Shown: positions 1-64,000 of the stretch, one piece after another
Numbering within the stretch: the first letter of the stretch is position 1
How the letters are laid out: each line of letters begins with the position of its first letter
Source of the DNA: Tribonema minus
Taxonomy: Eukaryota > Sar > Xanthophyceae > Tribonematales > Tribonemataceae
Direction: 5' to 3'
NCBI GenBank assembly: GCA_017506865.1
Contig: JAFCMP010000024.1
Span: forward strand, 310,001 to 374,000
Length of the DNA: 64,000 nt
Program-made: the position numbers and the translations under genes
Notes under the pieces: generated by a model
Databases searched by the model: none
The model's input: the letters and a program-made list of their open reading frames with translations, nothing else
Told to the model about the DNA's origin: nothing

Positions 1-1446
1 TGCCGTGCAGCACGTCGTTGCCGAGCTGCCGCTGCTTCAATGGGCTGTCCATGCGGATGGTGGAGGCCATAGCATGAGTGCTGCGACCTGCGCCGTGGCC
101 GCCCGCAAAGGCCCCCTGCGTTCGCTGCAGTGGCTGCGCAAGCAGGGCTGCGAGTGGGACGAGCGCACGTGCAGCGAGGCGGCAAGGAGGGGAGATGTCG
201 CCATGCTTCAGTGGGCTCGTGCTCACAACTGCCCATGGGACAGAACTACAGCAACGGAGCTAGCAAGGAGATGAGACCTCACAATGCTGGAGTGGGCCGC
301 AGAGGCTGGTCTTCAGATAGACCCTGGAGAGATAGGCGTTGCTGCGGCGGAACGAGGGCATCTCGAGGCGCTGCAGTGGCTGCGTGCGCGCGACTGTCCT
401 GTGAGGGAGGGGGGTGCACGGGCAGCGGCGCGGGGTGGTCATCTGCAGGTATCGCAATGGATCACCTCGCAGATGCGAATATATCACATGCCAGGCATCT
501 GTGCTACAGCTGCAGAGGCAGGCCACTTAACGGTAGTCAAATGGCTGCACTCCGCAGGTTAACGGTGGGATCAGTCCACCTGCACAGCAGCTGCTAGGAG
601 CGGCCACCTGCACGTACTGCAATATCTGCGTGACAACGGCTGCCCCTGGAATGCGAGCATTTACTCTGCGGCGTTAAGCGGCGGGCACGTAAAGGTGCTG
701 CACTACGCCAGAGAGCAGGGCTGCCCATGGCTGCCCACAAAGGACGGGTCAGAGCAGGCAGCAAGGAACGGGAGCCTAGAGGTACTGCAGTGGGCAATTC
801 AGAATGGCTGCTGCTGGGATGAATTTGTATGCGGAGAAGCCGCAAACAGGGGGATGCTCGAGTGGGCGGAGGCCCATGGCGCTCATTTCGACTCTTGCGT
901 AATAAAATTCAAAGCCAGTACTGTCGGGCACTTGTCAGTTGCAAAGTGGCTTCTCGCACGCAAGAATTGTGACATGGACCTTCTGTTAGTGACTGCGGCA
1001 GGGGTGGGGCACGTCGGGCTCCTGCAGTGGGCTCAGTCAAACGGCATCCTTGCTGAGGACAAGCTGCAGTACGCGTACAACGCCGCACAAGGCAATCAAG
1101 TCGAGGTGTTGGCGTGGATGCTTGCAGCCGGTCACCTCGTGCCAGCACAACTATTGCCCGATTCGTGTATCCGATTTCGGGTGTATAATCCTGCTGCAGG
1201 TGCAGCAATTGGGGGTCACGTTAGCATACTGAAGTGGCTCAAGGCCCATGGCCTCTTCAGAAACGAGCAGGTACTTGAGAGAGTGCAGCTAAGAATAGTC
1301 ATTTCGGGGTGCTCGAGTGGGCATTTTCAAAGGGGTGCGAGTGGGATCACTTCATATGTTGCTCAGCAGCAGAGCAGGGGAACAAAGCCGTTGTAGACTG
1401 GGCGGCAGCGCAGGGATGCACGTGTGCCGCTCACAGCAGCGCTTGA
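1..1446 (+). pseudogene. ankyrin-repeat protein gene, copy A (decayed, 5' end outside window)
   Basis: A chain of ankyrin-like repeats of about 27-33 residues with the signature 'LQWAR..GCPWD' runs from the left edge to the TGA at 1444-1446. Such repeats are protein-interaction scaffolds, and the F-box seen in copy C suggests a substrate-recruiting role. The frame is interrupted by TGA at 272-274, where copy C has GGA, by TAA at 560-562, where copy C has TGC, and by a one-base shift near 1285-1310. After the shift the last repeat resumes and ends in 'CTCAAHSSA', shared with copies B and C. The upstream F-box exon lies outside the window. With three breaks in 1.4 kb this is most likely a pseudogene. 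A partner of a gene on the neighbouring sequence cannot be excluded. Confidence 0.8.
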
Positions 1447-3570
1447 TGCATGCATGCATGTTCTTGCATGATCACCAGCTGCTTCTGCCAATACGCACTG
1501 AATATGGAGGTGTTCTTCACTGAGTTGTCTTCTTTGCCCGTGTGCCTCTTAATGCGACTGCGAGCACCAGCGGCACTGTATTCCCTTGACCAATAGTTGC
1601 TTGTCCCAAGAGATTGCGCGTTTAGTGTGCTTGCCCTGCCTGGACCTGTCTGTCAGATGTCGGAACGCTGGTGAGCCACTGCATGTATGTGCCGAAATTA
1701 GGCGTCAAATCTCCTTGCATACTTACATGCGATGAGCAAGACTTTTGTGCCTGTAGCGTAAGCTCGTGCACGCGCAAGGCTGCTTGTTCAGGCATAGCTG
1801 CACTTGAAGTAGCACATGAGCAGACACTACAACACCACTCTGCAGACCAGCACAATGTGGTGCCCAGTATACATGTGGTGCAGATTATACATAGGGCCAC
1901 ACTGTGTTCTCCCAAACAATCAAACTACAATGCGGGCCTTGACACAAATGCTCATTTCATAGCAAATTGCCAGTATATCAATACTTTCTAGTACTCATTA
2001 CTGTAGCGCATTTCAGCACTTTGAAGGGACTGAGTGCTTGATTATTTGTTTTGGCATACAAGTAGTTTTTCCATGCTGCGTGTCAAAGCATGACAAGCTT
2101 TGATTATGACCAACGGATTGTTGCCCTGGCAGAGGCGTTCAACTAGGTCAGCGTCACCATCATGCAATGTATTTCATTATCTCCTACCAGTACTTACCTG
2201 TTTCAGTAAATCAGCCTGCGTGTACAAGACAAAATCATCACGTTAATATATACGGGCAGCTGAATCTGCACATGTTCTTTTGCACAGAGTCTTGCAAGCA
2301 ACAAACTGAGGGCTTGGGCAAGAGCAAAGCAGCAAACAGCGCTGTCAGTGACGTCGACCAGCAGTGGCGCTGCCTCCACGTTGACATACTATTAGGTGTA
2401 TCAACAGCCGCTGCATGCTTGATATTCATGCCAATCTGGTTAAAGGGTCTCACTCACAGCTCACTCTCCAAGTCGTGTCCATTGGTATTTGAGTTCCATA
2501 TCCAATCCATGGAGTCTGGAAGGGTGGACATCTCAAGGCAGCTCACTGCACCAGAAAACCACTGGCAGCACCAGCCTGGTGCCGCATCAGGACCTAGTCA
2601 GCTTGGCGCATACTGCATCAGATCACTGCACCTCGCTCGCGGCGATGCGGCTCGTTCACATGAAAACGACAGCAACGAGGGCTGCGGCTGACAGTGTGCG
2701 GGTTTTGAGTGCTGCCGCCCAAGGGCGCGCAGACCATCCTCGCGCTCAAGGGTCAGGATAAAGGCGCGCCGCTGGCAGCAACATAATTGAGCCTGCGCTC
2801 CACCGCTTCATCGTCACAGGGCTCGCTGTAGACTCTCGGCGTTTGTGTGCTTCATTAGGGTCGACCAATCATGGACAGCTATGCCAGCGGGCGCATGATG
2901 ACGTTTTGCGAGCATCATCTCGGAGTTCTGGTAGCCGCTTCGTCTGCAACATCTGCGTGGGTACGCATGCGCATGGAAACAGGCATGTCCTTCTGCACTC
3001 AGCGCTGGCTCACTTCAGCTGAGTCCGACGCGATGTGCAGGGTGGTGTGTATACTGAGTACAACTGCGTATGAGGCCGCTTCCTTCTGGCGAAATCTTGT
3101 GTATCTCTAGAGCTTCAGATCTGCACATATCTGCTGTACAGCATGCCCATTTATGCGGCAGCCATCAAGCCCTTTGCACAGATCTTTTAAGTTTCGCTGC
3201 CGGAGCTGCTTGACATGCCATTGAGGAGTGAGATGATGCATGCACTGTATGGCCTGAGCGCGCCCTGTCGGTTCCACAAAGCATCACCAGACGGTCCCTG
3301 ATGTCCCTGCACATCGCTCAATTATCCAGCGCGCATAGAATCAACAAAGCCAAAATGCTGCCGAATGCCCCCATGCTGATCAGCTCCAACAGCGTGCTGG
3401 ACGCTGATTTTCTGCCCTGGCGAATCCTGCTGCGACACCGATGCAAGTGTTCTGACCGGCACGGCAGGCGACTGTCCGTCGTCCCATGGATCACCGCAGC
3501 AAAAGCTCAAAATTTTAACAAACTTCAACGCTGAACTTCACGAAGTGAACCACCTACAAGGGACGAGTGC
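1447..3570. other. spacer downstream of ankyrin copy A, duplicated at 4.45-7.0 kb
   Basis: No intact gene is visible. The stretch is homologous along its length to the spacer after copy B. For example, 'gtgagccactgcatgtatgt' lies near 1671 and near 4782, and 3301-3535 matches 6770-7010. Both copies hold short, similar but interrupted reading frames (for example 2640-2700 against 6115-6180). These look like a decayed coding relic rather than an active gene. Confidence 0.6.
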
Positions 3571-4446
3571 AGTTGCACAGCAGCAGCGGGGGGCGGCCAC
3601 CTTTGCGTACTGCAATACCTGCGTGACAACGGCTGCCCGTGGAATGCGAGCATTTACTCTGCGGCGTTAAGCGGCGGGCACGTAGAGGTGCTGCGCTACG
3701 CCAGAGAGCAGGGATGCCCATGGTTGTCTGCAACATGCAGGTCGTGGCAGGCGGCGGAGGCGGGCAGCCTAGCGGCATTGCAGTGGGCAATTGAGAATGG
3801 CTGTTGCTGGGATACATCCGTATGCGGGATAGCCGCAACAAAGGGGGATGTTGAGATGCTCGAGTGGGCCGAGGCCCATGGCGCTCATTTCGATTCTGAT
3901 CATGTCGCATTCAATGCTGGAGGTGCGGGACAGTCGTCGGTTGCAATGTGGCTCCTCGCACGCAAGGACGGCCCCATTCACCATGTGCTGGGGTCTGCAG
4001 CACAGGCGGGGCACGTCGAGATCCTGCAGTGCGCTCAGTCAAACGGCATCTTTGCCAAGGAGACGCTGCAGTACGCATACTGCGCCGCTTACGCCAATCA
4101 CATCGAGGTGTTGGCGTGGATGCTTGCTGCCGGTCACCTCGTCCCGAGACCATCACCCTGTGTGTCACCCAGTGGACACATAGAGTGGAACCCTGCTGCA
4201 GCCGCAGCGATGGGGGGTCACGTGACCATACTGAAGTGGCTCAAGGCCCACGGATTCTTCAACACACACAGCGTACTCAAACGCGCAGCAAAAGGCCGAC
4301 AGTTTGAGGTGCTTGAGTGGGCTTACGCAAACGGATGTGAGTGGGACGAGTCCATATGTTGCTCAGCAGCTGAGCAGGGGAACAAAGCAGTTGTAGACTG
4401 GGCGGCAGCGCGGGGGTGCACGTGTGCCGCTCACAGCAGTGCTTGA
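3571..4446 (+). CDS. ankyrin-repeat protein gene, copy B (5'-truncated)
   Basis: The reading frame is open from just after a TGA at 3532-3534 to the TGA at 4444-4446, about 290 codons. It encodes eight to nine ankyrin-like repeats ('VLQYLRDNGCPW', 'LQWAIENGCCWD', 'LEWAEAHGAHFD') and ends in 'CTCAAHSSA'. The F-box and the first repeats present in copy C are missing. The sequence just upstream (3301-3540) matches the region 5' of copy C, so the first roughly 900 bases of the gene were lost and the promoter-side spacer was joined to mid-gene. No ATG precedes the first repeat in frame, so expression as a full protein is doubtful even though the remaining frame is clean. Confidence 0.7.
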   Translation, partial: SCTAAAGGGHLCVLQYLRDNGCPWNASIYSAALSGGHVEVLRYAREQGCPWLSATCRSWQAAEAGSLAALQWAIENGCCWDTSVCGIAATKGDVEMLEWAEAHGAHFDSDHVAFNAGGAGQSSVAMWLLARKDGPIHHVLGSAAQAGHVEILQCAQSNGIFAKETLQYAYCAAYANHIEVLAWMLAAGHLVPRPSPCVSPSGHIEWNPAAAAAMGGHVTILKWLKAHGFFNTHSVLKRAAKGRQFEVLEWAYANGCEWDESICCSAAEQGNKAVVDWAAARGCTCAAHSSA

Positions 4447-7122
4447 TGCTTACATGCAAGTCTTCACACGATCACCGGCTGCTTCTGCCGACATGTATCA
4501 AGGAATGTGAAGGTATACTTTTGAGATGTGTTGTCGTCTGTGTCAGTGTGCCTGCCAGCGCAATTGCTAGCACCTGCCCGTTGCGCTTTATAAATTTGCT
4601 GCTTGCTACCTGATGTTACGTCTGCCTGGCATCACAGTGACTGGACCTCATGCCCGTGCCTCCTTTGCTGACACACCACAGTGTGTCGCTTTGACCAACT
4701 GCTGCTTGTTTCATGAAGTCGCTCCTTTGTGTGTACTTGCCATCTATACGGGTTGGAGCCATGAGTCAGTTGTCAGATCATTAGTGAGCCACTGCATGTA
4801 TGTGCCACTTGCATGTGTCAGAGTTTCCTGTTCTCTGCCACTGACACGCTGACTTCTGGCGCAACCTAGCAATGCTTCGTGCAGTTGATGTAAGGTCGTG
4901 CACGCTCAAAGTTGACTTACCAGGCACAACTTGCATTACATTGCCAACAGGCATGTGACCAGACAGCGCAGCATCACTCTGCAAACCAGCACATGTTGAG
5001 TGCACCCCTTCTCATATGCATAGGGCCTCAACTGCCATTCCTTTAAGCACTTGGCACCAACAAAACTGTTGTAACCAGTCCCCAGCACAAATGCAGGTGC
5101 TCTGCCACAGTTTGCCAGCAACGTTTTTGCTTATCGTTGATGATGTGTACGCCAGCCAATTACGCAGTTCCTTCATCCTGTTTTAGCAAAGTGTTTGCCA
5201 TCTGCATGTTTTGAAACTTTGAAGCATGCTTTGATTTGTGGTGATTGGTCGATCTCAACAGTGGCCATGCAAACAGCATGTTCAAATTTGCGGCAGAGGC
5301 TTGTGGCCACCCACAAGGCAAGCATGCCCTCGACAACCTCATATTGCAATGCTGTGTGCACATGCAGGAGAGCATGTTGCTGTCCATATAGCATTCCGTC
5401 AAAACAGCCTCCATCAAGTAGTACGGTGACGCTCAAGACCGGCTGTCGGACGCGTTATTGATGGTGTACTAACTTGGGCCTCGTGGTGGGTGCTGGTCAG
5501 CTCGAGCAATGGGGATTGCCGCAATTTGTTGCGTGTATAGACCTTGTTGCGCTGTGCAGTGTGTGTTCACATCACAAAGCTCACACTTGCCTGTCTATGG
5601 TGGTGCACCATCATATGATAAGGCATCCCCCAATGAATTGTTGCCGGAGGTGCTCGACATAATCACTGTTCCCGTGATTTCATAATTGCTTACACTCCTG
5701 TTCCAGTAAGTCAGTCCGTATATATGGAATAGCACTGCGTACATCCTTCACAGGGGGCATAAATCCAGCTTGAGGTCAAGGCTTGCAAGCCAGATTTGAA
5801 GGATATCCGTGCAAGTCTTAGAGCTGAGTAGCTGCAGCTGCGCCGCACAATGATGTCAAGCAGTAGCGCGCAGCCTCCACATTGGCATTGGGCCTCTGCA
5901 ATTGCTGGTTGCTTCTGTGCCCATCCTGGTTAACGGGAGCGTCATTGAGAGCGAGGCTTCTGTTTACGAAAAGGCCATGTCCCATCAACTTGAATGGGGA
6001 ATGGAAGAGAGGCAGTTGGCTGCGTCAGTAAACCAGTGGCAGCACCAGCAGGGGCGCCCATCAAGTTGTCGGCAACTGTTGTGCATACATGACTGACCGC
6101 TGCACCGCGCTTACGGCGCTGCAGCTCATTCAGATGGAGAAGACGTCATTGAGGGCTGCAGCTGTGCCTTGCTGTGCTGCGGCCCAAAAGCGCGCTGATC
6201 ATTCCCACGTACAAGCGCAAGAGCATTATTGTGTTGTAGGCAGCGGAAAAGTCGTTAGGCCCCTGCTCGGCGGCGTCATCGTCAGGGGGCTTGCCGTGCA
6301 CTCGTGCCTCGTGCGCTTCCAAAGTTCATCACGCCCGATGATCACAAACAGCTGGCCAGGGCGCATGGCGACAATCACGAGCATCGTCTCTGAGGTCCGG
6401 TGGCCGCTTCCTCCACGACATCTGCCATGATGATGCGTGGCTACACATGCGCTTGGAAACAGGTATGTGTCTGTACTTAGCGCTGATTCACTTCAGCTGA
6501 CCAAGGGGGACTGCAGGTTGATGTGAGTATGACTGCCTATGGGGACGCTTCCCTCTGGCAGTATATTGTGTGACTCTACAGCTTTCAGGTCTGCACACGT
6601 CTGCTGAAAAGATTGCTCGCTTTAAATGTCATTTATGTGGCAGTCATCAAACCCTTCAAGTTAAGCATCAAGCCCCTGCACCAAACGTTGACGCGTGAGA
6701 TAATGCATGTACTGTACTGGCCTGAGCGCGCCTTGTCAGCTCATCACTGCATCTTAAGACGATCCCTGATCTCCTTGCACATTGCGCAGTTACTCAGCGC
6801 CCATGGCCTGAATCAAAGCCCAAATGCCGCACGCTGATCAGCTTGAACAGCGTGCTGGACGCTGATATTTTTTCCGCCCTGGCAACTCCTGCTGCGGCAC
6901 TGGTGCAAATGGTTTGACCGGCACGCAGCCGGCGACTGGCGGTCATCCGATGGATCAGCGTCAGCCGGCAATCCCTCACAGAGACACTTATTCAACTTCA
7001 GCACCTGAACTTCCGTTGAGGGTCTCCGAAAGCCTTCAGAGTAGAGAAGCGGTGCTAAACTTGAGTGCCACCTACAGCACATCACGCCAGCAAGTGCACG
7101 AACGAGCATAGCGTGGCCACCG
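4447..7122. other. spacer downstream of ankyrin copy B and upstream region of copy C
   Basis: This is the second copy of the duplicated spacer. No intact gene was recognised. Similarity to 1447-3540 is patchy but colinear. The final 300 bases precede the F-box start of copy C and should contain its promoter. No TATA box or other known element stood out. Confidence 0.55.
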
Positions 7123-8791
7123 ATGGCATCCCAAAAAAGAAACAGGCTTGAGGAGAGGCAAGACAACACAGCCAGCTCTGTAGCCAGCTCTGTAGCCAGC
7201 TCTGTAGCAGCCACCACAGACAGCCTTGATGAAGCCTGCCTGCAGCAGATATTCTCGCTGGTTGGCCCAGGCCACTATATGCTCCTGGCATGCTGCAAAC
7301 GCTGGCAGCGCAGCTACTGGCTGTACGGAGAGTACAAGATGTTGAGCACGTCGTGGCCGAGCTGCCGCTGCTTCAGTGGGCTGTTCATGCGAATGGTGGA
7401 GGCCATAGCATGAGTGCTGCGACTTGCGCAGTTGCCGCCCGTAGCGGCCACCTGCCTTCGCTGCAGTGGCTGCGCGAGCAGGGCTGCGAGTGGGACGAGC
7501 GCACGTGCAGCGAGGCGGCAAGGAGGGAGATCTCGCCATGCTTCAGTGGGCTCGTGCTCACGATTGCCCCTGGGACAGCACTACGGCAACGGAGCTAGCA
7601 AGGAGGGGAGACCTGACGATGCTGGAGTGCGCTGCAGAGGCTGGTCTTCAGATAGACTCTGAGGGGACAGGCGTTTCTGCGGCGGAACGAGGGCATCTCG
7701 AGGCGCTGCAGTGGCTGCGTGCGCGCGGCTGTACTGTGAGCTGGGAGAGCGCTGAGGCAGCGGCGCAGGGTGGCCACTTGCAGGTACTGCAATGGATCAG
7801 CTCGCAGATGCAAGTGTTTTACATCATGATGTTAAGCATCTGTGCTGCAGCTGCAGAGGCAGGCCACTTGGCAGTAGTCAAATGGCTGCACTCGGCAGGC
7901 TGCCAGTGGGACCAGCAAAGTTGCACCGCAGCAGCTAGGGGCGGTCACCTGCACGTACTGCAATATCTGCGTGACAACGAATGCCCCTGGGATGCGAGCA
8001 TTTACTCTGCGGCGTTAAGCGGCGGGCACATAGAGGTGCTGCGCTATGCCAGAGAGCAGGGCTGCCCATGGTTGCCTACAACGGACGGGGCAGAGCTGGC
8101 AGCAAGGAACGGGAGCCTAGAGGTACTGCAGTGGGCAATTGAGAATGGCTGTTGCTGGGATAGATCCATATGTGAATTAGCCGCAAGAAAGGGCGATGTC
8201 GCGATGCTTGAGTGGGCTGTAGCCAATGGCGCTCACTTTGACTCTTGCGGAGTAGCATTCGAAGCCGGCAGGGCAGGACAGGTGTCGGTTGCAAAATGGC
8301 TTTTCGCGCGCAAGGAGAGTTCCATCCACCTTCTGTCAGTGACTGCGGCACAGGAGGGGCACGTCAAGCTCCTGCAGTGAGCTCAGTCAAACGGCAATTT
8401 TGCTGAGGAGAAGCTGCCGTGCGCGTACTTCGCAGCTGAAGGCAATCAAGTCGAGGTGTTGGCGTGGATGCTTGCCGCCGCCCACCTCGCCCCAGGATTT
8501 TCGCCCTTTGCGTCACCCTTTGGGTCCATGATCAACCCTGCTGAAGGCGCAGCGTTAAACGGTCATGTTAGCGTATTGAAGTGGCTCAAGGCCCGTGGCC
8601 TCTTCAGGAACGAGCTTGTACTTGAGAGTGCAGCCAGCGAGAGTCGTTTTAAGGTGCTCAAGTGGGCACTCTCAATCGGGTGTGTGTGGAACGAGTCCAT
8701 ATGCCAAACAGCGGCAGAGGGGGGGGACAAAGCCGTTGTAGACTGGGCGGCAGCACGGGGGTGCACGTGCGCCGCTCACAGCAGCGCTTGA
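7123..8791 (+). pseudogene. F-box/ankyrin-repeat protein gene, copy C (most complete copy, three frame breaks)
   Basis: The ATG at 7123 in a fair context (ccgATGg) opens 'MASQKRNRLEERQDNT', then a 12-base repeat giving SSVA three times. An F-box-like helix pair follows ('LDEACLQQIFSLVGPG', 'LLACCKRWQRSYW', residues about 35-70). About a dozen ankyrin-like repeats of the 'LQWLR..GCEWD' type run to the TGA at 8789-8791. The frame shifts by one base near 7335-7345 and again near 7525, where copy A has one more G. A TGG codon has become TGA at 8378-8380. F-box/ankyrin proteins usually recruit targets to SCF ubiquitin ligases, so that role is inferred. This is the best template for the ancestral gene structure in the cluster, but as written it is broken. 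Confidence 0.8.
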
Positions 8792-9289
8792 TGCATGATG
8801 CATGGCCTGCCACGATTATCTTTCAGTTGCTTCTTCAAATACACACAGAGTATCAAGGTCGGCTTTGATGAGTTGTCTCTTTGAACGTGTGCCTCTCAGG
8901 GCAGACGCCAGCACCTTTAAACAAGGACCAGTGGCACTTTTGCTGCTTGCTACTTCATGTTACGTCTGTCTGGCATCACTGGTCCCTATGCCGGGCCTCC
9001 TTTGCTAACACTGCACAGTGTGTCGCTTTGACCAATTGCTGCTAGTCTCATGAGATTGCGTCCTTTGTTTTCTCATTTCCTACTGTCAGGAGCTGTGTGT
9101 CTTCTTTTTTAGCATGCTAGTGAATTTGCCTCATGCATGTTGACATTGGGTCTTGCGCGCAAAATAAGCTCGCAGGCACAAGTTTGCATCAGATTGTGCG
9201 TTAGTAGGGCCCTAGTTCCAACCGCCCGTGCGAAGATCTCGTCGGAACTCGAAAGCTTTGTGTGACTGAGGCTCTGGGGCAGAGTTACC
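8792..9289. other. third copy of the ankyrin 3' spacer
   Basis: The first 300 bases repeat the 3' flank seen after copies A and B, including the 'ttgaccaat/ttgaccaac' block at about 9029 and the shared 'gcgcttgatg' around the stop. Similarity then fades. No gene was recognised before the ATG at 9290. Confidence 0.55.
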
Positions 9290-12200
9290 ATGTGTCAGTT
9301 GAGTTTCGCTTTTCTACTAGGGGTAGCTACAGCGTCAGTGGCAGCAGCAACAGCTCCAGCAGCAACTGCGACAGCTGCGGATGTGGATCTTTTGACAAAA
9401 TACACAATCACCACCGCCGTCACCAAAGGTACCATCCTCCTCGTGGTGATACCTGTTGCACTGCTTCATTCGCTGAAAAGGTAACGCGAGCAACCTTGCA
9501 TTACGGCTAGCCAGGCAACGAATGAAATTGTAGTTTGCTCCACAAAGCATTATGGTCCATTCCAGCCTGATGTGTCAAGTTCTCGGTCCGCAGTTGTGCC
9601 ATTTTGTGGCCAACATGAACACAACGCTGTGTTGATATGCGTTTGTTGCTGGCATTCTCTGGCCGCCTGCAGGCGTCGATGAGGACAGCTTACCTCAGCT
9701 CGCTGACGTGCTGTCGGACCTCGGCATCGCCAGCATGTGAGGAACATCACAATTGCACTTCGCATGCGATGATTATGCACCGCGCCTTCATGTACATAGT
9801 CCTCTTCAAAGTTTTCTTGGTCAACGCATGAGCATCGCCAGACCTCGTGCAAAGAACGGAGTTGTAAGCAAAAACTTCTGCCCGGGGACGTTTGTGTCCC
9901 AGAGCTCGGCATCGCCAGCATGTGAGGAACATCACAACTGCACTCGCATGCAATGATTATGCGCAGCGCTTCCATGTAGTCCATTCAGAGTTTGCTTGGT
10001 CAATGCATGAGCATTGCCAGACCCCATGCAAAGAACGGAGCTGTAGCCAAAAAATGTTGCCAGGGAAGCTGTGTCCCAGAGCTCGCACCTCAGAGCCATG
10101 TTTGAGCATAGCAACACTTCAACCGCCGCCTGTAGCGATTCTGCATGACGTGCGTATACCTCTTGTTCCCACGTCACAATGCGCCAGGCAAGCGGCGTTT
10201 CACAAGGGGCAGGTTTTGGACACGCTGACGTTCCTCAGGCTCAAGATGATGGACCTGCGCATGCTGGTGAGAGGGCGCGCTTGCATGTGCTTTTGTGCAC
10301 ATGTGCTGATCAAACATGCGGGCATGCGCGGGGAAAATGCAGTGTGCGGCGCCATTGGTATCTACTGGCGAGAACACACTCTGTGTTCGCCACAGCAGCA
10401 GATTGCTCTGTTCGGAATTGAATTGCCGATCGATGCAGAGGTCCATTGAGTGTCGTCAACCAAGCCACATTCTGGCCGTGCCGTGATTGTGGAAGCTGAG
10501 CGGCGGGATCCGCATGCGGGAGAAGCCAGCGGTACGCCATGCACATGCCCGTGTGCGCATACCAACATACCCATATGTGGCAGGGGGCAACCCCCCCACA
10601 TGCCTCGGATGCGGCGCGACAGGGGTGCGCTTGTGCTTGCGTGCACAATCGCCCAGTACGCACCGGCTCGTATCATACACAGCGTATATGCACAGCTATG
10701 CGACAGTGGAAAGACTGTTTCTTGCCTTGAAGGCATGGAGCTAAATGTTATCTAGTCGCTGGGGATTGCTGGAATACGTCGCGCCATTGCACTTTTATCC
10801 TGATGACGCTGTCATGGTGAATGATGTTAGCATGTTGATGTTTTTTCTGGCGCGTTGAGTGAGGTGGGCTGCAGGGAGATGCGCAGGCTTTGCGGAGGTG
10901 CCATCCGTTCGCTCGCATGTGCAATCAATGCCTAACATCAAACCCTGCATGACCTCACTTGATCGCTTGCGGCAGGGGCTCGACAGAGAACAGATCAAGG
11001 CCGCGCTGGCTAGAATTGAGGAGATCTTGACAACGCCGTCATGGTGGATGACGTTAGGGTGTGATGTTGTTCTGGCGCGTTGAGTGAGGTGGGCTGCAGG
11101 GAAACACGCAGGCCCTGCGCAGGTGCCATCTATTCGCTCGTGTGTGCTCTAATGCTTAATATCAAACCCTACATTACATTACTTGATCGCTTGCGGCAGG
11201 GGCTCGACAGGGAACAGATCGAAACGGCGCTGGCTAAGATAGAGAAGCTGACGGTGGTCACGCAGGAGACACGGACTGAGCCGCACCCGCTGCTGGCAGA
11301 GAGAAATACTTTAGACTACGGCAGGTGGGTGGGTCACGATAACTGTCCTTGTCACAACCACTGCTGTCATTGTGATTATATGCTATTGTAATTGAAAATT
11401 GAACCAGGTACTTCCAGTGAGATATACACGACCTGAAGCATAGGTGATATGTCCAAAGTACAATCGATGCTGAAGAAATATGAGGTGAAATGGAATCGTG
11501 GCTGTTATCTTTCTGTACTCTGTGGTCTGATGACTGTCATCAACGCATTACAGATATCCTGTGTACTTCAACCTGTCCTCCTCTTCATGTTAGTGTCTGA
11601 GCGTTTATTGATCCAGTCTTGATGCAATGGTACATATCATAAACGCTGTTAGTCTCTCAGTTCAAGGAGTCATTTGCTACCCAAAGGTTACAAGCTACTG
11701 CTATGCCCTTTCATACCCTTCCAGCACTTGATCACACTACAAAGTAGTCAGCGAGCAGAGTCTGGATTCCACTGCTCTTGGCGTGTGAACTCAAATGTAC
11801 TGTTTGTTTGAGCTACGTACGACTTGCATCCTTCTATACCCTGTCAGTTCAAGTTGCGTATATCGTGCAGCGTTTTGGCGTATAGCGTCTCGGTTGTTTA
11901 TAGGGTTAGACTCTTAACTGATAGGGTTAGACTAGGGTCAGGGCTACTGTAGTGTTACTTCTAGGTTTGGGGCTACATAGGTTAGGTCGGCATCTCAAAC
12001 TTACCTGTGCAATCACGTCAACTACTCATCAACTCCCACACTCCAGCTGTCTCAGTGTCTTTTACCGCCCCTGCCCAAGTCCAGGCTATTTGTGGAGCGT
12101 TCTGTGAGCAGTTTCGAGTTCTTCACCGCCCACTTTGGAGCAACTGTACCGCTGCACGCAGCGGAGATTGTGTACGCTGTGCCCCCGAACGGCTGCGGTT

Positions 12201-15200
12201 ACACCCAGGGCGCGGCACCGGACTACAAAAACAAGTTTGTGGTGGTGGACAGGTAGGTTGCTACTTGCTCCACTCCAGTGCTTTGATTTCTATTAAGTTC
12301 TGATAACATGTCCAGTGTGTATGAGTTGATGCGTAGCTACGGGCCATACTTTACAATTTATTTGAAACTCTATAGTCTACTTGCATCCCGTTTTGCACCT
12401 GTGACTGCACTCATCCCAATTTTCTGGTTACACCTCCTCAAACAACCCCCCACGAGCATTGGCAGTGCTGCAACAAGAAAATTTGCTGCATTTGGAGCTG
12501 CTAGGTGCCCCCAGCTTGAACTACACGAGTGCCTTAAATTCCGTCAATTGAACATGAGCAGCTCATGGAAACACAACATCTTAGGCCTTGCCACTGCCGC
12601 ACTTGGTTCTTGTGGGTAGTAATGGAGAATGAAGAAGCATTGACGGGCTGGCAGCATGAGCATCTGCAAAGCTGCTACGAGAAATCTTGCTGGCTGCATT
12701 CAGATGCCAGGTGGCCAATTTGAACCACACAAGTGCCTGGAATTTAACATAAGCACTTTATGAACACACAACATCTCAGGCCTCGCCACCTGCTGTACTT
12801 GATTCTTGGAGGTAGTAATTGATAATGCAGGACTGTTTCCAGGGTCGACAGCATTTCTTACTAGCGCTATCTCTCGCCCTCACTTGAGGTACTTCTTCGA
12901 GTATATCCACTTGCACTGGACATCATACGCCTGAGTGAGAGCGAGCCTGTATCATCCACAGCCCTGAGCACTGATGCTTCTGCTGCGGTCGTCCCGCTCT
13001 TCAGGGTCGAGTGCAAGTACTACCCCTACCCGTAACCCTTGCTTACAGTAGTGCACCCAGCGGCACCTCAGCCATACTCCTTAGTGGTAGCAAGATCCTG
13101 CAACGAAGAGGCGTGCGTGGCCTCAAATCCCTACAAGCTTCATTTTCTTCATTTTCTGCTGCCCCTGTTGCGGCGCTCCCACTGCTCAGGGGCGAGTGCA
13201 AGTTCATCGACAAGGCCAAGAGCGTCGCACTCAGCGGCGCCGCTGCCATGCTGGTAGTGAACAGGTAGGCCACGACAGTTACCTTGCGAACGGAGTCGTG
13301 AGCAGTGGCACACCAAGTTGAAGTTGAAGTCGCCAACACAGAACTCTCGGTGCGCCTTTGGTTCTGGAGTCAACGTAGATTCACTTTTATATATGCTTTA
13401 CATGACAGCAGTCAGCAGGCGAGCCAGGGCACTGCGATGCATGCAATAGCATACTTCTATGTGCCGGCCGTGGCGGCAGTCGACATGTGCATATGTATAC
13501 ATATGAATGCATGCTGTATGCTGTGTAGCCGGTGTGTGAGCCATCGCTCTGCATCACGTGCAGTACGCACGTATCTGACAGTGGCTGTCAGCTCCACAGT
13601 GTTGCAGCACTGTTTTTGACGCACCCGCATTCTCTGCAACGTGGGGGTGACTGTGCAGTGCTTTAGGGTTAAACCCTAATCCTAACCCTAACCCTACCCC
13701 TTACCCTAAAGTGTCACCCACATCAGGTCTCCTGGGCTCACATATATGTCGGCACTAGACAGGGCCGATTGGTGGCATACTTCCAACAAGTGAAGAATAA
13801 AAAAATGAAATAAAGCATGTGGTCGCATCATTCAAATTACGCATGACTCAAACCCAATGCATGGCCGAACCTGCCATTCAGCGGTGGCTTCCAAAACATG
13901 TCGATCGCTGCATATACACTGCAATACCGTCTGGTACAGCTTGCACTCTGCGGTGCTGGTAGACGGCGAGGAAAAACAGTGCTCAACAAGGCCCGCAGGT
14001 GCTGCAATTTTGTCATGCGTCTAACCGCCTGCTTTGAAGTATCACTGTTGCTGATGAGCACCCTTGTCGGTATTGCTCAGCCTAGTATTTCTTTTTCCCT
14101 GTTTTACAGTGTTTAGAAAATATCATACATGAAGCATTTGCTGATGACAGTCGTGCTACGAGCTGCACGCGTGTCCAACCTGCACTTGGTGACTCTCCAT
14201 TTTCCTTACACGTGCGCGCCGCAGCGATGAAACCATCTTCCGGATGGCCGCATCGCACGGAGGCCCAGACGCTCCAGAGGTGCGTGGCGTGCATGGCAGC
14301 GCTCATCAAGTTCGGAAATTGTGTGCTGCCCATAGCTGAGCTGCAAATAACATTTTCATGTCATTTTGTATGGCTGCTGCAATGCTCAACTCCGTTGCTG
14401 AGCAGCGTAGGACAGCGCAGCATGTGCGCAACGCTCAACCTTTTTGCTGAGCAGCGGTGCTGCGCGTTTCCTCTGCAGTACTGGGGAGCGATGGGAGGCA
14501 GAGCGCAATGCCTGCCATGCGTGTCGGGCAAGGGAGGAAATACATGGGGGTAGGATGGTATGGCGCAACTTTACAAGTCATGCTCCACTCCGCGCCAGCC
14601 ACATACCAAAGGTACAGGCAGCGTGGCAACACCAGCCAATTGTGCAAAACTACAGGGATGTCTCAGCGATCACCGCGTTCGGCTCCCAAACTACGTGTTA
14701 ATTTGGACTGCTGCTCGCGGCTCGCGCCTGACTGCGCTTGCCGCGATTCGCAGTCGCTCTCAGCCCCTCCATCATCGCGTTTAACACGGAACTCGGACGG
14801 ACAACGTGTTTGGTTGTGCGCTGGCCACCACCTTGTGCCCTGCTCCCGCAGCCAGATCAGGCGGGCACCGAAGACATGGCGGTGGTGATGCTCCGCGACA
14901 GCGCGCGCTTCTCATTGGCCAGCGCGCTCGAACGGGGCCCCCTGATTGGGCGGCTGACGCCGCTGCGCTGCGGCGGCGGCCCGCGCTGCATGCCGCTGCT
15001 GCCGGAAGAGGAGGAGCTGGCGCAGCAGGTGTGCTATAAAAGGTTTCAAGCCCTAATGAGAACATTCACTTTGCCATGTTTTTTTCTTAAATAAATGAGC
15101 AGCGATGCCCTGCACACGTACTCGGGGGGTGCGTGCATGCTGTTGGCATGTCAAAATCGCCACCGGAGAGTGGCGGCATGTGGCATAATTGTGCCTCACA

Positions 15201-18200
15201 CGCACCTTCAGCACCGTGCCTCAGGCCGAAGCAGCATGAAGAATTGTTAATCAGTGAGCTATTTATGTAACTATACTACATCTGTAAGTCCTGCAACTAT
15301 AAGGTTTGATGATTCATACTTCGAAGTTTTTTTTATAATGTTGTTTTGATTACTGGAGATGTACAAGCTTGGGAAAACCTATACTTCTGGAAGTACATAG
15401 GTGACTTCTTCTACTACAGCCATCAGCATCCCCCCCCGCCCCAGTCCTGACCTCTCACCCATGTGCGTAGGTAATCCCAAACGCAACCCTAATCCTGACC
15501 TTGATGCACCAGGCAGAAGCAGGGACGATCAGCATCGCCGGACACAACGGCGCGAGCTACGAGTTTCTCGGGGGCACCTTCGGAGATGTGCTGCTAGCTG
15601 TAGTCAGTTCATTTCCAACCACTGACAGCACCCCCCTTGCTCCAGTCCTGACCCCTCACCCATGCGCTGTCAATGCACCAGGCAGAGGCCGGGACGATCA
15701 GCATCGCCGGACACAACGGCGCGAGCTACGAGTTCCTCGCGGGAACCTTCGGAGGCGTGCTGCCACCGCGGCCTGTGCGTCTGGCCGTGGCAGCACCGCT
15801 CGACGCGTGTGGCGAGCTGAGCAATGATGCCGTAGAGACTGCAGGCGCCGCGGTGGTGGTGTTCCGGGGGGGGTGCAGCTTCGGGGACAAGGCGCTCGCC
15901 GCGCAGGTGAGGCCATGTCGAAGTACAAAATCCCATGCTTGGAAGTACAAAACTTCAAGCAGGGAACTGCACGGATTACTTGGGGGGACATGATTGCTTC
16001 TGTTTTAACATTAACAAAAATTTGAGTAAATGAAAGTTCACAAAGGTGTGCAAGGTCATGTCCATGTGCTAACTGGTGGGAATGAGAAGCTGAGATTTTC
16101 ATTTGGTGTTGTTTTGTAATGTAAAAAATACAATGGTTCGAGGTAGTCAAATATTGTTGTTGCACGCGTATTTTCATTTAGGCCGTAACAAAGGAAAATG
16201 ATGGTTTTCGTTTTAAGGGCTTTTTTGATCAACTACATACCACTGTTTTCTTGCAAATTGAAACAACTCGCATGTTTCGTCCACTTGTGCTGGCGATCTA
16301 CCAAAAGAAGTACATTCTATAAAAGTTGTATTTTCATTAAAGGGAAGCAACCAATTATGTCGCTCACAATGCAAACCATTTTCTCATGGTGTTCATGCTG
16401 GTGATGTTCCGCAAGCGTTTTGACAAGTGTTTTAAATTTTTCATAAAAAAACAATCTAACATGCGTTTTTTGATTTATTTGCTGATTGAAGTTTTGGTTT
16501 CGTCTTCTTTGCTAGAAATACCTAGCAAGACCTATAGCATTGGCTGCACGTGCTGCCTTGAAACCATGAGCATCGTCGCTTGCAGACGCCGCATCTGACT
16601 CGGCCCGGTGTACGGCAATGGATGCGGAATCAAGTGCGTATGGTTTACTGCATGACTGCCTGGCAATGAGAGTTTGGGTAAGGACTAGATTGAGGGTCAG
16701 GGCTAACCTCAACCCTAACCCTAAGGGGGGCCCACTGAGAACACAACATCAGCATGTTCTTGGAGCTTCCCTTACGTGGTTGTGATATGGAGCGACAAGC
16801 TGCAGAGTTGAAGTTTGGCGCGGCGCAGCTCCAAATTGCGATATTTCATGCTCAAGTGCTGCAACCTCATGTGTGACCAGGACTTGCGAGCCGGGGAGCT
16901 CGAGTGAATCATGCATTGACGCATGGTCAGACTGCGCGTGCGCTGCGCATTCTGTCATCTGTGCGCCCCTCCATCGCTGACTGCGTCACCCGCTTATGCA
17001 CGCGGCTCGTCGCTTGTGGCAGGCCGCGGGCGCCGTCGCGGTCATAGTGGCGGACGACCAGCTTCACGCGCTGCACAACATCGGCGCCGCCTTTGCGCAG
17101 GCGAGGCTCATACACGCCCCTGGCGTGTTCGTCACGCGCCGCGCGGGAGAGTCACTGGTTGAGGCGCGCAGGGCGAACAGGTACTTGAAGTTGTGCCCGC
17201 GTTGGTTGCGGAGGGCCTGCAAATGAGCGTGCCGTTGCGTCTGCGGCAGAGCCTGATTGCGCGCAGCTGTTCGGCGCACTTGTACCTACCCTAGCGTGCG
17301 CAATACACGCCTGCACTCTCATGTGATACGGGGGAAGCCCTCTGCAGGTTGTCGCGCGCAAATTGAATGCGTGTGCGGCGCTGCACGCTTCATGCAGGCT
17401 CGTCGTGTACCTAACCCACCGTCTTGATACCCCCATGCTTCCATGCGACATGAGGGGAAGGGGTCTGCAGGTTGTGGCGCGCTGGTTGAGCGCGTGTGCT
17501 GCACGCGACATGAAGGGCTGCAGGGAGGTGGTGCTAAGCCCATATCGTGTTGCTGAGCACCGTGTTGGTAGAGCATGTGATTTTGCAGGCACCATACAAG
17601 CGTGCAGCAAGTTAGAGCCCGGCCTGATGATCGCACACCATTGGTTGAATCCGTGCCATAGTTACTGCAGTTTGGCGCAAGCTTAGGGCTAGGGTCAGGG
17701 TTAGAGTCAGGGTTAGAGTTCGGGTTAGGGTTGGGGTTAAGGTAAGGGTGCCTGTGTTCCCCACGCTGTGCTCATTGTGGGTGTCTGGCGCTGTGGTTGT
17801 CAAAGCAGTGAATTGACAGTGCAGCGAAAGCCACGGCCAGGGACTATGGGACTGACTCTGGTTGAGACATTGCTCTGCACAGCACACTTACTCTACACAG
17901 CACACTTAGTAATTTGTTCTGAAAAGCAAAGTGATTCACAAGTCACGAGTTCCTTGAGATGAAGATTATGATCTTTGTACAGCTCAGTGGCCGCCAACTT
18001 TGAGACCAGCAGCTTATTCGAATCGCGTGGCCATACCAAAAATATCCATCTGGGCCTGACATCGCCTCGCTGCACTTGCCATCCGCGTGTTTCAGCTCGC
18101 TGGCCGTCAGCTTCAACATAGACAACTCCATCAAGACGCCTTGGGAAGCGCTCAGCCACCTTTCCTGGCCGGAGGACGTGGTGGAGCAGCAAGTCCTGCT

Positions 18201-19104
18201 CAAGCAGCTACAGGTACAGCTGTGATGGCTCGGCGGTCAGTGATCGTTTGATAGTGTAGATAGCGCACATGTGTTACACACTTGACACAGCACATGTGTA
18301 CACCAGTTGCATATGTTGCATTTCCCACAGGGTTTTTACCCCTCAAGCGGAAGCAAATGTAGTACAGTTATGAGAGGGCGTGAACAAGATCAACTGTATC
18401 ACATGCGTTGTACACGACGTGGTGAATAGTACGATTTTCCGCCTCTCAGGCGGAAGCATATAGAGTACAGTTACTAGGCACTGTCAACTCAAAGGTCGAC
18501 CTTCAGACGCACCTGCACCGGGGCAGACCCAGTTCTGCAGTTTGCAAGTGCGCAGTGCGCGCTCTTTCAAATTGGTGCTTAGCTAATGCGCGGTGCGAGC
18601 TGAGCACTGCTGTGCAATGCTGAAGTTTGCTGCGTGCTAAGAGATTTGTGCCCTGCAGAGGATCTGTTTTATTACATGTTGTGGAGTGGGCAGATTGCTG
18701 CACTGAAGGTCACAGCGCCACGAAGTCGCGGCTAGCCTTTGTGTTGATCCGGTTTGAGTACGTGTGCAAGATGGCAGTGCCTCTGCCAGTTTCTTGGCTG
18801 TCAGGGCATGTGGTGCTTCGGCAAGGTTGTTGAAGTGCTATTTCAAGTTCAAGCCGGCGCACTCGGTACTCGCTACTGAAGTGCCAAGCCGCGCAACCTA
18901 CCGGTTCTTGAGGGGTGCTTTTGACGTTGCGCCGCAACTGCCAGTGCCTCACCGCCGAATGCACCGTGCTGTCTGCCGCATTCACAGGCGCAGACGAAGG
19001 GGACGGGAGAACGAGCTCAGTGGGTGGAGGACAAGTTATCGCTTCTGCAGCAACAACAGAGCTCCCCACCACAAAGTTCGGATCCTGCAAAAGACGAACT
19101 GTAA
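9290..19104 (+). CDS. ER-retained protein with two protease-associated (PA) domains and C-terminal KDEL
   Basis: Proposed exons: 9290-9480, 11100-11324, 12085-12252, 13190-13264, 14225-14279, 14852-15028, 15682-15906, 17023-17180, 18096-18213, 18988-19104. All have GT-AG borders and compatible phases, giving 502 residues. The first exon encodes a signal-peptide-like start (hydrophobic 'SFAFLLGVATASVAA'). It is joined only on phase, so it is the weakest link. PA domain 1 spans about residues 147-255 ('VVDRGECKFIDKAKSVALSG', 'AAAMLVVN', 'DETIFRMAAS', 'AVVMLRDSARFSL'). PA domain 2 spans about 300-425 ('VVVFRGGCSFGDKALAAQ', 'AAGAVAVIVADD'). The tail is Gln-rich and ends KDEL-stop (19090-19104), the ER-lumen retrieval signal. 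PA domains bind peptides or regulate access in proteases and sorting receptors, and EDEM3-type mannosidases also combine PA with KDEL. No catalytic domain is seen here. Exons 3-10 are well supported. Confidence 0.8.
9715..10090. repeat. two-copy tandem repeat, unit about 183 bp
   Basis: 'gcatcgccagcatgtgagga' occurs at 9723 and 9908. The following 160 bases match closely between copies, including the 'tgagcatcgccagacc' and 'ccagagctcg' blocks. It lies in the proposed first intron of the PA/KDEL gene. Confidence 0.8.
10805..11262. repeat. tandem duplication spanning intron end and second exon of the PA/KDEL gene (junction echo)
   Basis: About 227-base units lie at roughly 10805-11030 and 11034-11262. 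Both carry the acceptor 'gtgggctgcag' and the coding block 'LDRLRQGLDREQI'. Only the second copy continues into a donor (11325). The first copy is frame-disrupted and reads as a dead exon copy in the intron. Confidence 0.8.
12981..13021. repeat. junction echo of PA/KDEL exon 4 acceptor
   Basis: About 40 bases here, including 'cttcag' followed by 'ggtcgagtgcaagta', copy the true acceptor and exon start at 13165-13207 ('ctgctcag', then 'gggcgagtgcaagtt'). The echo hits a stop shortly after, so it is not a usable exon. Confidence 0.65.
13664..13710. repeat. interstitial telomere-type tract
   Basis: Degenerate CCCTAA units with one TTAGGG at the left end form a small inverted arrangement inside an intron of the PA/KDEL gene. 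Confidence 0.75.
15425..15772. repeat. junction echo of PA/KDEL exon 7 acceptor (about 170-200 bp unit)
   Basis: The acceptor and start of the second PA domain exon ('atgcaccag', then 'ISIAGHNGASYEF') are present at about 15501-15592 and again at 15672-15772. The shared upstream intron piece 'ccagtcctgacc' lies near 15440 and 15642. Only the second copy runs on through the PA domain to a donor at 15907. Confidence 0.85.
16675..17750. repeat. two interstitial telomere-type tracts (16675-16725 and 17681-17750)
   Basis: The first tract contains 'caaccctaaccctaa'. The second is a 70-base run of degenerate TTAGGG units. Between them lies exon 8 of the PA/KDEL gene (17023-17180), so both tracts are intronic. 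Confidence 0.7.
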
Positions 19105-19690
19105 TGAAATGAGCAGGTCATAAAGGCGCAGTGTGGAGCCTTGCTATTGAATTGCTTTGTGTTATGCAGAATGCATGTCTGCAGCCGCTGCAGCACATCG
19201 TGCACTGAAGTGCAGCCCTGGTGATTAAGGGGTCACACGGGTGAAGCGCCAAACGGTGGGTGCCACAAGGCAGGGCATGAAGCCTGCACATGCAACCTCA
19301 GATATGTTGACGTGTGGCGGCAGCATGCTCATGAAGGGAAAGCGAAGTTGGCACGAAGAACGTGGGAGTGCGCCCTAGGTGACGCTGTTAGCAATTGCTG
19401 CATCAACACAATTTTTTTTTCTGTGCCTGGATCGACTTGGCACTTGCACTTGCACTTCATGGAGACGCGCGCTGTGGCTATGGCAGACAGGTGGGTGCAC
19501 CGCCAAATCTGCTGCAGAGCTGAAGCCCATTAGGTAAAGAGAGCGTTGTCGATCAAAACGATTTGTGGAGGTCCGATTCTCTTGTGCAGCTCACTTGCCT
19601 TTCCAGAAAAGTTGAACCTCATCTTCAACTTGGATGGCGTAACCGCTACCATAGCAGGGTACGGATGCTGAATGATATAGAACGCTCGCC
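19105..19690. other. spacer between PA/KDEL gene and EF-hand gene
   Basis: 586 bases with no coding signal recognised. It should contain the 3' end of the upstream gene and the promoter of the EF-hand gene. No AATAAA or TATA element was identified with confidence. Confidence 0.5.
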
Positions 19691-22028
19691 ATGGCTACCG
19701 TGCCGAAGCATAAGCGTATTGGTGGCGCAAGAGAAAGGGCAAGGTCAGGAGCAACTCCTGTGGACACAAGCGAGGTCCCTAAGAACAGCAAGGGAGGGGT
19801 GCTGGTGACCGATGAGGAGCTGAGGGCTGTGTTTGAGTTCTTCGATGTAGACGGTCGTGGCGTCATCACATCAACATGCATACGGAAAAGGATGGGGGCG
19901 TTCTATAAGAATATGAATCCACGGGAGTACAAGTTCCTGATGAACAACAAAAGGTGAGAAGTCGCGGTGTGAAATTCCGCTGGCACCTGGCACCATGCGG
20001 CATGCTGATGTTATATCCCCTGAAGCTATGGTCTCAACCTTAGATTTCAATCTTTGAGGATGCTGATTGCCCTGTTGTTTTGACACTAGCTCGAATTGCC
20101 ATCACAAACAATAGGTTGAACTGCTTGGCTCAAGGCGCATCGTGTCCCTGCAAGTGGGCTGTGCAAGAATTTAAGTGTGCGTGAATGGGGAGCGCAGTTT
20201 AGACCTAGCCCTAGTTTTCATAACAAGCTCGTCATCCTTGAATATCAATCTGCAGAAACCACGAACCAGAACGGTCAATAATTGATGATTAGAGACAACC
20301 CTTGTACCTCATTATTCATACTTGAAGTACTTTGAGGATGATTGCAAGCTTTGGAAAAATTCATTGTTGCGTGAACTATGCCGCCATCATATGCAAACAA
20401 ACTCTACTTATAAGCAAATTGAAGAGGTCCATAGGCAACAGTTGACACATCCTCGGTGCTTTTGAGAATGCGTTGCACGCGCTGTCAGCATATGGCAGAT
20501 CGGAAACTTCTGAAACTACTTCAAGAAGCACTATTGATCACGCTCGGAATGCTCTAAGGATGTACAGGACACCCGACCTCCATTGGTGCCGTTGTTAAAA
20601 TAAATTTCACAGTTGCTTCCTACTACTTCTTGCTCAGAAAGCCCAGAAGTATTTCAATAATATGCGGCAGTCTGACAACTCCAGCCATGTAATGCATCGG
20701 CCTTGCGACGTATTGGCAGCACAACTGATTTCCTGGTGGCTGTGCGTGACCAATTTAAGAGACATGGAGAAAGAGTGACGACAGACTGTCAAGACCTACT
20801 TGCGATACACATATGTGATATTGCTTCGATTGCAGTCGCCTTGCGCGAAGGTGTCACCGCTTTGTCACCGCTTTGTCGTCCGCTTGGAATACCACGCTTG
20901 CTTGCGGAGCACAACAGTACTGGCAGATGTGCAGGAGGTTCATGTCGACGTAAAACCACGTTAAACAGTACACGCACATGGTGATTGATGCAGTGCAGAT
21001 ACCATGCGGCAACATTGTGCAAAGACTTGACGTTGAATTTTAAACGGGAGCTCCTGATGGACGATTTATTGCGGCTTGCAACGCACAAAGGCAAGCGATG
21101 TAAAGCGCTCCCTGTCGTGTATATAGAAGTATGGCTGATGTTGCAGCTACCATGTCAGCAGTGGCACGTTTGCCCACGGTTGACCAGTCTGAGCACTGCT
21201 GCTTCACTGTGCACATAACTTCCGCATTTGTGCTCGTGCAGTGAAATGACGCTGAACGATCTGTCATGTTTGCCCATACTTCTAGTTGACATTTCTGACC
21301 ACGGTGACTGCTGCTTCACTGTGCACGAAACTTCACATCTGTCCTCTTGCAGTGAGATGACGCTGAACGATCTGCGGGAGCTGCTGGTAGACAATGAGGT
21401 CACCGACTTTGACCCCGTGGCCGAGGCCTTCAAGGCCTATGACCCCGATGGAACTGGTTACGTAGACGTGGAAGTGCTCCGCACCATCTTCTCCAACCTC
21501 GGCTTCGGTGACATCAACAACGATGACCTGGCGATTCTGGTGGAGGCAGCGGATGTCGACGGCGATGGACAGGTGAGATCCAGTGCTGTGGAAGTTCAAG
21601 TGCGTAGAAGCGTTGTATACTTCAAACACTGCCTAAAGTGGTTCAAAGCTGTAAATCGATGTTCGGAAAGGCCCAAGGGCCAACATCTGATGTGCAAGGA
21701 CTCGTATACTCATGGTCAAACTTGGTAGTCCCATGCTCATGCTCAGCTCAAAGTAGCAGCGACGATGTGACGATTGGCAGATGCGCTGTGTACACACGCT
21801 CTGCCCAACATGATGGCATCGCTCAGTCAGTGCTGTACACCAGTAGCCGAACGTCACACGCTTGCAGAAGGCAGCAGCCTCGCCTGACACTTCATCCGTA
21901 CCCGCCTGTTCATGCTGCAGATTTCCCTCAACGACTTTCGGCGAATGACAGACTTCAACAAGGACTACGGCAAGCCGCACGCGCTGCCGGTGGCAGTCGT
22001 CGGTGAAGAACCGCAGACGTCATCATGA
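19691..22028 (+). CDS. calmodulin-like EF-hand protein
   Basis: Three exons: 19691-19953, 21353-21572 and 21921-22028. The ATG context is gccATGg, all introns are GT-AG, and the phases close to 196 residues. A basic, low-complexity N-terminus (about 35 residues) precedes four EF-hand-like units. Unit 1 has the loop DVDGRGVITSTC, unit 2 is degenerate around 'EMTLNDLRELL', unit 3 has DPDGTGYVDVEV, and unit 4 has DVDGDGQISLND. Only the last loop has the acidic residue expected at position 12, so calcium binding is likely strongest there. Length and layout fit the calmodulin/centrin-like superfamily of calcium sensors. The target is unknown. The third exon ends in a short 'EEPQTSS' tail. The first intron (1.4 kb) carries copies of the exon 2 acceptor. 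Confidence 0.88.
21026..21303. repeat. junction echoes of EF-hand exon 2 acceptor
   Basis: A unit of about 115 bases at 21189-21303 duplicates 21304-21371: 'ctgctgcttcactgtgcac', then an acceptor ending 'gcag' followed by 'tgaaatgacgctgaacgatct'. An older, weaker copy of the exon start lies at 21026-21070 ('gggagctcctgatggacga'). The true exon is the last copy, because only it stays open to the donor at 21573. Confidence 0.85.
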
Positions 22029-22119
22029 GGCATGACTCGACGGCTCTGACTCCGGCTCAGTACCCTGTGCCACGCCTCTGGTACGCCAGCTGCTGGCAGA
22101 GTCCAGTACTCTGTGTAGT

Positions 22120-22125
22120 AATAAA
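22120..22125 (+). terminator. AATAAA polyadenylation signal of EF-hand gene
   Basis: A canonical AATAAA lies 92 bases after the EF-hand stop codon on the same strand. No cleavage site can be read from DNA alone. Confidence 0.5.
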
Positions 22126-23236
22126 TCACATCCATCATCAACAGAATCTGTGAGTGGGTTACATGTGTGCCTGTGGCTGGTGTTATTTGTGCGTTGCGAG
22201 CACATGTGCATGCTGTCGACGTATCGAGCTTGCATTTGCCCGACCACGTGGACACGTTGCTGCAAAGGCAGCCATTGCTAGCGAGCCCGGAGACTATTGA
22301 TGAGGATTCCAGGCATTTTACAAGGCTCCCTGAGGCCATTCTTAAAAATTCAGCTGAGGCGATGTCTTTGGTGTGTGGCAATGAAACCGTCAAGAAGAGA
22401 AGACTCTTGGGGGTGTCAGGAAATTATGGCAGACGTGCTGCAATAACGACATGATGATATGACTTGCAGTAACAAGATGAAATGATGAATTGACTTGTGT
22501 GGACATGGTTGTCAAAATAAGATCTAGAGAACACAACATGTCTGTGCATTCAATCTGCAGAGAGCAAAAGAGGGGTTACTGTTGGAATATGGCCGTGAGT
22601 GCGCAGAATGATACTGCACCACTTGTAAATGCAAAATATGCTCAAGCTCAGCATGCACACACACACAGCCAAACGTAAGGCAACATGATAGTAATCTGGC
22701 CGCGGCGATGAACGGGCCTGACAAAAGTATATTACCTTCAAATCGTATGCACCATCTGTGTTGCGCTGTAGGTGGAGGTGGCCTGCCGCACACGTGAGAC
22801 CTTCCCATGCTGGACAACCATGCTTTTGAACGCCAAAAAGCTTGCACACAGAAGTCTTTTGATTACTGTGGATATGTTGGCACTGTTTGACTCGTAGCCG
22901 ATTGCCGCAGCAGCGGCGACCACGGTTATTGGTGGAAGGCATACAAGTTCACGGCTAATCACATCTGGTCACCTAGAGCTTTACGAGCTTTGTTTCGTTT
23001 TCATATGCATACTCCAGACAACTCCTAAAATATGTTCTTTCATGTGTGCTCATGTGCAGCATTTTACTTTTGCTTAAGGATCATCACACTGCATGTATCC
23101 CTTGGAACAAGTGTCCATAGCATCTGCACTAGCAACACAGAGTGCGGATGCTAGGCTGTTTAGCAATGGGGCTCTTTGGCGCAGCGCAGAGTAGCTTGCA
23201 GCAGGAAGTAGACCCTACTGTAGGCAGCGGACATGC

Positions 23237-23259
23237 GGCCTCCCTTGGGGCCTTTATTG
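23237..23259 (+). repeat. retroelement 3'-tail fragment
   Basis: 'ggcctcccttggggcctt' plus 'tat' matches the 3' tail of the retroelement near 43282-43302 ('ggcctcccttgggcctttat') with a one-base length difference. It sits 120 bases beyond the last recognised DUF3638 exon. On the minus strand it also provides an AATAAA. Confidence 0.55.
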
Positions 23260-23378
23260 AAAAGATGTACAACTTGCAACACATGTTGCAACGCACGTAA
23301 TTGCAGAAATGCACGTAATTGCAGAAATGGCCAGATGCAGGGCACGAGTGACGTGCCGGCCTGTACACAGAGACTCAC

Positions 23379-26300
23379 GCTGAGCTGTGACTTGACTTGC
23401 GAGACTTCGACGGCACCAGCGGTAGCGGTGACGCCGTGGTCGATGCGCCAGCGCTTGCGCAGCGCCAGCAGCAGCACGCTGTGCGCGAGCAGGCCGCGCA
23501 GCGTCAGCGCCCACGCGCGCGGCGCGCCGCCCTCCGGCAGCAGCGCCAGCGCCGTCGCGAACGCCGCGCCGTCCAGGCGCGGCTCCAGCAGCAGCAGCCG
23601 CAGCAGCGCGAGCTCGTCGCCGCGCAGCACCGGCAGCGGTGCCTCGCCGCCCGCTGCAGCGGCGGTGGGCATCAGCAGCGCGTCTGCTGTCTTCTGTATC
23701 AGCGCCTCGCCCGCTGCATGGCTCAGTAGGCGCAGCCGCGGCAGGCCGCCGCTGCCCGGCGCCGCAGGCTCGAACTCGACGTGCTGGTCGCCGAGCTCGT
23801 GCGCGAGCGCGCGCGCGGCGGCGGCGGCGGCGCGCAGCGCCGCGGTGGCGGCGCGCCAGCGCCACACGCCGCCGTCGACGCCCTCCTGCGCGCCCACGGT
23901 GTAGACGAGCTGGAAGGAGTTGCGCAGCACCTCGGCGACCTCATCGATGACGTTGCGCGCGTGCCGCGATGACCAGCGCAGCAGCGCATGCAGCGCGGCG
24001 GCGGCGGCGGCGTCGACGCGGCGCGCGCAGTCCAGCTGCTTGAGCTGCAGCGACGCGCGGTGCTCCGGCAGGATGAGCAGCACGCCGCGGCGGTCGCGGC
24101 ACTCCCTGAGCACTGCCAACATCGTGTTCGCCTGTGCGCAAGGTTCATACGAGGCAGCAGCGGGCGTGCGCCTCCTGAATACTACTCCATGTCGAGCATG
24201 CGTTTGTTCTACATTGCGTGGGGCATGAAAGGCACGTGAACATGGAGGTGCTACAGTAGCTTGCAGGCTCAGATACACTGTGGTGTGGCCTTTCTTCTGG
24301 CAGCTTACAACATGTGACATTGCGCTGACGTGAGCGTGCTAGTCGGACAAAAAGCCTCCAAGAGGTCGACATTAAGGGACATAACGGTGAGTGATGGGTC
24401 GATCTCACCCCCCAGGCGGTCGACAGGAGCCCCACAAATTACAAAGAGTCGCAATTCATGGTGATTGGACCTGATCATGACTAGCCTGCAGTGCACGACA
24501 CGGTGTGTAGGCGCTTTGCGGACGCTTGCACTGTCTGGTCTCTCAAGCCATCGTACGCAGTATCAGTGCAGATACCGTGCGTACTGATGCACGGCGTGTA
24601 CCGCGCGTACTGATACACGGTGTGGATGTGTGTGCCTGTGTTTGTGTAGCTTGTGAGCTGTTTTTGCTTCCATCATCGAGATTATTTCATAAAAACAAGT
24701 GAGTACAGAACACTGGCAATCGGTTGGCTGTCTCGTGAAATCCTTTGAAACAGGTTGGTTTTATAATTTTTGCTGGGCTTATTTTTTATTGAAGTTGTGG
24801 CGGCGGACAAGTCCTCCAACCACGTGCGGCAGTACAGCGTGACATGCAGTTGGAGCATGCTGACAACAGGCGCAGCACCAGTCTCATGTTCCCTTGTTTG
24901 GGCCATGGCAGTTTTTAAAAACATGCCTACGATAAGGTACATGGGTGCCTTCACTCCCATGCCGTTAGACCAGGTAACAACTGTTTGTGAAAAGGGCTGT
25001 GTCGAGGTGAACACACTCATGCTTATGAAAAAAATCGTGCTCTGTATGAAGAAGCATAGGCATCGACGCATGCAGATAGACACTGGCCGCAAACCTGCAT
25101 AGCCTCGGGGCCTCATGTCTGTTCGCACAAGCAACGCATATGATTACAGCGACAGTCCCTCTTCATCGTCGGCACCTTGGCTGGCTGACTCCATCTCATT
25201 TGGCGGCTTTGGTCGAATAAATAATAAATAACAAACAATTTTTTATTTCAGCAGTAGTTTTTGAAATAACCATGTGTGTGTAGATGCAGTGCTCAGTAAT
25301 GCTGCCCCGGCCTGGCCTCCGTTGGCGTCTTCTGAAATTGGAAGCAGATTTGATATTCCTAAGAGCTAGTAGATGCTCGCCATGAATAGAAATCACTTGA
25401 TTACATACATCGCACATCGTATACGCACCGCACCTCATACTTCAGAGTACACGACCGAAATACGGCATGTGTATGTATGAGCATGCCACGCACCAGCAGT
25501 GCGCGACGCCGTGATCCATGTCCCTGCGCACAGGCAGGCTGTCCCTGCGCACAGGGTTGGGATTAGGGTTATGCACAGCAGCGCTCAGCACGTCACCCCG
25601 CCGGCCCAACCGACTACTACATGACCCCGCCGAAAGGGGGGAGCTTAGGGTCACGCACACATCTTCAAGTTGTTCAGAGCTTCATCATGTAGACTACATA
25701 CGGTATGGGTCTGGCGGGCACCTGCGCGACGCCGAGGTCCATGTCCCTGCGCACGGGCAGCGTGTAGAGTCGCCGCCCGAGCAGGCCGCCGAGCCTGTCG
25801 CTGAGCAGCGCCATCGCCGCAGCAAACAGCGGCGACGGCACCGTGATGCGCATGAGGTTGTCGCCGTCGGCCAGCGTCGCCGCCAGCATGGGCAGGATGA
25901 CGGATGTCTTGCCCTCCCCTGCAGAGAGAGCGTAAAATGTCATTGTTGAAGCGGGTCATTCGTGGTTCTGCAGCTGATGCGACGTTGCAGGCGCTGGCGG
26001 TGACTGTCATGCAGCGCTTCGGGCGGCGACAATAACAAGCGATGCACATTGTAAACATGCACATGTGAAATCACGCATACATAGCTCATTAAGTCCGTCT
26101 GCGTGGCCACCTGTACGTCGCTGAGGCGACGTTGGTCCAGCAAGCAAGAAACACTCTGGCAGGCTGGATGATCAAAGCTTGCTCAATCTATTGGCAGTAA
26201 CATTCCCACAGGCGCTGTTACAAGCTCTATGAGGCACTCAGGCCAAAACATACCATGTAAGGCTTACCCATATTGAGTTGCATTGACGCGTTCTGCCCTT

Positions 26301-29300
26301 CCTCGGGGTTCAACATGGTGCGCCACCGCCACCTGCTTGCGGCGTACCAGGAAGCCCCCTTCGAGCTCCAGCAGCAGCCACTCGGGGTGCTCACTGGGCG
26401 CCCACCCCTCATGCCCGCCGTTGGCCAGCTCCAGGCGCAGCACCGGCAGCGCGCCGTCGCCGCCGCCCAACAGGCGCAGGCACCCGTTGCAGCGCTGCAG
26501 CAGGGTCATGAGAACCGCCCAGGCGCCCGCGCAGGTGTGCAGCTGCTGCTGCGCGCTGCCACCGCCATCGGCAGCGCCGTTGTTTGGTGGCAGCAGCAGC
26601 GGAAGCACAGAGCAGGGCAGCGCCGCGCGCCATGCGCCAGCCGCCGCCATTGCTGCCTCCACAGCGCTGCCGGGCAGCGGGTCGAGCGCGACAGCAATGT
26701 GTTGGTCCCAGAGCCCTTGCGCTTCGCGTTCGAGTGCGGTGCGACACGTGCGGAATGCCACTTGCAGCTGGGCAGCATCGAGCGCCGCTGGCGGCGAGGC
26801 GCGCTCGGCGAAGCACGCCCGCCAGCTGGCCCGCATGTCCGTCATGATGGCGGCGCTGATGGGGCAGCCCCCGGTACCGCGCAGTGGCAGCGGCGGCGGC
26901 GGCGCCTGCGCTTGGGCAGTGGGCTGCGGCGCTAACGTAGTCAGCGCGTCGTGAGGCGCAAAGCGACCCGTGGCCCAGATGCCGCCGGCAGCAGCATGTT
27001 GAAAGAGCGGCACGCGAGGGGGCGGCAGCGCAAGGCATGACTGCGCCGCCTTGGGGTCGCCGCGCGCGACGGCGCTGGCATCAAAGTCGAGCGACGGCGG
27101 CGGCGCGCGCAGCGCGTCGCGCCGCAGCGTTGCCAGGCGCGCGCCCACGTCGCCGAGGAACAGCTGCAGGTCGCAGTTGTCGCTCCAGCTGCTGAGCAGC
27201 GCATCGAGCTCCGCCTGCGTAGACGCCACGCTGGCCTTGATGGTGCGGCCGCGGCGGCTGCGCAACGCCGCCATGTCAACGGCGCGCGCGGGGAAGTGCG
27301 CCGCAGCGGCGGCCGTGAGCGCGTCCAGATCTCGCGCCACGTCCGAGCTGTGCGAGCTGCTGAAGCCATTCAGCCACGTGCAACGGCGCTGCTCGTATGT
27401 CTGCCCCTTTGGGTAGCCGCTGTCATGGAACCACTTCTGGAGGACGCTGACCACATAGTCCTCGAGGCTCACGGTGTGACGCGCGAACTGCGCCCGAAGC
27501 GCGGCGGCGACGGGCGTCACCGTACCAGGTTCGCTGTATTGGCGCGGCAGCGGCGGCGGCGCAAATGCCGTCGCGTTGCGCGCCACCGCGGCGAGCGCGT
27601 GCACGAGCCCCCGATCCGGCATGCGGTGCGCGAGCAGACTCAGCAGCAGCGCGAGCTCGCGCGTGCGGCCCTCGGCTTCCGCGGCGCGCGCGAAGCGGTA
27701 CAGGTCGAGCCACTCGTGGGAGAGGGCGTCGGCGGCGGCGCGCCACACGGCAAAGCTGCCGCCACGCACAAAGCCGCTGGCGCTCACGCCCCTGAGCGTT
27801 GTGGCTCCGATGCCGCCGCCGCCGTCGGCGGCGCCGTCGAGCGCGAGCTGCCGCAGCAGCAGCGCGTGCAGACTCCTGCTGCGGGGCGGCATGTTGCAGC
27901 CGCGCTCGCCGCGCAGCCAGCGCTCGCCGCTCTCCGCCACCGCACGCACCGCAGCCACCGCAGCCTCGTCGTCGTGCAAGTCGGCGGGGGGCACAAACGC
28001 GGGCGCCGGCGCCGGCGGCGGCTGCTGCTCGATCGCGGGCTCCAGCCGGAAGAGGGCGCCGCGCGTGGCGCAGGCGCGGCGGTACGCCGCCGCCGCCAGG
28101 GCGCCGGTGCGCGGCTCCTGCAGCGCGCGCGCCACCGCGTCGTCGAGCGGCGGCGCGGCGGGGTGGTGGACGCGCAGCCGCTCGCCGTCGGTCGCGAGCG
28201 CGCGCGCCGCGAACGCCAGCGCGGCGTGCGCGGCGCACGAGGGCAGCGCCGCCGGCCAGCCTCCTCAACCGCCGCGCTCGCGCGGCCGTGGTGCGGCAGC
28301 GGGCGGCGCGTCGGCGCGAGCTCCGCGATCGCACGCACCGCGCGCTGCGCCAGTGGGTCCAGAGGCTGCAACCGCCAGCAGCGCCCGGAGCGCAGCAGCA
28401 GCATGGCGGACTCGGTGCCGGTGACGCCGGTGAGGGGGTCGGGGAGGGGGGCGGCGGTCGCGGCGTGCAGGCGCGCGAGGTGCAGCGCGGCTAGGCGGTG
28501 CTCCGAGGGGCGCAGCTGCCGCAGCGCGTCGTCGACGGCGTAGACGAAGTACGGCGGCGACGCAATCGTCTCCAGCGCTGTGGTGACGGTGGCGGTCGTG
28601 GCGCCGTCAGGGGCGTTGTAGGCGTAGGCATCGCCGTGCGGCACGATGACCTTGCGCTGCGGCGGCAGCGGCGGGAGGCGTGCGTCCTCCAGAAGCAGGC
28701 TGTGCTTGAGGCCGATGAGCGCGCCGAAGCTCTGGGAGGCGGCCACGCGCATGACACCGCCGTGGTCTCTGAGAGCGGTGGGGTGCGTAGTGAGGGTGGT
28801 ATGTGAGTGAGTGTGAGATGAACATGACGATAACTGAAAGATGAGAAAGGCGGTAGTCTAAGAGCGCAGGGACCACATGGTACCGAACATCGGTCGCTGC
28901 CACGACTGACCGGTGAAGGTAAGCACCGCAATACCGGAAAGTTTGACTTGCAAAGTATGCCAGAAAACACAATGCCCTCCAGGCGTGACAGCACGGTGAC
29001 AGCAGCTCTGGGCGATTCACAAAGTTGCTCCCAGCACGCAGAATAGCACAACTTGGCAAGGCTGCTGCTGCCTCCAACGAAGTTCTGGAGCTGCAGCGAT
29101 GCCTCTAACATGTCGCCTGTACTTGTGGACTTGTACTGTACACATCATGTCCGCCGTCAACCGCCTATACAAGTCCATACGTACATGTGTAGACGCTGAG
29201 CCACATGAGCGGCCGCTGCAGAACTGACTTATGGTAGGTCAGTGGGGCAGCTGGCACTGCGTGAAGCAGAGGCTCGAGCAGTGGGGACTGGTATGCACAC

Positions 29301-32300
29301 AGCTGTTGCAGGAATCCCTGCATGATGTGACTCCATGTCGAGCTGACGACACCAGTAAGCAAGCGACACAGCAACATATGCAGAAGTTTTTGAACCGTGT
29401 CTGACCTTGTGGTGACAGCACCGGTGTCCGAATCCACGTCAAACTGCAGTGCCATACGCGGCAGCTGAGCCTTGAAGGTCCACTCGCGCTCTTGACCTTC
29501 GCTTCGAGACACCACGGCGCCACTGCCGCTGTTGCCGACCCGACAGCTCACGCACTGCCGCCGCCGCTGCTGCCGCCACCGCGCGCTGCTGCCGCAGCAG
29601 GGGCGGCCGCGGCACGAGCGGCCCACACGTGCACGCGCTCGCGCAGCTCGAGCCGCCAGATCACCCTGCTGAAGAGGTGCTCGAAGGAGGCGCTGCGCAC
29701 GTCCACGAGCCGCGCGCTGGTACGGCGCTGCGTCACGGTCACGCACCCGCCGCTGCTGCCCTCCATTTCAAAAGGCACCGCGTCCATGCTGCGCAGGTCG
29801 GGGAAGGCCGCGTCGTCGGCGCGTATGGGGCGGAACAGCACTTTGAACGGCGCGGCGCCGGGCGCAGCACGCACAAACGCGATGCTGCTGCTGCTGCTGC
29901 TGCTGCCATGAGGCAAGCCGCTGCCGCCACCGCTGCCGCCGCTGCCGACCCGCAGCCAGTGGCTGTACCCCTCCACGAGCTGGTGAGGGAGGTCACCGCG
30001 GAAGTGGTCGTGCGGCAGCAGCTCGTAGCACTCCGCCGCCGCACCATCCGCCAGGGGCCTGCGCTCGCTGATCACCACGCCGCGCGCCGCCGCCTCAAAC
30101 GTGAACATCACGGCGCCGGCGGCGTTGCCGGGCGCGGTCGTCACGAAGACGCCGGCGCGGCCAGCGGGCTGCACCGGCAGCACCGCGCCGCCGAAGGTGC
30201 GCGCGTACACGCCGCTGGACGTGATGGCGGCCGGCAGCCGCCCCACCGGCGCGCCGTCCACGAGGAACGCGCCCGACAGCAGCGCCACGTGCAGCATGCG
30301 CGACGCGTGCGCGGCGCCGCGCGCGGCGAAGCGCGCCTCGTACCAGCGGTCGGCGGCGCCGCCGCAGCGCGTCCACGGCCCTGCAATGTCGTTGTTGCCG
30401 GCGTCGCCCCAGTGCGCACGCACGAAGGCGGAGATGCCGGCGCCGCCGCCGGCCGCCGCGGCGGCGTGTAGCATCGGCTCCAGCTCCGCGGCCGTCGCGG
30501 CGGCGCGGCGCAGCAGCGCGACGGTGTCGGCCCCCGTGTGCGCCGCCGCGGCGCTGCTGTCCAGTAGGACGTTGTCGTGCAGGCGCGCGCGGCAGCGCAG
30601 CCACGCCGCCGCAAGCTGCGGCGCGTCGCCGGGCACGAGCAGCGGCGCGCAGCGCTCCGCACGTACGCCGGCGCCGAACGTGAGCGCGGCGTAGGCGGCG
30701 ACGGTGACGAGCTGCAGGCGGAGGCCCTGCGCGCGCGCGGAGGCGCCGTCGCTCAGCGACGCGCGCAGCGCGTGCTCGATTCGCGCGCACCAGTCGGTGG
30801 CCACGCCGCGGCAGCGCAGCAGCAGCGCGGCGGCGGCGCCCTGCGCATCTGCATCGGCGTCGCCGCACAGCTCCAGCGCGCGCGCGGCGAGCTCGATGAC
30901 GACCAGCAGCGTGCCGTGCGCGGTCCAGTTTGCCTGCACATCGTCCAGCAGGCGGCCGAGGTAGTGCACAAGCGCGCCGCAGAACGCCGGCCCCTCGGCA
31001 GCGTCGGCGAGGTCGGCGTGCGCGGCGCGGTGCCACACGCTCGCCGCGCCGCCGCCGCCGCCGCCCGCCGCGGCGTGCGGCCCCGCCTGCCACAGGGTCT
31101 GTGCAATGAGCGCATGCACACCGCTCGTCTCAAGCGACAGGCTGCGCGCCTCGACGGCGCGGAGGACGTTGCGCAGCTGCAGCAGCGTGCCCGCCCGCAG
31201 CGTGCAGAATGCGCGGAACTCGCCCAGGTCCAGGTCCTGCGGGCACGCGCACTGCGCGGCGAGGGCGTCGTTCTCGGTGTGCGTGTGGCTGCCTATGGCC
31301 CACTGAAGCGATGCGTAGGGCGGCTGGCGCGCGAGCATGGTGCACATGGCGGCGACGGACGCGGCGGGCGCGCTGTCGTACGGCAGCAGCCCGCCGCTGC
31401 AGCCGAGGCCCACGCTGTACCCGCTGGGCACGCGGAACTGGCTGTCGTCCGTGTGCTGCACCTGGTGCGAGCGGTGGCAGCCGTGGCTGGTGCTGATGAG
31501 GCCTACATCAGTGGAAGGCGCATAGCACCACCACTCCCGCAGCGGAGCGTGGTCGCGCCAGCGGTGCGCCGTGCCGTGCGGGTTCCTGGCGGGGGCGCGG
31601 CCGGCGATGGTGACGTTGAAGGCGTGGCACGCGTCGCGCAGCGCCGCCAGGTCGTCGGGCGCGCGCAGCTCAAAGACGACGGCAAACTGCTCTTCGCGGC
31701 GCGTGGGGAGCGGCTCCTCAAAGACAACCACAGACCGCGACAGTATCTGAAGTCTGTGGCGGTAAAAATAGTCGTGGGGGTTGTTGAGAACCTCCCGCTG
31801 TTGGATGCGTATCTGGTGCAGCTCCTCCAGTTTGGCGTCCCAGTTCGTCTCTGCCTGGCTGAGGATCTCGTCGCGCGTGCGGCGCATGTCCTGCGCGGAT
31901 GGCCGCCACAAGCGCACTGAGAGTTGCACTTGGATGCAAATGACCTCAAAGTACCGGCTCTTTGATGCACAGTGTAGGCGTGTTCTCCCATCCAGTACAT
32001 GGGACCCCATTTGCTGACTGAAGTCAAGACCCTCAAGTCAGCTGGGTTTATGCGGGAGCACATGCACATCTCCAACTGCCGACTTGAATATGTGCTGCGC
32101 GCAGTGCAGTTGGAAACCAGCATTGACCCTACAGCAAGACGAACATGCATGGTGCATGGCAACATCCCACTTCGTGCTCCATCAGGATGCGAGAGCATCC
32201 ATTGGCAATGACAAGCGAGAATTGATAAATTGATACTGGCAATTCATCAATAAAATCGCATCTGAAGTATGTACTCCACAGTATACATTGCAGTAGACTA

Positions 32301-35300
32301 CACATGAGTACATGCAAGCTTGTCACAGAGCACGCAGGCCTCACCCTGTCGTCTCTGGCGTAGGCAATGGCGAAATCGTTGTCGTCCACCATCGAAGGCC
32401 CGAGCCCGTGCAGCTGCCACGGCAAAATCTCCGCCTCCACCCCGCGCAGCAGCTCCATGTCCTCCCTGCCGGGCAGCAGCAGCGCCTCAAGCACCGCCAC
32501 GGGCGGCAGCCCCGTGCGGAAGCGCCGCAGCAGCGCGTGCGCCCCCCTGCAGATCCCCTCCATCTCCGCCACCAGCGCGTACACCGTGAGCACCATGCGG
32601 CTGGCGCCGAGCGCGTCGCCGCACGGCGCGTAGAACGGCAGCGCCTGCGCCGCGTACGCCTGCTGCAGCGCCCACAGCGCCGGCACGTCCCAGCGCTCGC
32701 TGCGGCGCCGCGGCCACAGCTCCTCCCTCACCCACCACTCCACGCAGCCGAGCGCGTCCGCAATGCCCTCCGCGCCGCTGACTTTCTTCAGCACGTCAGC
32801 GCTCGACATGGCGGCGGCGGCGCGCACGAGCCGCGGCGCGCACGCGGGCGCGCCCACCGCCCGCGGCGCCGCCGCCGCCGCCGGCGACAGCGCCGCCGTG
32901 ATGTGTGGCCCCGCGCTGAGCAGCTGATGACTGGTGTCGCGCAGCAGGTCCATGCGGCTGGGGTCCACAGACGCGCTGCCCGGACGGTGTTTCGCCTCGT
33001 CGGCCCAGGCGCTGTCAAGAGCGGCGCGCTCGCACTGCACCCACGCGTCACCGGCGTCGATGGCGGCGGCGGCGGCAGCGCGCGCCGCATTCAAGAGCCT
33101 GTCGGCAGCTGCGGCGGCGGCGGCGGCGGCCAGGGCCTCGAGCTTGCGCAGGCGCAGCGCCACCTTGGCGAACATCTGCATGCCGAGGTCGGCGCGCAGC
33201 GACGTGTCGGCATCGTGCGCGCCGCCGCCGCCGCTGCTGCTGCTGCCGCCCATCGCGGTCATGACGCGGCGGCCGGCTTGCACGAGAGCGCGCGCGCCGC
33301 TGCTGCCGCTGCTGCCGCCGCCGCTGCCGCTGTCGCCGCCCAGCGCGGTCATGAGGCGGGCGCCGACTAGAACGAGCGCTCGTGCGATCACCGTCATGTA
33401 CACGAGCTTGCCGTTGACTGAGCCCATCGCCGCTACGAGCTCAGAGTGTAGCACGGCTTTGACCGCCGTCCACTCGGCGGAGCGGCGGAAGGGGCGTTCG
33501 CTTGCGCTTTTTGCCAGCGCGCAGTCTCGCACCTGGGCGGTGTGACGGGGGGGGGAAGGGGTAAAGGGGGGTGAGCTCAGCCCTTGCATGGGTACTCTTG
33601 GACACCAACAGGGCGCTTGAATCGCCAGTGTGATGCAAGAGCCGTGATGAGTGTGCTGATTGAAAGGCGGATGCGGGGCTGTGCCACCTATGCAGCTGCG
33701 CTCTACAGTCGGAGTGAACCAGCTGTGTTCGTGAGGATGGCCTTCCAAAGATGCACTTGCGTGCCATAGCTGACTGGTGCAGAGCGATTGAGGCGACTGG
33801 CGCCCAGTTCATCTTTGGACGCCCAGTTCACATTGTACGGTTGTATGCAAATGATGTCATACTGTATGAAGGTTATGATTTGCGGTCGCATGCTAGCAGA
33901 TCAGATAAGGGCAAGGAAGTGTTGCAGTGAGCAGGTGGAAGCTTGTGAAACTTTAAGGTTGGGATCAGGACAAGGGGGGTCGCGTAGCACATCCTACAGT
34001 AGTGACTGACATTGAATGCGCTTCCGCCTAAGCTGGCATGTCATCACTTGAAGAGCAAGCAAAATGATAACTGAGAATGTATTAGGAGCTGTCAACAAGC
34101 AGTGTTGACGGTTCCATGATACATAAGCTCTATCGACTCCGCCAGGATAAGCATACTATGTAGAAAGCAGAGGTTGCAGCGCTGATGCGCTGTGAGTACC
34201 AGCACAAGACTGAAAGCATAAACAACCAACGCCTGTAGATATAATTCCACCAGTAAATACTTGCATAGCTACACCAGTTTGGTTCATGCGCGGATGTGAC
34301 ATTTTGATAGCATGAGACAGGAAGTGTATGCCAGGGCCGTGACTGCGGCTTGTGGAGTGTATGCACAATAACGTTTTATGGTTGCTCTCGCTCTTCAGCT
34401 CATGCGATTCGAAACAGCTAATCACCAAACGCATGATCAAAAAAGGGGGCGGCAGTGATGCTGGAAAGGCAGCGCCTGCATTTCTTGCAACCAGCAGACC
34501 CGCCACACAGGTTAGGGTTAGATTTAAAGTTAGACGTAGGGTTGTGACAGCAGAGCTGCCCACGCATTTGTGGCGTCCTCCAAAGCAGTGACCACCAGCA
34601 ACCTGGCTGCAGCGAGCAACGGCCACCCTGACTGATGCCAGTTCATGACACCAGTGACGTTGAAGTTGCGAGGAATGTTCTTATTTGTGCCCAAACCGTG
34701 GTGGCATCTGCTGCACGATAACAGACATTGTTGAATACACCATGGTCATCAGTAACAATATTTGCCCCAGATCTGCCTCCGAAAAGAGTAGAATAATTAC
34801 TTGGTCGCTTTAGAGCGCCAATGCTAGAGCAAAAAAGTGTGATCAAGAAGCCGAGTAAGTACTTCTATAAATATTTACTCCGAGTAATACTCAAGAGGGA
34901 CTACTGCAGTTTCACAAAGTGAAAAACAAATAAAATTGATGACAAATATTGAACTTGCGTGTAACTGGTACTTTGCACAGCAGATTTGAACCCCATGTGA
35001 TCGCCACGTGTAGTCCTCGATTGCGCATGGAACGCATGTGGCTTCACTGCATATACATGAAGTGTATATGCTTGCACAGACACTATTGCACATACTCAAG
35101 TTGAGGCGCATGCAACATAAAAAGCACCACGAGGCAAATACGTGAAGCAACCAGGCGTCCGACAGTAATCACGGATCTGCGGTACAATTGTTCATGCCGC
35201 CCCGGAGGTTTGTGCCTGCATCGGTGCAGCTTTTGCAATCGGTAAACTTCAACGTCTGCTACCCACTGGTGGCACTGCTGCATCCTTGTTGTGAAACTAC

Positions 35301-38028
35301 TCTTAGTTGCGCAACATCGGCCTCAACGTTGCTTGTTCCGGCATACATGTGGTACAAGTAGGGTCTTGGCAGGAAAAAACGCCGCTGTGGCACTGTCTTG
35401 TAAGAGTGGATTTGTACTATGTTCTTAGTCTGTAGAAACGAGGAAATTGCAGAGTAATTATTGGAGTCTCTGAGCATCATCAAATCAAATAAAGATAATT
35501 ACTTGGTGCTCCAATTGGCCTCCGAACAGAATGAATACTGAGTAATTCATTGGTACGACCGAGTAACAATGAACTACTTTTTTTCACTGAAGTGGGAGTG
35601 CCGCAATGTGGAAATTCATGCTCGTGCTTTGTATTTGAGTGCCTGTGCACTTGCCATGCCTGGAGCTACACCAGACTGAGCGTCATCAACGAGGGCATGA
35701 CAGCTAAGAAAACGTGAGGACGACACTCAAAGCCAGGGTCGCCGAAACACCTCAAGGTTTTAGAACCTCACGTTCTGATCTTTAGATCCAACAGTTGCCA
35801 AGGTCGGAACCGGGCCGCATGTAGAACATGTGCACTCTCTCTGAAGTTTGAGACCCAGTTGCAGCCGTCTAGCATATTTGATCTCTTACAATATGGCGTT
35901 GTTGCACAATTAGGGTTATATGTCCTAGTTGAGGTTTGCAATTAACCTTGTAGTTGAAGTGCAGCTTTGTTCGCGAGCTGTTCAAGATCAGCTCCAGATC
36001 ATTGGTTTAGGTAACTTAGCAATCCCGAGCTGGCACGCACAGGTTTGCTGTTGACAGTAATATCACCTCCTTCACCGGCTTCCTTCCGGCAACACCACCG
36101 ACTGTGTGTGTCACCTTGTTCGTGGTAATGACCAAGCTACCATCATCACAGTTCGGGGTGAGGTGTGTGCAAATGTACGCTCATGTCATGCAGAACTGCA
36201 TCAATGGCCCTGGGGGGGATCCCTTGCCTCAAAGTGAGTCTCGACAGTTCTGGCTGAGTTCCAATCCAACGATTCCGAACCGGACCTGATGCCAAAATCA
36301 GTTTCAGGATAGAGGTTTCGGCACGCACCTTGCTTGAGGCGAACCAGGAAGTTCATCTGCTCGAGCTGGGCGTCGCGGTGACGCAGCTTGTATTTACTGC
36401 TGCCATCAATTTGCATATGATTATCATCACTACAAGGCTGATTCGTGGAGGCTATGCATGTGTTAAAACGCTACAGAACATTGTCGTGTGGACACCAGAA
36501 GATCTAACCTTAACCCATAAACTCATTATAATCCTAACCTAAACCTAACCCAAACCTACTTAACCTTTGTACCAACCCTTACCCTTACCCTAACCCTGGC
36601 CCTAACCTAACCCTAACTTTACACCTGAATGGAGCCTTAACGCTGCGGCGTTGTGCAGAACATCAGGTTAAGCTGACATTGCAGGCATCACTTTGGTCAG
36701 CACACGCACAACGTTTGTCAGCGCTCTGTACCGCCTCAGCCGCCAGTGTACTGCGGTGAATGCGCGTCTCTGGGACACTGCAAACGTGAACGTAGCAATA
36801 TGGTGCTGTTCACAGGTATCATTGACAGGACAGCGTGGTGCAGAAATTTTAACGGTCTCGGGTGTTTATGCATGCGCGCCACGCCATTGTTGGCGACGAC
36901 GCTTCCCCCGCCCAGTACAGAGAAGCGCATGTCACTACGAGCACCAACGTATGAAAACGATGGCGCCAAGATCGTATTCAAGAACAAAGGGTTTCAAGTG
37001 CCTTCCGTACACAACATCATCGGCGGCGATGCCACGTCCAAAAACCAGCACATAAAAGCGAATGCCACAACGAGCGCTGACATATCAGCACCGTGGCGCT
37101 TCGGTACCAAAGAAGACATGGTTTCAACAAGCCTTGCCCTCTTGTGCGCGCTTACGACGATGTCTGTGGTGACGCCACTTGCTGCGGCCAGTGCACCAAT
37201 CGTTTTCAAGGGAAAAACGCAGTCACACCGTGCAAATACAAGTATGGCGCTGAGGCATCGATAGTATACTCATACACCACGGGCTTGCCTTCTTGTGCAC
37301 GCGCACGACACCGTTGGCGGCGACGCCGCTCTCCGCGGCCAGTGCGCTGAACAGCCACTCGATGACATACGCGGGGCGCGGGGGCTCGCGGTCGTCGTGG
37401 TTGAGCATCCCCCCCTTGCCCGTCTTCGCGGGGCGCATCTCTTCACAGGCGGTGTTGCAGAGGTCGGCGACCTGAACGATGTGGCGCGAGACACATGCAC
37501 ATCAGCTGTGGTGGCTATTCAGCGTGAGAGGTGTGCGGGCCGCTGCGGTAGAGCGTAAGTAGATGTTGCAAGGAACTTCAAGTTGAACAGGTGACTAGGC
37601 GTGAGACTATCGCGGTGCGACTAGCGGGTGGCAGAGGCAAACGCTTCCGTTGGCCGTTGCACTGGAAGAGCGCCGGTGCGCTTTGAAGGAGCAGCCACAA
37701 CTGTTGCACAAACGTGGGCGGTGGTCTGCGATAAAACAGCAGATAAATGTATGAAGTCTGGTCGCGTAACACCGATGTGGAAAGCGCGTACGCAATGCAC
37801 CGCACCATACATACATAGTGACTGTGCAGTCAGCATGGCCTTGATTTTGCACCAAATAGGTCACACAGGATACTGGCCACATGTGTCTGCTGTCTGATTG
37901 TGGATACTCCCAGTGGCGGTCTTTGCTATTTATCGCAGCTTGCAGCGCTGCACTCGCTTGACATCAACCAGCATCACTGTTTTACTGCTGCCTTGTGCCG
38001 CCTCCACTGCTCCTGCTGCTGCTGCTAC

Positions 38029-38063
<35 letters not shown>

Positions 38064-38605
38064 GTGATGCTGCTCTTCACTGTATTATTGCAGGTGTGAT
38101 GCTGCTGCTGCAACAGTGCTTCAGGAGCAGTAGCAAATTGCCACACAGAATCGCGCACCTGCTTGGCAAAATCTCTGCCCTGAATGCGCTGCAGGGGGAT
38201 GCGCACAGCGTGAGCAGGGAAGACGCCGCTCATGGCGCCGTGGCTGCTGACCACCTTGTCGTTGGACGCCGAGGTCCTGAATACCTTGACCACCACCGTG
38301 TGTCCATCAGGCTCAGCAGCAAAGAGCATCGTGCAATTTTGAGCTGCCACATGGACTGCCTCCAGTCCGCCGGGCTGAAGAGCAGACAGATGCTTTTCCA
38401 CTGCAGCCGCGCTCACAGAGTCACGCTGCAGCTCGCCCCAGCGCCGAAGCATCGCCAGTACATGCCTCGGCACCTCCGCGACCTGCTTGGCGGCCTCATG
38501 CAAGGCGTGCACGCACTCTCCTGCCTCTGGCTCTGCCTGCCCTCCTGGCAGCTGGCGCCAAACGAACAGATGGGTGACCAGTATTTGGATCTCTGAGCCG
38601 GCCAT
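23379..38605 (-). CDS. giant DUF6606/DUF3638-family protein (three frame breaks, C-terminal part missing)
   Basis: Minus-strand exons, high to low: 38605-38159, 37471-37307, 33532-32345, 31890-29406 (contains a break), 28768-26268 (two breaks), 25918-25722, 24131-23379. The start 'MAGSEIQILVTHLFVWRQLP' is typical of DUF6606. 'AAQNCTML' and 'FPAHAVRIP' follow. Exon 3 carries 'RDCALAKSASERPFRRSAEW'. Exon 4 carries 'FRVPSGYSVGLGCSGGLLPY' and 'HTENDALAAQC'. Exon 5 has 'RKVIVPHGDAY' and 'LPDPLTGVTGTESA'. The P-loop-like 'MGEGKTSVILPML' and 'LILPEHRASLQLK' mark DUF3638. One-base frame changes lie near 29550, 28262 and 26318, the last two compensating. The family is around 3000 residues, and about 2570 are accounted for. 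After a good donor (GTGAGT at 23378) no DUF3645 exon is found. Function is unknown, and a nucleotide-dependent role is inferred only from the P-loop. It may be a decaying gene, or the breaks may be assembly errors in GC-rich exons. Confidence 0.82.
25500..25545. repeat. junction echo of DUF3638 exon 6 donor side
   Basis: 'gcgcgacgccgtgatccatg' plus 'tccctgcgcaca' at 25502-25535 copies the exon end at 25723-25755 ('gcgcgacgccgaggtccatg'). A shorter third copy of 'tgtccctgcgcac' follows at about 25540, next to a TTAGGG motif. Confidence 0.7.
29168..29187 (+). repeat. 20-bp match to retroelement tail
   Basis: 'tacaagtccatacgtacatg' is identical to 43306-43325 in the retroelement's 3' region. 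It lies in an intron of the DUF3638 gene. It is either a very short element remnant or a shared motif of another repeat. Confidence 0.45.
36504..36620. repeat. interstitial telomere-type tract
   Basis: About 115 bases of degenerate CCCTAA/ACCTAA units, the longest such tract in the window, within a DUF3638 intron. Confidence 0.8.
36868..37190. repeat. three junction echoes of DUF3638 exon 2 donor
   Basis: The exon 2 end, seen on the plus strand as 'gttggcggcgacgccgctc' at 37314-37332, recurs with decay at about 37159, 37022 and 36880. The period is roughly 135-150 bases and neighbouring intron sequence is included ('cttgccctcttgtgcgc' against 'cttgccttcttgtgcac'). Confidence 0.75.
38011..38067. 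repeat. CTG/CAG triplet microsatellite
   Basis: Near-pure GCT triplets on the plus strand lie about 90 bases inside the first intron of the DUF3638 gene. If the donor at 38158 were skipped, the frame would read into a poly-Ser tract. Confidence 0.85.
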
Positions 38606-39556
38606 AGGCCTGCACTCCTCGCCTGCGCTGGCGTGCGCAGAAGAGTGGGCAGATGCACCAACAAATTTGGGGCGAGTACTCCTGTGACCACGTGAGTGGA
38701 AGGGGAAAGCCCCCCCCCCCCCGGATGACGCGCTTCGCTTCTGCGGTGGTCGGTCATTCAACGGACCTCTGCGCCGTGTGCCAGAAGCTCATTGGCAATG
38801 GAGGTGTTGAATGCCGTTGTACTACATGAGGTATGTTCTGAACGCGCAAAAACTGCTGTGCCAAATCGCACCCGCCCCGCCCGCCCCGCCCGCTTGTTGA
38901 CATGCATGTATGTGTCCTCAAACATTCACTTCGCTTTGATTGCATTCTTTCTTTGCAGCAATCCCATGGAGCGCGTTCTCCAGCGGACAGAAATACTGGA
39001 TGTGCATGAACATGTTATGTCCAGAAGAGTTCCGAGAGCAATTTAAATTACTGAAGATGTGTTGCAGATGCGTCGCCTGTCCGACACCCGATGGTGATTG
39101 CATGCAGCAGCTACTGCTCTGTGTTTGCGCCCCAAGTACTGTCGATACAGCGCGTCTCGTCACCTGTGTGACCGTATCAATGCAATGCATTTTGGTACCT
39201 GTTCGACAGTGTTAATGCATCGCGGCACCTGTGTGACAGTATTCTCGGTTATGCGCATCAGGGCATGTAGACATTGTCACCGCTGCCATGACCCGCAACA
39301 CTTGCTCGCGACCAATGAGAACGGAGTGTGTGAAACTGTCAACATGTCAACACAAAATACCATGGCTCATACAGACTGAGAAAGCGTTGCATCAACAACA
39401 GCTGGGCGCACATATGGTCAAGGCGTGCTGATGTCTGAGCAATCTCAGCAAGGAGGTCAGCAGACTCATGCGCATACAGATCAATTGCGCACATTTACCT
39501 TGCCCTCGAGTGCCACTGACAGCTGAGCCACTGAGTCTGCGCACGGAGGTCACTAG
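38606..39556. other. spacer between DUF3638 gene start and retroelement
   Basis: It contains the presumed promoter and 5' leader of the minus-strand DUF3638 gene, a C13 homopolymer (about 38710-38722) and no recognised gene. The left end of the retroelement is not sharply defined. Confidence 0.5.
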
Positions 39557-42500
39557 CACGGCAGGCTTGACATAACAAGGCCCGACTGCAATGGTCGACG
39601 CAAACCCCGCCTGCGGAGAAAATATACTTTCAAGTATCAAAGTAGGCATCATTACACCACAACTGGTACATGGGCCCCCAAACCAAACAACGCAGCTACG
39701 GCGTCGGCACAAACGAACTTCGATGCCGACTGGACGGAGGCTGACTCCAGGCAGCAAACAGCATGCGCTGCCCTCTCAGGCAAGCGACGGGGGGTAGGCC
39801 TGGCTGCCGCACGACTAGAGGCGCGTGAAGCATGCGCCCCAGCAGACGAGGTCACGGCACAGGTGCTGGCAGCAAAGCACCCTGAAACTGGCACCCGGCC
39901 CGGGGTAGTCGATACGCCAATGGAGCAAGTGCGCGGCCTGGTACGCGACGCCCGGCGGCACTGCTTGCACGGCGCAGGGGTGGCAATGACCGCCGGGCCC
40001 GCTGGCAGCGGCAGTCCCGTCTTCGAATCGGGTCAGGCGCATGATCGCAGCGATAGGCCTGAGGATGCTGCCAGCGCAGCCGGACGGCGCCTCGAGGTGG
40101 AGGCGACAGACATACTGTCGACCTTGTCCGCAGCAGGGGCGGGGAAGGCAGGAGGGCTGGACGGCCTACGCTATGAACACCTCTTGATGGCCGCTGGGCC
40201 TGGTGCACCAGTGAAAGCAGCCACCCGCCCCGTGGGCAGTGCCTCGCCAGGACTAGCTGGTGATTCAGAATCGGATGTGATGGAACCGGCATTCGCCCAT
40301 CACCTGGCCAAGGTGTTCACGACGCTGCTTGTTGAGCCCGAACTGCTGCCGGAGCAATCGCAACGGCTTCTCCGCGCCGCGGCCCTCTCAGGCATAGGAC
40401 AGAAGCGGCGTCCGATCGCCTGCTGCAGTGTCTGGCGCAAACTCCTCGGGTCCACAGCGGCACGGAGTGTCAAGGGCAAAATATCGGGGCTGCTGGCCTC
40501 CATGTCGCAGTTTGGCGTAGGATACCGGTCTGGCGTCGAGCATGTGGCAGTGCGCGCGCGCGTGTGGCACGAGGTGTATGGCACCACAATCCAGCTGGAC
40601 TGTGAGAACGCATTTAACAGTGTGGATCGCGCCGCCATTGTGCGGGGACTTATGCTCCGAGTCTTCTGTCCGGAGCTGCTCCCGCAGTTTGAGTCCGTAT
40701 ACTGTGGTGACACTGCCCCAGAGATGCGAGTGGAGGTGAACGGTGAAGCTCGCATTATCTGCTCCCACCTAGGGTGCCAGCAAGGGGACCCTCTAGGGCC
40801 GCTGTACTTTGCAGTGGCAGCGGCCTTCCTACTCTTCTACCCTGATGGAGTGAATGCGACGCCCGGCAGTATGCCGGCCTACGGCCACAGCACAGCGGAA
40901 CCGCCAGCCCCGCACTGCGCTTTCCTGGATGACCTCAACGTGCTGCAAGCTGCCTACTTCGACGATGCAGCGGCCGCTGGGGTGGCAGAGGTGATCCGTC
41001 GGCTTGCGGCAGGGGGCCTACGCGTTCGACCAGACAAGTCGCTGGCCATCGCCATGCGCGGCACAGTGTTTGATGAAGGGGCAAGAGCACGCCTGCGCGC
41101 CCTTGACATACCGTTTGTGGACGCCACCATGCCAGAATCCAGTCAGGGCTTTACGTCGGTCGGGGTACCGGTAGGGCACCCAGCCTATGTGCATGCTGCC
41201 ATGAGCAAGCATCTTGTTGACGCAGGGACATGGCGATTGTCGTGGCAGCTAGCTGGAATGGCGCGGCATCACCTACAGGCAGCACAGTTCATTCTGCGCA
41301 GGTCACTGACGAAGCGCATGGGCTTCTTAGCTCGGGTCGTTGACACGGCTTTGAGTGAGACATGGCTGCACGCATTTGACGGGTTCTGTGCATGGACGCT
41401 TGAACGCATGCTGCACCTGCACGGCTGCGCTACCGCGGCAGTCATGAAGTCACACCTGCTGGCCGCCTGCACTGCTGGTGACAATGAGGTAGCCAGCAGT
41501 GGCAGCGTGCTGGTATTGCCGCGCTTGGGCCCGCCAGAACTCACGGACATCGCAGTGCCACTGCGGGCGTCACGGTTGCCGGAGCGACGAGGCGGTCTGG
41601 GCATGCCGCTTTTGGGGCTACTGGCACCAGCCGCATACACGGCCCAGGCATGCACAACACTGCGGCCTGCAATAATTCATGCCACTGTGGCAGCAGGGGC
41701 CCTGAGGCTCGGCACTGACAAACACGGCGCAGTCACCTGGTTCGCGCAGCACTCATGCGCAATACGCAACTTGAAGGACCAGGGACTGCCGCCAATCATC
41801 GAGGCCGTGTGACGCTCTACGCGAGCGCTGACAGCTGATGGCGGCGAAAAATCACGCACAGCTGTGGCCGAGCAGCTCCCAGCATCGTTGCTACGGTGGG
41901 CAGCAGATACGACGGCCGCAGCGTCGACGCTCCCCACTGCGGTGCAAGCGATCTACGCCGCAACTGCCGTCACGGAGACGGGGACCACTGAGCCAGCCCC
42001 ACACACCCACGGCATTGTGCCTGGCGCCGAGGCGGCCGCTGCGGCGGCGACCGTACCTGGCCCTCAAGCCGCTGCCGCGGCTGCCTCTGCCACGCCCGCT
42101 AAAACACAAACTAGCGCGGAAGAAAGCAGCTGCAGCGGCGGGCAGGAGGACGACGACGACGACTGGGAGGCCTATGCTGACGAGATCTGCAGGAAGGTAG
42201 TGCCCCGCCGCCGGCGCGGTCACTTCACGCACGGACTACAAGCCGGCCTTTCAAATGTTCTTCGACGTCAGTACGAGGACTGCCTGGTGGAGGACCTAGA
42301 GGCTGCCTCGGCTGGTGCCGTGGGCAAGCCGACGCAGGCTACACTTATTGGTGACTCGCGTGACACCAGCCGCCGCCGCCAACAGGCTAGCGTGCGGGTC
42401 CTGGCGCAGCTGCGCAGCCAGCGTGCGTCCGGGGCAATGGCGTGGATGAGCGTGCCACCCGCTGCCAATGACCGCCCGGGTGCGGTGCCCATGTCCAGTA

Positions 42501-43240
42501 TGGCAGCAGCCACGATGAATTTGGTTGCGATCTTTATAGACGGGTGGGGCATACAGGGCGAGGTGTGCCCATGGCGGTGCAGTGACGTGAGCCCCACCTC
42601 CACGCATGCGATCAGCTGCCCCAGCCAGCACATACGGGGGCACAACGCGACACACACTGCCCAAAAGCGGTGCCTACAGCGCATCTTGAGACAGCACCAT
42701 GTCTCTATTGTCCGCAATGAGGACGCTAGCGTCTTCAAGGTACCGGGGTATCGGGCGGACACAGTCATTGACCCAGGGTGTCTGCACTTTAGCAGTGCAT
42801 ACCGTAACAAGGGAATAGTGCTAGACACAAGTGTGCGCGCGCCCACAGCGAGCTCGTACCTGACAGGCAAAACAAATGCCTCGAACACGGACGGCTATGC
42901 TGCTGGGGTGGGGGAGGACGCGAAGGTCAAGCACCACACCGGCACCTTGACGTCATCTTCGGCTTTTGTGCCATTCGTGCAGGAGTCGTACGGACGGCTG
43001 GGCAAGCAGACAAGCCTTTTTGTTAAGGAGTTGGCAATGCACTCAGCACTGTGCTCAGGGGGGGGGAAGGCAGATGCGTTACGCAAGGCCGGGTTAGCTA
43101 AGCGTCAGATCCACATTGAGCTGAGCATATCGCTGGCGCGGGAGTTGGCGGAGCGCGTCATGGCATACACACGTGGAGCGCGAATGCTGGGCTGTGTTGC
43201 GGCGCCGGTATCCAAACTCCTAGGGCGTAGCGCAGACTAG
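39557..43240 (+). CDS. reverse transcriptase / RLE endonuclease polyprotein (one in-frame TGA)
   Basis: The frame is open from 39557 to TGA 41810-41812 and continues in the same frame to TAG at 43240, about 1225 codons. RT motifs are 'LDGLRYEHL', 'RPIACCSVWRKLLGS', motif A 'IQLDCENAFNSVDR' (Asp at 40598-40600), motif B 'CQQGDPLGPLYFA' and motif C FLDD at 40922-40933. The last has Leu where most non-LTR RTs have Ala. A Lys in 'RPDKSLAIAM' fits motif D. Downstream are 'CPWRC...HAISC' spaced like the Cys/His finger of RLE elements, 'YRADTVIDPG' and 'GIVLDTSVRAP', matching the Asp-rich endonuclease core of R2-like LINEs. One stop in 3.7 kb suggests fairly recent activity. Readthrough is possible but not shown. 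The initiation codon is unclear. Confidence 0.75.
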
Positions 43241-43330
43241 GCTGCTGCGTTGACGCAAGCTTTTCGATTGCATAGGCAACCCGGCCTCCCTTGGGCCTTT
43301 ATAAATACAAGTCCATACGTACATGGCGCG
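39557..43330 (+). mobile_element. LINE-type retrotransposon with RT and restriction-endonuclease-like domain
   Basis: A single plus-strand element with an open frame from 39557 to 43240, interrupted once, then a short tail to about 43330. Parts in order are a poorly conserved N-terminal stretch, reverse transcriptase, thumb/linker, zinc-finger-like Cys/His cluster and endonuclease-like domain. No long terminal repeats, integrase, protease, capsid or poly-A tail were seen. The 5' end has no recognised DNA-binding zinc fingers or UTR and may be truncated. It sits in the spacer between two host genes. Matches to its tail at 23237-23259 and 29168-29187 suggest other, severely shortened copies nearby. 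Confidence 0.75.
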
Positions 43331-44240
43331 AAATTACAGATGAGATGCGCATGTATGGTATCTCGTGGGCAGAAGTGCAATCCTCCTGAACAAGTGACAC
43401 AACTGGTGTTGTAGCTTGCAAGAAATGCTTTGCAAGGAAAGCTTCAAAACAAGCTCTGGGTTATGCCGCCCCAGCTAATGGCTGTGGTGCTGTGATGGCC
43501 ATTATGCATGTCAACATGCCATACAGCAGTGCACAGCAGACCGCAAGCGCGCATCAACAACGCCAACACTGACAACGCAGACAGCAAAAGATGCGGACAA
43601 GAGCTCTGTTGGGAAAGGGCCTTCCAGCCTATAAATATTCGCAAGAGCACGGACTGTACTGAGCTTCATGCGCACGCACGAGAAGAGAACCTTCGACTTG
43701 ACAGGGAAACAGTAGATCACGTGCTCTTGGCACAGGGCACTGAGAGGCTGACGGCCACAGTGGCGCTGGTACGTCTGGTGTCTCAAAAGCATTCCAGCAG
43801 TTGTCTCTTGGCCGTAGACACAGATCGTTCGTCTCTTCAAGCGCCAAAAACCAGCAAGCGGTACTAAAAGCTTGTAGCGCCCGTGCGTCGTCGTCTTTGC
43901 TGGGAGCGAATCTGCGGCCTGCTGCACGCCGGCATTGACGCACGCCTGTGGCCTCCCGCGGCTCGTAGTGTACAAGTACAAAGCATCAGCGCGAGAGTGC
44001 CGCTGCCAGCGGCGCAATGGCATGCACGCGCGTGCATGCAAGCCCGAATGCGGGGCAACATGGCGGCGGCGCAATGGCATGCACGCACGCGCATGCAAGC
44101 CCGAATGTGGGGCTGGGGCAACATCGGCACAGTCAAGTCTGGAGGAAAGCTCCCGGCGCTGTCCACGTGCGCGCCGTAAGAGTGCAGAGGTGGCAGCACG
44201 CTCTTCGCGCACACGCGCCAGGCGGCGCACAGCGACAACT
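43331..44240. other. spacer between retroelement and Tex/SRBD1 gene end
   Basis: No gene was recognised. It includes the 3' flank of the minus-strand Tex/SRBD1 gene and a two-copy 57-base tandem repeat at 44011-44115 built on 'gcgcaatggcatgcacgc' and 'gcatgcaagcccgaatg'. Confidence 0.5.
44011..44115. repeat. two-copy 57-bp tandem repeat
   Basis: The copies start at 44011 and 44068 and differ at a few bases. They lie 125 bases beyond the Tex/SRBD1 stop codon, probably in its 3' UTR or just past it. Confidence 0.75.
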
Positions 44241-47200
44241 TCAAACCTGCCTGAGGCGCTTGGCCGCCGACGGCGCGCCCGCCGTGTCTACTTCAACATG
44301 CGACGCTCCGCTGCTGGCGTCGGCCGCTGCCGCCTCATCGAAGATCCCGCTCATGACGTCGAACGCGTCAGCGGCCGCAGCCGCCTGCGGCGCGGAGGCA
44401 GCGTGGTCACCGCCGCCGGCGCTGCCGTTGGCCGCCTGCGCCTGCTGCTCCTTGGGCTCCTGGTGCTGCTGCGTGGCGGTCTGCCGCAGCTGCTGCTGGG
44501 GTGCGGTGGCGGCTGCCGCTGGCGGCGCGGCCGGCGCTGCTGATTCCGGTGCTGCTGATGCGGGTGCTGCTGGTGCCGCCGCAGCCACTGCTGCCGCCGC
44601 CGCCGCCGCCGCCGCCTCCGAATTGGGCGGGTCGACCAGGGCGAGGGCGACGCGCTTGCGCTCCTTGTCAACGCTCAACACGCGCACCTTATGGCGCACA
44701 TTACAGCGGCAACGAGTCGGTGGAGTGACTGACAGTGATCTGAATGTGCAAGGACCTGTGGAGAATGACCCCCGCGACTTGGTCTTTCGGCATACCCTGG
44801 TAGTCGAACGCACCTGCAAATTTCCATGGCAGTGCCTTGCACATTGAACGCTTGCAAGCGTGGAAAGCAGTGAGGCAGCGAGTGCACCCGCTAAGCCATA
44901 GACACCTGTACCAATGGCACTACAATCCATGACTGCTGATGTTGCCAGCACTGGGGGGCCGTCGACCGTGCGAAAACACGCTTACACTGCTCATCAGTAC
45001 ATTATGCATGCACACCTTCTTGCTTATGATGCACAAACGATGGCCTTATCTGATCTGTATGACAACACGTGCGACACATTATTACAAATGACAAGATTTG
45101 ACTTTGAGGAGCAGCCACATTGGTAGGTATACAACTGTGTGCATCATGCGGGGCAACATGAACCTGCTTTGGCAGCGCGCACAACTTTCACTCTACTGTG
45201 GCAGTGAGCAGCAAACACCCTTGCACCAGCCAGTGAGTGACTGTACTTGAAGTAACATGTACTTCAACTGCAAGTCGCATTACAAAAATCAAAGCAACTA
45301 CAGTATGTGCCACGTCCTGATGTAGGGTTAGGGTCCGACACGTACCTGTACCACGTCTCCCAGTTGCATGGCAGCCTGCCCTCCCGTGGGCTTGGGCATT
45401 GCCAGACTGCATTGTGCAAGGATTGTGCATGTACAAAGTCAGCAACCGTTAAGTGCAGTAATTGCCATCTGATAGGCATGTCCGCAGGTTACAGTGCAGC
45501 GGTGGAGTGGCCTCACTCTTATGAGCAACTCTAGCAGATTTTTCGCATCAGGAATGGCCACCAATGGTGTTGCAATTCCATGTTGCCCTGGAATGGATGG
45601 CAGGTGCTCTTGCGCAGCAGCTGCGGGCAGTGCGGAAGTGCAGTTCAGGCATCATGTCACAGTACACTTGCAGTACATACACACAGCGCTCATGGCACAG
45701 GATGTGAGCGGCGTGCTGGCCTGTTTGCGTCATGCGTTGAGCAATGGCTCAAGTTGCGGGACTTCGACTCGCAATACCTAGTACAACAGCAGTGCTCTAG
45801 CGTTGCAGCTGCCCTACGCCCCTCGTACACCGCAAGACACACGTGAAGCTCATCTGCACCAGAGGCATGCTGCACGCCTGGCAGCTCGGCGACAGCACAC
45901 TGCAGGGGCATGTATGTATCGGCCTGCACGCTACCTACCCACGCTTATGTTGCGCGGCGGGGAGGCAACTACGCGGCAGCACTTTCTAGACGGGCAGCGT
46001 CAAACTGTGATCTACGGACAGAGCGGAGCGTTGAAAAAGCTGAGAAATGATAAAGGTGCTGCTGAATTTCTCTGCCTGCCGGAACTTTTTGCCTGCATCT
46101 GCAGACCCTGCGGCTCACCTGTGCAGCAGGCCGTCAGTGCCGAAGCCGCAGTCTATGAAGGCGCCGAAGGGCACCACGTTGCGCACCGTTCCCCAGAAGA
46201 CCCCGCCTACCTCCTGCTTGGCGAGAGGAGCAGCATCGCGGGAGTACGTGAGTGCATGCACAGGAGAAGAGCCTGTCACGTTGGACTGCACTCACAAAGT
46301 ATTTTATTGGGTCAGTATTGTGCTCACGAATATTGGATGAAGGTGTCAGTGAGCACCAGTGGGACAAAAGCGGGCCGGCTGCGCCGCATAGGGTAAGGGT
46401 TAGACTCGCAGGTAGAGTTGAACATTCTGCGCCTTGTCGCCTCTTGCTCGTACACACCGCCACCTGCTGGCGAGAGCGGAGCTCATGCATGCACAGAGTA
46501 CAAGAGCTGACAAAAGGCGCTTTTTTGGACACCACTGTCGCAAGCGCGTCTGCGACGGTCCGCAAATCACACAAAATTGCGCATGGTGAAGGCACTCCAA
46601 AACCCTGCGCACCACCAGGCTCGTCACAAGCCGTACTTCATCTGCAGCGTGCCCTTCCTGCCATCACTCCTTGCTTTCTACGCGCTCACCAGATCTGCGA
46701 GGGGGGTGGGCGTCTGCTGCGCGAGCGCGGGCAGCGCGGAGAAGCACCCCCGTGGGTCAGGCCAGGGGTCCAGCAGCAGGGAGATGATATCCCTGACGGC
46801 GATTTCGCTGGCGCCCTCCTGCACGTGAAAAGGGGGGGGGGGTGGGTCATGGTTGCATTAGATAAGCTTGTTTGCTGGGAAGGAAGGGGGGGGGGGGGGG
46901 GGGGGGGCGTGAAATTGCGTCAGAGTGGCATTGAACAGGGGGCGCGAGCAACCTCACAGGTATGAAGTGTGCAGACACACCGCGTCGGTGCCGTAAGGCA
47001 AGTCCTCTTATGGTGCTGCTCTGAAAAGCACACCTCTCACTGTTATAAACATCGCTACACCAGAAAGATTCAAATGCGCCCCTGAACTCAACGTTCAGCA
47101 CCTTTTACAGAGGGGTATATTTCGGCACCGGAGCGAGAGAGATACGCAGTTCTTTGGGTCCAAAAATTGGGTTACTGGTTTTGGTAGGGTCTACCACAGA

Positions 47201-50200
47201 ATAAAATTTTAGGTGCAGACGCAGACTTCCTGCAGGCGAGCAAGGCAGCGTGAGGCATGCACAAGACTTGACATCAGGACAGCAAAAAAACTTGACGTGT
47301 AGCACTCTCTAGAACAGGAGTGAGGCTGCTGTCTGTACGCGACGAGAAACATCATCCCAAACAGGTGCAGCCGACCACCCGCGTAATATTCTGAGTCAGC
47401 TCTTGCTGCGTGAACTGAGTCACTGCTACGACTTCTGTGCAACAAGAAGTGTAGTGTATTCAGTGATTTGCCTGCAATGCTCATGAAACATCATATTTTG
47501 GCCAACTACACCACCAGCACCCATTACCACAGGCAGAAATCGCCCTGGGAACAGGACCTGCCAGGCGAGCCTGCTAGGCGAGCATAATGCACGTCTACTA
47601 GTAGCGCTCGCTACACGAACAGTAAAGAAAGCGCGATCTGCTCCTGCTCCCTGCCCGCAGTACAATCTATGTCAGCTGGGGATTACCGCGTTCGCAACTG
47701 CACAGTTGATGCAGGCAAGTGCGATCTAACATCAGAGCTGCATCCGCTCCTTGCCTTCCCAGGAGTGCAGCGTACAACTGCCAGTTACACTTTGTCGAGG
47801 GAGTGACTCACCGCCTCCGCTACCGCGCTGACGTTCACAGCGTGCAGTGTGGCGGACCACTCCGCCTGCGCAACACGCAGGCAAAGCAGTCCAATAGGCA
47901 GTCATATTTCGAGCATACAAAGGTGTACGCAGGTGGCCATTGAAGAAAGAAAAAATCAGCGACCTGTGCAGCAGTAGCAGGCCCGCTGCTGTGGCATCCT
48001 GGACTTGAGGAAAGAGGTTGAGTAGAAGCTGAGGACAGAAACATTTATCAAGCGGCCGTAGGCTCACAAGGTGCCCAAACTATGGCGGACCACTCGACGT
48101 GCCAAGTTCACACGCCCGCAGCAGTCCAAAAGTCCGTCATACTCCCAAGTACTGAGCGAGTGTAGCGAGTGCGAGAGCTATTTTATCCTTGAATTACCAC
48201 CCACACGCCGATAGCACAACTGCAAAGTCCAGAGGGCGCAGCGCTACGGAAGAGCGCAATGCCATACATACAGTATGCGCATGACGCGCCTTGGTGCAGC
48301 AATGCAATGCGGCACACACTGCATGCATCCATAAATTCATTCATACGTTCCGCCCCCCCCCCTACGTTAATAGCGCAACTGCACTAACACTCCAGAGAGC
48401 GCAGCGCTGCTCAATAGCGTAGCCATCCACATTGCGCACGCCATACATGCCGTACAGATAACTTGTTGCGCGTGCGCGGCACCACAGCGACTGCCGCCAT
48501 CAGAATCGCGCATGCCATACCGCAGCTCTGCTTCGATTGCAGACTTACATCACCTTCTGCGACGCGTCACACAGCAAAATCATCCAAACTTCGCCGCCCG
48601 CGCGGTGACGGCGCGTGTACACTGCGCTTCAAAACCGCTCTGCACAGTGTTGCTCAAAAGCGATGCCATCGACACCATGTTCAACCAATTCGAACGCACC
48701 TTGTCGCGCGAGCGCTGCACGATGTCCGTGGTGCGCACGCCCGCCGCCGTCAGGATCGCGCGCGCCATGCCGTAGCTCTCGGGGTGAACGCGCGTCTCGT
48801 CTAGGGGCTCGAGGGACCCGGTGATGCGCAGAAACCCTGCGGCACAATGCAAGAACAAGGCGTTGAGTGAGCACGGCGAACACTGGCAATTTTGCTGCTG
48901 TAATGAACATCGGCACAGACTTGTGGCTGTTGCGCACTGATGATGAGCGACAATGAGTACCGCAGGCGTGTGAGCTGCGGCCTGCCGTAGCGTTATGTAT
49001 GTAGCAATGGCGGTGAGGAATTTGGCACATCAAGGGCGCATACCGGCACCATGCTCTGCCATTGCGCGAGGCCAAGACGGCGTGCGCTGCAAGACACGCG
49101 CATGTTATCCGCACTGCGCATGTCAGAAAAGACAGGCATGTAGCACTGAAATGGTGCCTTGCACCCATCCCTCCTGACAGATCGTCCGAGAGTACGCGGG
49201 GGGGACAGTGCTGCCAAATTCGCGGCTGAATAATTCAGAAGGCGTCTGAGCGAGCGCTTGATTAGTGAAAAGCACAGTGGATAAAAATGTCTGAGCGCTG
49301 CTGAAGCATATCGCAACGCATGGCGGTTACGCAAAGCTAGTCTGAGAGCCCTTAGAGTGGGAGAGCACACGCCAATGCACCACAATGCGTTAATCAGGTT
49401 GCATGCCAACGTGGCCACGACGCGTACATCCTACATGTACGTAGGCAGACCTAGAGGCGCGCTGCATACAGACAGACACGTTCGTGCGCATCTCATGTCA
49501 AAGAGGCGCAGAAAGTGTTGACGTGTGACCCTGATCGCCATGCTGATGGTATGGCAGCTGCGGACGCTCCTGCACTCAAACGCGCTGCGAATTGCCATCG
49601 AAGCACGGGGCGGCATGCACGAAGAAAACCATTGGGTGCATGCTGCGGAGCGCTGCACACCCCACAGAGAACTGTGATTCAACAGCTAGGTCCAGAAGCG
49701 ACTACTTACACATCACGTACCTGCAGCCTGATGAGATGTGGATAGCAGTACGTGGGCGTCATTGTGCGTGCACGGCAGCGTCGCCGCAGGTTGCAGTGGT
49801 AGCAGTGGCGGCGGCAGCGGCAGGAGCAAGGGCCGGCGGCAGCAGAAGGCAAGAGAGGGTGGTGAGACGTGCACAGCGCGCGACGTCGAGGTAGGCATTC
49901 ATCATGCTCAAACAAGAAGCAGGTACACATGACAGGCTGCCCACATACTCAAATGAGGAGCAGGTACACGGTGCAGGCTGCCCGGTTGTATCTGCCGCTG
50001 CTGCACATCGTAAACATCAGGGAAATCACCAACAGTGCTTGGTAACATTGTGCTAGAAGGCATCTAGCCTTGACAGCAACGCTCAGCAAGCATGTAGAGC
50101 ACTTCTCATCATCAACTGCAAGCGGTGACGCACCTGCTGGAACGCCTTCGGCCCGATCCCCGATATGCGGATGAGGCTCTGCCGGCACCGCAGACCGCCT

Positions 50201-53200
50201 GGCTGTATGAGCGCTGCTGAGCGGATGCTGCGCGCCTGCGCCTTTGTCAGCCTGTGATGTGGGAAGTGGTAGCGTTGTTTGTCAGCCTGTGGTATGGGAA
50301 GTGGAAGTGTTGGAGCTACTTGTCAACAACACGTCCGCATTGCGAGAGATCGCCGACCTGCAGGCATAGAGCGAAACTAGGAGCACTGCCAACATCGCTG
50401 CCGCTGTTAAACGGACGCTGTGCGCCTGCGCCTTTGTCAGCCTGTGATATGGGAAGTGGCGTGTGTGTCAGTGAATGGAGTTCACTCATATCTGTGCAAT
50501 CTACAACTCAATCTGTGGACTCTGATTGATGTCTGCACGAGAGTACATTGCACGATGTCCTGTGCGCTGATGGGAAAACCACAAGTGAATGCATGGGAGG
50601 AGACACGGAGTACGCCGCACCTCCATCAAGCGCGTTGACGAGCAACTTCATGCGACGCTCCAAGAAACGAGGCGCACGACAAGGAGACTGGGCGCACGAG
50701 AGTGTGTCAGTGCATGAAATTCACCTCATACTTTATTGAGTACATAGTGCGTTGAGGGAGAGCGTCGGCCCGCTAGCACGCACCTCAGAGCGACGCGGCA
50801 CACAACCGCATGTATGTGTGACAAATGGGGGGGGGGGGGGGTGGCAGAGTGCACCTCCGCGCAGCCTCATCTCAACCCCCCTGCGAACCAAGCGCGCGGT
50901 TCACTGCGCACTCGACAACATTGCGCACAAAACTCATCATCAAAACCTTCGTGCGGTCCACTGGGCACTCAGTGACGTTGCGCGCAGAACCACGTATATA
51001 TAGCGCTTGAAGTGTTGTGTCGTGATGATTTGAAGTAAAATGAATAATCCGAGTATTGTGTACTTGTCAGTGTGTAAAGTCTCACCCGCTGACGTGCGCC
51101 AGATTTCACCATCATGAAAGTCTCCAAGCAAACCGAACCCAAACTTCGTGAATCAAGCGTGCGCACCACTGGGCACTACACCAGAGAGAATTGCGCGTAT
51201 TTCAAAGTATAAGATACACTGCCAAGTATACTCATGAAGTATCCTTCATAAAGTCTCACCCGCTGACGTGCGCCAGAAGGGGCTCGCTGGCCGAGTTGAG
51301 CTCCAATTGAGTGTGCGGTCCTCTGGACACTAGACAATATTGCGTGTAGTACCACTTATATATACATGTACACTTGTATATACTGAAGTACATGAGTATC
51401 AAGTATCAAATTACGATGCATGCTTTGAAGTATGGCGCATCAAGTCTCACCCGCTGACGTGAGCCAGAAGCGGCTCGCTGGCCGAGTTGAGCTCCACGCC
51501 GACCTCCGCCACGCAGTCGCACACCGTCTCAAACAGGCGGTCGTTGAGCTCCTTGGCGGGCAGGTCGTGCTGATACATACCTACCCCTGGGAGCGCGCGC
51601 GGGGATGCAGGTGAGGCGCCACGTTGCGCCCGCACGCTGCGTACTAGTGCTGAAATACATGCATATCCCTCGTGACCGCGCAGGGGTTTGAGCTCGTCGT
51701 GCTGATACACATGCCTACGCCTGAGAGCGCGTGGGGATGCAGGTGAGGCACCACGTTCACGTTGCGCCCGCGCGCTGCCTGCGGCATTGACTAGTGCTGA
51801 TATACATGCATACCCCTCGGTACGCGCAGGGGTTCGCCTTTGAAACGCGCACGTTTATGCCCCCGGAAGATGTATGGGGATGCAGGTGAGGAAACATTGC
51901 GCCTGCATACGCCCTTCAGCCTGTGCATGGGGTGCCAGTTACGTGACATGTTGCTCCCGTGCGCTGCCGACAGCATTCAACAATGCGAGCGATCGGCGCC
52001 GGTGCTCAAACAGGTGATGCGATCTGCGCCAGTGCTCAAACAGGTGACGCTGGTGCATGCTTACGACTGATACAATGGCATGAGCGAGTACCGCCGGGCA
52101 GGCAAAGGCATGTTCACCAGAGACTCAAGCGCTGGCATGATTTGAGAAGTAGCGCGCGGTGCGCTGCGTCCTGCGCATGCACGAGGTTGCCAAATTTGCG
52201 GGACCTAACATCGCCTGTTCCCAATGTGCACCTGAAGCTCGAAGATGACGTGTTCTTTTTGCAAAACACAATGGAACCCATGTACTTCAAGTATGCACAA
52301 ACAAATGTTTCTCAATTAACCCGACACCTGCGAAATTTGGGGATGGCAGTGAGCGCCATGGCAAGCGCGCCGGACACGTCCATGTCACGGGATACGTACG
52401 GTATCGCTTGCCCACTCTTTCAAGTACTTGAGGAAAGCACTTCTGATCGCGAGCGACGCACCTAGCGCCGAGGGCTCCACCTTGACGAGCTCGCTGAGGG
52501 GGTCTGCCAGCCTGCGCCCTATCGATACGGCGCCGAGCGAGGAGCAGTCCACCCCCGGGAACTCGGACGCGGCGGCCGCGGAGACGGACCAGACGCTGGC
52601 GCCCGCCTCGCTGACGGTGACGCAGCGCACTGACGTGGCAAAAGCGCAGGGGGTTACGCACCAATGAGGTTCGTGATGCATTCGCGCGATTACGACGCAC
52701 TTGGTGCGAATGCTCGAAAGACCCTGGTAATGGACACATATGCGTTTGAGCGAGAGTGTGTGCATTATAAGCCAGTGTGGCAGCGAGCGGCAAATACAGG
52801 GTGCGCAGACGGACCAAATGCTGGCGCCCGCCTCGCTGAAATACATGCAGTCGTCACGTCGGACACTTTGCGTGGACGCGCGCTTTTTGCTCGTCGCGAT
52901 CACGCTGACCCCACCAGTTCATACGTACATGCATGCTCACTGCGCAGCGTATGACATCACGACGCTTCCATGTGCAGTCGTATGGTGACGAACTTCGGCT
53001 GCCCCTGCCGCCACAGGGGATGGTACTCAAATGCACTGGGACTTTCTTGCACAAAGGGGGACCGAAGCAGGCGTCGAGTCACGTGACCGGTTTTTGTCGC
53101 ATGTGACTGCCACGCGAAAAATCGTCGTCAATCACAACACCAGGCATGAGCCATACAAAACATCATTCATCACAACATCACCAGGATCCCAAGAGAAGTC

Positions 53201-56200
53201 GCGTGGCACCGTACCTTGGCTGCCCCTGTCGCCGAGGGCGGCGCGCGCCTCAGCGATCAGCTGCTGCGCCTGCGCGACGCCCACGCCGTTGCCCAGCGCC
53301 ACCACCTGTACGCCGTGCGTCTCGATCATGGCGGCGACGGCCTTCACAGCCTGCCCTCGCGCGGCTGCAGCGGCGGCGGCGGCGGCACACCGAGCAGCGC
53401 AGTCAGAGTCCGCTGATGGGTTCCAGGATGTTTCGTTTGAACATACACTGTGGAGACATGGGATGATTAAGTTAGGAGCTGATGCAAGGCAAGCACGGAC
53501 CATGGCTAACCTCGCGGCTGCAGCAGCAGCGGCAGCGGCGGCACACCAAGCAGCGCAGTCAGAGAGTCCGCTGAGGGTTCTGGGGCCTGGTTTCTGAAGT
53601 AAATTCAGAGATGAATTCACAAATTTGTCAGGATTCATGAAGCGTTTGAGAAACAGCGCAGTTCAGTTGGGGCCGTCGCGCGGCAGCGGCAGTGGCGGCG
53701 GCAGGGGCGGCACATCGAGCAGCGCAGTTAGAGCCTGCTGATGGGCTCCAGAATGTTTTATCTGAAACAGATTTCCGGAGGCGTGGGATGATTGAGTTTC
53801 GAGCTGATGCAAGGCAAGCAGGGACCATGGCCTGCCCTCGCGCGGCTGAGGCGGCGGCACACAAGCAGCGCAGTCAGAGCCGCTGGTGGATTTTGCGGTA
53901 CTTTTTGTCTGTTGGTCTCCTGATTACAAAGGCATTGTGTGGTTGAGTTTGGAGCTGTCTCGAGGCTGGCGGAGGCCAAGTGCATGCCGAGCAGTTTTAT
54001 CTTCTTCTAGATATGACACCCACCCCGGAAATGTGCAACCGTGACTCCAAAGCATTACCAGTCGAAAGGCTCATCGCGGAGCACGGCTGCAGGTTACAAA
54101 CATCAGTGCAGGCATGTGGACGTGTTTGAAGTATTCTTTGACTGAGGTACTTCAAGTGCGTCACAGTTTGAAGCACAGCCACCCGCAGGTGTGTGTTGAT
54201 GCGCACCTGCGTTGTTGGCGTACGGCAGTATCGTCTTGAGCTCCAGCACCTCGCTCTGCGGCCCGAGCGCGGCCAGCTTGACGCCGTGCTTGAGGCCGGG
54301 GTCCACGCCTGTGGGTAGGTAGGTATGGCACACCGCGCAGCGGCATACATGAGAACACTATTCCACAATTAGTGGTCCTCCCTTTCTGGCGTGCGCAGTT
54401 GCGCAAGCACAGAATGCAGCATTGCGCTTGAAGAGTGACAGGAACAACGGGCAGAGCAGACGCCATTCGTGCTATGACGGCTGCACGCCCTGCTCCACCT
54501 TCTATCAGAAAGCAAACCAGGGTGCTCCCAGTGCGCGCCCCCCCGCGTGATGTCAATCTTCAACGGTGACGCGCCAGCGGTGTGCTGCTAAGGGCAACGC
54601 GCAGCGGCGTTGTGGATGGTAGCTATGAGGCCACAACGGGGGGGGGTTTCGTTGACCGTCCGGCGCTGTTGACTTAAGCAGCTAGCGTGGGTTTGACCAT
54701 GGCGACGCTGATGGTGGTGCGCGGCGTGTAGCATCGGCGCGCACGGGCGGCGTAAAGAAGCGCGCAAGGGCAGACGCGCTGCTGCACAATTCAATACTTC
54801 AGCAGTGACGCGCCATCGGTACTGCAAGCGACTGCAAGGCTCGCCGTCGGTGGCCACGCGCGCGCACGTCCCATCGGGGCGCACGCCTTGCACGGAACGT
54901 AACCGTCCACGACGCATCGTATGTCCTCTCAACTGCACCTTGCACCAGCAGGTGCGCCAAACTCCCAAGGAACATTGAAGCGCAAACTGGCAGGGAGCGG
55001 CACTCTTGCGAGCGACATGATCGGGCCAAGCCATGCGCATGCTGAGCGCTGCTGACCTAGGATGCGCGTGTCGCGCAGCGGCGGCGCCAGCAGCGCGGCC
55101 CTGAGGTTGGACGCAAACGCCTCCATGCCCGCGGTGTCGCCCTTCCTGTCAGGACAGACACGCGGACGCGCATTCGCATACACAGCAGCTCAGCGGACGT
55201 GCGACAAAGGGCATGCGCATGCCCGTGTGAATCATGCAGAGTAGGAAGACTGATGTGAAAGACCGTCGAAGCTGGGGCGCAGCGAGCTACGCATTAGTAG
55301 CGAACGCCTCCATGCCCGCAGTGTCGCCCTTCCTGCTGGACATGCGGACGCGTACGCGCATACGCAGCAGCTCAGCCAACGCGTGACTATGGGAACACGT
55401 GTGCCTTACCTTAATCATACGTGAAGTACGAGGTCTGATCTGATGTTGTTGTGAAGCTGGGCTCAGTGTACTATGTACCTGTGGCGTGTGTGACATACTG
55501 CTCGGTTCATCACATGTGTACTAAATCGCAGCAGCAGCGGCAGAAGCGATGGCAGCAGAGAACCTGTCAGGCCCATGCCGTCAAGAACTGATCCATCGCG
55601 TTGCAGTGCTTCACGCTGATTGCAGTTGCACACAGGGCAGTTGCGCTCGGGGAACATGCGCACAGCGGTGACTTCAAGGTTGCATGTGTCCTCCAGCATG
55701 CGCTGAACCCATGCAAGTGAAAAATTACACCTCAGACATTGCAACGCGTAATGGCCGAACAGGGCCCGCACCTGTAGCCCTCGTTGAGCACTTCGCGCTG
55801 GATACTGAGCGCTCACACTTGCAATGCGTCAACTGCAGTCGGTTTGTGCACTTTTCTGCTGCTCAGATCAGATACCGCAGAGCATGCAAGGCACTCGACC
55901 GCGACGGCGTGACGGCCCAGGAGAACTCGCACCTGCAGCCCTCTTTGAGCACCTCGCGCTGGATGCTGAGCGCTCACACTTGCAACATGTCAACTGCAGT
56001 CGGTCTGCGCACTTCTGTGCCTGCTCAGATCAGACACTTCAGAGCATCTCAAGCACGCGAGCGCATCAGCATTCAGGCCTTGAAGCTCCCGCACCTGTAG
56101 CCCTCCTTGAGCACCTCGCGCTGGATGCTGGGCGCGAGGAGCCGCTTCCACGCGTCCTGCGCGGCGGCGGCCAGGCAGTCGTTGGCGGCGCGGCTGCGCG

Positions 56201-58117
56201 GCGCCGGCGGCAGGCTGTGCAGTATCTGCGCAGCAGCAAGGGACAAAGGGGCGTAGATGCATGTGGCAGTCAGTCTTGATGATGGCGATGACAGGGGCAT
56301 GCAGAATTCGCCCAGGCGTGCATGATGATGCACAGGCAGTCGCTGGCGGCGCGGCTGCGTGGCGCTGGCGGCAGGCTGTGCAGTATCTGCGCAGCAGCGG
56401 GGAACGCCGCGATACAAACGCACGTGGTAGTCAGTCTCAATGATGGTATGCAAAGTTAGTTCATGGAGTGCATGATGATGCTTGGGCAGTCAGCAGCCGC
56501 GCGGCTGCGCGGCACAACACACTCGTGGTATCTCATTTTGAAGTGCAGTGGCTGTACTCTAGCAGTACACAAAGGCACTCGCTGAGTACATGCCCCGCTG
56601 TACGTGCAGCGGCGGCGGGGCTCGCCGGGCTAGGGTTAGGGAGGGGGTTGGCATGCCGCTCACTGCGCCCAGCCTCTGCTCATCTGCCGGCTTGACGCGC
56701 CCGCACGCAGCACCAGCACACGCGTCCGACGGCAGTCAACAGCTCCGCCACTTGCAGTACCATCAGCGCCACCTCACCTGGGCCCGCACATGCCCAACAG
56801 CACGCGAACGCACTGCAGCTGACAAAGTCACTGCTGCATCTCATGGCGTCCAGCGCCTGTTCGTCCACTGCCACGTACGGCGTGGCGATCACCAATGCTG
56901 CGCCTACAGGCCAAGGCGCCTGGCAGTGCTCAGATGCCCCACGGCGTGCGCATGAAAAAGCAGTACAGGTGAAGTACCGCCCATCTCTTCACTTCAACTT
57001 TTGCCGCGGCAGCGTCACTTCAACAGCTCACCCACGCCTCCAGCACCTGCTTGTTCACAAGCAACATCATGTACTACCCAAAACTGTGTCAACTTCACCT
57101 TCTCCTACCAGCGTCAATCCGACAGGTGACTCACAGCCTCCATAACCTGGTCGTTCGCCGCCGCGTGCAGCTTCACGTTCATGTCGAGCACCTGGTCGCT
57201 GGCCCCCAGGTCACTTGGCCTTTTCTTGCAGCACTTCAACAAAACGCACTCATCTACCGCGTCGAGTGCCTGCCTGTTTGCGGCCACATACAACTTCACG
57301 TACTACCCAAACCAACACCAGCTGCAACTTTTACCACCAGCATCGCTTCAGTCAGTGACTCACCGCCTCCAGAACGTGGTCGTTCGCCGCTGCATGCAGC
57401 TTCACGTTCACGTTCAGCGCCTTGGCCGCCGAACAATGCACCAACTTCAACTACCACCACTCAAGCATCACTTCAACGCCCCACTCACCGCCTCCAGGAC
57501 GTGGTCGTTCGCCGCCGCGTGCAGCTTCACGTTTACGTTGAGCGCCTTGGCGGCGGCGCCGCGCCGCAGCGCGAGCCACTGGTGCCCCTGCACCTCGCGC
57601 ACGACGCAGTCAAAGCCGTGGTAGTGGCTGAAGTCCGCCTCCTGCGCGGGGGCGCCGCCGCCGCCGCTGCCGCCCTTCTTGGACGCGGCCTTCTTGGCGC
57701 CGCTCACGTAGCGCAGCGGCGCGGCAGTGATGAAGGCGCTGCGCTCGATGTGCGCGCGCGCGGCCTTGCGCGCAGGCGCCCAGCGGCTGATGCGCTCCGC
57801 CAGTATCTGGGGGTGTGCGGAGGGGGGGGGGTGCGGTGTCTCACACGTTGTGATTGTGTGCACGCGGGGGACGCCTAGTTGTATTTACTGCTGGATAACA
57901 TGTACATGGCCGGTGCCCAGAGGCTGATGCGCTCTGCCAGTGTCTGGAGAACGCGCAAGGGGTGCGGCGTGATGCTTCATGTGTGTGTGTGGAGAAGCGG
58001 GGGCTCTATATGTAATAAGTCATCAAATGTATGTAATGTGGCCTTCAGAGCACATGTATGTCGCCTTGCGCACGGGCGCCCAGCGGCTGATGCGCTCCGC
58101 CAGTATCTGCGGGCAGG

Positions 58118-58150
<33 letters not shown>

Positions 58151-61143
58151 TGTGTGTGTGTACACATGTATGTCTTATACTTCTCTGAACACCATGTTGA
58201 ACAACATGTGTGTGGCCGATGCCCAGCTGCTGTTGGCTCCAGCCAGTGCCCGAGGGCGCGTGCTCCGCGGCGGAATGAGCAGTATGTTACAGGGGACTGC
58301 CATGGGGGTGGGGTCGGGTGTGGTGGAAGGGGGGGTTGGGGGAGATGGAGCCAATTTGCCCTGCGGCAAGGAGCATGCAACAACAGTCCTCTGTTTGCGC
58401 AATAAATGGAGGCGCCATACCTCGAACAAGAGCGTCGGCAGCGACAGCTGCAGTGACACTCTTCACCTTCATGTTCAAGTCGAAGATCGCACAACACAGT
58501 GAACAGCGCACCCACATGATTCACCGCGGCATTCATCCCCCCCCCCATCAAAGCGAGTAATTGAGTTCAACTTCAAAATTGAATTTTTTCTGCTCACCAT
58601 GGCCGCGCCGTCGAGCGCCTCCGTCTGCTTGGTGCGGCTCTGCGACAGCTGCCACAGCAGGGTCTCAAAGCTGGCGCCGGGGTCGTCGGTGCTGGTGACG
58701 CCCCACGCCGCCTCCGCGAGGGGACCTGATGAAGCAGCAGCGCTCAGCGCGTCAGGGGGGTTGAGGGTGGGGTCAGGCGGCGCGCGCGCGCGCTCAGGGA
58801 TATGCGCGCGCGGCACGCATCTAGTGAATCAGAGGCGTGATATGCAGGGATGACTGTCAAGGCACGATGTCAAAGCGTGATGCGGCGTGCATACAATGAG
58901 TGAAACACGCGGGATACGCGTTGATGACTGTCAAAGCACACTGTGAGAGGCGCTGCCAGAGGCGTCGGCGCCGGCGGCGCCGCTCACCGCGACCGCAGCA
59001 CGCCCGAGTTGAAAGCAGTGCTCAGCGTGCTGCGCTTGCAGCATGGCATGAGCCGTGCAAGTGCATGCGGCGCACGCGACCAAGGGCCGTCGGACGTGAC
59101 GGTGCACTGTAGCCAGCAATCACCGCTGGCCCACCTTCCTCTGACAGATGGGCCCCTTCTCACGGCAACTGACAAAAAGATGCGCATGAAGCACGCAGCA
59201 GTGCAGGCGGTGCTCGAAGGGATCATGCGCACATGTACTCCGACGGACCGCTGAGAGCCCCAGATAGACCCCAAATCTACATGTGGAAACACCTCCGCTC
59301 CCCGCACGTCTCATATAGATCGCCGCACCGGGTTATGTGACGCCTATGCGTCACGCGCTGTAAGCGCGCGAGCAAGCCCCGCGACAGTACCGCCGAGCAC
59401 ACACGTTACGGCTCGCTGGCGAGTACGCGGGCATGCAGTAGTTCAACAATGGAAGTTCAACTGCGCGCACGCGCACTTATAAGCACGTGAGCAAGCCTCA
59501 TGACAGTACCGCCGAGCACACGCGCTTCAGCTCACTGGCGGGCACGCGGTAGTTCAACAAAGGAAGTTCAACTGCTCGCGCGCACGCACCGTAGCCGGCC
59601 TGCCGCGCCGCGTCCGCCTTGGTGATCCGCGTGCCCTTAAAGGGCGCGTACACGTCGTCGAGCGCCGTCACCGAGTCCGCCTCGTTGATGGCGGCGCGCA
59701 GCTCGCGCGTCAGCTTGCCTGCGCGGCGCAGCCACCAGCAAACTGATCAGGATGCGCAATGGGCTCCAGCGCTCAAGTGCAGGCTTGGCGTAGCCACACT
59801 GAACTGATCATGATGTGCAGTAGGCGCTGCTGCGCAGGTGTCAAGAATCCGCTTCGCCGGTGCTGAGCGCTTCCCCCGGCAGTGCGCTGCTGCCTCGCTG
59901 CCATACGGAGCGCTGATGCTGAGCTGTTTAGGGTGCGCCCATGCGTCAACTTACTGGCAGTCATGCATGCGGGTACCGCATGGGATATGTGTCAAACAAT
60001 GTGTCGAACAAAAGCAACACAGGGCGTACTACGGCAGTCCGTTCAGACACACAACAGTTGATGGCCAGGCGTAGATGGCAGGTTCTTGTGAGCAAGCGCG
60101 TACTGGTGCAGTCAGATGACATGAATGAGGTACAGTTTTGGTACCAACACTAAGGTTGAACAATTCCAACGATTACCCCCGCGTCCGCATGCTGGCCTGT
60201 ATTAGCCCGATCACTCGCAGAAGCAGTATACCTTGGAACGATGTCAAGTAGCAGCTTTAGCGTTCCTCTGAACCCATGCCCAACACAAACGTTGAGCTTC
60301 ATAAGCATGGCCGTTCTTTTCCCTTCAACATTTTAGTTACCCAGATGCAGTGGCATCCCTTGCCCTCCTTCTGTTGCTCTGAAACAGAAGATTTTTCGCG
60401 CATTCCAACAGACCGGCAATGAGGCTTGACATCATGACCATCCTTCCCCTCTGACACATGTGAGTTCACCAGGCAGATTGAACGAACGCAGTGCCCCCCC
60501 CCCCCTCGATCATCTGTGGGAAAATACATCATTAAGAGACTTGTACAGTCCACCAGGAGTCCAGACTCACCCTGTCTAGAGATGGCCGCCATGATCCCCT
60601 CCTTCTTTGCCACCAGCGTCTTCCATTTGTCCAGCAGCGAGCCCACAGAGCGCACCAGCTCTGGCGTCAGCCCTCCCGTGTGCTCACGCCTGTACCTGCA
60701 GATGAAAGGCACTGCGGGGTGGTGCGCAGTGGCACAGGAAAAAAATTAGCGTCAGCGGTTGGCCAGATAGCGTGCGGGAGTTCATGTTTTGAGTGGCGCC
60801 CATCCTGGCCTGCGCGCCAAGGCGACGAATAAAATCTGCGTTCTTCGCCAGCTCACACGCCGAATGCAACAGAATGCGGCAAGTCATGGGCCTGTGTGAG
60901 CGGTTTATGCGGTCACAAGGTCAGAATCACGGACAGCTGCAGCTACGAGCAAGAGCAAACGCTGCTTGAAAGGGCGCTTTTAAACTAAAGATACCGTTCT
61001 CAGCTCCTCAAACCAGGGCCCTCGACTTGGCAAGGCATACCTGTGCAGCCGTCCCCAAGGAGCATTGCGCATGCTGCTACTTGACTTTCTCGCAGGTTGA
61101 GCTGCGCCGCCGCATGGCGATGGAACTCGCTGTTCAGGGCCAT
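44241..61143 (-). CDS. SRBD1: Tex/SRBD1-type S1 RNA-binding transcription accessory protein, 18 exons
   Basis: Exons, high to low: 61143-61041, 60711-60571, 59718-59590, 58725-58598, 57806-57489, 56225-56095, 55145-55057, 54308-54207, 53364-53215, 52629-52462, 51586-51451, 50251-50134, 49727-49721, 48836-48739, 46818-46690, 46213-46119, 45406-45346, 44687-44241. All are GT-AG and sum to 2550 nt (849 residues). The Tex N-domain (1-330) includes '[15 protein letters not shown]', '[13 protein letters not shown]' and '[12 protein letters not shown]'. The YqgF/RNase H-like domain (about 335-485) includes '[12 protein letters not shown]', 'VVALGNGVG' and 'SEAGASVWS'. Helix-hairpin-helix motifs (about 487-606) include 'GMYQHDLP', '[11 protein letters not shown]' and '[12 protein letters not shown]'. 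The S1 domain (about 649-725) includes '[13 protein letters not shown]' and '[17 protein letters not shown]'. The last 120 residues are an Ala/Gln-rich tail absent from bacterial Tex. The family binds nucleic acids in transcription and RNA processing. No frame break was found. Confidence 0.93.
46832..46907. repeat. poly-G tracts G11 and G22
   Basis: G11 at 46832-46842 becomes, on the gene's strand, the C-run of the polypyrimidine tract of the exon 15 acceptor (46819-46820). G22 at 46886-46907 lies 40 bases further into the same intron. Both are slippage-prone and could form G-quadruplexes on the plus strand. Confidence 0.85.
48240..48540. repeat. junction echoes of Tex/SRBD1 exon 14 donor side
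   Basis: The exon end at 48735-48775 ('gccgccgtcaggatcgcgcg', then 'cgccatgccgtagct') recurs at about 48493-48530 ('gccgccatcagaatcgcgc', then 'atgccataccgcagct'). More weakly it recurs at 48425-48455 and 48250-48285. Confidence 0.7.
49721..49727 (-). other. SRBD1: 7-nt microexon of Tex/SRBD1 (exon 13)
   Basis: On the minus strand GCTGCAG is flanked by acceptor '...catcag' and donor 'gtacgtga'. Exon 12 ends at phase 0 after 'KAFQQ' and exon 14 needs one preceding base. Inserting this heptamer gives 'AFQQAAGFLRI', the expected Tex sequence. Without it the residues AA are missing and the frame shifts. Confidence 0.75.
50275..50460. repeat. two junction echoes of Tex/SRBD1 exon 12 acceptor
   Basis: 'gcctttgtcagcctgtgat' at the true junction (50240-50258) recurs as 'gtttgtcagcctgtggta' near 50277 and 'gcctttgtcagcctgtgat' near 50430. 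Each is followed by 'gggaagtgg'. The upstream copy includes 'gctgtgcgcctgcg' from the exon. Confidence 0.8.
50827..50841. repeat. poly-G tract G15
   Basis: A homopolymer run in a Tex/SRBD1 intron with no coding content around it. Confidence 0.9.
51077..51310. repeat. two junction echoes of Tex/SRBD1 exon 11 donor
   Basis: The junction 'aagtctcacccgctgacgtg' at 51442-51461 recurs at about 51259 (with 35 further bases of exon, 'ggctcgctggccgagttgag') and at about 51081. Both copies keep the GTGAGA donor on the minus strand. Confidence 0.88.
51690..51900. repeat. junction echoes of Tex/SRBD1 exon 11 acceptor
   Basis: The exon start and intron end at 51565-51640 ('tcgtgctgatacatacctac', then 'ggggatgcaggtgaggc') recur at about 51697-51760 and partly at 51793-51900. 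The unit is about 135 bases. Confidence 0.8.
52795..52850. repeat. junction echo of Tex/SRBD1 exon 10 acceptor side
   Basis: 'agacggaccaaatgctggcg' followed by 'cccgcctcgctga' copies exon bases 'agacggaccagacgctggcg' at 52579-52613. The echo translates in part as '[12 protein letters not shown]', a degraded copy of '[12 protein letters not shown]'. Confidence 0.8.
53515..53890. repeat. three junction echoes of Tex/SRBD1 exon 9 acceptor
   Basis: The exon start, Ala-rich intron end and 'agcagcgcagtcagag' block at 53355-53412 recur at about 53512-53565, 53676-53735 and 53832-53885. The period is about 160 bases. Each keeps variants of 'catggcctgccctcgcgcgg'. Confidence 0.85.
55290..55345. repeat. 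junction echo of Tex/SRBD1 exon 7 acceptor
   Basis: 'gcgaacgcctccatgcccgc' followed by 'agtgtcgcccttcctg' copies 55110-55149 ('cgcaaacgcctccatgcccg', then 'cggtgtcgcccttcctg'), including the acceptor region. Confidence 0.88.
55690..55980. repeat. junction echoes of Tex/SRBD1 exon 6 donor
   Basis: The donor junction 'cgcacctgtagccctccttg' at 56090-56109 recurs as 'cgcacctgtagccctcgttg' at about 55768 and 'cgcacctgcagccctctttg' at about 55929. Each is followed by 'agcacctcgcgctggatgct'-type exon sequence, and a faint third copy lies at 55690. Confidence 0.88.
56330..56520. repeat. junction echoes of Tex/SRBD1 exon 6 acceptor
   Basis: 'gcaggctgtgcagtatctgc' at the true acceptor (56210-56229) recurs at 56372-56391 together with about 45 bases of exon ('tggcggcgcggctgcgtgg'). 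A shorter copy lies at about 56485-56515. Confidence 0.85.
56835..57435. repeat. about five junction echoes of Tex/SRBD1 exon 5 donor
   Basis: The true junction at 57480-57535 ('actcaccgcctccaggacgt', then 'ggtcgttcgccgccgcgtgc') recurs at about 57357, 57252, 57123, 57028 and 56845 with increasing decay. The 57357 and 57123 copies keep a minus-strand GTGAGT donor. The 57123 copy still reads '[16 protein letters not shown]', against '[16 protein letters not shown]' in the exon. Confidence 0.9.
57905..58260. repeat. three junction echoes of Tex/SRBD1 exon 5 acceptor
   Basis: 'cccagcggctgatgcgctcc' plus 'gccagtatctg' at the true acceptor (57779-57809) recurs at about 57916, 58079 (nearly perfect) and 58218 (weak). 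The 58079 copy keeps the acceptor and reads '[11 protein letters not shown]'. Confidence 0.9.
58119..58161. repeat. TG microsatellite
   Basis: About 21 TG units with one interruption, directly beside the best acceptor echo of exon 5 in a Tex/SRBD1 intron. Confidence 0.95.
59365..59600. repeat. tandem repeat at Tex/SRBD1 exon 3 donor side, unit about 118 bp
   Basis: 'gacagtaccgccgagcacac' occurs at about 59382 and 59501, and 'ggaagttcaactgc' at about 59451 and 59562. The second unit runs into the exon 3 donor at 59589, so the copied segment is mostly intron. Confidence 0.85.
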
Positions 61144-62918
61144 CACTGCTCGTCACTCAGATGCGCCGATCCCGCGTGCACGAACAAAGCCTTCTAAGTG
61201 CCGCAGAGGCAGCAAAGTTGGTGTAGGGGAGCCAGTGTTGAACAACCGAAGCAGCTGAGGTGCTTGTCACGCCGGCCGTTGTGCCGTGAGTGGTGCACGT
61301 GAGCTACACACTTTCTCTCGCCCACTTGAACCAACGCGATTTACAAGATGAAGGTGAAGTCACGATAATTAGGTCTTGAAGTGGTTTGGTTGTTAGAAGG
61401 GTTTGCTCTGTAGTTGAAGCAGAATAAAAGCCTTTATTTTTCAAACAAAGGCTTTCTGTGAGAGTCGTGGTGAAGTACTAGCAGCCAACTACCTTCATGT
61501 TTAGTGCAACAAGATAAAATAGAGGCAGCTGGAAAACATTGTACATTGCCCTCGAGACTGTATGCAAGTTGCTGACGAGCTTTTCACTTTCTGCAACAGG
61601 CACAAAGAAAGGGAAACTGTCCTCCTATTCATCTGATGTCAGCTATGCTGTGCAATTATGCTAGTAGAATGCGACAGCGCCGTGCCTTGCTTGAAGTTAT
61701 GATGTCCTTGACGCCCATGACTGCGCTTGTGCTCTCCACTACGTCATGAGAGGGTAACAGGACAGGCGCCAGCGGGCAACTTCAACTCGAATGCGTGCAT
61801 CACTGAAGAAGTTCCTACGATTCTCTTTTGACATCATCGATGGTGTGTCCTGTTGACTGCCACTTTAGTTCCCAATCACTGCCACAGGACGCGCTGCATG
61901 GCCCGTTTTGATGCCAGTGTGCGCAGCTGCGTCATGAGCTTCAATGCAGGCTGAGCATTCAGCATTCTGCTAGGTGATGTACTCATGATCTAGTGATTGG
62001 CGGTCCCCCAAAAACGCACGGATGGCAACCACGTATTTGCACAAAGATTGTGCCGCAACTCTACATCTCAGTGGAGCTCCTGGCGTGCATTGGTTCAGGC
62101 GTCAAAACGCAGCCTTTTCAGGGTACCCTACATGCTAGTAGCCTGCTTAGTTTGCCAGCTCACAAAACATGCCATGCCTGAGGAGATTTGTGCTGCTGCA
62201 AAGTGTGCCCAGGGATCATGCAAACCTGCGCATATGCGGCCACGCTCAGCAAGGCAGTGTAGACCAGCACCATCAGTGATCCATGACGTGCCACTACATG
62301 CCCAAGCCTATCGTGCCCGCAGGGCCTCATACAACCTGAGGTGCGGCAGTGACATAATGTATGTCACGTATGCATAGCATTGCTTGGTGTAATGCCATGT
62401 ACAAGCACATAGCAGATGCATGCACAGACATGGTAACGCTCCTTAACAACCAGCGTGTTTACCTCTCGGCAAGCACAATGGCAACCGCAATGGTGGACCT
62501 TGCGTAGCGAAGAAGCAAGTTATTCTTCTGAGTATCTCATTTGATGATACAGCGAAATCAACCAGCGCTCTCGTCATCTGCCCATGAAGCATCTGAACGT
62601 AACCAGGCGCATGACTGTAGGCGAGAGGGCACACGCAGCAGTGCTCTAAGCATGCATCGCTGGCTCAGACTACCACGCACACGTGCAAGCACACACACGC
62701 ACACAGCATCAGCTCACTTGCTACAGGCGAGCGGGCAGCAGGCAGCAGCGCAGCAAACCAACTTGGGCACCATGAGGCGCAAGGCTCTGTGTCGTGGCGT
62801 TCGCAATGCATCTACAATTCCATTTACTGGCAGTGCGCAACGACATGACAAACATGTCAGTCACGCACCATGAGGGAATGCAAAGGTCGGCAGCTCGGCG
62901 CCTGGCGGCGTGCATGCA
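61144..62918. other. spacer between ankyrin copy D and Tex/SRBD1 start
   Basis: 1.8 kb without a recognised gene. It must contain the Tex/SRBD1 promoter (its ATG is at 61141-61143, context gtgATGg on the minus strand) and the 3' region of ankyrin copy D. A small hairpin lies at 61427-61455. Confidence 0.5.
61427..61455. terminator. inverted repeat with AATAAA nearby
   Basis: 'aaagccttt' and 'aaaggcttt' form a perfect 9-bp stem with an 11-base loop. AATAAA occurs on both strands at or beside it. It may be an RNA 3'-end element, but no gene ends close by. Confidence 0.3.
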
Positions 62919-64000
62919 TCAGGCGCTCCTGTGAGCGGCGCACCTGCACCCCTGCGCTGCCGCCCAGTCTACAACGGCTTTGTTCCCCTCGTTGGCTGCG
63001 GTTCGGCATATGGACTTGTCCCAATCACACCCGTTTGTGAGAGCCCACTTGATCACCTCAAACTGCCGCCACCTTGCTGCGTATTCAAGTACCTTGTATG
63101 TGTCAAAGAGGCCATGGGCCTTAAGCCACTTCAGCACGCTCAGGTGACCCCTCGACGCTGCGCTTGCGGCAGGCCCTGGGTTGTAATCTACGTATCCCCT
63201 GGGTGACACACAGGGTGATCTCGAGACAAGGTGGTGGGTCGCGAGCATCCAGGCCAACACCTCAACTCGGTTGCCTTGCCCAGCCTCGCACGCATACTGC
63301 AGCTTCTCCTTAGCAAAAATGCCGTTTGACTGAGCCCACTGCAGGAGAAAGACATGCCCCGCCTCTGCCGCCTTCATCAACAGAAAGTGGATGGTTTCAT
63401 CCTTGCGTGCATGAAGCCACTTTGCAACTGACAAATGTCCTGCCCTGCCGGCATTGAAAGCTATGAAATTAGGGTCGAGTTCAGCGCCATTGGCCGCAGC
63501 CCACTCGAGCAACTTGACATCCCCGCTGCTCGCAATTATTCTGCATGCGGCGCCGTCCCAGCAACAGCCATTCGCGATTGCCCACTGCAACGCCGCTTTG
63601 CTGCCTCCCTGCGCCGCCTGCCGCAAGTTGTCTGCTGCAGGCAACCATGGGCAGCCCTGCCCGCTGGCGTAGCGCAGCACCTCTACATGCCCGTTCCTCA
63701 ATGCTACAGAGTAAATGCTCGCATCCCAGGGGCATGCGTTGTCGCGCAGGTATTGCAATACGCAAAGGTGGCCGCCCCTAGCAGCTGCTGTGCAGATGGA
63801 CTGATCCCACTGGCAACCTGCGGAGCGCAGCCATTTGACTACTTCCAAGTGGCCTGCCTCTGCAGCTGCAGCACAGATGCTTGGCATGTAATATAATTGC
63901 GGCTGAGCGGTCATCCTTTGTAGTACCTGTAGATGACCGCCCCGCGCCGTTGCGTGTGCGCCCCGCCAGCTCACAGAACAGCCGCGTGCACGCAGCCACT
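62919..64000 (-). CDS. ankyrin-repeat protein gene, copy D (open, runs past right edge)
   Basis: The minus-strand frame is open from the right edge to the stop at 62919, at least 360 codons. It carries about eleven ankyrin-like repeats ('VVKWLRSAGCQWD', 'LQWAIANGCCWD', 'LEWAAANGAELD', 'IKWALTNGCDWD') and the same ending as copies A-C ('CRCAAHRSA'). It is opposite in orientation to the left-edge cluster. No break is present in the visible part, so this is the only copy here that looks functional. An F-box N-terminus, by analogy with copy C, would lie beyond the window. Confidence 0.88.
   Translation of the reverse strand, partial: WLRARGCSVSWRGAHATARGGHLQVLQRMTAQPQLYYMPSICAAAAEAGHLEVVKWLRSAGCQWDQSICTAAARGGHLCVLQYLRDNACPWDASIYSVALRNGHVEVLRYASGQGCPWLPAADNLRQAAQGGSKAALQWAIANGCCWDGAACRIIASSGDVKLLEWAAANGAELDPNFIAFNAGRAGHLSVAKWLHARKDETIHFLLMKAAEAGHVFLLQWAQSNGIFAKEKLQYACEAGQGNRVEVLAWMLATHHLVSRSPCVSPRGYVDYNPGPAASAASRGHLSVLKWLKAHGLFDTYKVLEYAARWRQFEVIKWALTNGCDWDKSICRTAANEGNKAVVDWAAAQGCRCAAHRSA

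Follow-up and report, generated by a model that had tools for sequence, protein, structure and literature searches.

The Tex/SRBD1 gene of Tribonema minus, a yellow-green alga of the Xanthophyceae within the stramenopiles, raises the question of how the ends of its exons come to be repeated inside the neighboring introns, and whether the duplications responsible fall on splice junctions more often than chance would place them there. The window considered here is a 64,000-nucleotide stretch, positions 310001-374000 of contig C24 in the 158.2-Mb, 554-contig genome. The original prediction for this window described segments spanning exon-intron boundaries that are copied into the adjacent intron; we refer to such copies as echoes.

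Gene models and splice-site set

The Tex/SRBD1 exons were placed with our own spliced aligner, which demands AG and favors GT, using P0241, a EukProt ORF that carries a Trinity transcript name but is given without its source species. Eighteen exons are recovered, of which 16 are identical to P0241 throughout, one matches at 105 of 106 residues, and the last, a low-complexity exon, matches at 140 of 148 residues with one gap. This transcript-derived sequence aligns to the gene without any echo. The alignment also implies a micro-exon of seven bases at 49721-49727, and a PDB search with the whole Tex stretch returned no hits.

The splice-site set joins Tex/SRBD1 to four CCT chaperonin genes (CCT1, CCT3, CCT7 and CCT8) and comprises 45 introns and 90 junctions; six of the 10 CCT gene places in the genome were taken whole. 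CCT3 and CCT8, modeled from annotated T. minus proteins, have the best gene models, albeit with a badly placed first CCT8 exon, and owe these models partly to their richness in echoes; CCT1 and CCT7 were modeled from human chains. CCT2 and CCT4 have incomplete models and stand outside the family counts given below, CCT2 having no local duplications at all. Three pairs of sampled loci (L049/L050, L062/L063 and L073/L074) lie on different contigs and share 99.9-100% identity across 3 kb, and are either uncollapsed haplotypes or very recent duplicates; L049, L063 and L074 were excluded from the family and ladder analysis as near-identical twins. In the consensus of the 45 modeled introns the polypyrimidine tracts of the acceptors are mostly poly-C.

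Structure of the echoes

The five genes contain 74 local direct duplication pairs in 31 families, and at least eight exon bases are present in 24 of these families. Where a copy includes exon bases its partner lies, by coordinates, in the adjacent intron, and the copies combine exon and intron bases with the GT or AG mostly kept. As DNA, the echoes are direct duplications that stay local; a head-to-tail arrangement is visible in many of them, with near-full-length adjacency in several families, and the duplicated unit is a stretch of one exon end together with part of the neighboring intron. None of the 74 pairs has exon in both copies and none in the five-gene listing is labeled as a whole-exon copy, which bears out the expectation that these are unlike ordinary exon duplications. 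At a loose threshold echoes are found at 33 of the 90 junctions, compared with 50 of 737 control tests on non-adjacent introns; strong echoes number 39 copies over 20 of the 90 junctions, so that the predicted boundary-spanning copies in adjacent introns are real. Of the 39, 37 still have an intact splice dinucleotide, as the prediction that GT or AG would often be retained had anticipated. Scored by a matrix derived from the 45 real introns, 15 of the 39 echo sites equal or exceed their real site and 24 fall below it, but the modeled proteins use the exon-adjacent splice site and not the echo site.

The smallest spacing within the exon-touching families ranges from 79 to 225 bp, lying between 119 and 204 bp in 22 of the 24, and exceeds that of the other families (P = 0.0008). 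The exon part is 16-135 bases long with a median of 46.5, and is 16-76 bases in 22 of the 24 families. The median length of introns with echoes is 949 bp, against 658 bp in the comparison for donors (P = 0.002) and 712 bp in that for acceptors (P = 0.018), and donor and acceptor echoes tend to share introns (P = 0.007). The copies had been described as decaying with distance, and there is a tendency in this direction but not a rule: in six of 10 ladders divergence is lowest for the nearest copy, and 24 of 34 within-ladder pairs (our own count) behave likewise.

Direct pairs greatly outnumber inverted ones, at 59:2 in the CCT loci, 37:5 in the LHC loci, 9:1 in random loci and 28:0 in the window, and mononucleotide shuffling of the six CCT loci yields no duplications. 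Two arrays, those at the exon 4 and exon 5 donors of Tex/SRBD1, were searched against the whole genome, and each finds its own locus only. Some alignments end 3-7 nt into the intron, which suggested an exact cut at the splice site; we reject this interpretation, because many copies show intron homology and the alignment stops are better explained by the faster divergence of introns. C-tracts as a trigger were also considered and dropped (P = 1.0 for donors and P = 0.17 for acceptors).

Echoes in Tex/SRBD1 and neighboring genes

Self-comparison of the window reveals 33 repeats. Of these, 26 are duplications both direct and local, with a spacing of 57-481 bp, and the three inverted ones are all distant. 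Tex/SRBD1, on the minus strand at 50-59.6 kb, holds 18 of the 26 (Table 1). Ten of its duplication families include exon bases and an eleventh begins 7 nt past a donor; strong echoes are present at seven of its junctions. In the exon 9 family the match lies wholly inside the exon side and does not cross the junction.

Echoes had been claimed for all four spliced genes of the window. This stands for Tex/SRBD1, whose splice sites are placed by protein alignment, while the cases in the EF-hand, PA and DUF3638 genes depend on splice sites read from the sequence alone. One further candidate, a 90-bp tandem repeat at 33221-33386, falls within an open frame next to the exons of DUF3638 (the frame itself has no Pfam hit). 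It has the look of a duplication internal to an exon and not of an echo, and since its length is a multiple of three the frame is kept.

Table 1. Positions of echoes, their source segments and related duplications in the window.
Feature	Position	Strand	Evidence
Tex/SRBD1 exon 2 (exon 59590-59718): tandem duplication from 7 nt past the donor, no exon bases	59352..59583	-	self-comparison and duplication listing
Tex/SRBD1 exon 4, echoes on both sides	57489..57806	-	spliced alignment to P0241, 105/106 residues
Exon 4 acceptor-echo source	57763..57813	-	self-comparison and duplication listing
Exon 4 acceptor echo, 137 bp, AG kept	57909..57947	-	duplication listing and junction scan
Exon 4 acceptor echo, 300 bp, AG kept, 94% identical	58063..58113	-	duplication listing and junction scan
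Exon 4 donor-echo source, 66-72 exon bases plus GTGAGT	57439..57560	-	duplication listing and junction scan
Exon 4 donor echo, 125 bp, GTGAGT kept	57316..57429	-	duplication listing and junction scan
Exon 4 further donor echo, 354 bp, GTGAGT kept	57056..57206	-	duplication listing and junction scan
Tex/SRBD1 exon 5	56095..56225	-	43/43 residues against P0241
Exon 5 acceptor-echo source	56172..56363	-	self-comparison and duplication listing
Exon 5 acceptor echo, 161 bp upstream, with 51 of its 54 exon bases identical	56333..56513	-	duplication listing and junction scan
Exon 5 donor-echo source	55907..56135	-	self-comparison and duplication listing
Exon 5 donor echoes with GTGCGA and GTGCGG, 162 and 323 bp, 41 exon bases	55746..55973	-	duplication listing and junction scan
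Exon 6 (exon 55057-55145) acceptor-echo source	55113..55211	-	spliced alignment and duplication listing
Exon 6 acceptor echo	55300..55393	-	duplication listing and junction scan
Exon 8 (exon 53215-53364) acceptor-array source, just 10-16 exon bases	53353..53573	-	spliced alignment and duplication listing
Exon 8 acceptor-side copies	53672..53885	-	duplication listing
Exon 9 (exon 52462-52629) source segment, begins 15 nt within exon	52578..52614	-	spliced alignment and duplication listing
Copy of 37 exon 9 bases in upstream intron, 225 bp upstream	52803..52839	-	duplication listing
Exon 10 (exon 51451-51586) acceptor-echo source	51564..51688	-	spliced alignment and duplication listing
Exon 10 acceptor echo	51696..51834	-	duplication listing and junction scan
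Exon 10 donor-echo source, 46 exon bases plus GTGAGA	51426..51496	-	duplication listing and junction scan
Exon 10 donor echo, 191 bp, GTGAGA kept, 44/46 exon bases	51235..51305	-	duplication listing and junction scan
Exon 10 donor echo, 365 bp, GTGAGA kept	51075..51103	-	duplication listing and junction scan
Exon 11 (exon 50134-50251) acceptor-echo source	50212..50285	-	spliced alignment and duplication listing
Exon 11 acceptor echo, TCACAG kept	50402..50471	-	duplication listing and junction scan
EF-hand gene, copy of acceptor type at 112 bp	21195..21374	+	EF-hand domain match; splice site read from sequence
PA gene region head-to-tail 227-bp copy with exon-like end	10797..11247	+	splice site read from sequence
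PA gene region, copy of acceptor type at 169 bp with 92% identity	15504..15763	+	splice site read from sequence
DUF3638 gene, copy of donor type, 38 bp long, 223 bp away	25500..25760	-	splice site read from sequence

Sequence evolution and sister genes

Differences between exons and their echoes are found at 52 of 761 first, 49 of 761 second and 114 of 757 third codon positions (6.8, 6.4 and 15.1%; P = 1.8e-9), the pattern to be expected of an exon that changes at silent sites and a non-coding echo that drifts. In the nearest copies the intron parts carry 0.229 substitutions per aligned site, in addition to gaps, compared with 0.090 in the exon parts.

Light-harvesting genes on contigs C79 and C1 (loci L046, L047, L052 and L053) form two sister pairs whose members differ in whether they carry echoes, with the C79 copies having no local duplication and the C1 sisters having arrays of two echoes each. 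In one pair a single acceptor region in the C79 gene corresponds to three in tandem in C1, and in the second, at the same two loci, the array is likewise present in C1 only; at L053 the units are young and head to tail, each with intron upstream and exon downstream. The simplest reading of these sequences is that the arrays were gained in the C1 line, although an older duplication may since have been lost in C79. We had considered that shared changes between sister genes might date the echoes, but a recount of exon sites led us to reject this: for the nearer echo of each pair, sites at which only C79 differs number 2 and 11 (13) and those at which only the C1 exon differs 1 and 5 (6), an imbalance that leans toward a gain in C1 (P about 0.08, one-sided, by our arithmetic, and unrooted). 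Sister genes with and without echoes could nonetheless date the process once an outgroup is added.

Distribution among genes

Echoes are very unevenly distributed, being present at six of 16 junctions in CCT3, eight of 14 in CCT8, nine of 34 in Tex/SRBD1, one of 10 in CCT7 and none of 16 in CCT1, and because of this unevenness the duplication families cannot be treated as independent draws. CCT1 and CCT7 have one family each, both without exon bases, and at the loose threshold they contribute one and six weak records respectively. In CCT4 five of eight families are exon-touching; one family starts 5 nt inside an exon end, one involves an unmodeled stretch and one is interior. Comparable echoes elsewhere in the genome occur in CCT3, CCT4, CCT8 and some light-harvesting genes, so that the suggestion of a genome-wide process is upheld insofar as several genes are affected, but these counts do not establish a genome-wide rate. 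Protein-level scans of kinesin and myosin genes recover few echoes, as expected with exon parts so short; by eye, two kinesin pairs, near 701 kb on C246 and near 562 kb on C511, are shaped as expected. Dense local duplication arrays are also seen at the overlapping loci L006 and L007, where they take up 52-58% of the sequence, and at the random locus L079, where they take up 26%.

Probable junction bias and random duplication

Random duplication will also yield echoes, since copies made across a junction are harmless and exon-internal ones are not, and since the conserved exon keeps old echoes visible. We therefore built the null in three ways, two of them forward simulations over the real exon-intron structures (random sequence, rates set by us, uniform duplication and purifying selection) and the third an implantation of duplications into real introns. 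In the first simulation a mean of 38-44% of families are exon-touching, and the observed 77% (24 of 31) is reached in none of 160 runs; with rates near the observed divergence the mean is 35-55% and the observed value is reached in none of 200 runs. The implants predict 39% (P = 1.5e-5). Restricting the comparison to young families of matched age gives 13 of 20 exon-touching against 30% expected (P = 0.001), where the 13 is our count of nearest copies below 9.6% exon divergence and the 30% our sum over the three youngest implant bins. The exon part is also shorter than in the implants (median 46.5 against 71 nt) and exceeds 76 nt in two of 24 families against 45% expected (P = 1e-4), although a rule that 50 intron bases be kept per unit lowers the null median to 55-64, and the short exon part may thus partly reflect selection.

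Because Tex/SRBD1 is the gene through which the finding arose, we give the comparison without it: 14 of 20 families are then exon-touching, with P = 0.005 against an expectation of 39%, 0.03 against 47% and 0.13 against 55%. Adding CCT4 gives 29 of 39, or 19 of 28 without Tex/SRBD1. With the exons masked the excess at junctions is weak and marginal, the observed 11 of 25 being matched in two of the 160 runs of the first simulation and 10 of the 200 of the second (12 of 360). The proposal that duplication breakpoints depart from random placement relative to splice sites is thus partly supported in the five genes by an excess at junctions in the main tests, but only marginally so when exons are masked.

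Could uniform tandem duplication nonetheless account for the data, with exon-internal and whole-exon copies purged, junction copies visible for longer and no junction bias at all? Duplication is clearly not confined to junctions, in that 22 of the 27 LHC and random families lie away from anchor exons (some may touch unmodeled exons) and four of 10 random 3-kb loci contain a local duplication of some kind; exon-echo pairs do remain visible longer, the fraction detected among the oldest implants being 0.64 against 0.00, and the exon-masked test shows a marginal excess only. Set against this are the exon-touching fraction, which lies above the simulated expectations and the age-matched one, the shortness of the exon parts, and the different spacing of the junction families. 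Ordinary random duplication is on these grounds a poor fit, and we consider it unlikely as the whole explanation, while giving it serious weight. A bias of duplication toward junctions in this small sample of five genes is likely. If it holds, such a bias would tie the breakage or repair of DNA to the architecture of genes and would provide a mutational route to long introns.

A stronger form of this conclusion is that duplication is aimed at junctions, in units of about nucleosome length (mostly 119-204 bp) that take in about 50 exon and about 100 intron bases by our estimate, at donors and acceptors alike and repeatedly, with breaks placed as if set by chromatin or co-transcriptional splicing. 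This is a tentative possibility, doubtful on present evidence, and the proximity of the unit lengths to the nucleosome repeat is a lead only; such a process, if real, would amount to a standing, junction-coupled engine of intron growth.

Origin of the echoes

The explanation that we favor, and consider reasonably probable, is local tandem duplication of DNA, with junction-straddling products surviving or forming above the uniform rate and ladders of copies lengthening the introns. Local break repair or slippage, involving filled-in staggered ends or short microhomology, would create the duplication. Because the modeled proteins use the exon-adjacent site, the spare half-exon is intronic and the protein is unchanged, and it is as part of the intron that junction-straddling products can survive. 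Purifying selection on the real exon would then keep old echoes recognizable, and copies accumulating as a ladder would extend the intron. The elevated rate at junctions could have a mutational cause (chromatin or transcription) or reflect splicing constraints on survival. The direct orientation, the adjacency and the overlaps at the joins fit end joining of filled-in staggered breaks, or slippage; in four young copies outside the five genes the overlap at the join is -2 to +3 bp, and as these were pre-filtered for near adjacency only the overlap is informative. Older copies have diverged too far for their joins to be read in this way.

It had also been suggested that echoes are selected as decoys, and spare sites with matching exon context might indeed tune splicing. 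The retention of GT or AG in the strong echoes exceeds what the faster intron substitution rate predicts (P = 0.002), many echo sites score as well as the real one, and the exon parts of the echoes are less diverged than intron sequence; yet the same retention is unremarkable when judged by how far the adjoining exon part has diverged (P = 0.11), the majority of echo sites score under the real site, sister genes differ in whether they have echoes, and CCT1, CCT2 and CCT7 have none or weak ones. We regard selection for decoys as improbable. Tandem duplication is an established source of introns (PMC4974935, PMC2891723, as outlined there), which lends some interest to the proposal that echoes are a by-product of intron gain, by duplication of an exon segment containing AGGT, or of intron sliding, but intron gain would leave exon in both copies and splice sites in register, and this signature is seen in none of the 45 introns and none of the 74 pairs; we consider this origin highly improbable. 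Much the same can be said of RNA-mediated copying, in which fragments of splice sites are reverse-transcribed and captured beside their own gene. While the exon parts are short and rather even in length, and a reverse transcriptase domain is present in the window (39557-41812), the copies carry intron bases in direct orientation within the adjacent intron, often as arrays, neither of the two arrays searched recurs at another place in the genome, and the young head-to-tail units of L053 have the wrong structure for such capture. Least probable of all is an artefact of assembly or polishing, since the strong copies are 0-20% different from the exon and show the codon-position pattern, neither of which is expected from assembly errors.

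Relationship to known systems

In tandem exon duplication exon sequence is copied in tandem within a gene, and single tandem duplications at exon borders are already known; the Tribonema copies differ from tandem exon duplication in consisting of part-exons only and in being absent from the modeled proteins. Small tandem duplications arising from the fill-in of staggered breaks have reportedly been obtained in plant nickase work.

Fill-in of staggered breaks made by nucleases in mammalian cells is described as giving small tandem duplications that are end-joined, mostly without microhomology, and the enzymes involved are described as well (PMC8355091). Tandem copies are common to that system and this one, but in Tribonema the breaks are unobserved, and the copies are mostly spaced at 119-204 bp and clustered at splice junctions. 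The potato RdRp gene, in the account given in PMC4974935, similarly has a local tandem duplication that includes exon and splice signals; there the duplicate reproduced the existing intron-exon structure, whereas the Tribonema copies lie inside an existing intron, create no new intron and recur at many junctions of one genome. Introners likewise shape intron evolution through spreading copies of a sequence, but as characterized in PMC9860276 they are dispersed and create introns, while the Tribonema copies are local in both of the arrays searched. We reject an introner or transposon identity for the echoes, with the two arrays found at their own locus only, the copies lying inside modeled introns and no introns created in coding sequence. 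Direct repeats at exon-intron borders are also the subject of Rogers and Bendich 2025 (PMC11782384), where those described are of 4-30 bp and occur at the two borders of one intron; in Tribonema they are longer, and one border is copied into the intron. Our searches of the open-access literature yielded no account of half-exon copies that straddle junctions repeatedly within one genome, and no report of a genome in which they are present at one junction in four, or more, in several genes. Whatever gave rise to them, the 39 strong echoes in the five genes are spare splice sites, duplicated in nature together with their exon context, beside which the modeled proteins use the exon-adjacent site, and they constitute a ready test of exon definition.

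Other features of the window

At 39557-43240 lies an extended open frame that encodes a reverse transcriptase domain (RVT_1, E 1e-8) and is followed by a second open frame; this looks like a LINE-type element. Open frames are present at 9-9068 and 62908-64000, repeated three times in direct order and, near the window end, once inverted, with 75-82% identity, and we take these frames to be ankyrin-like from their appearance. Interstitial telomere-like repeats (AACCCT/TTAGGG) occur at 13672-13709, 17683-17749 and 36529-36617.
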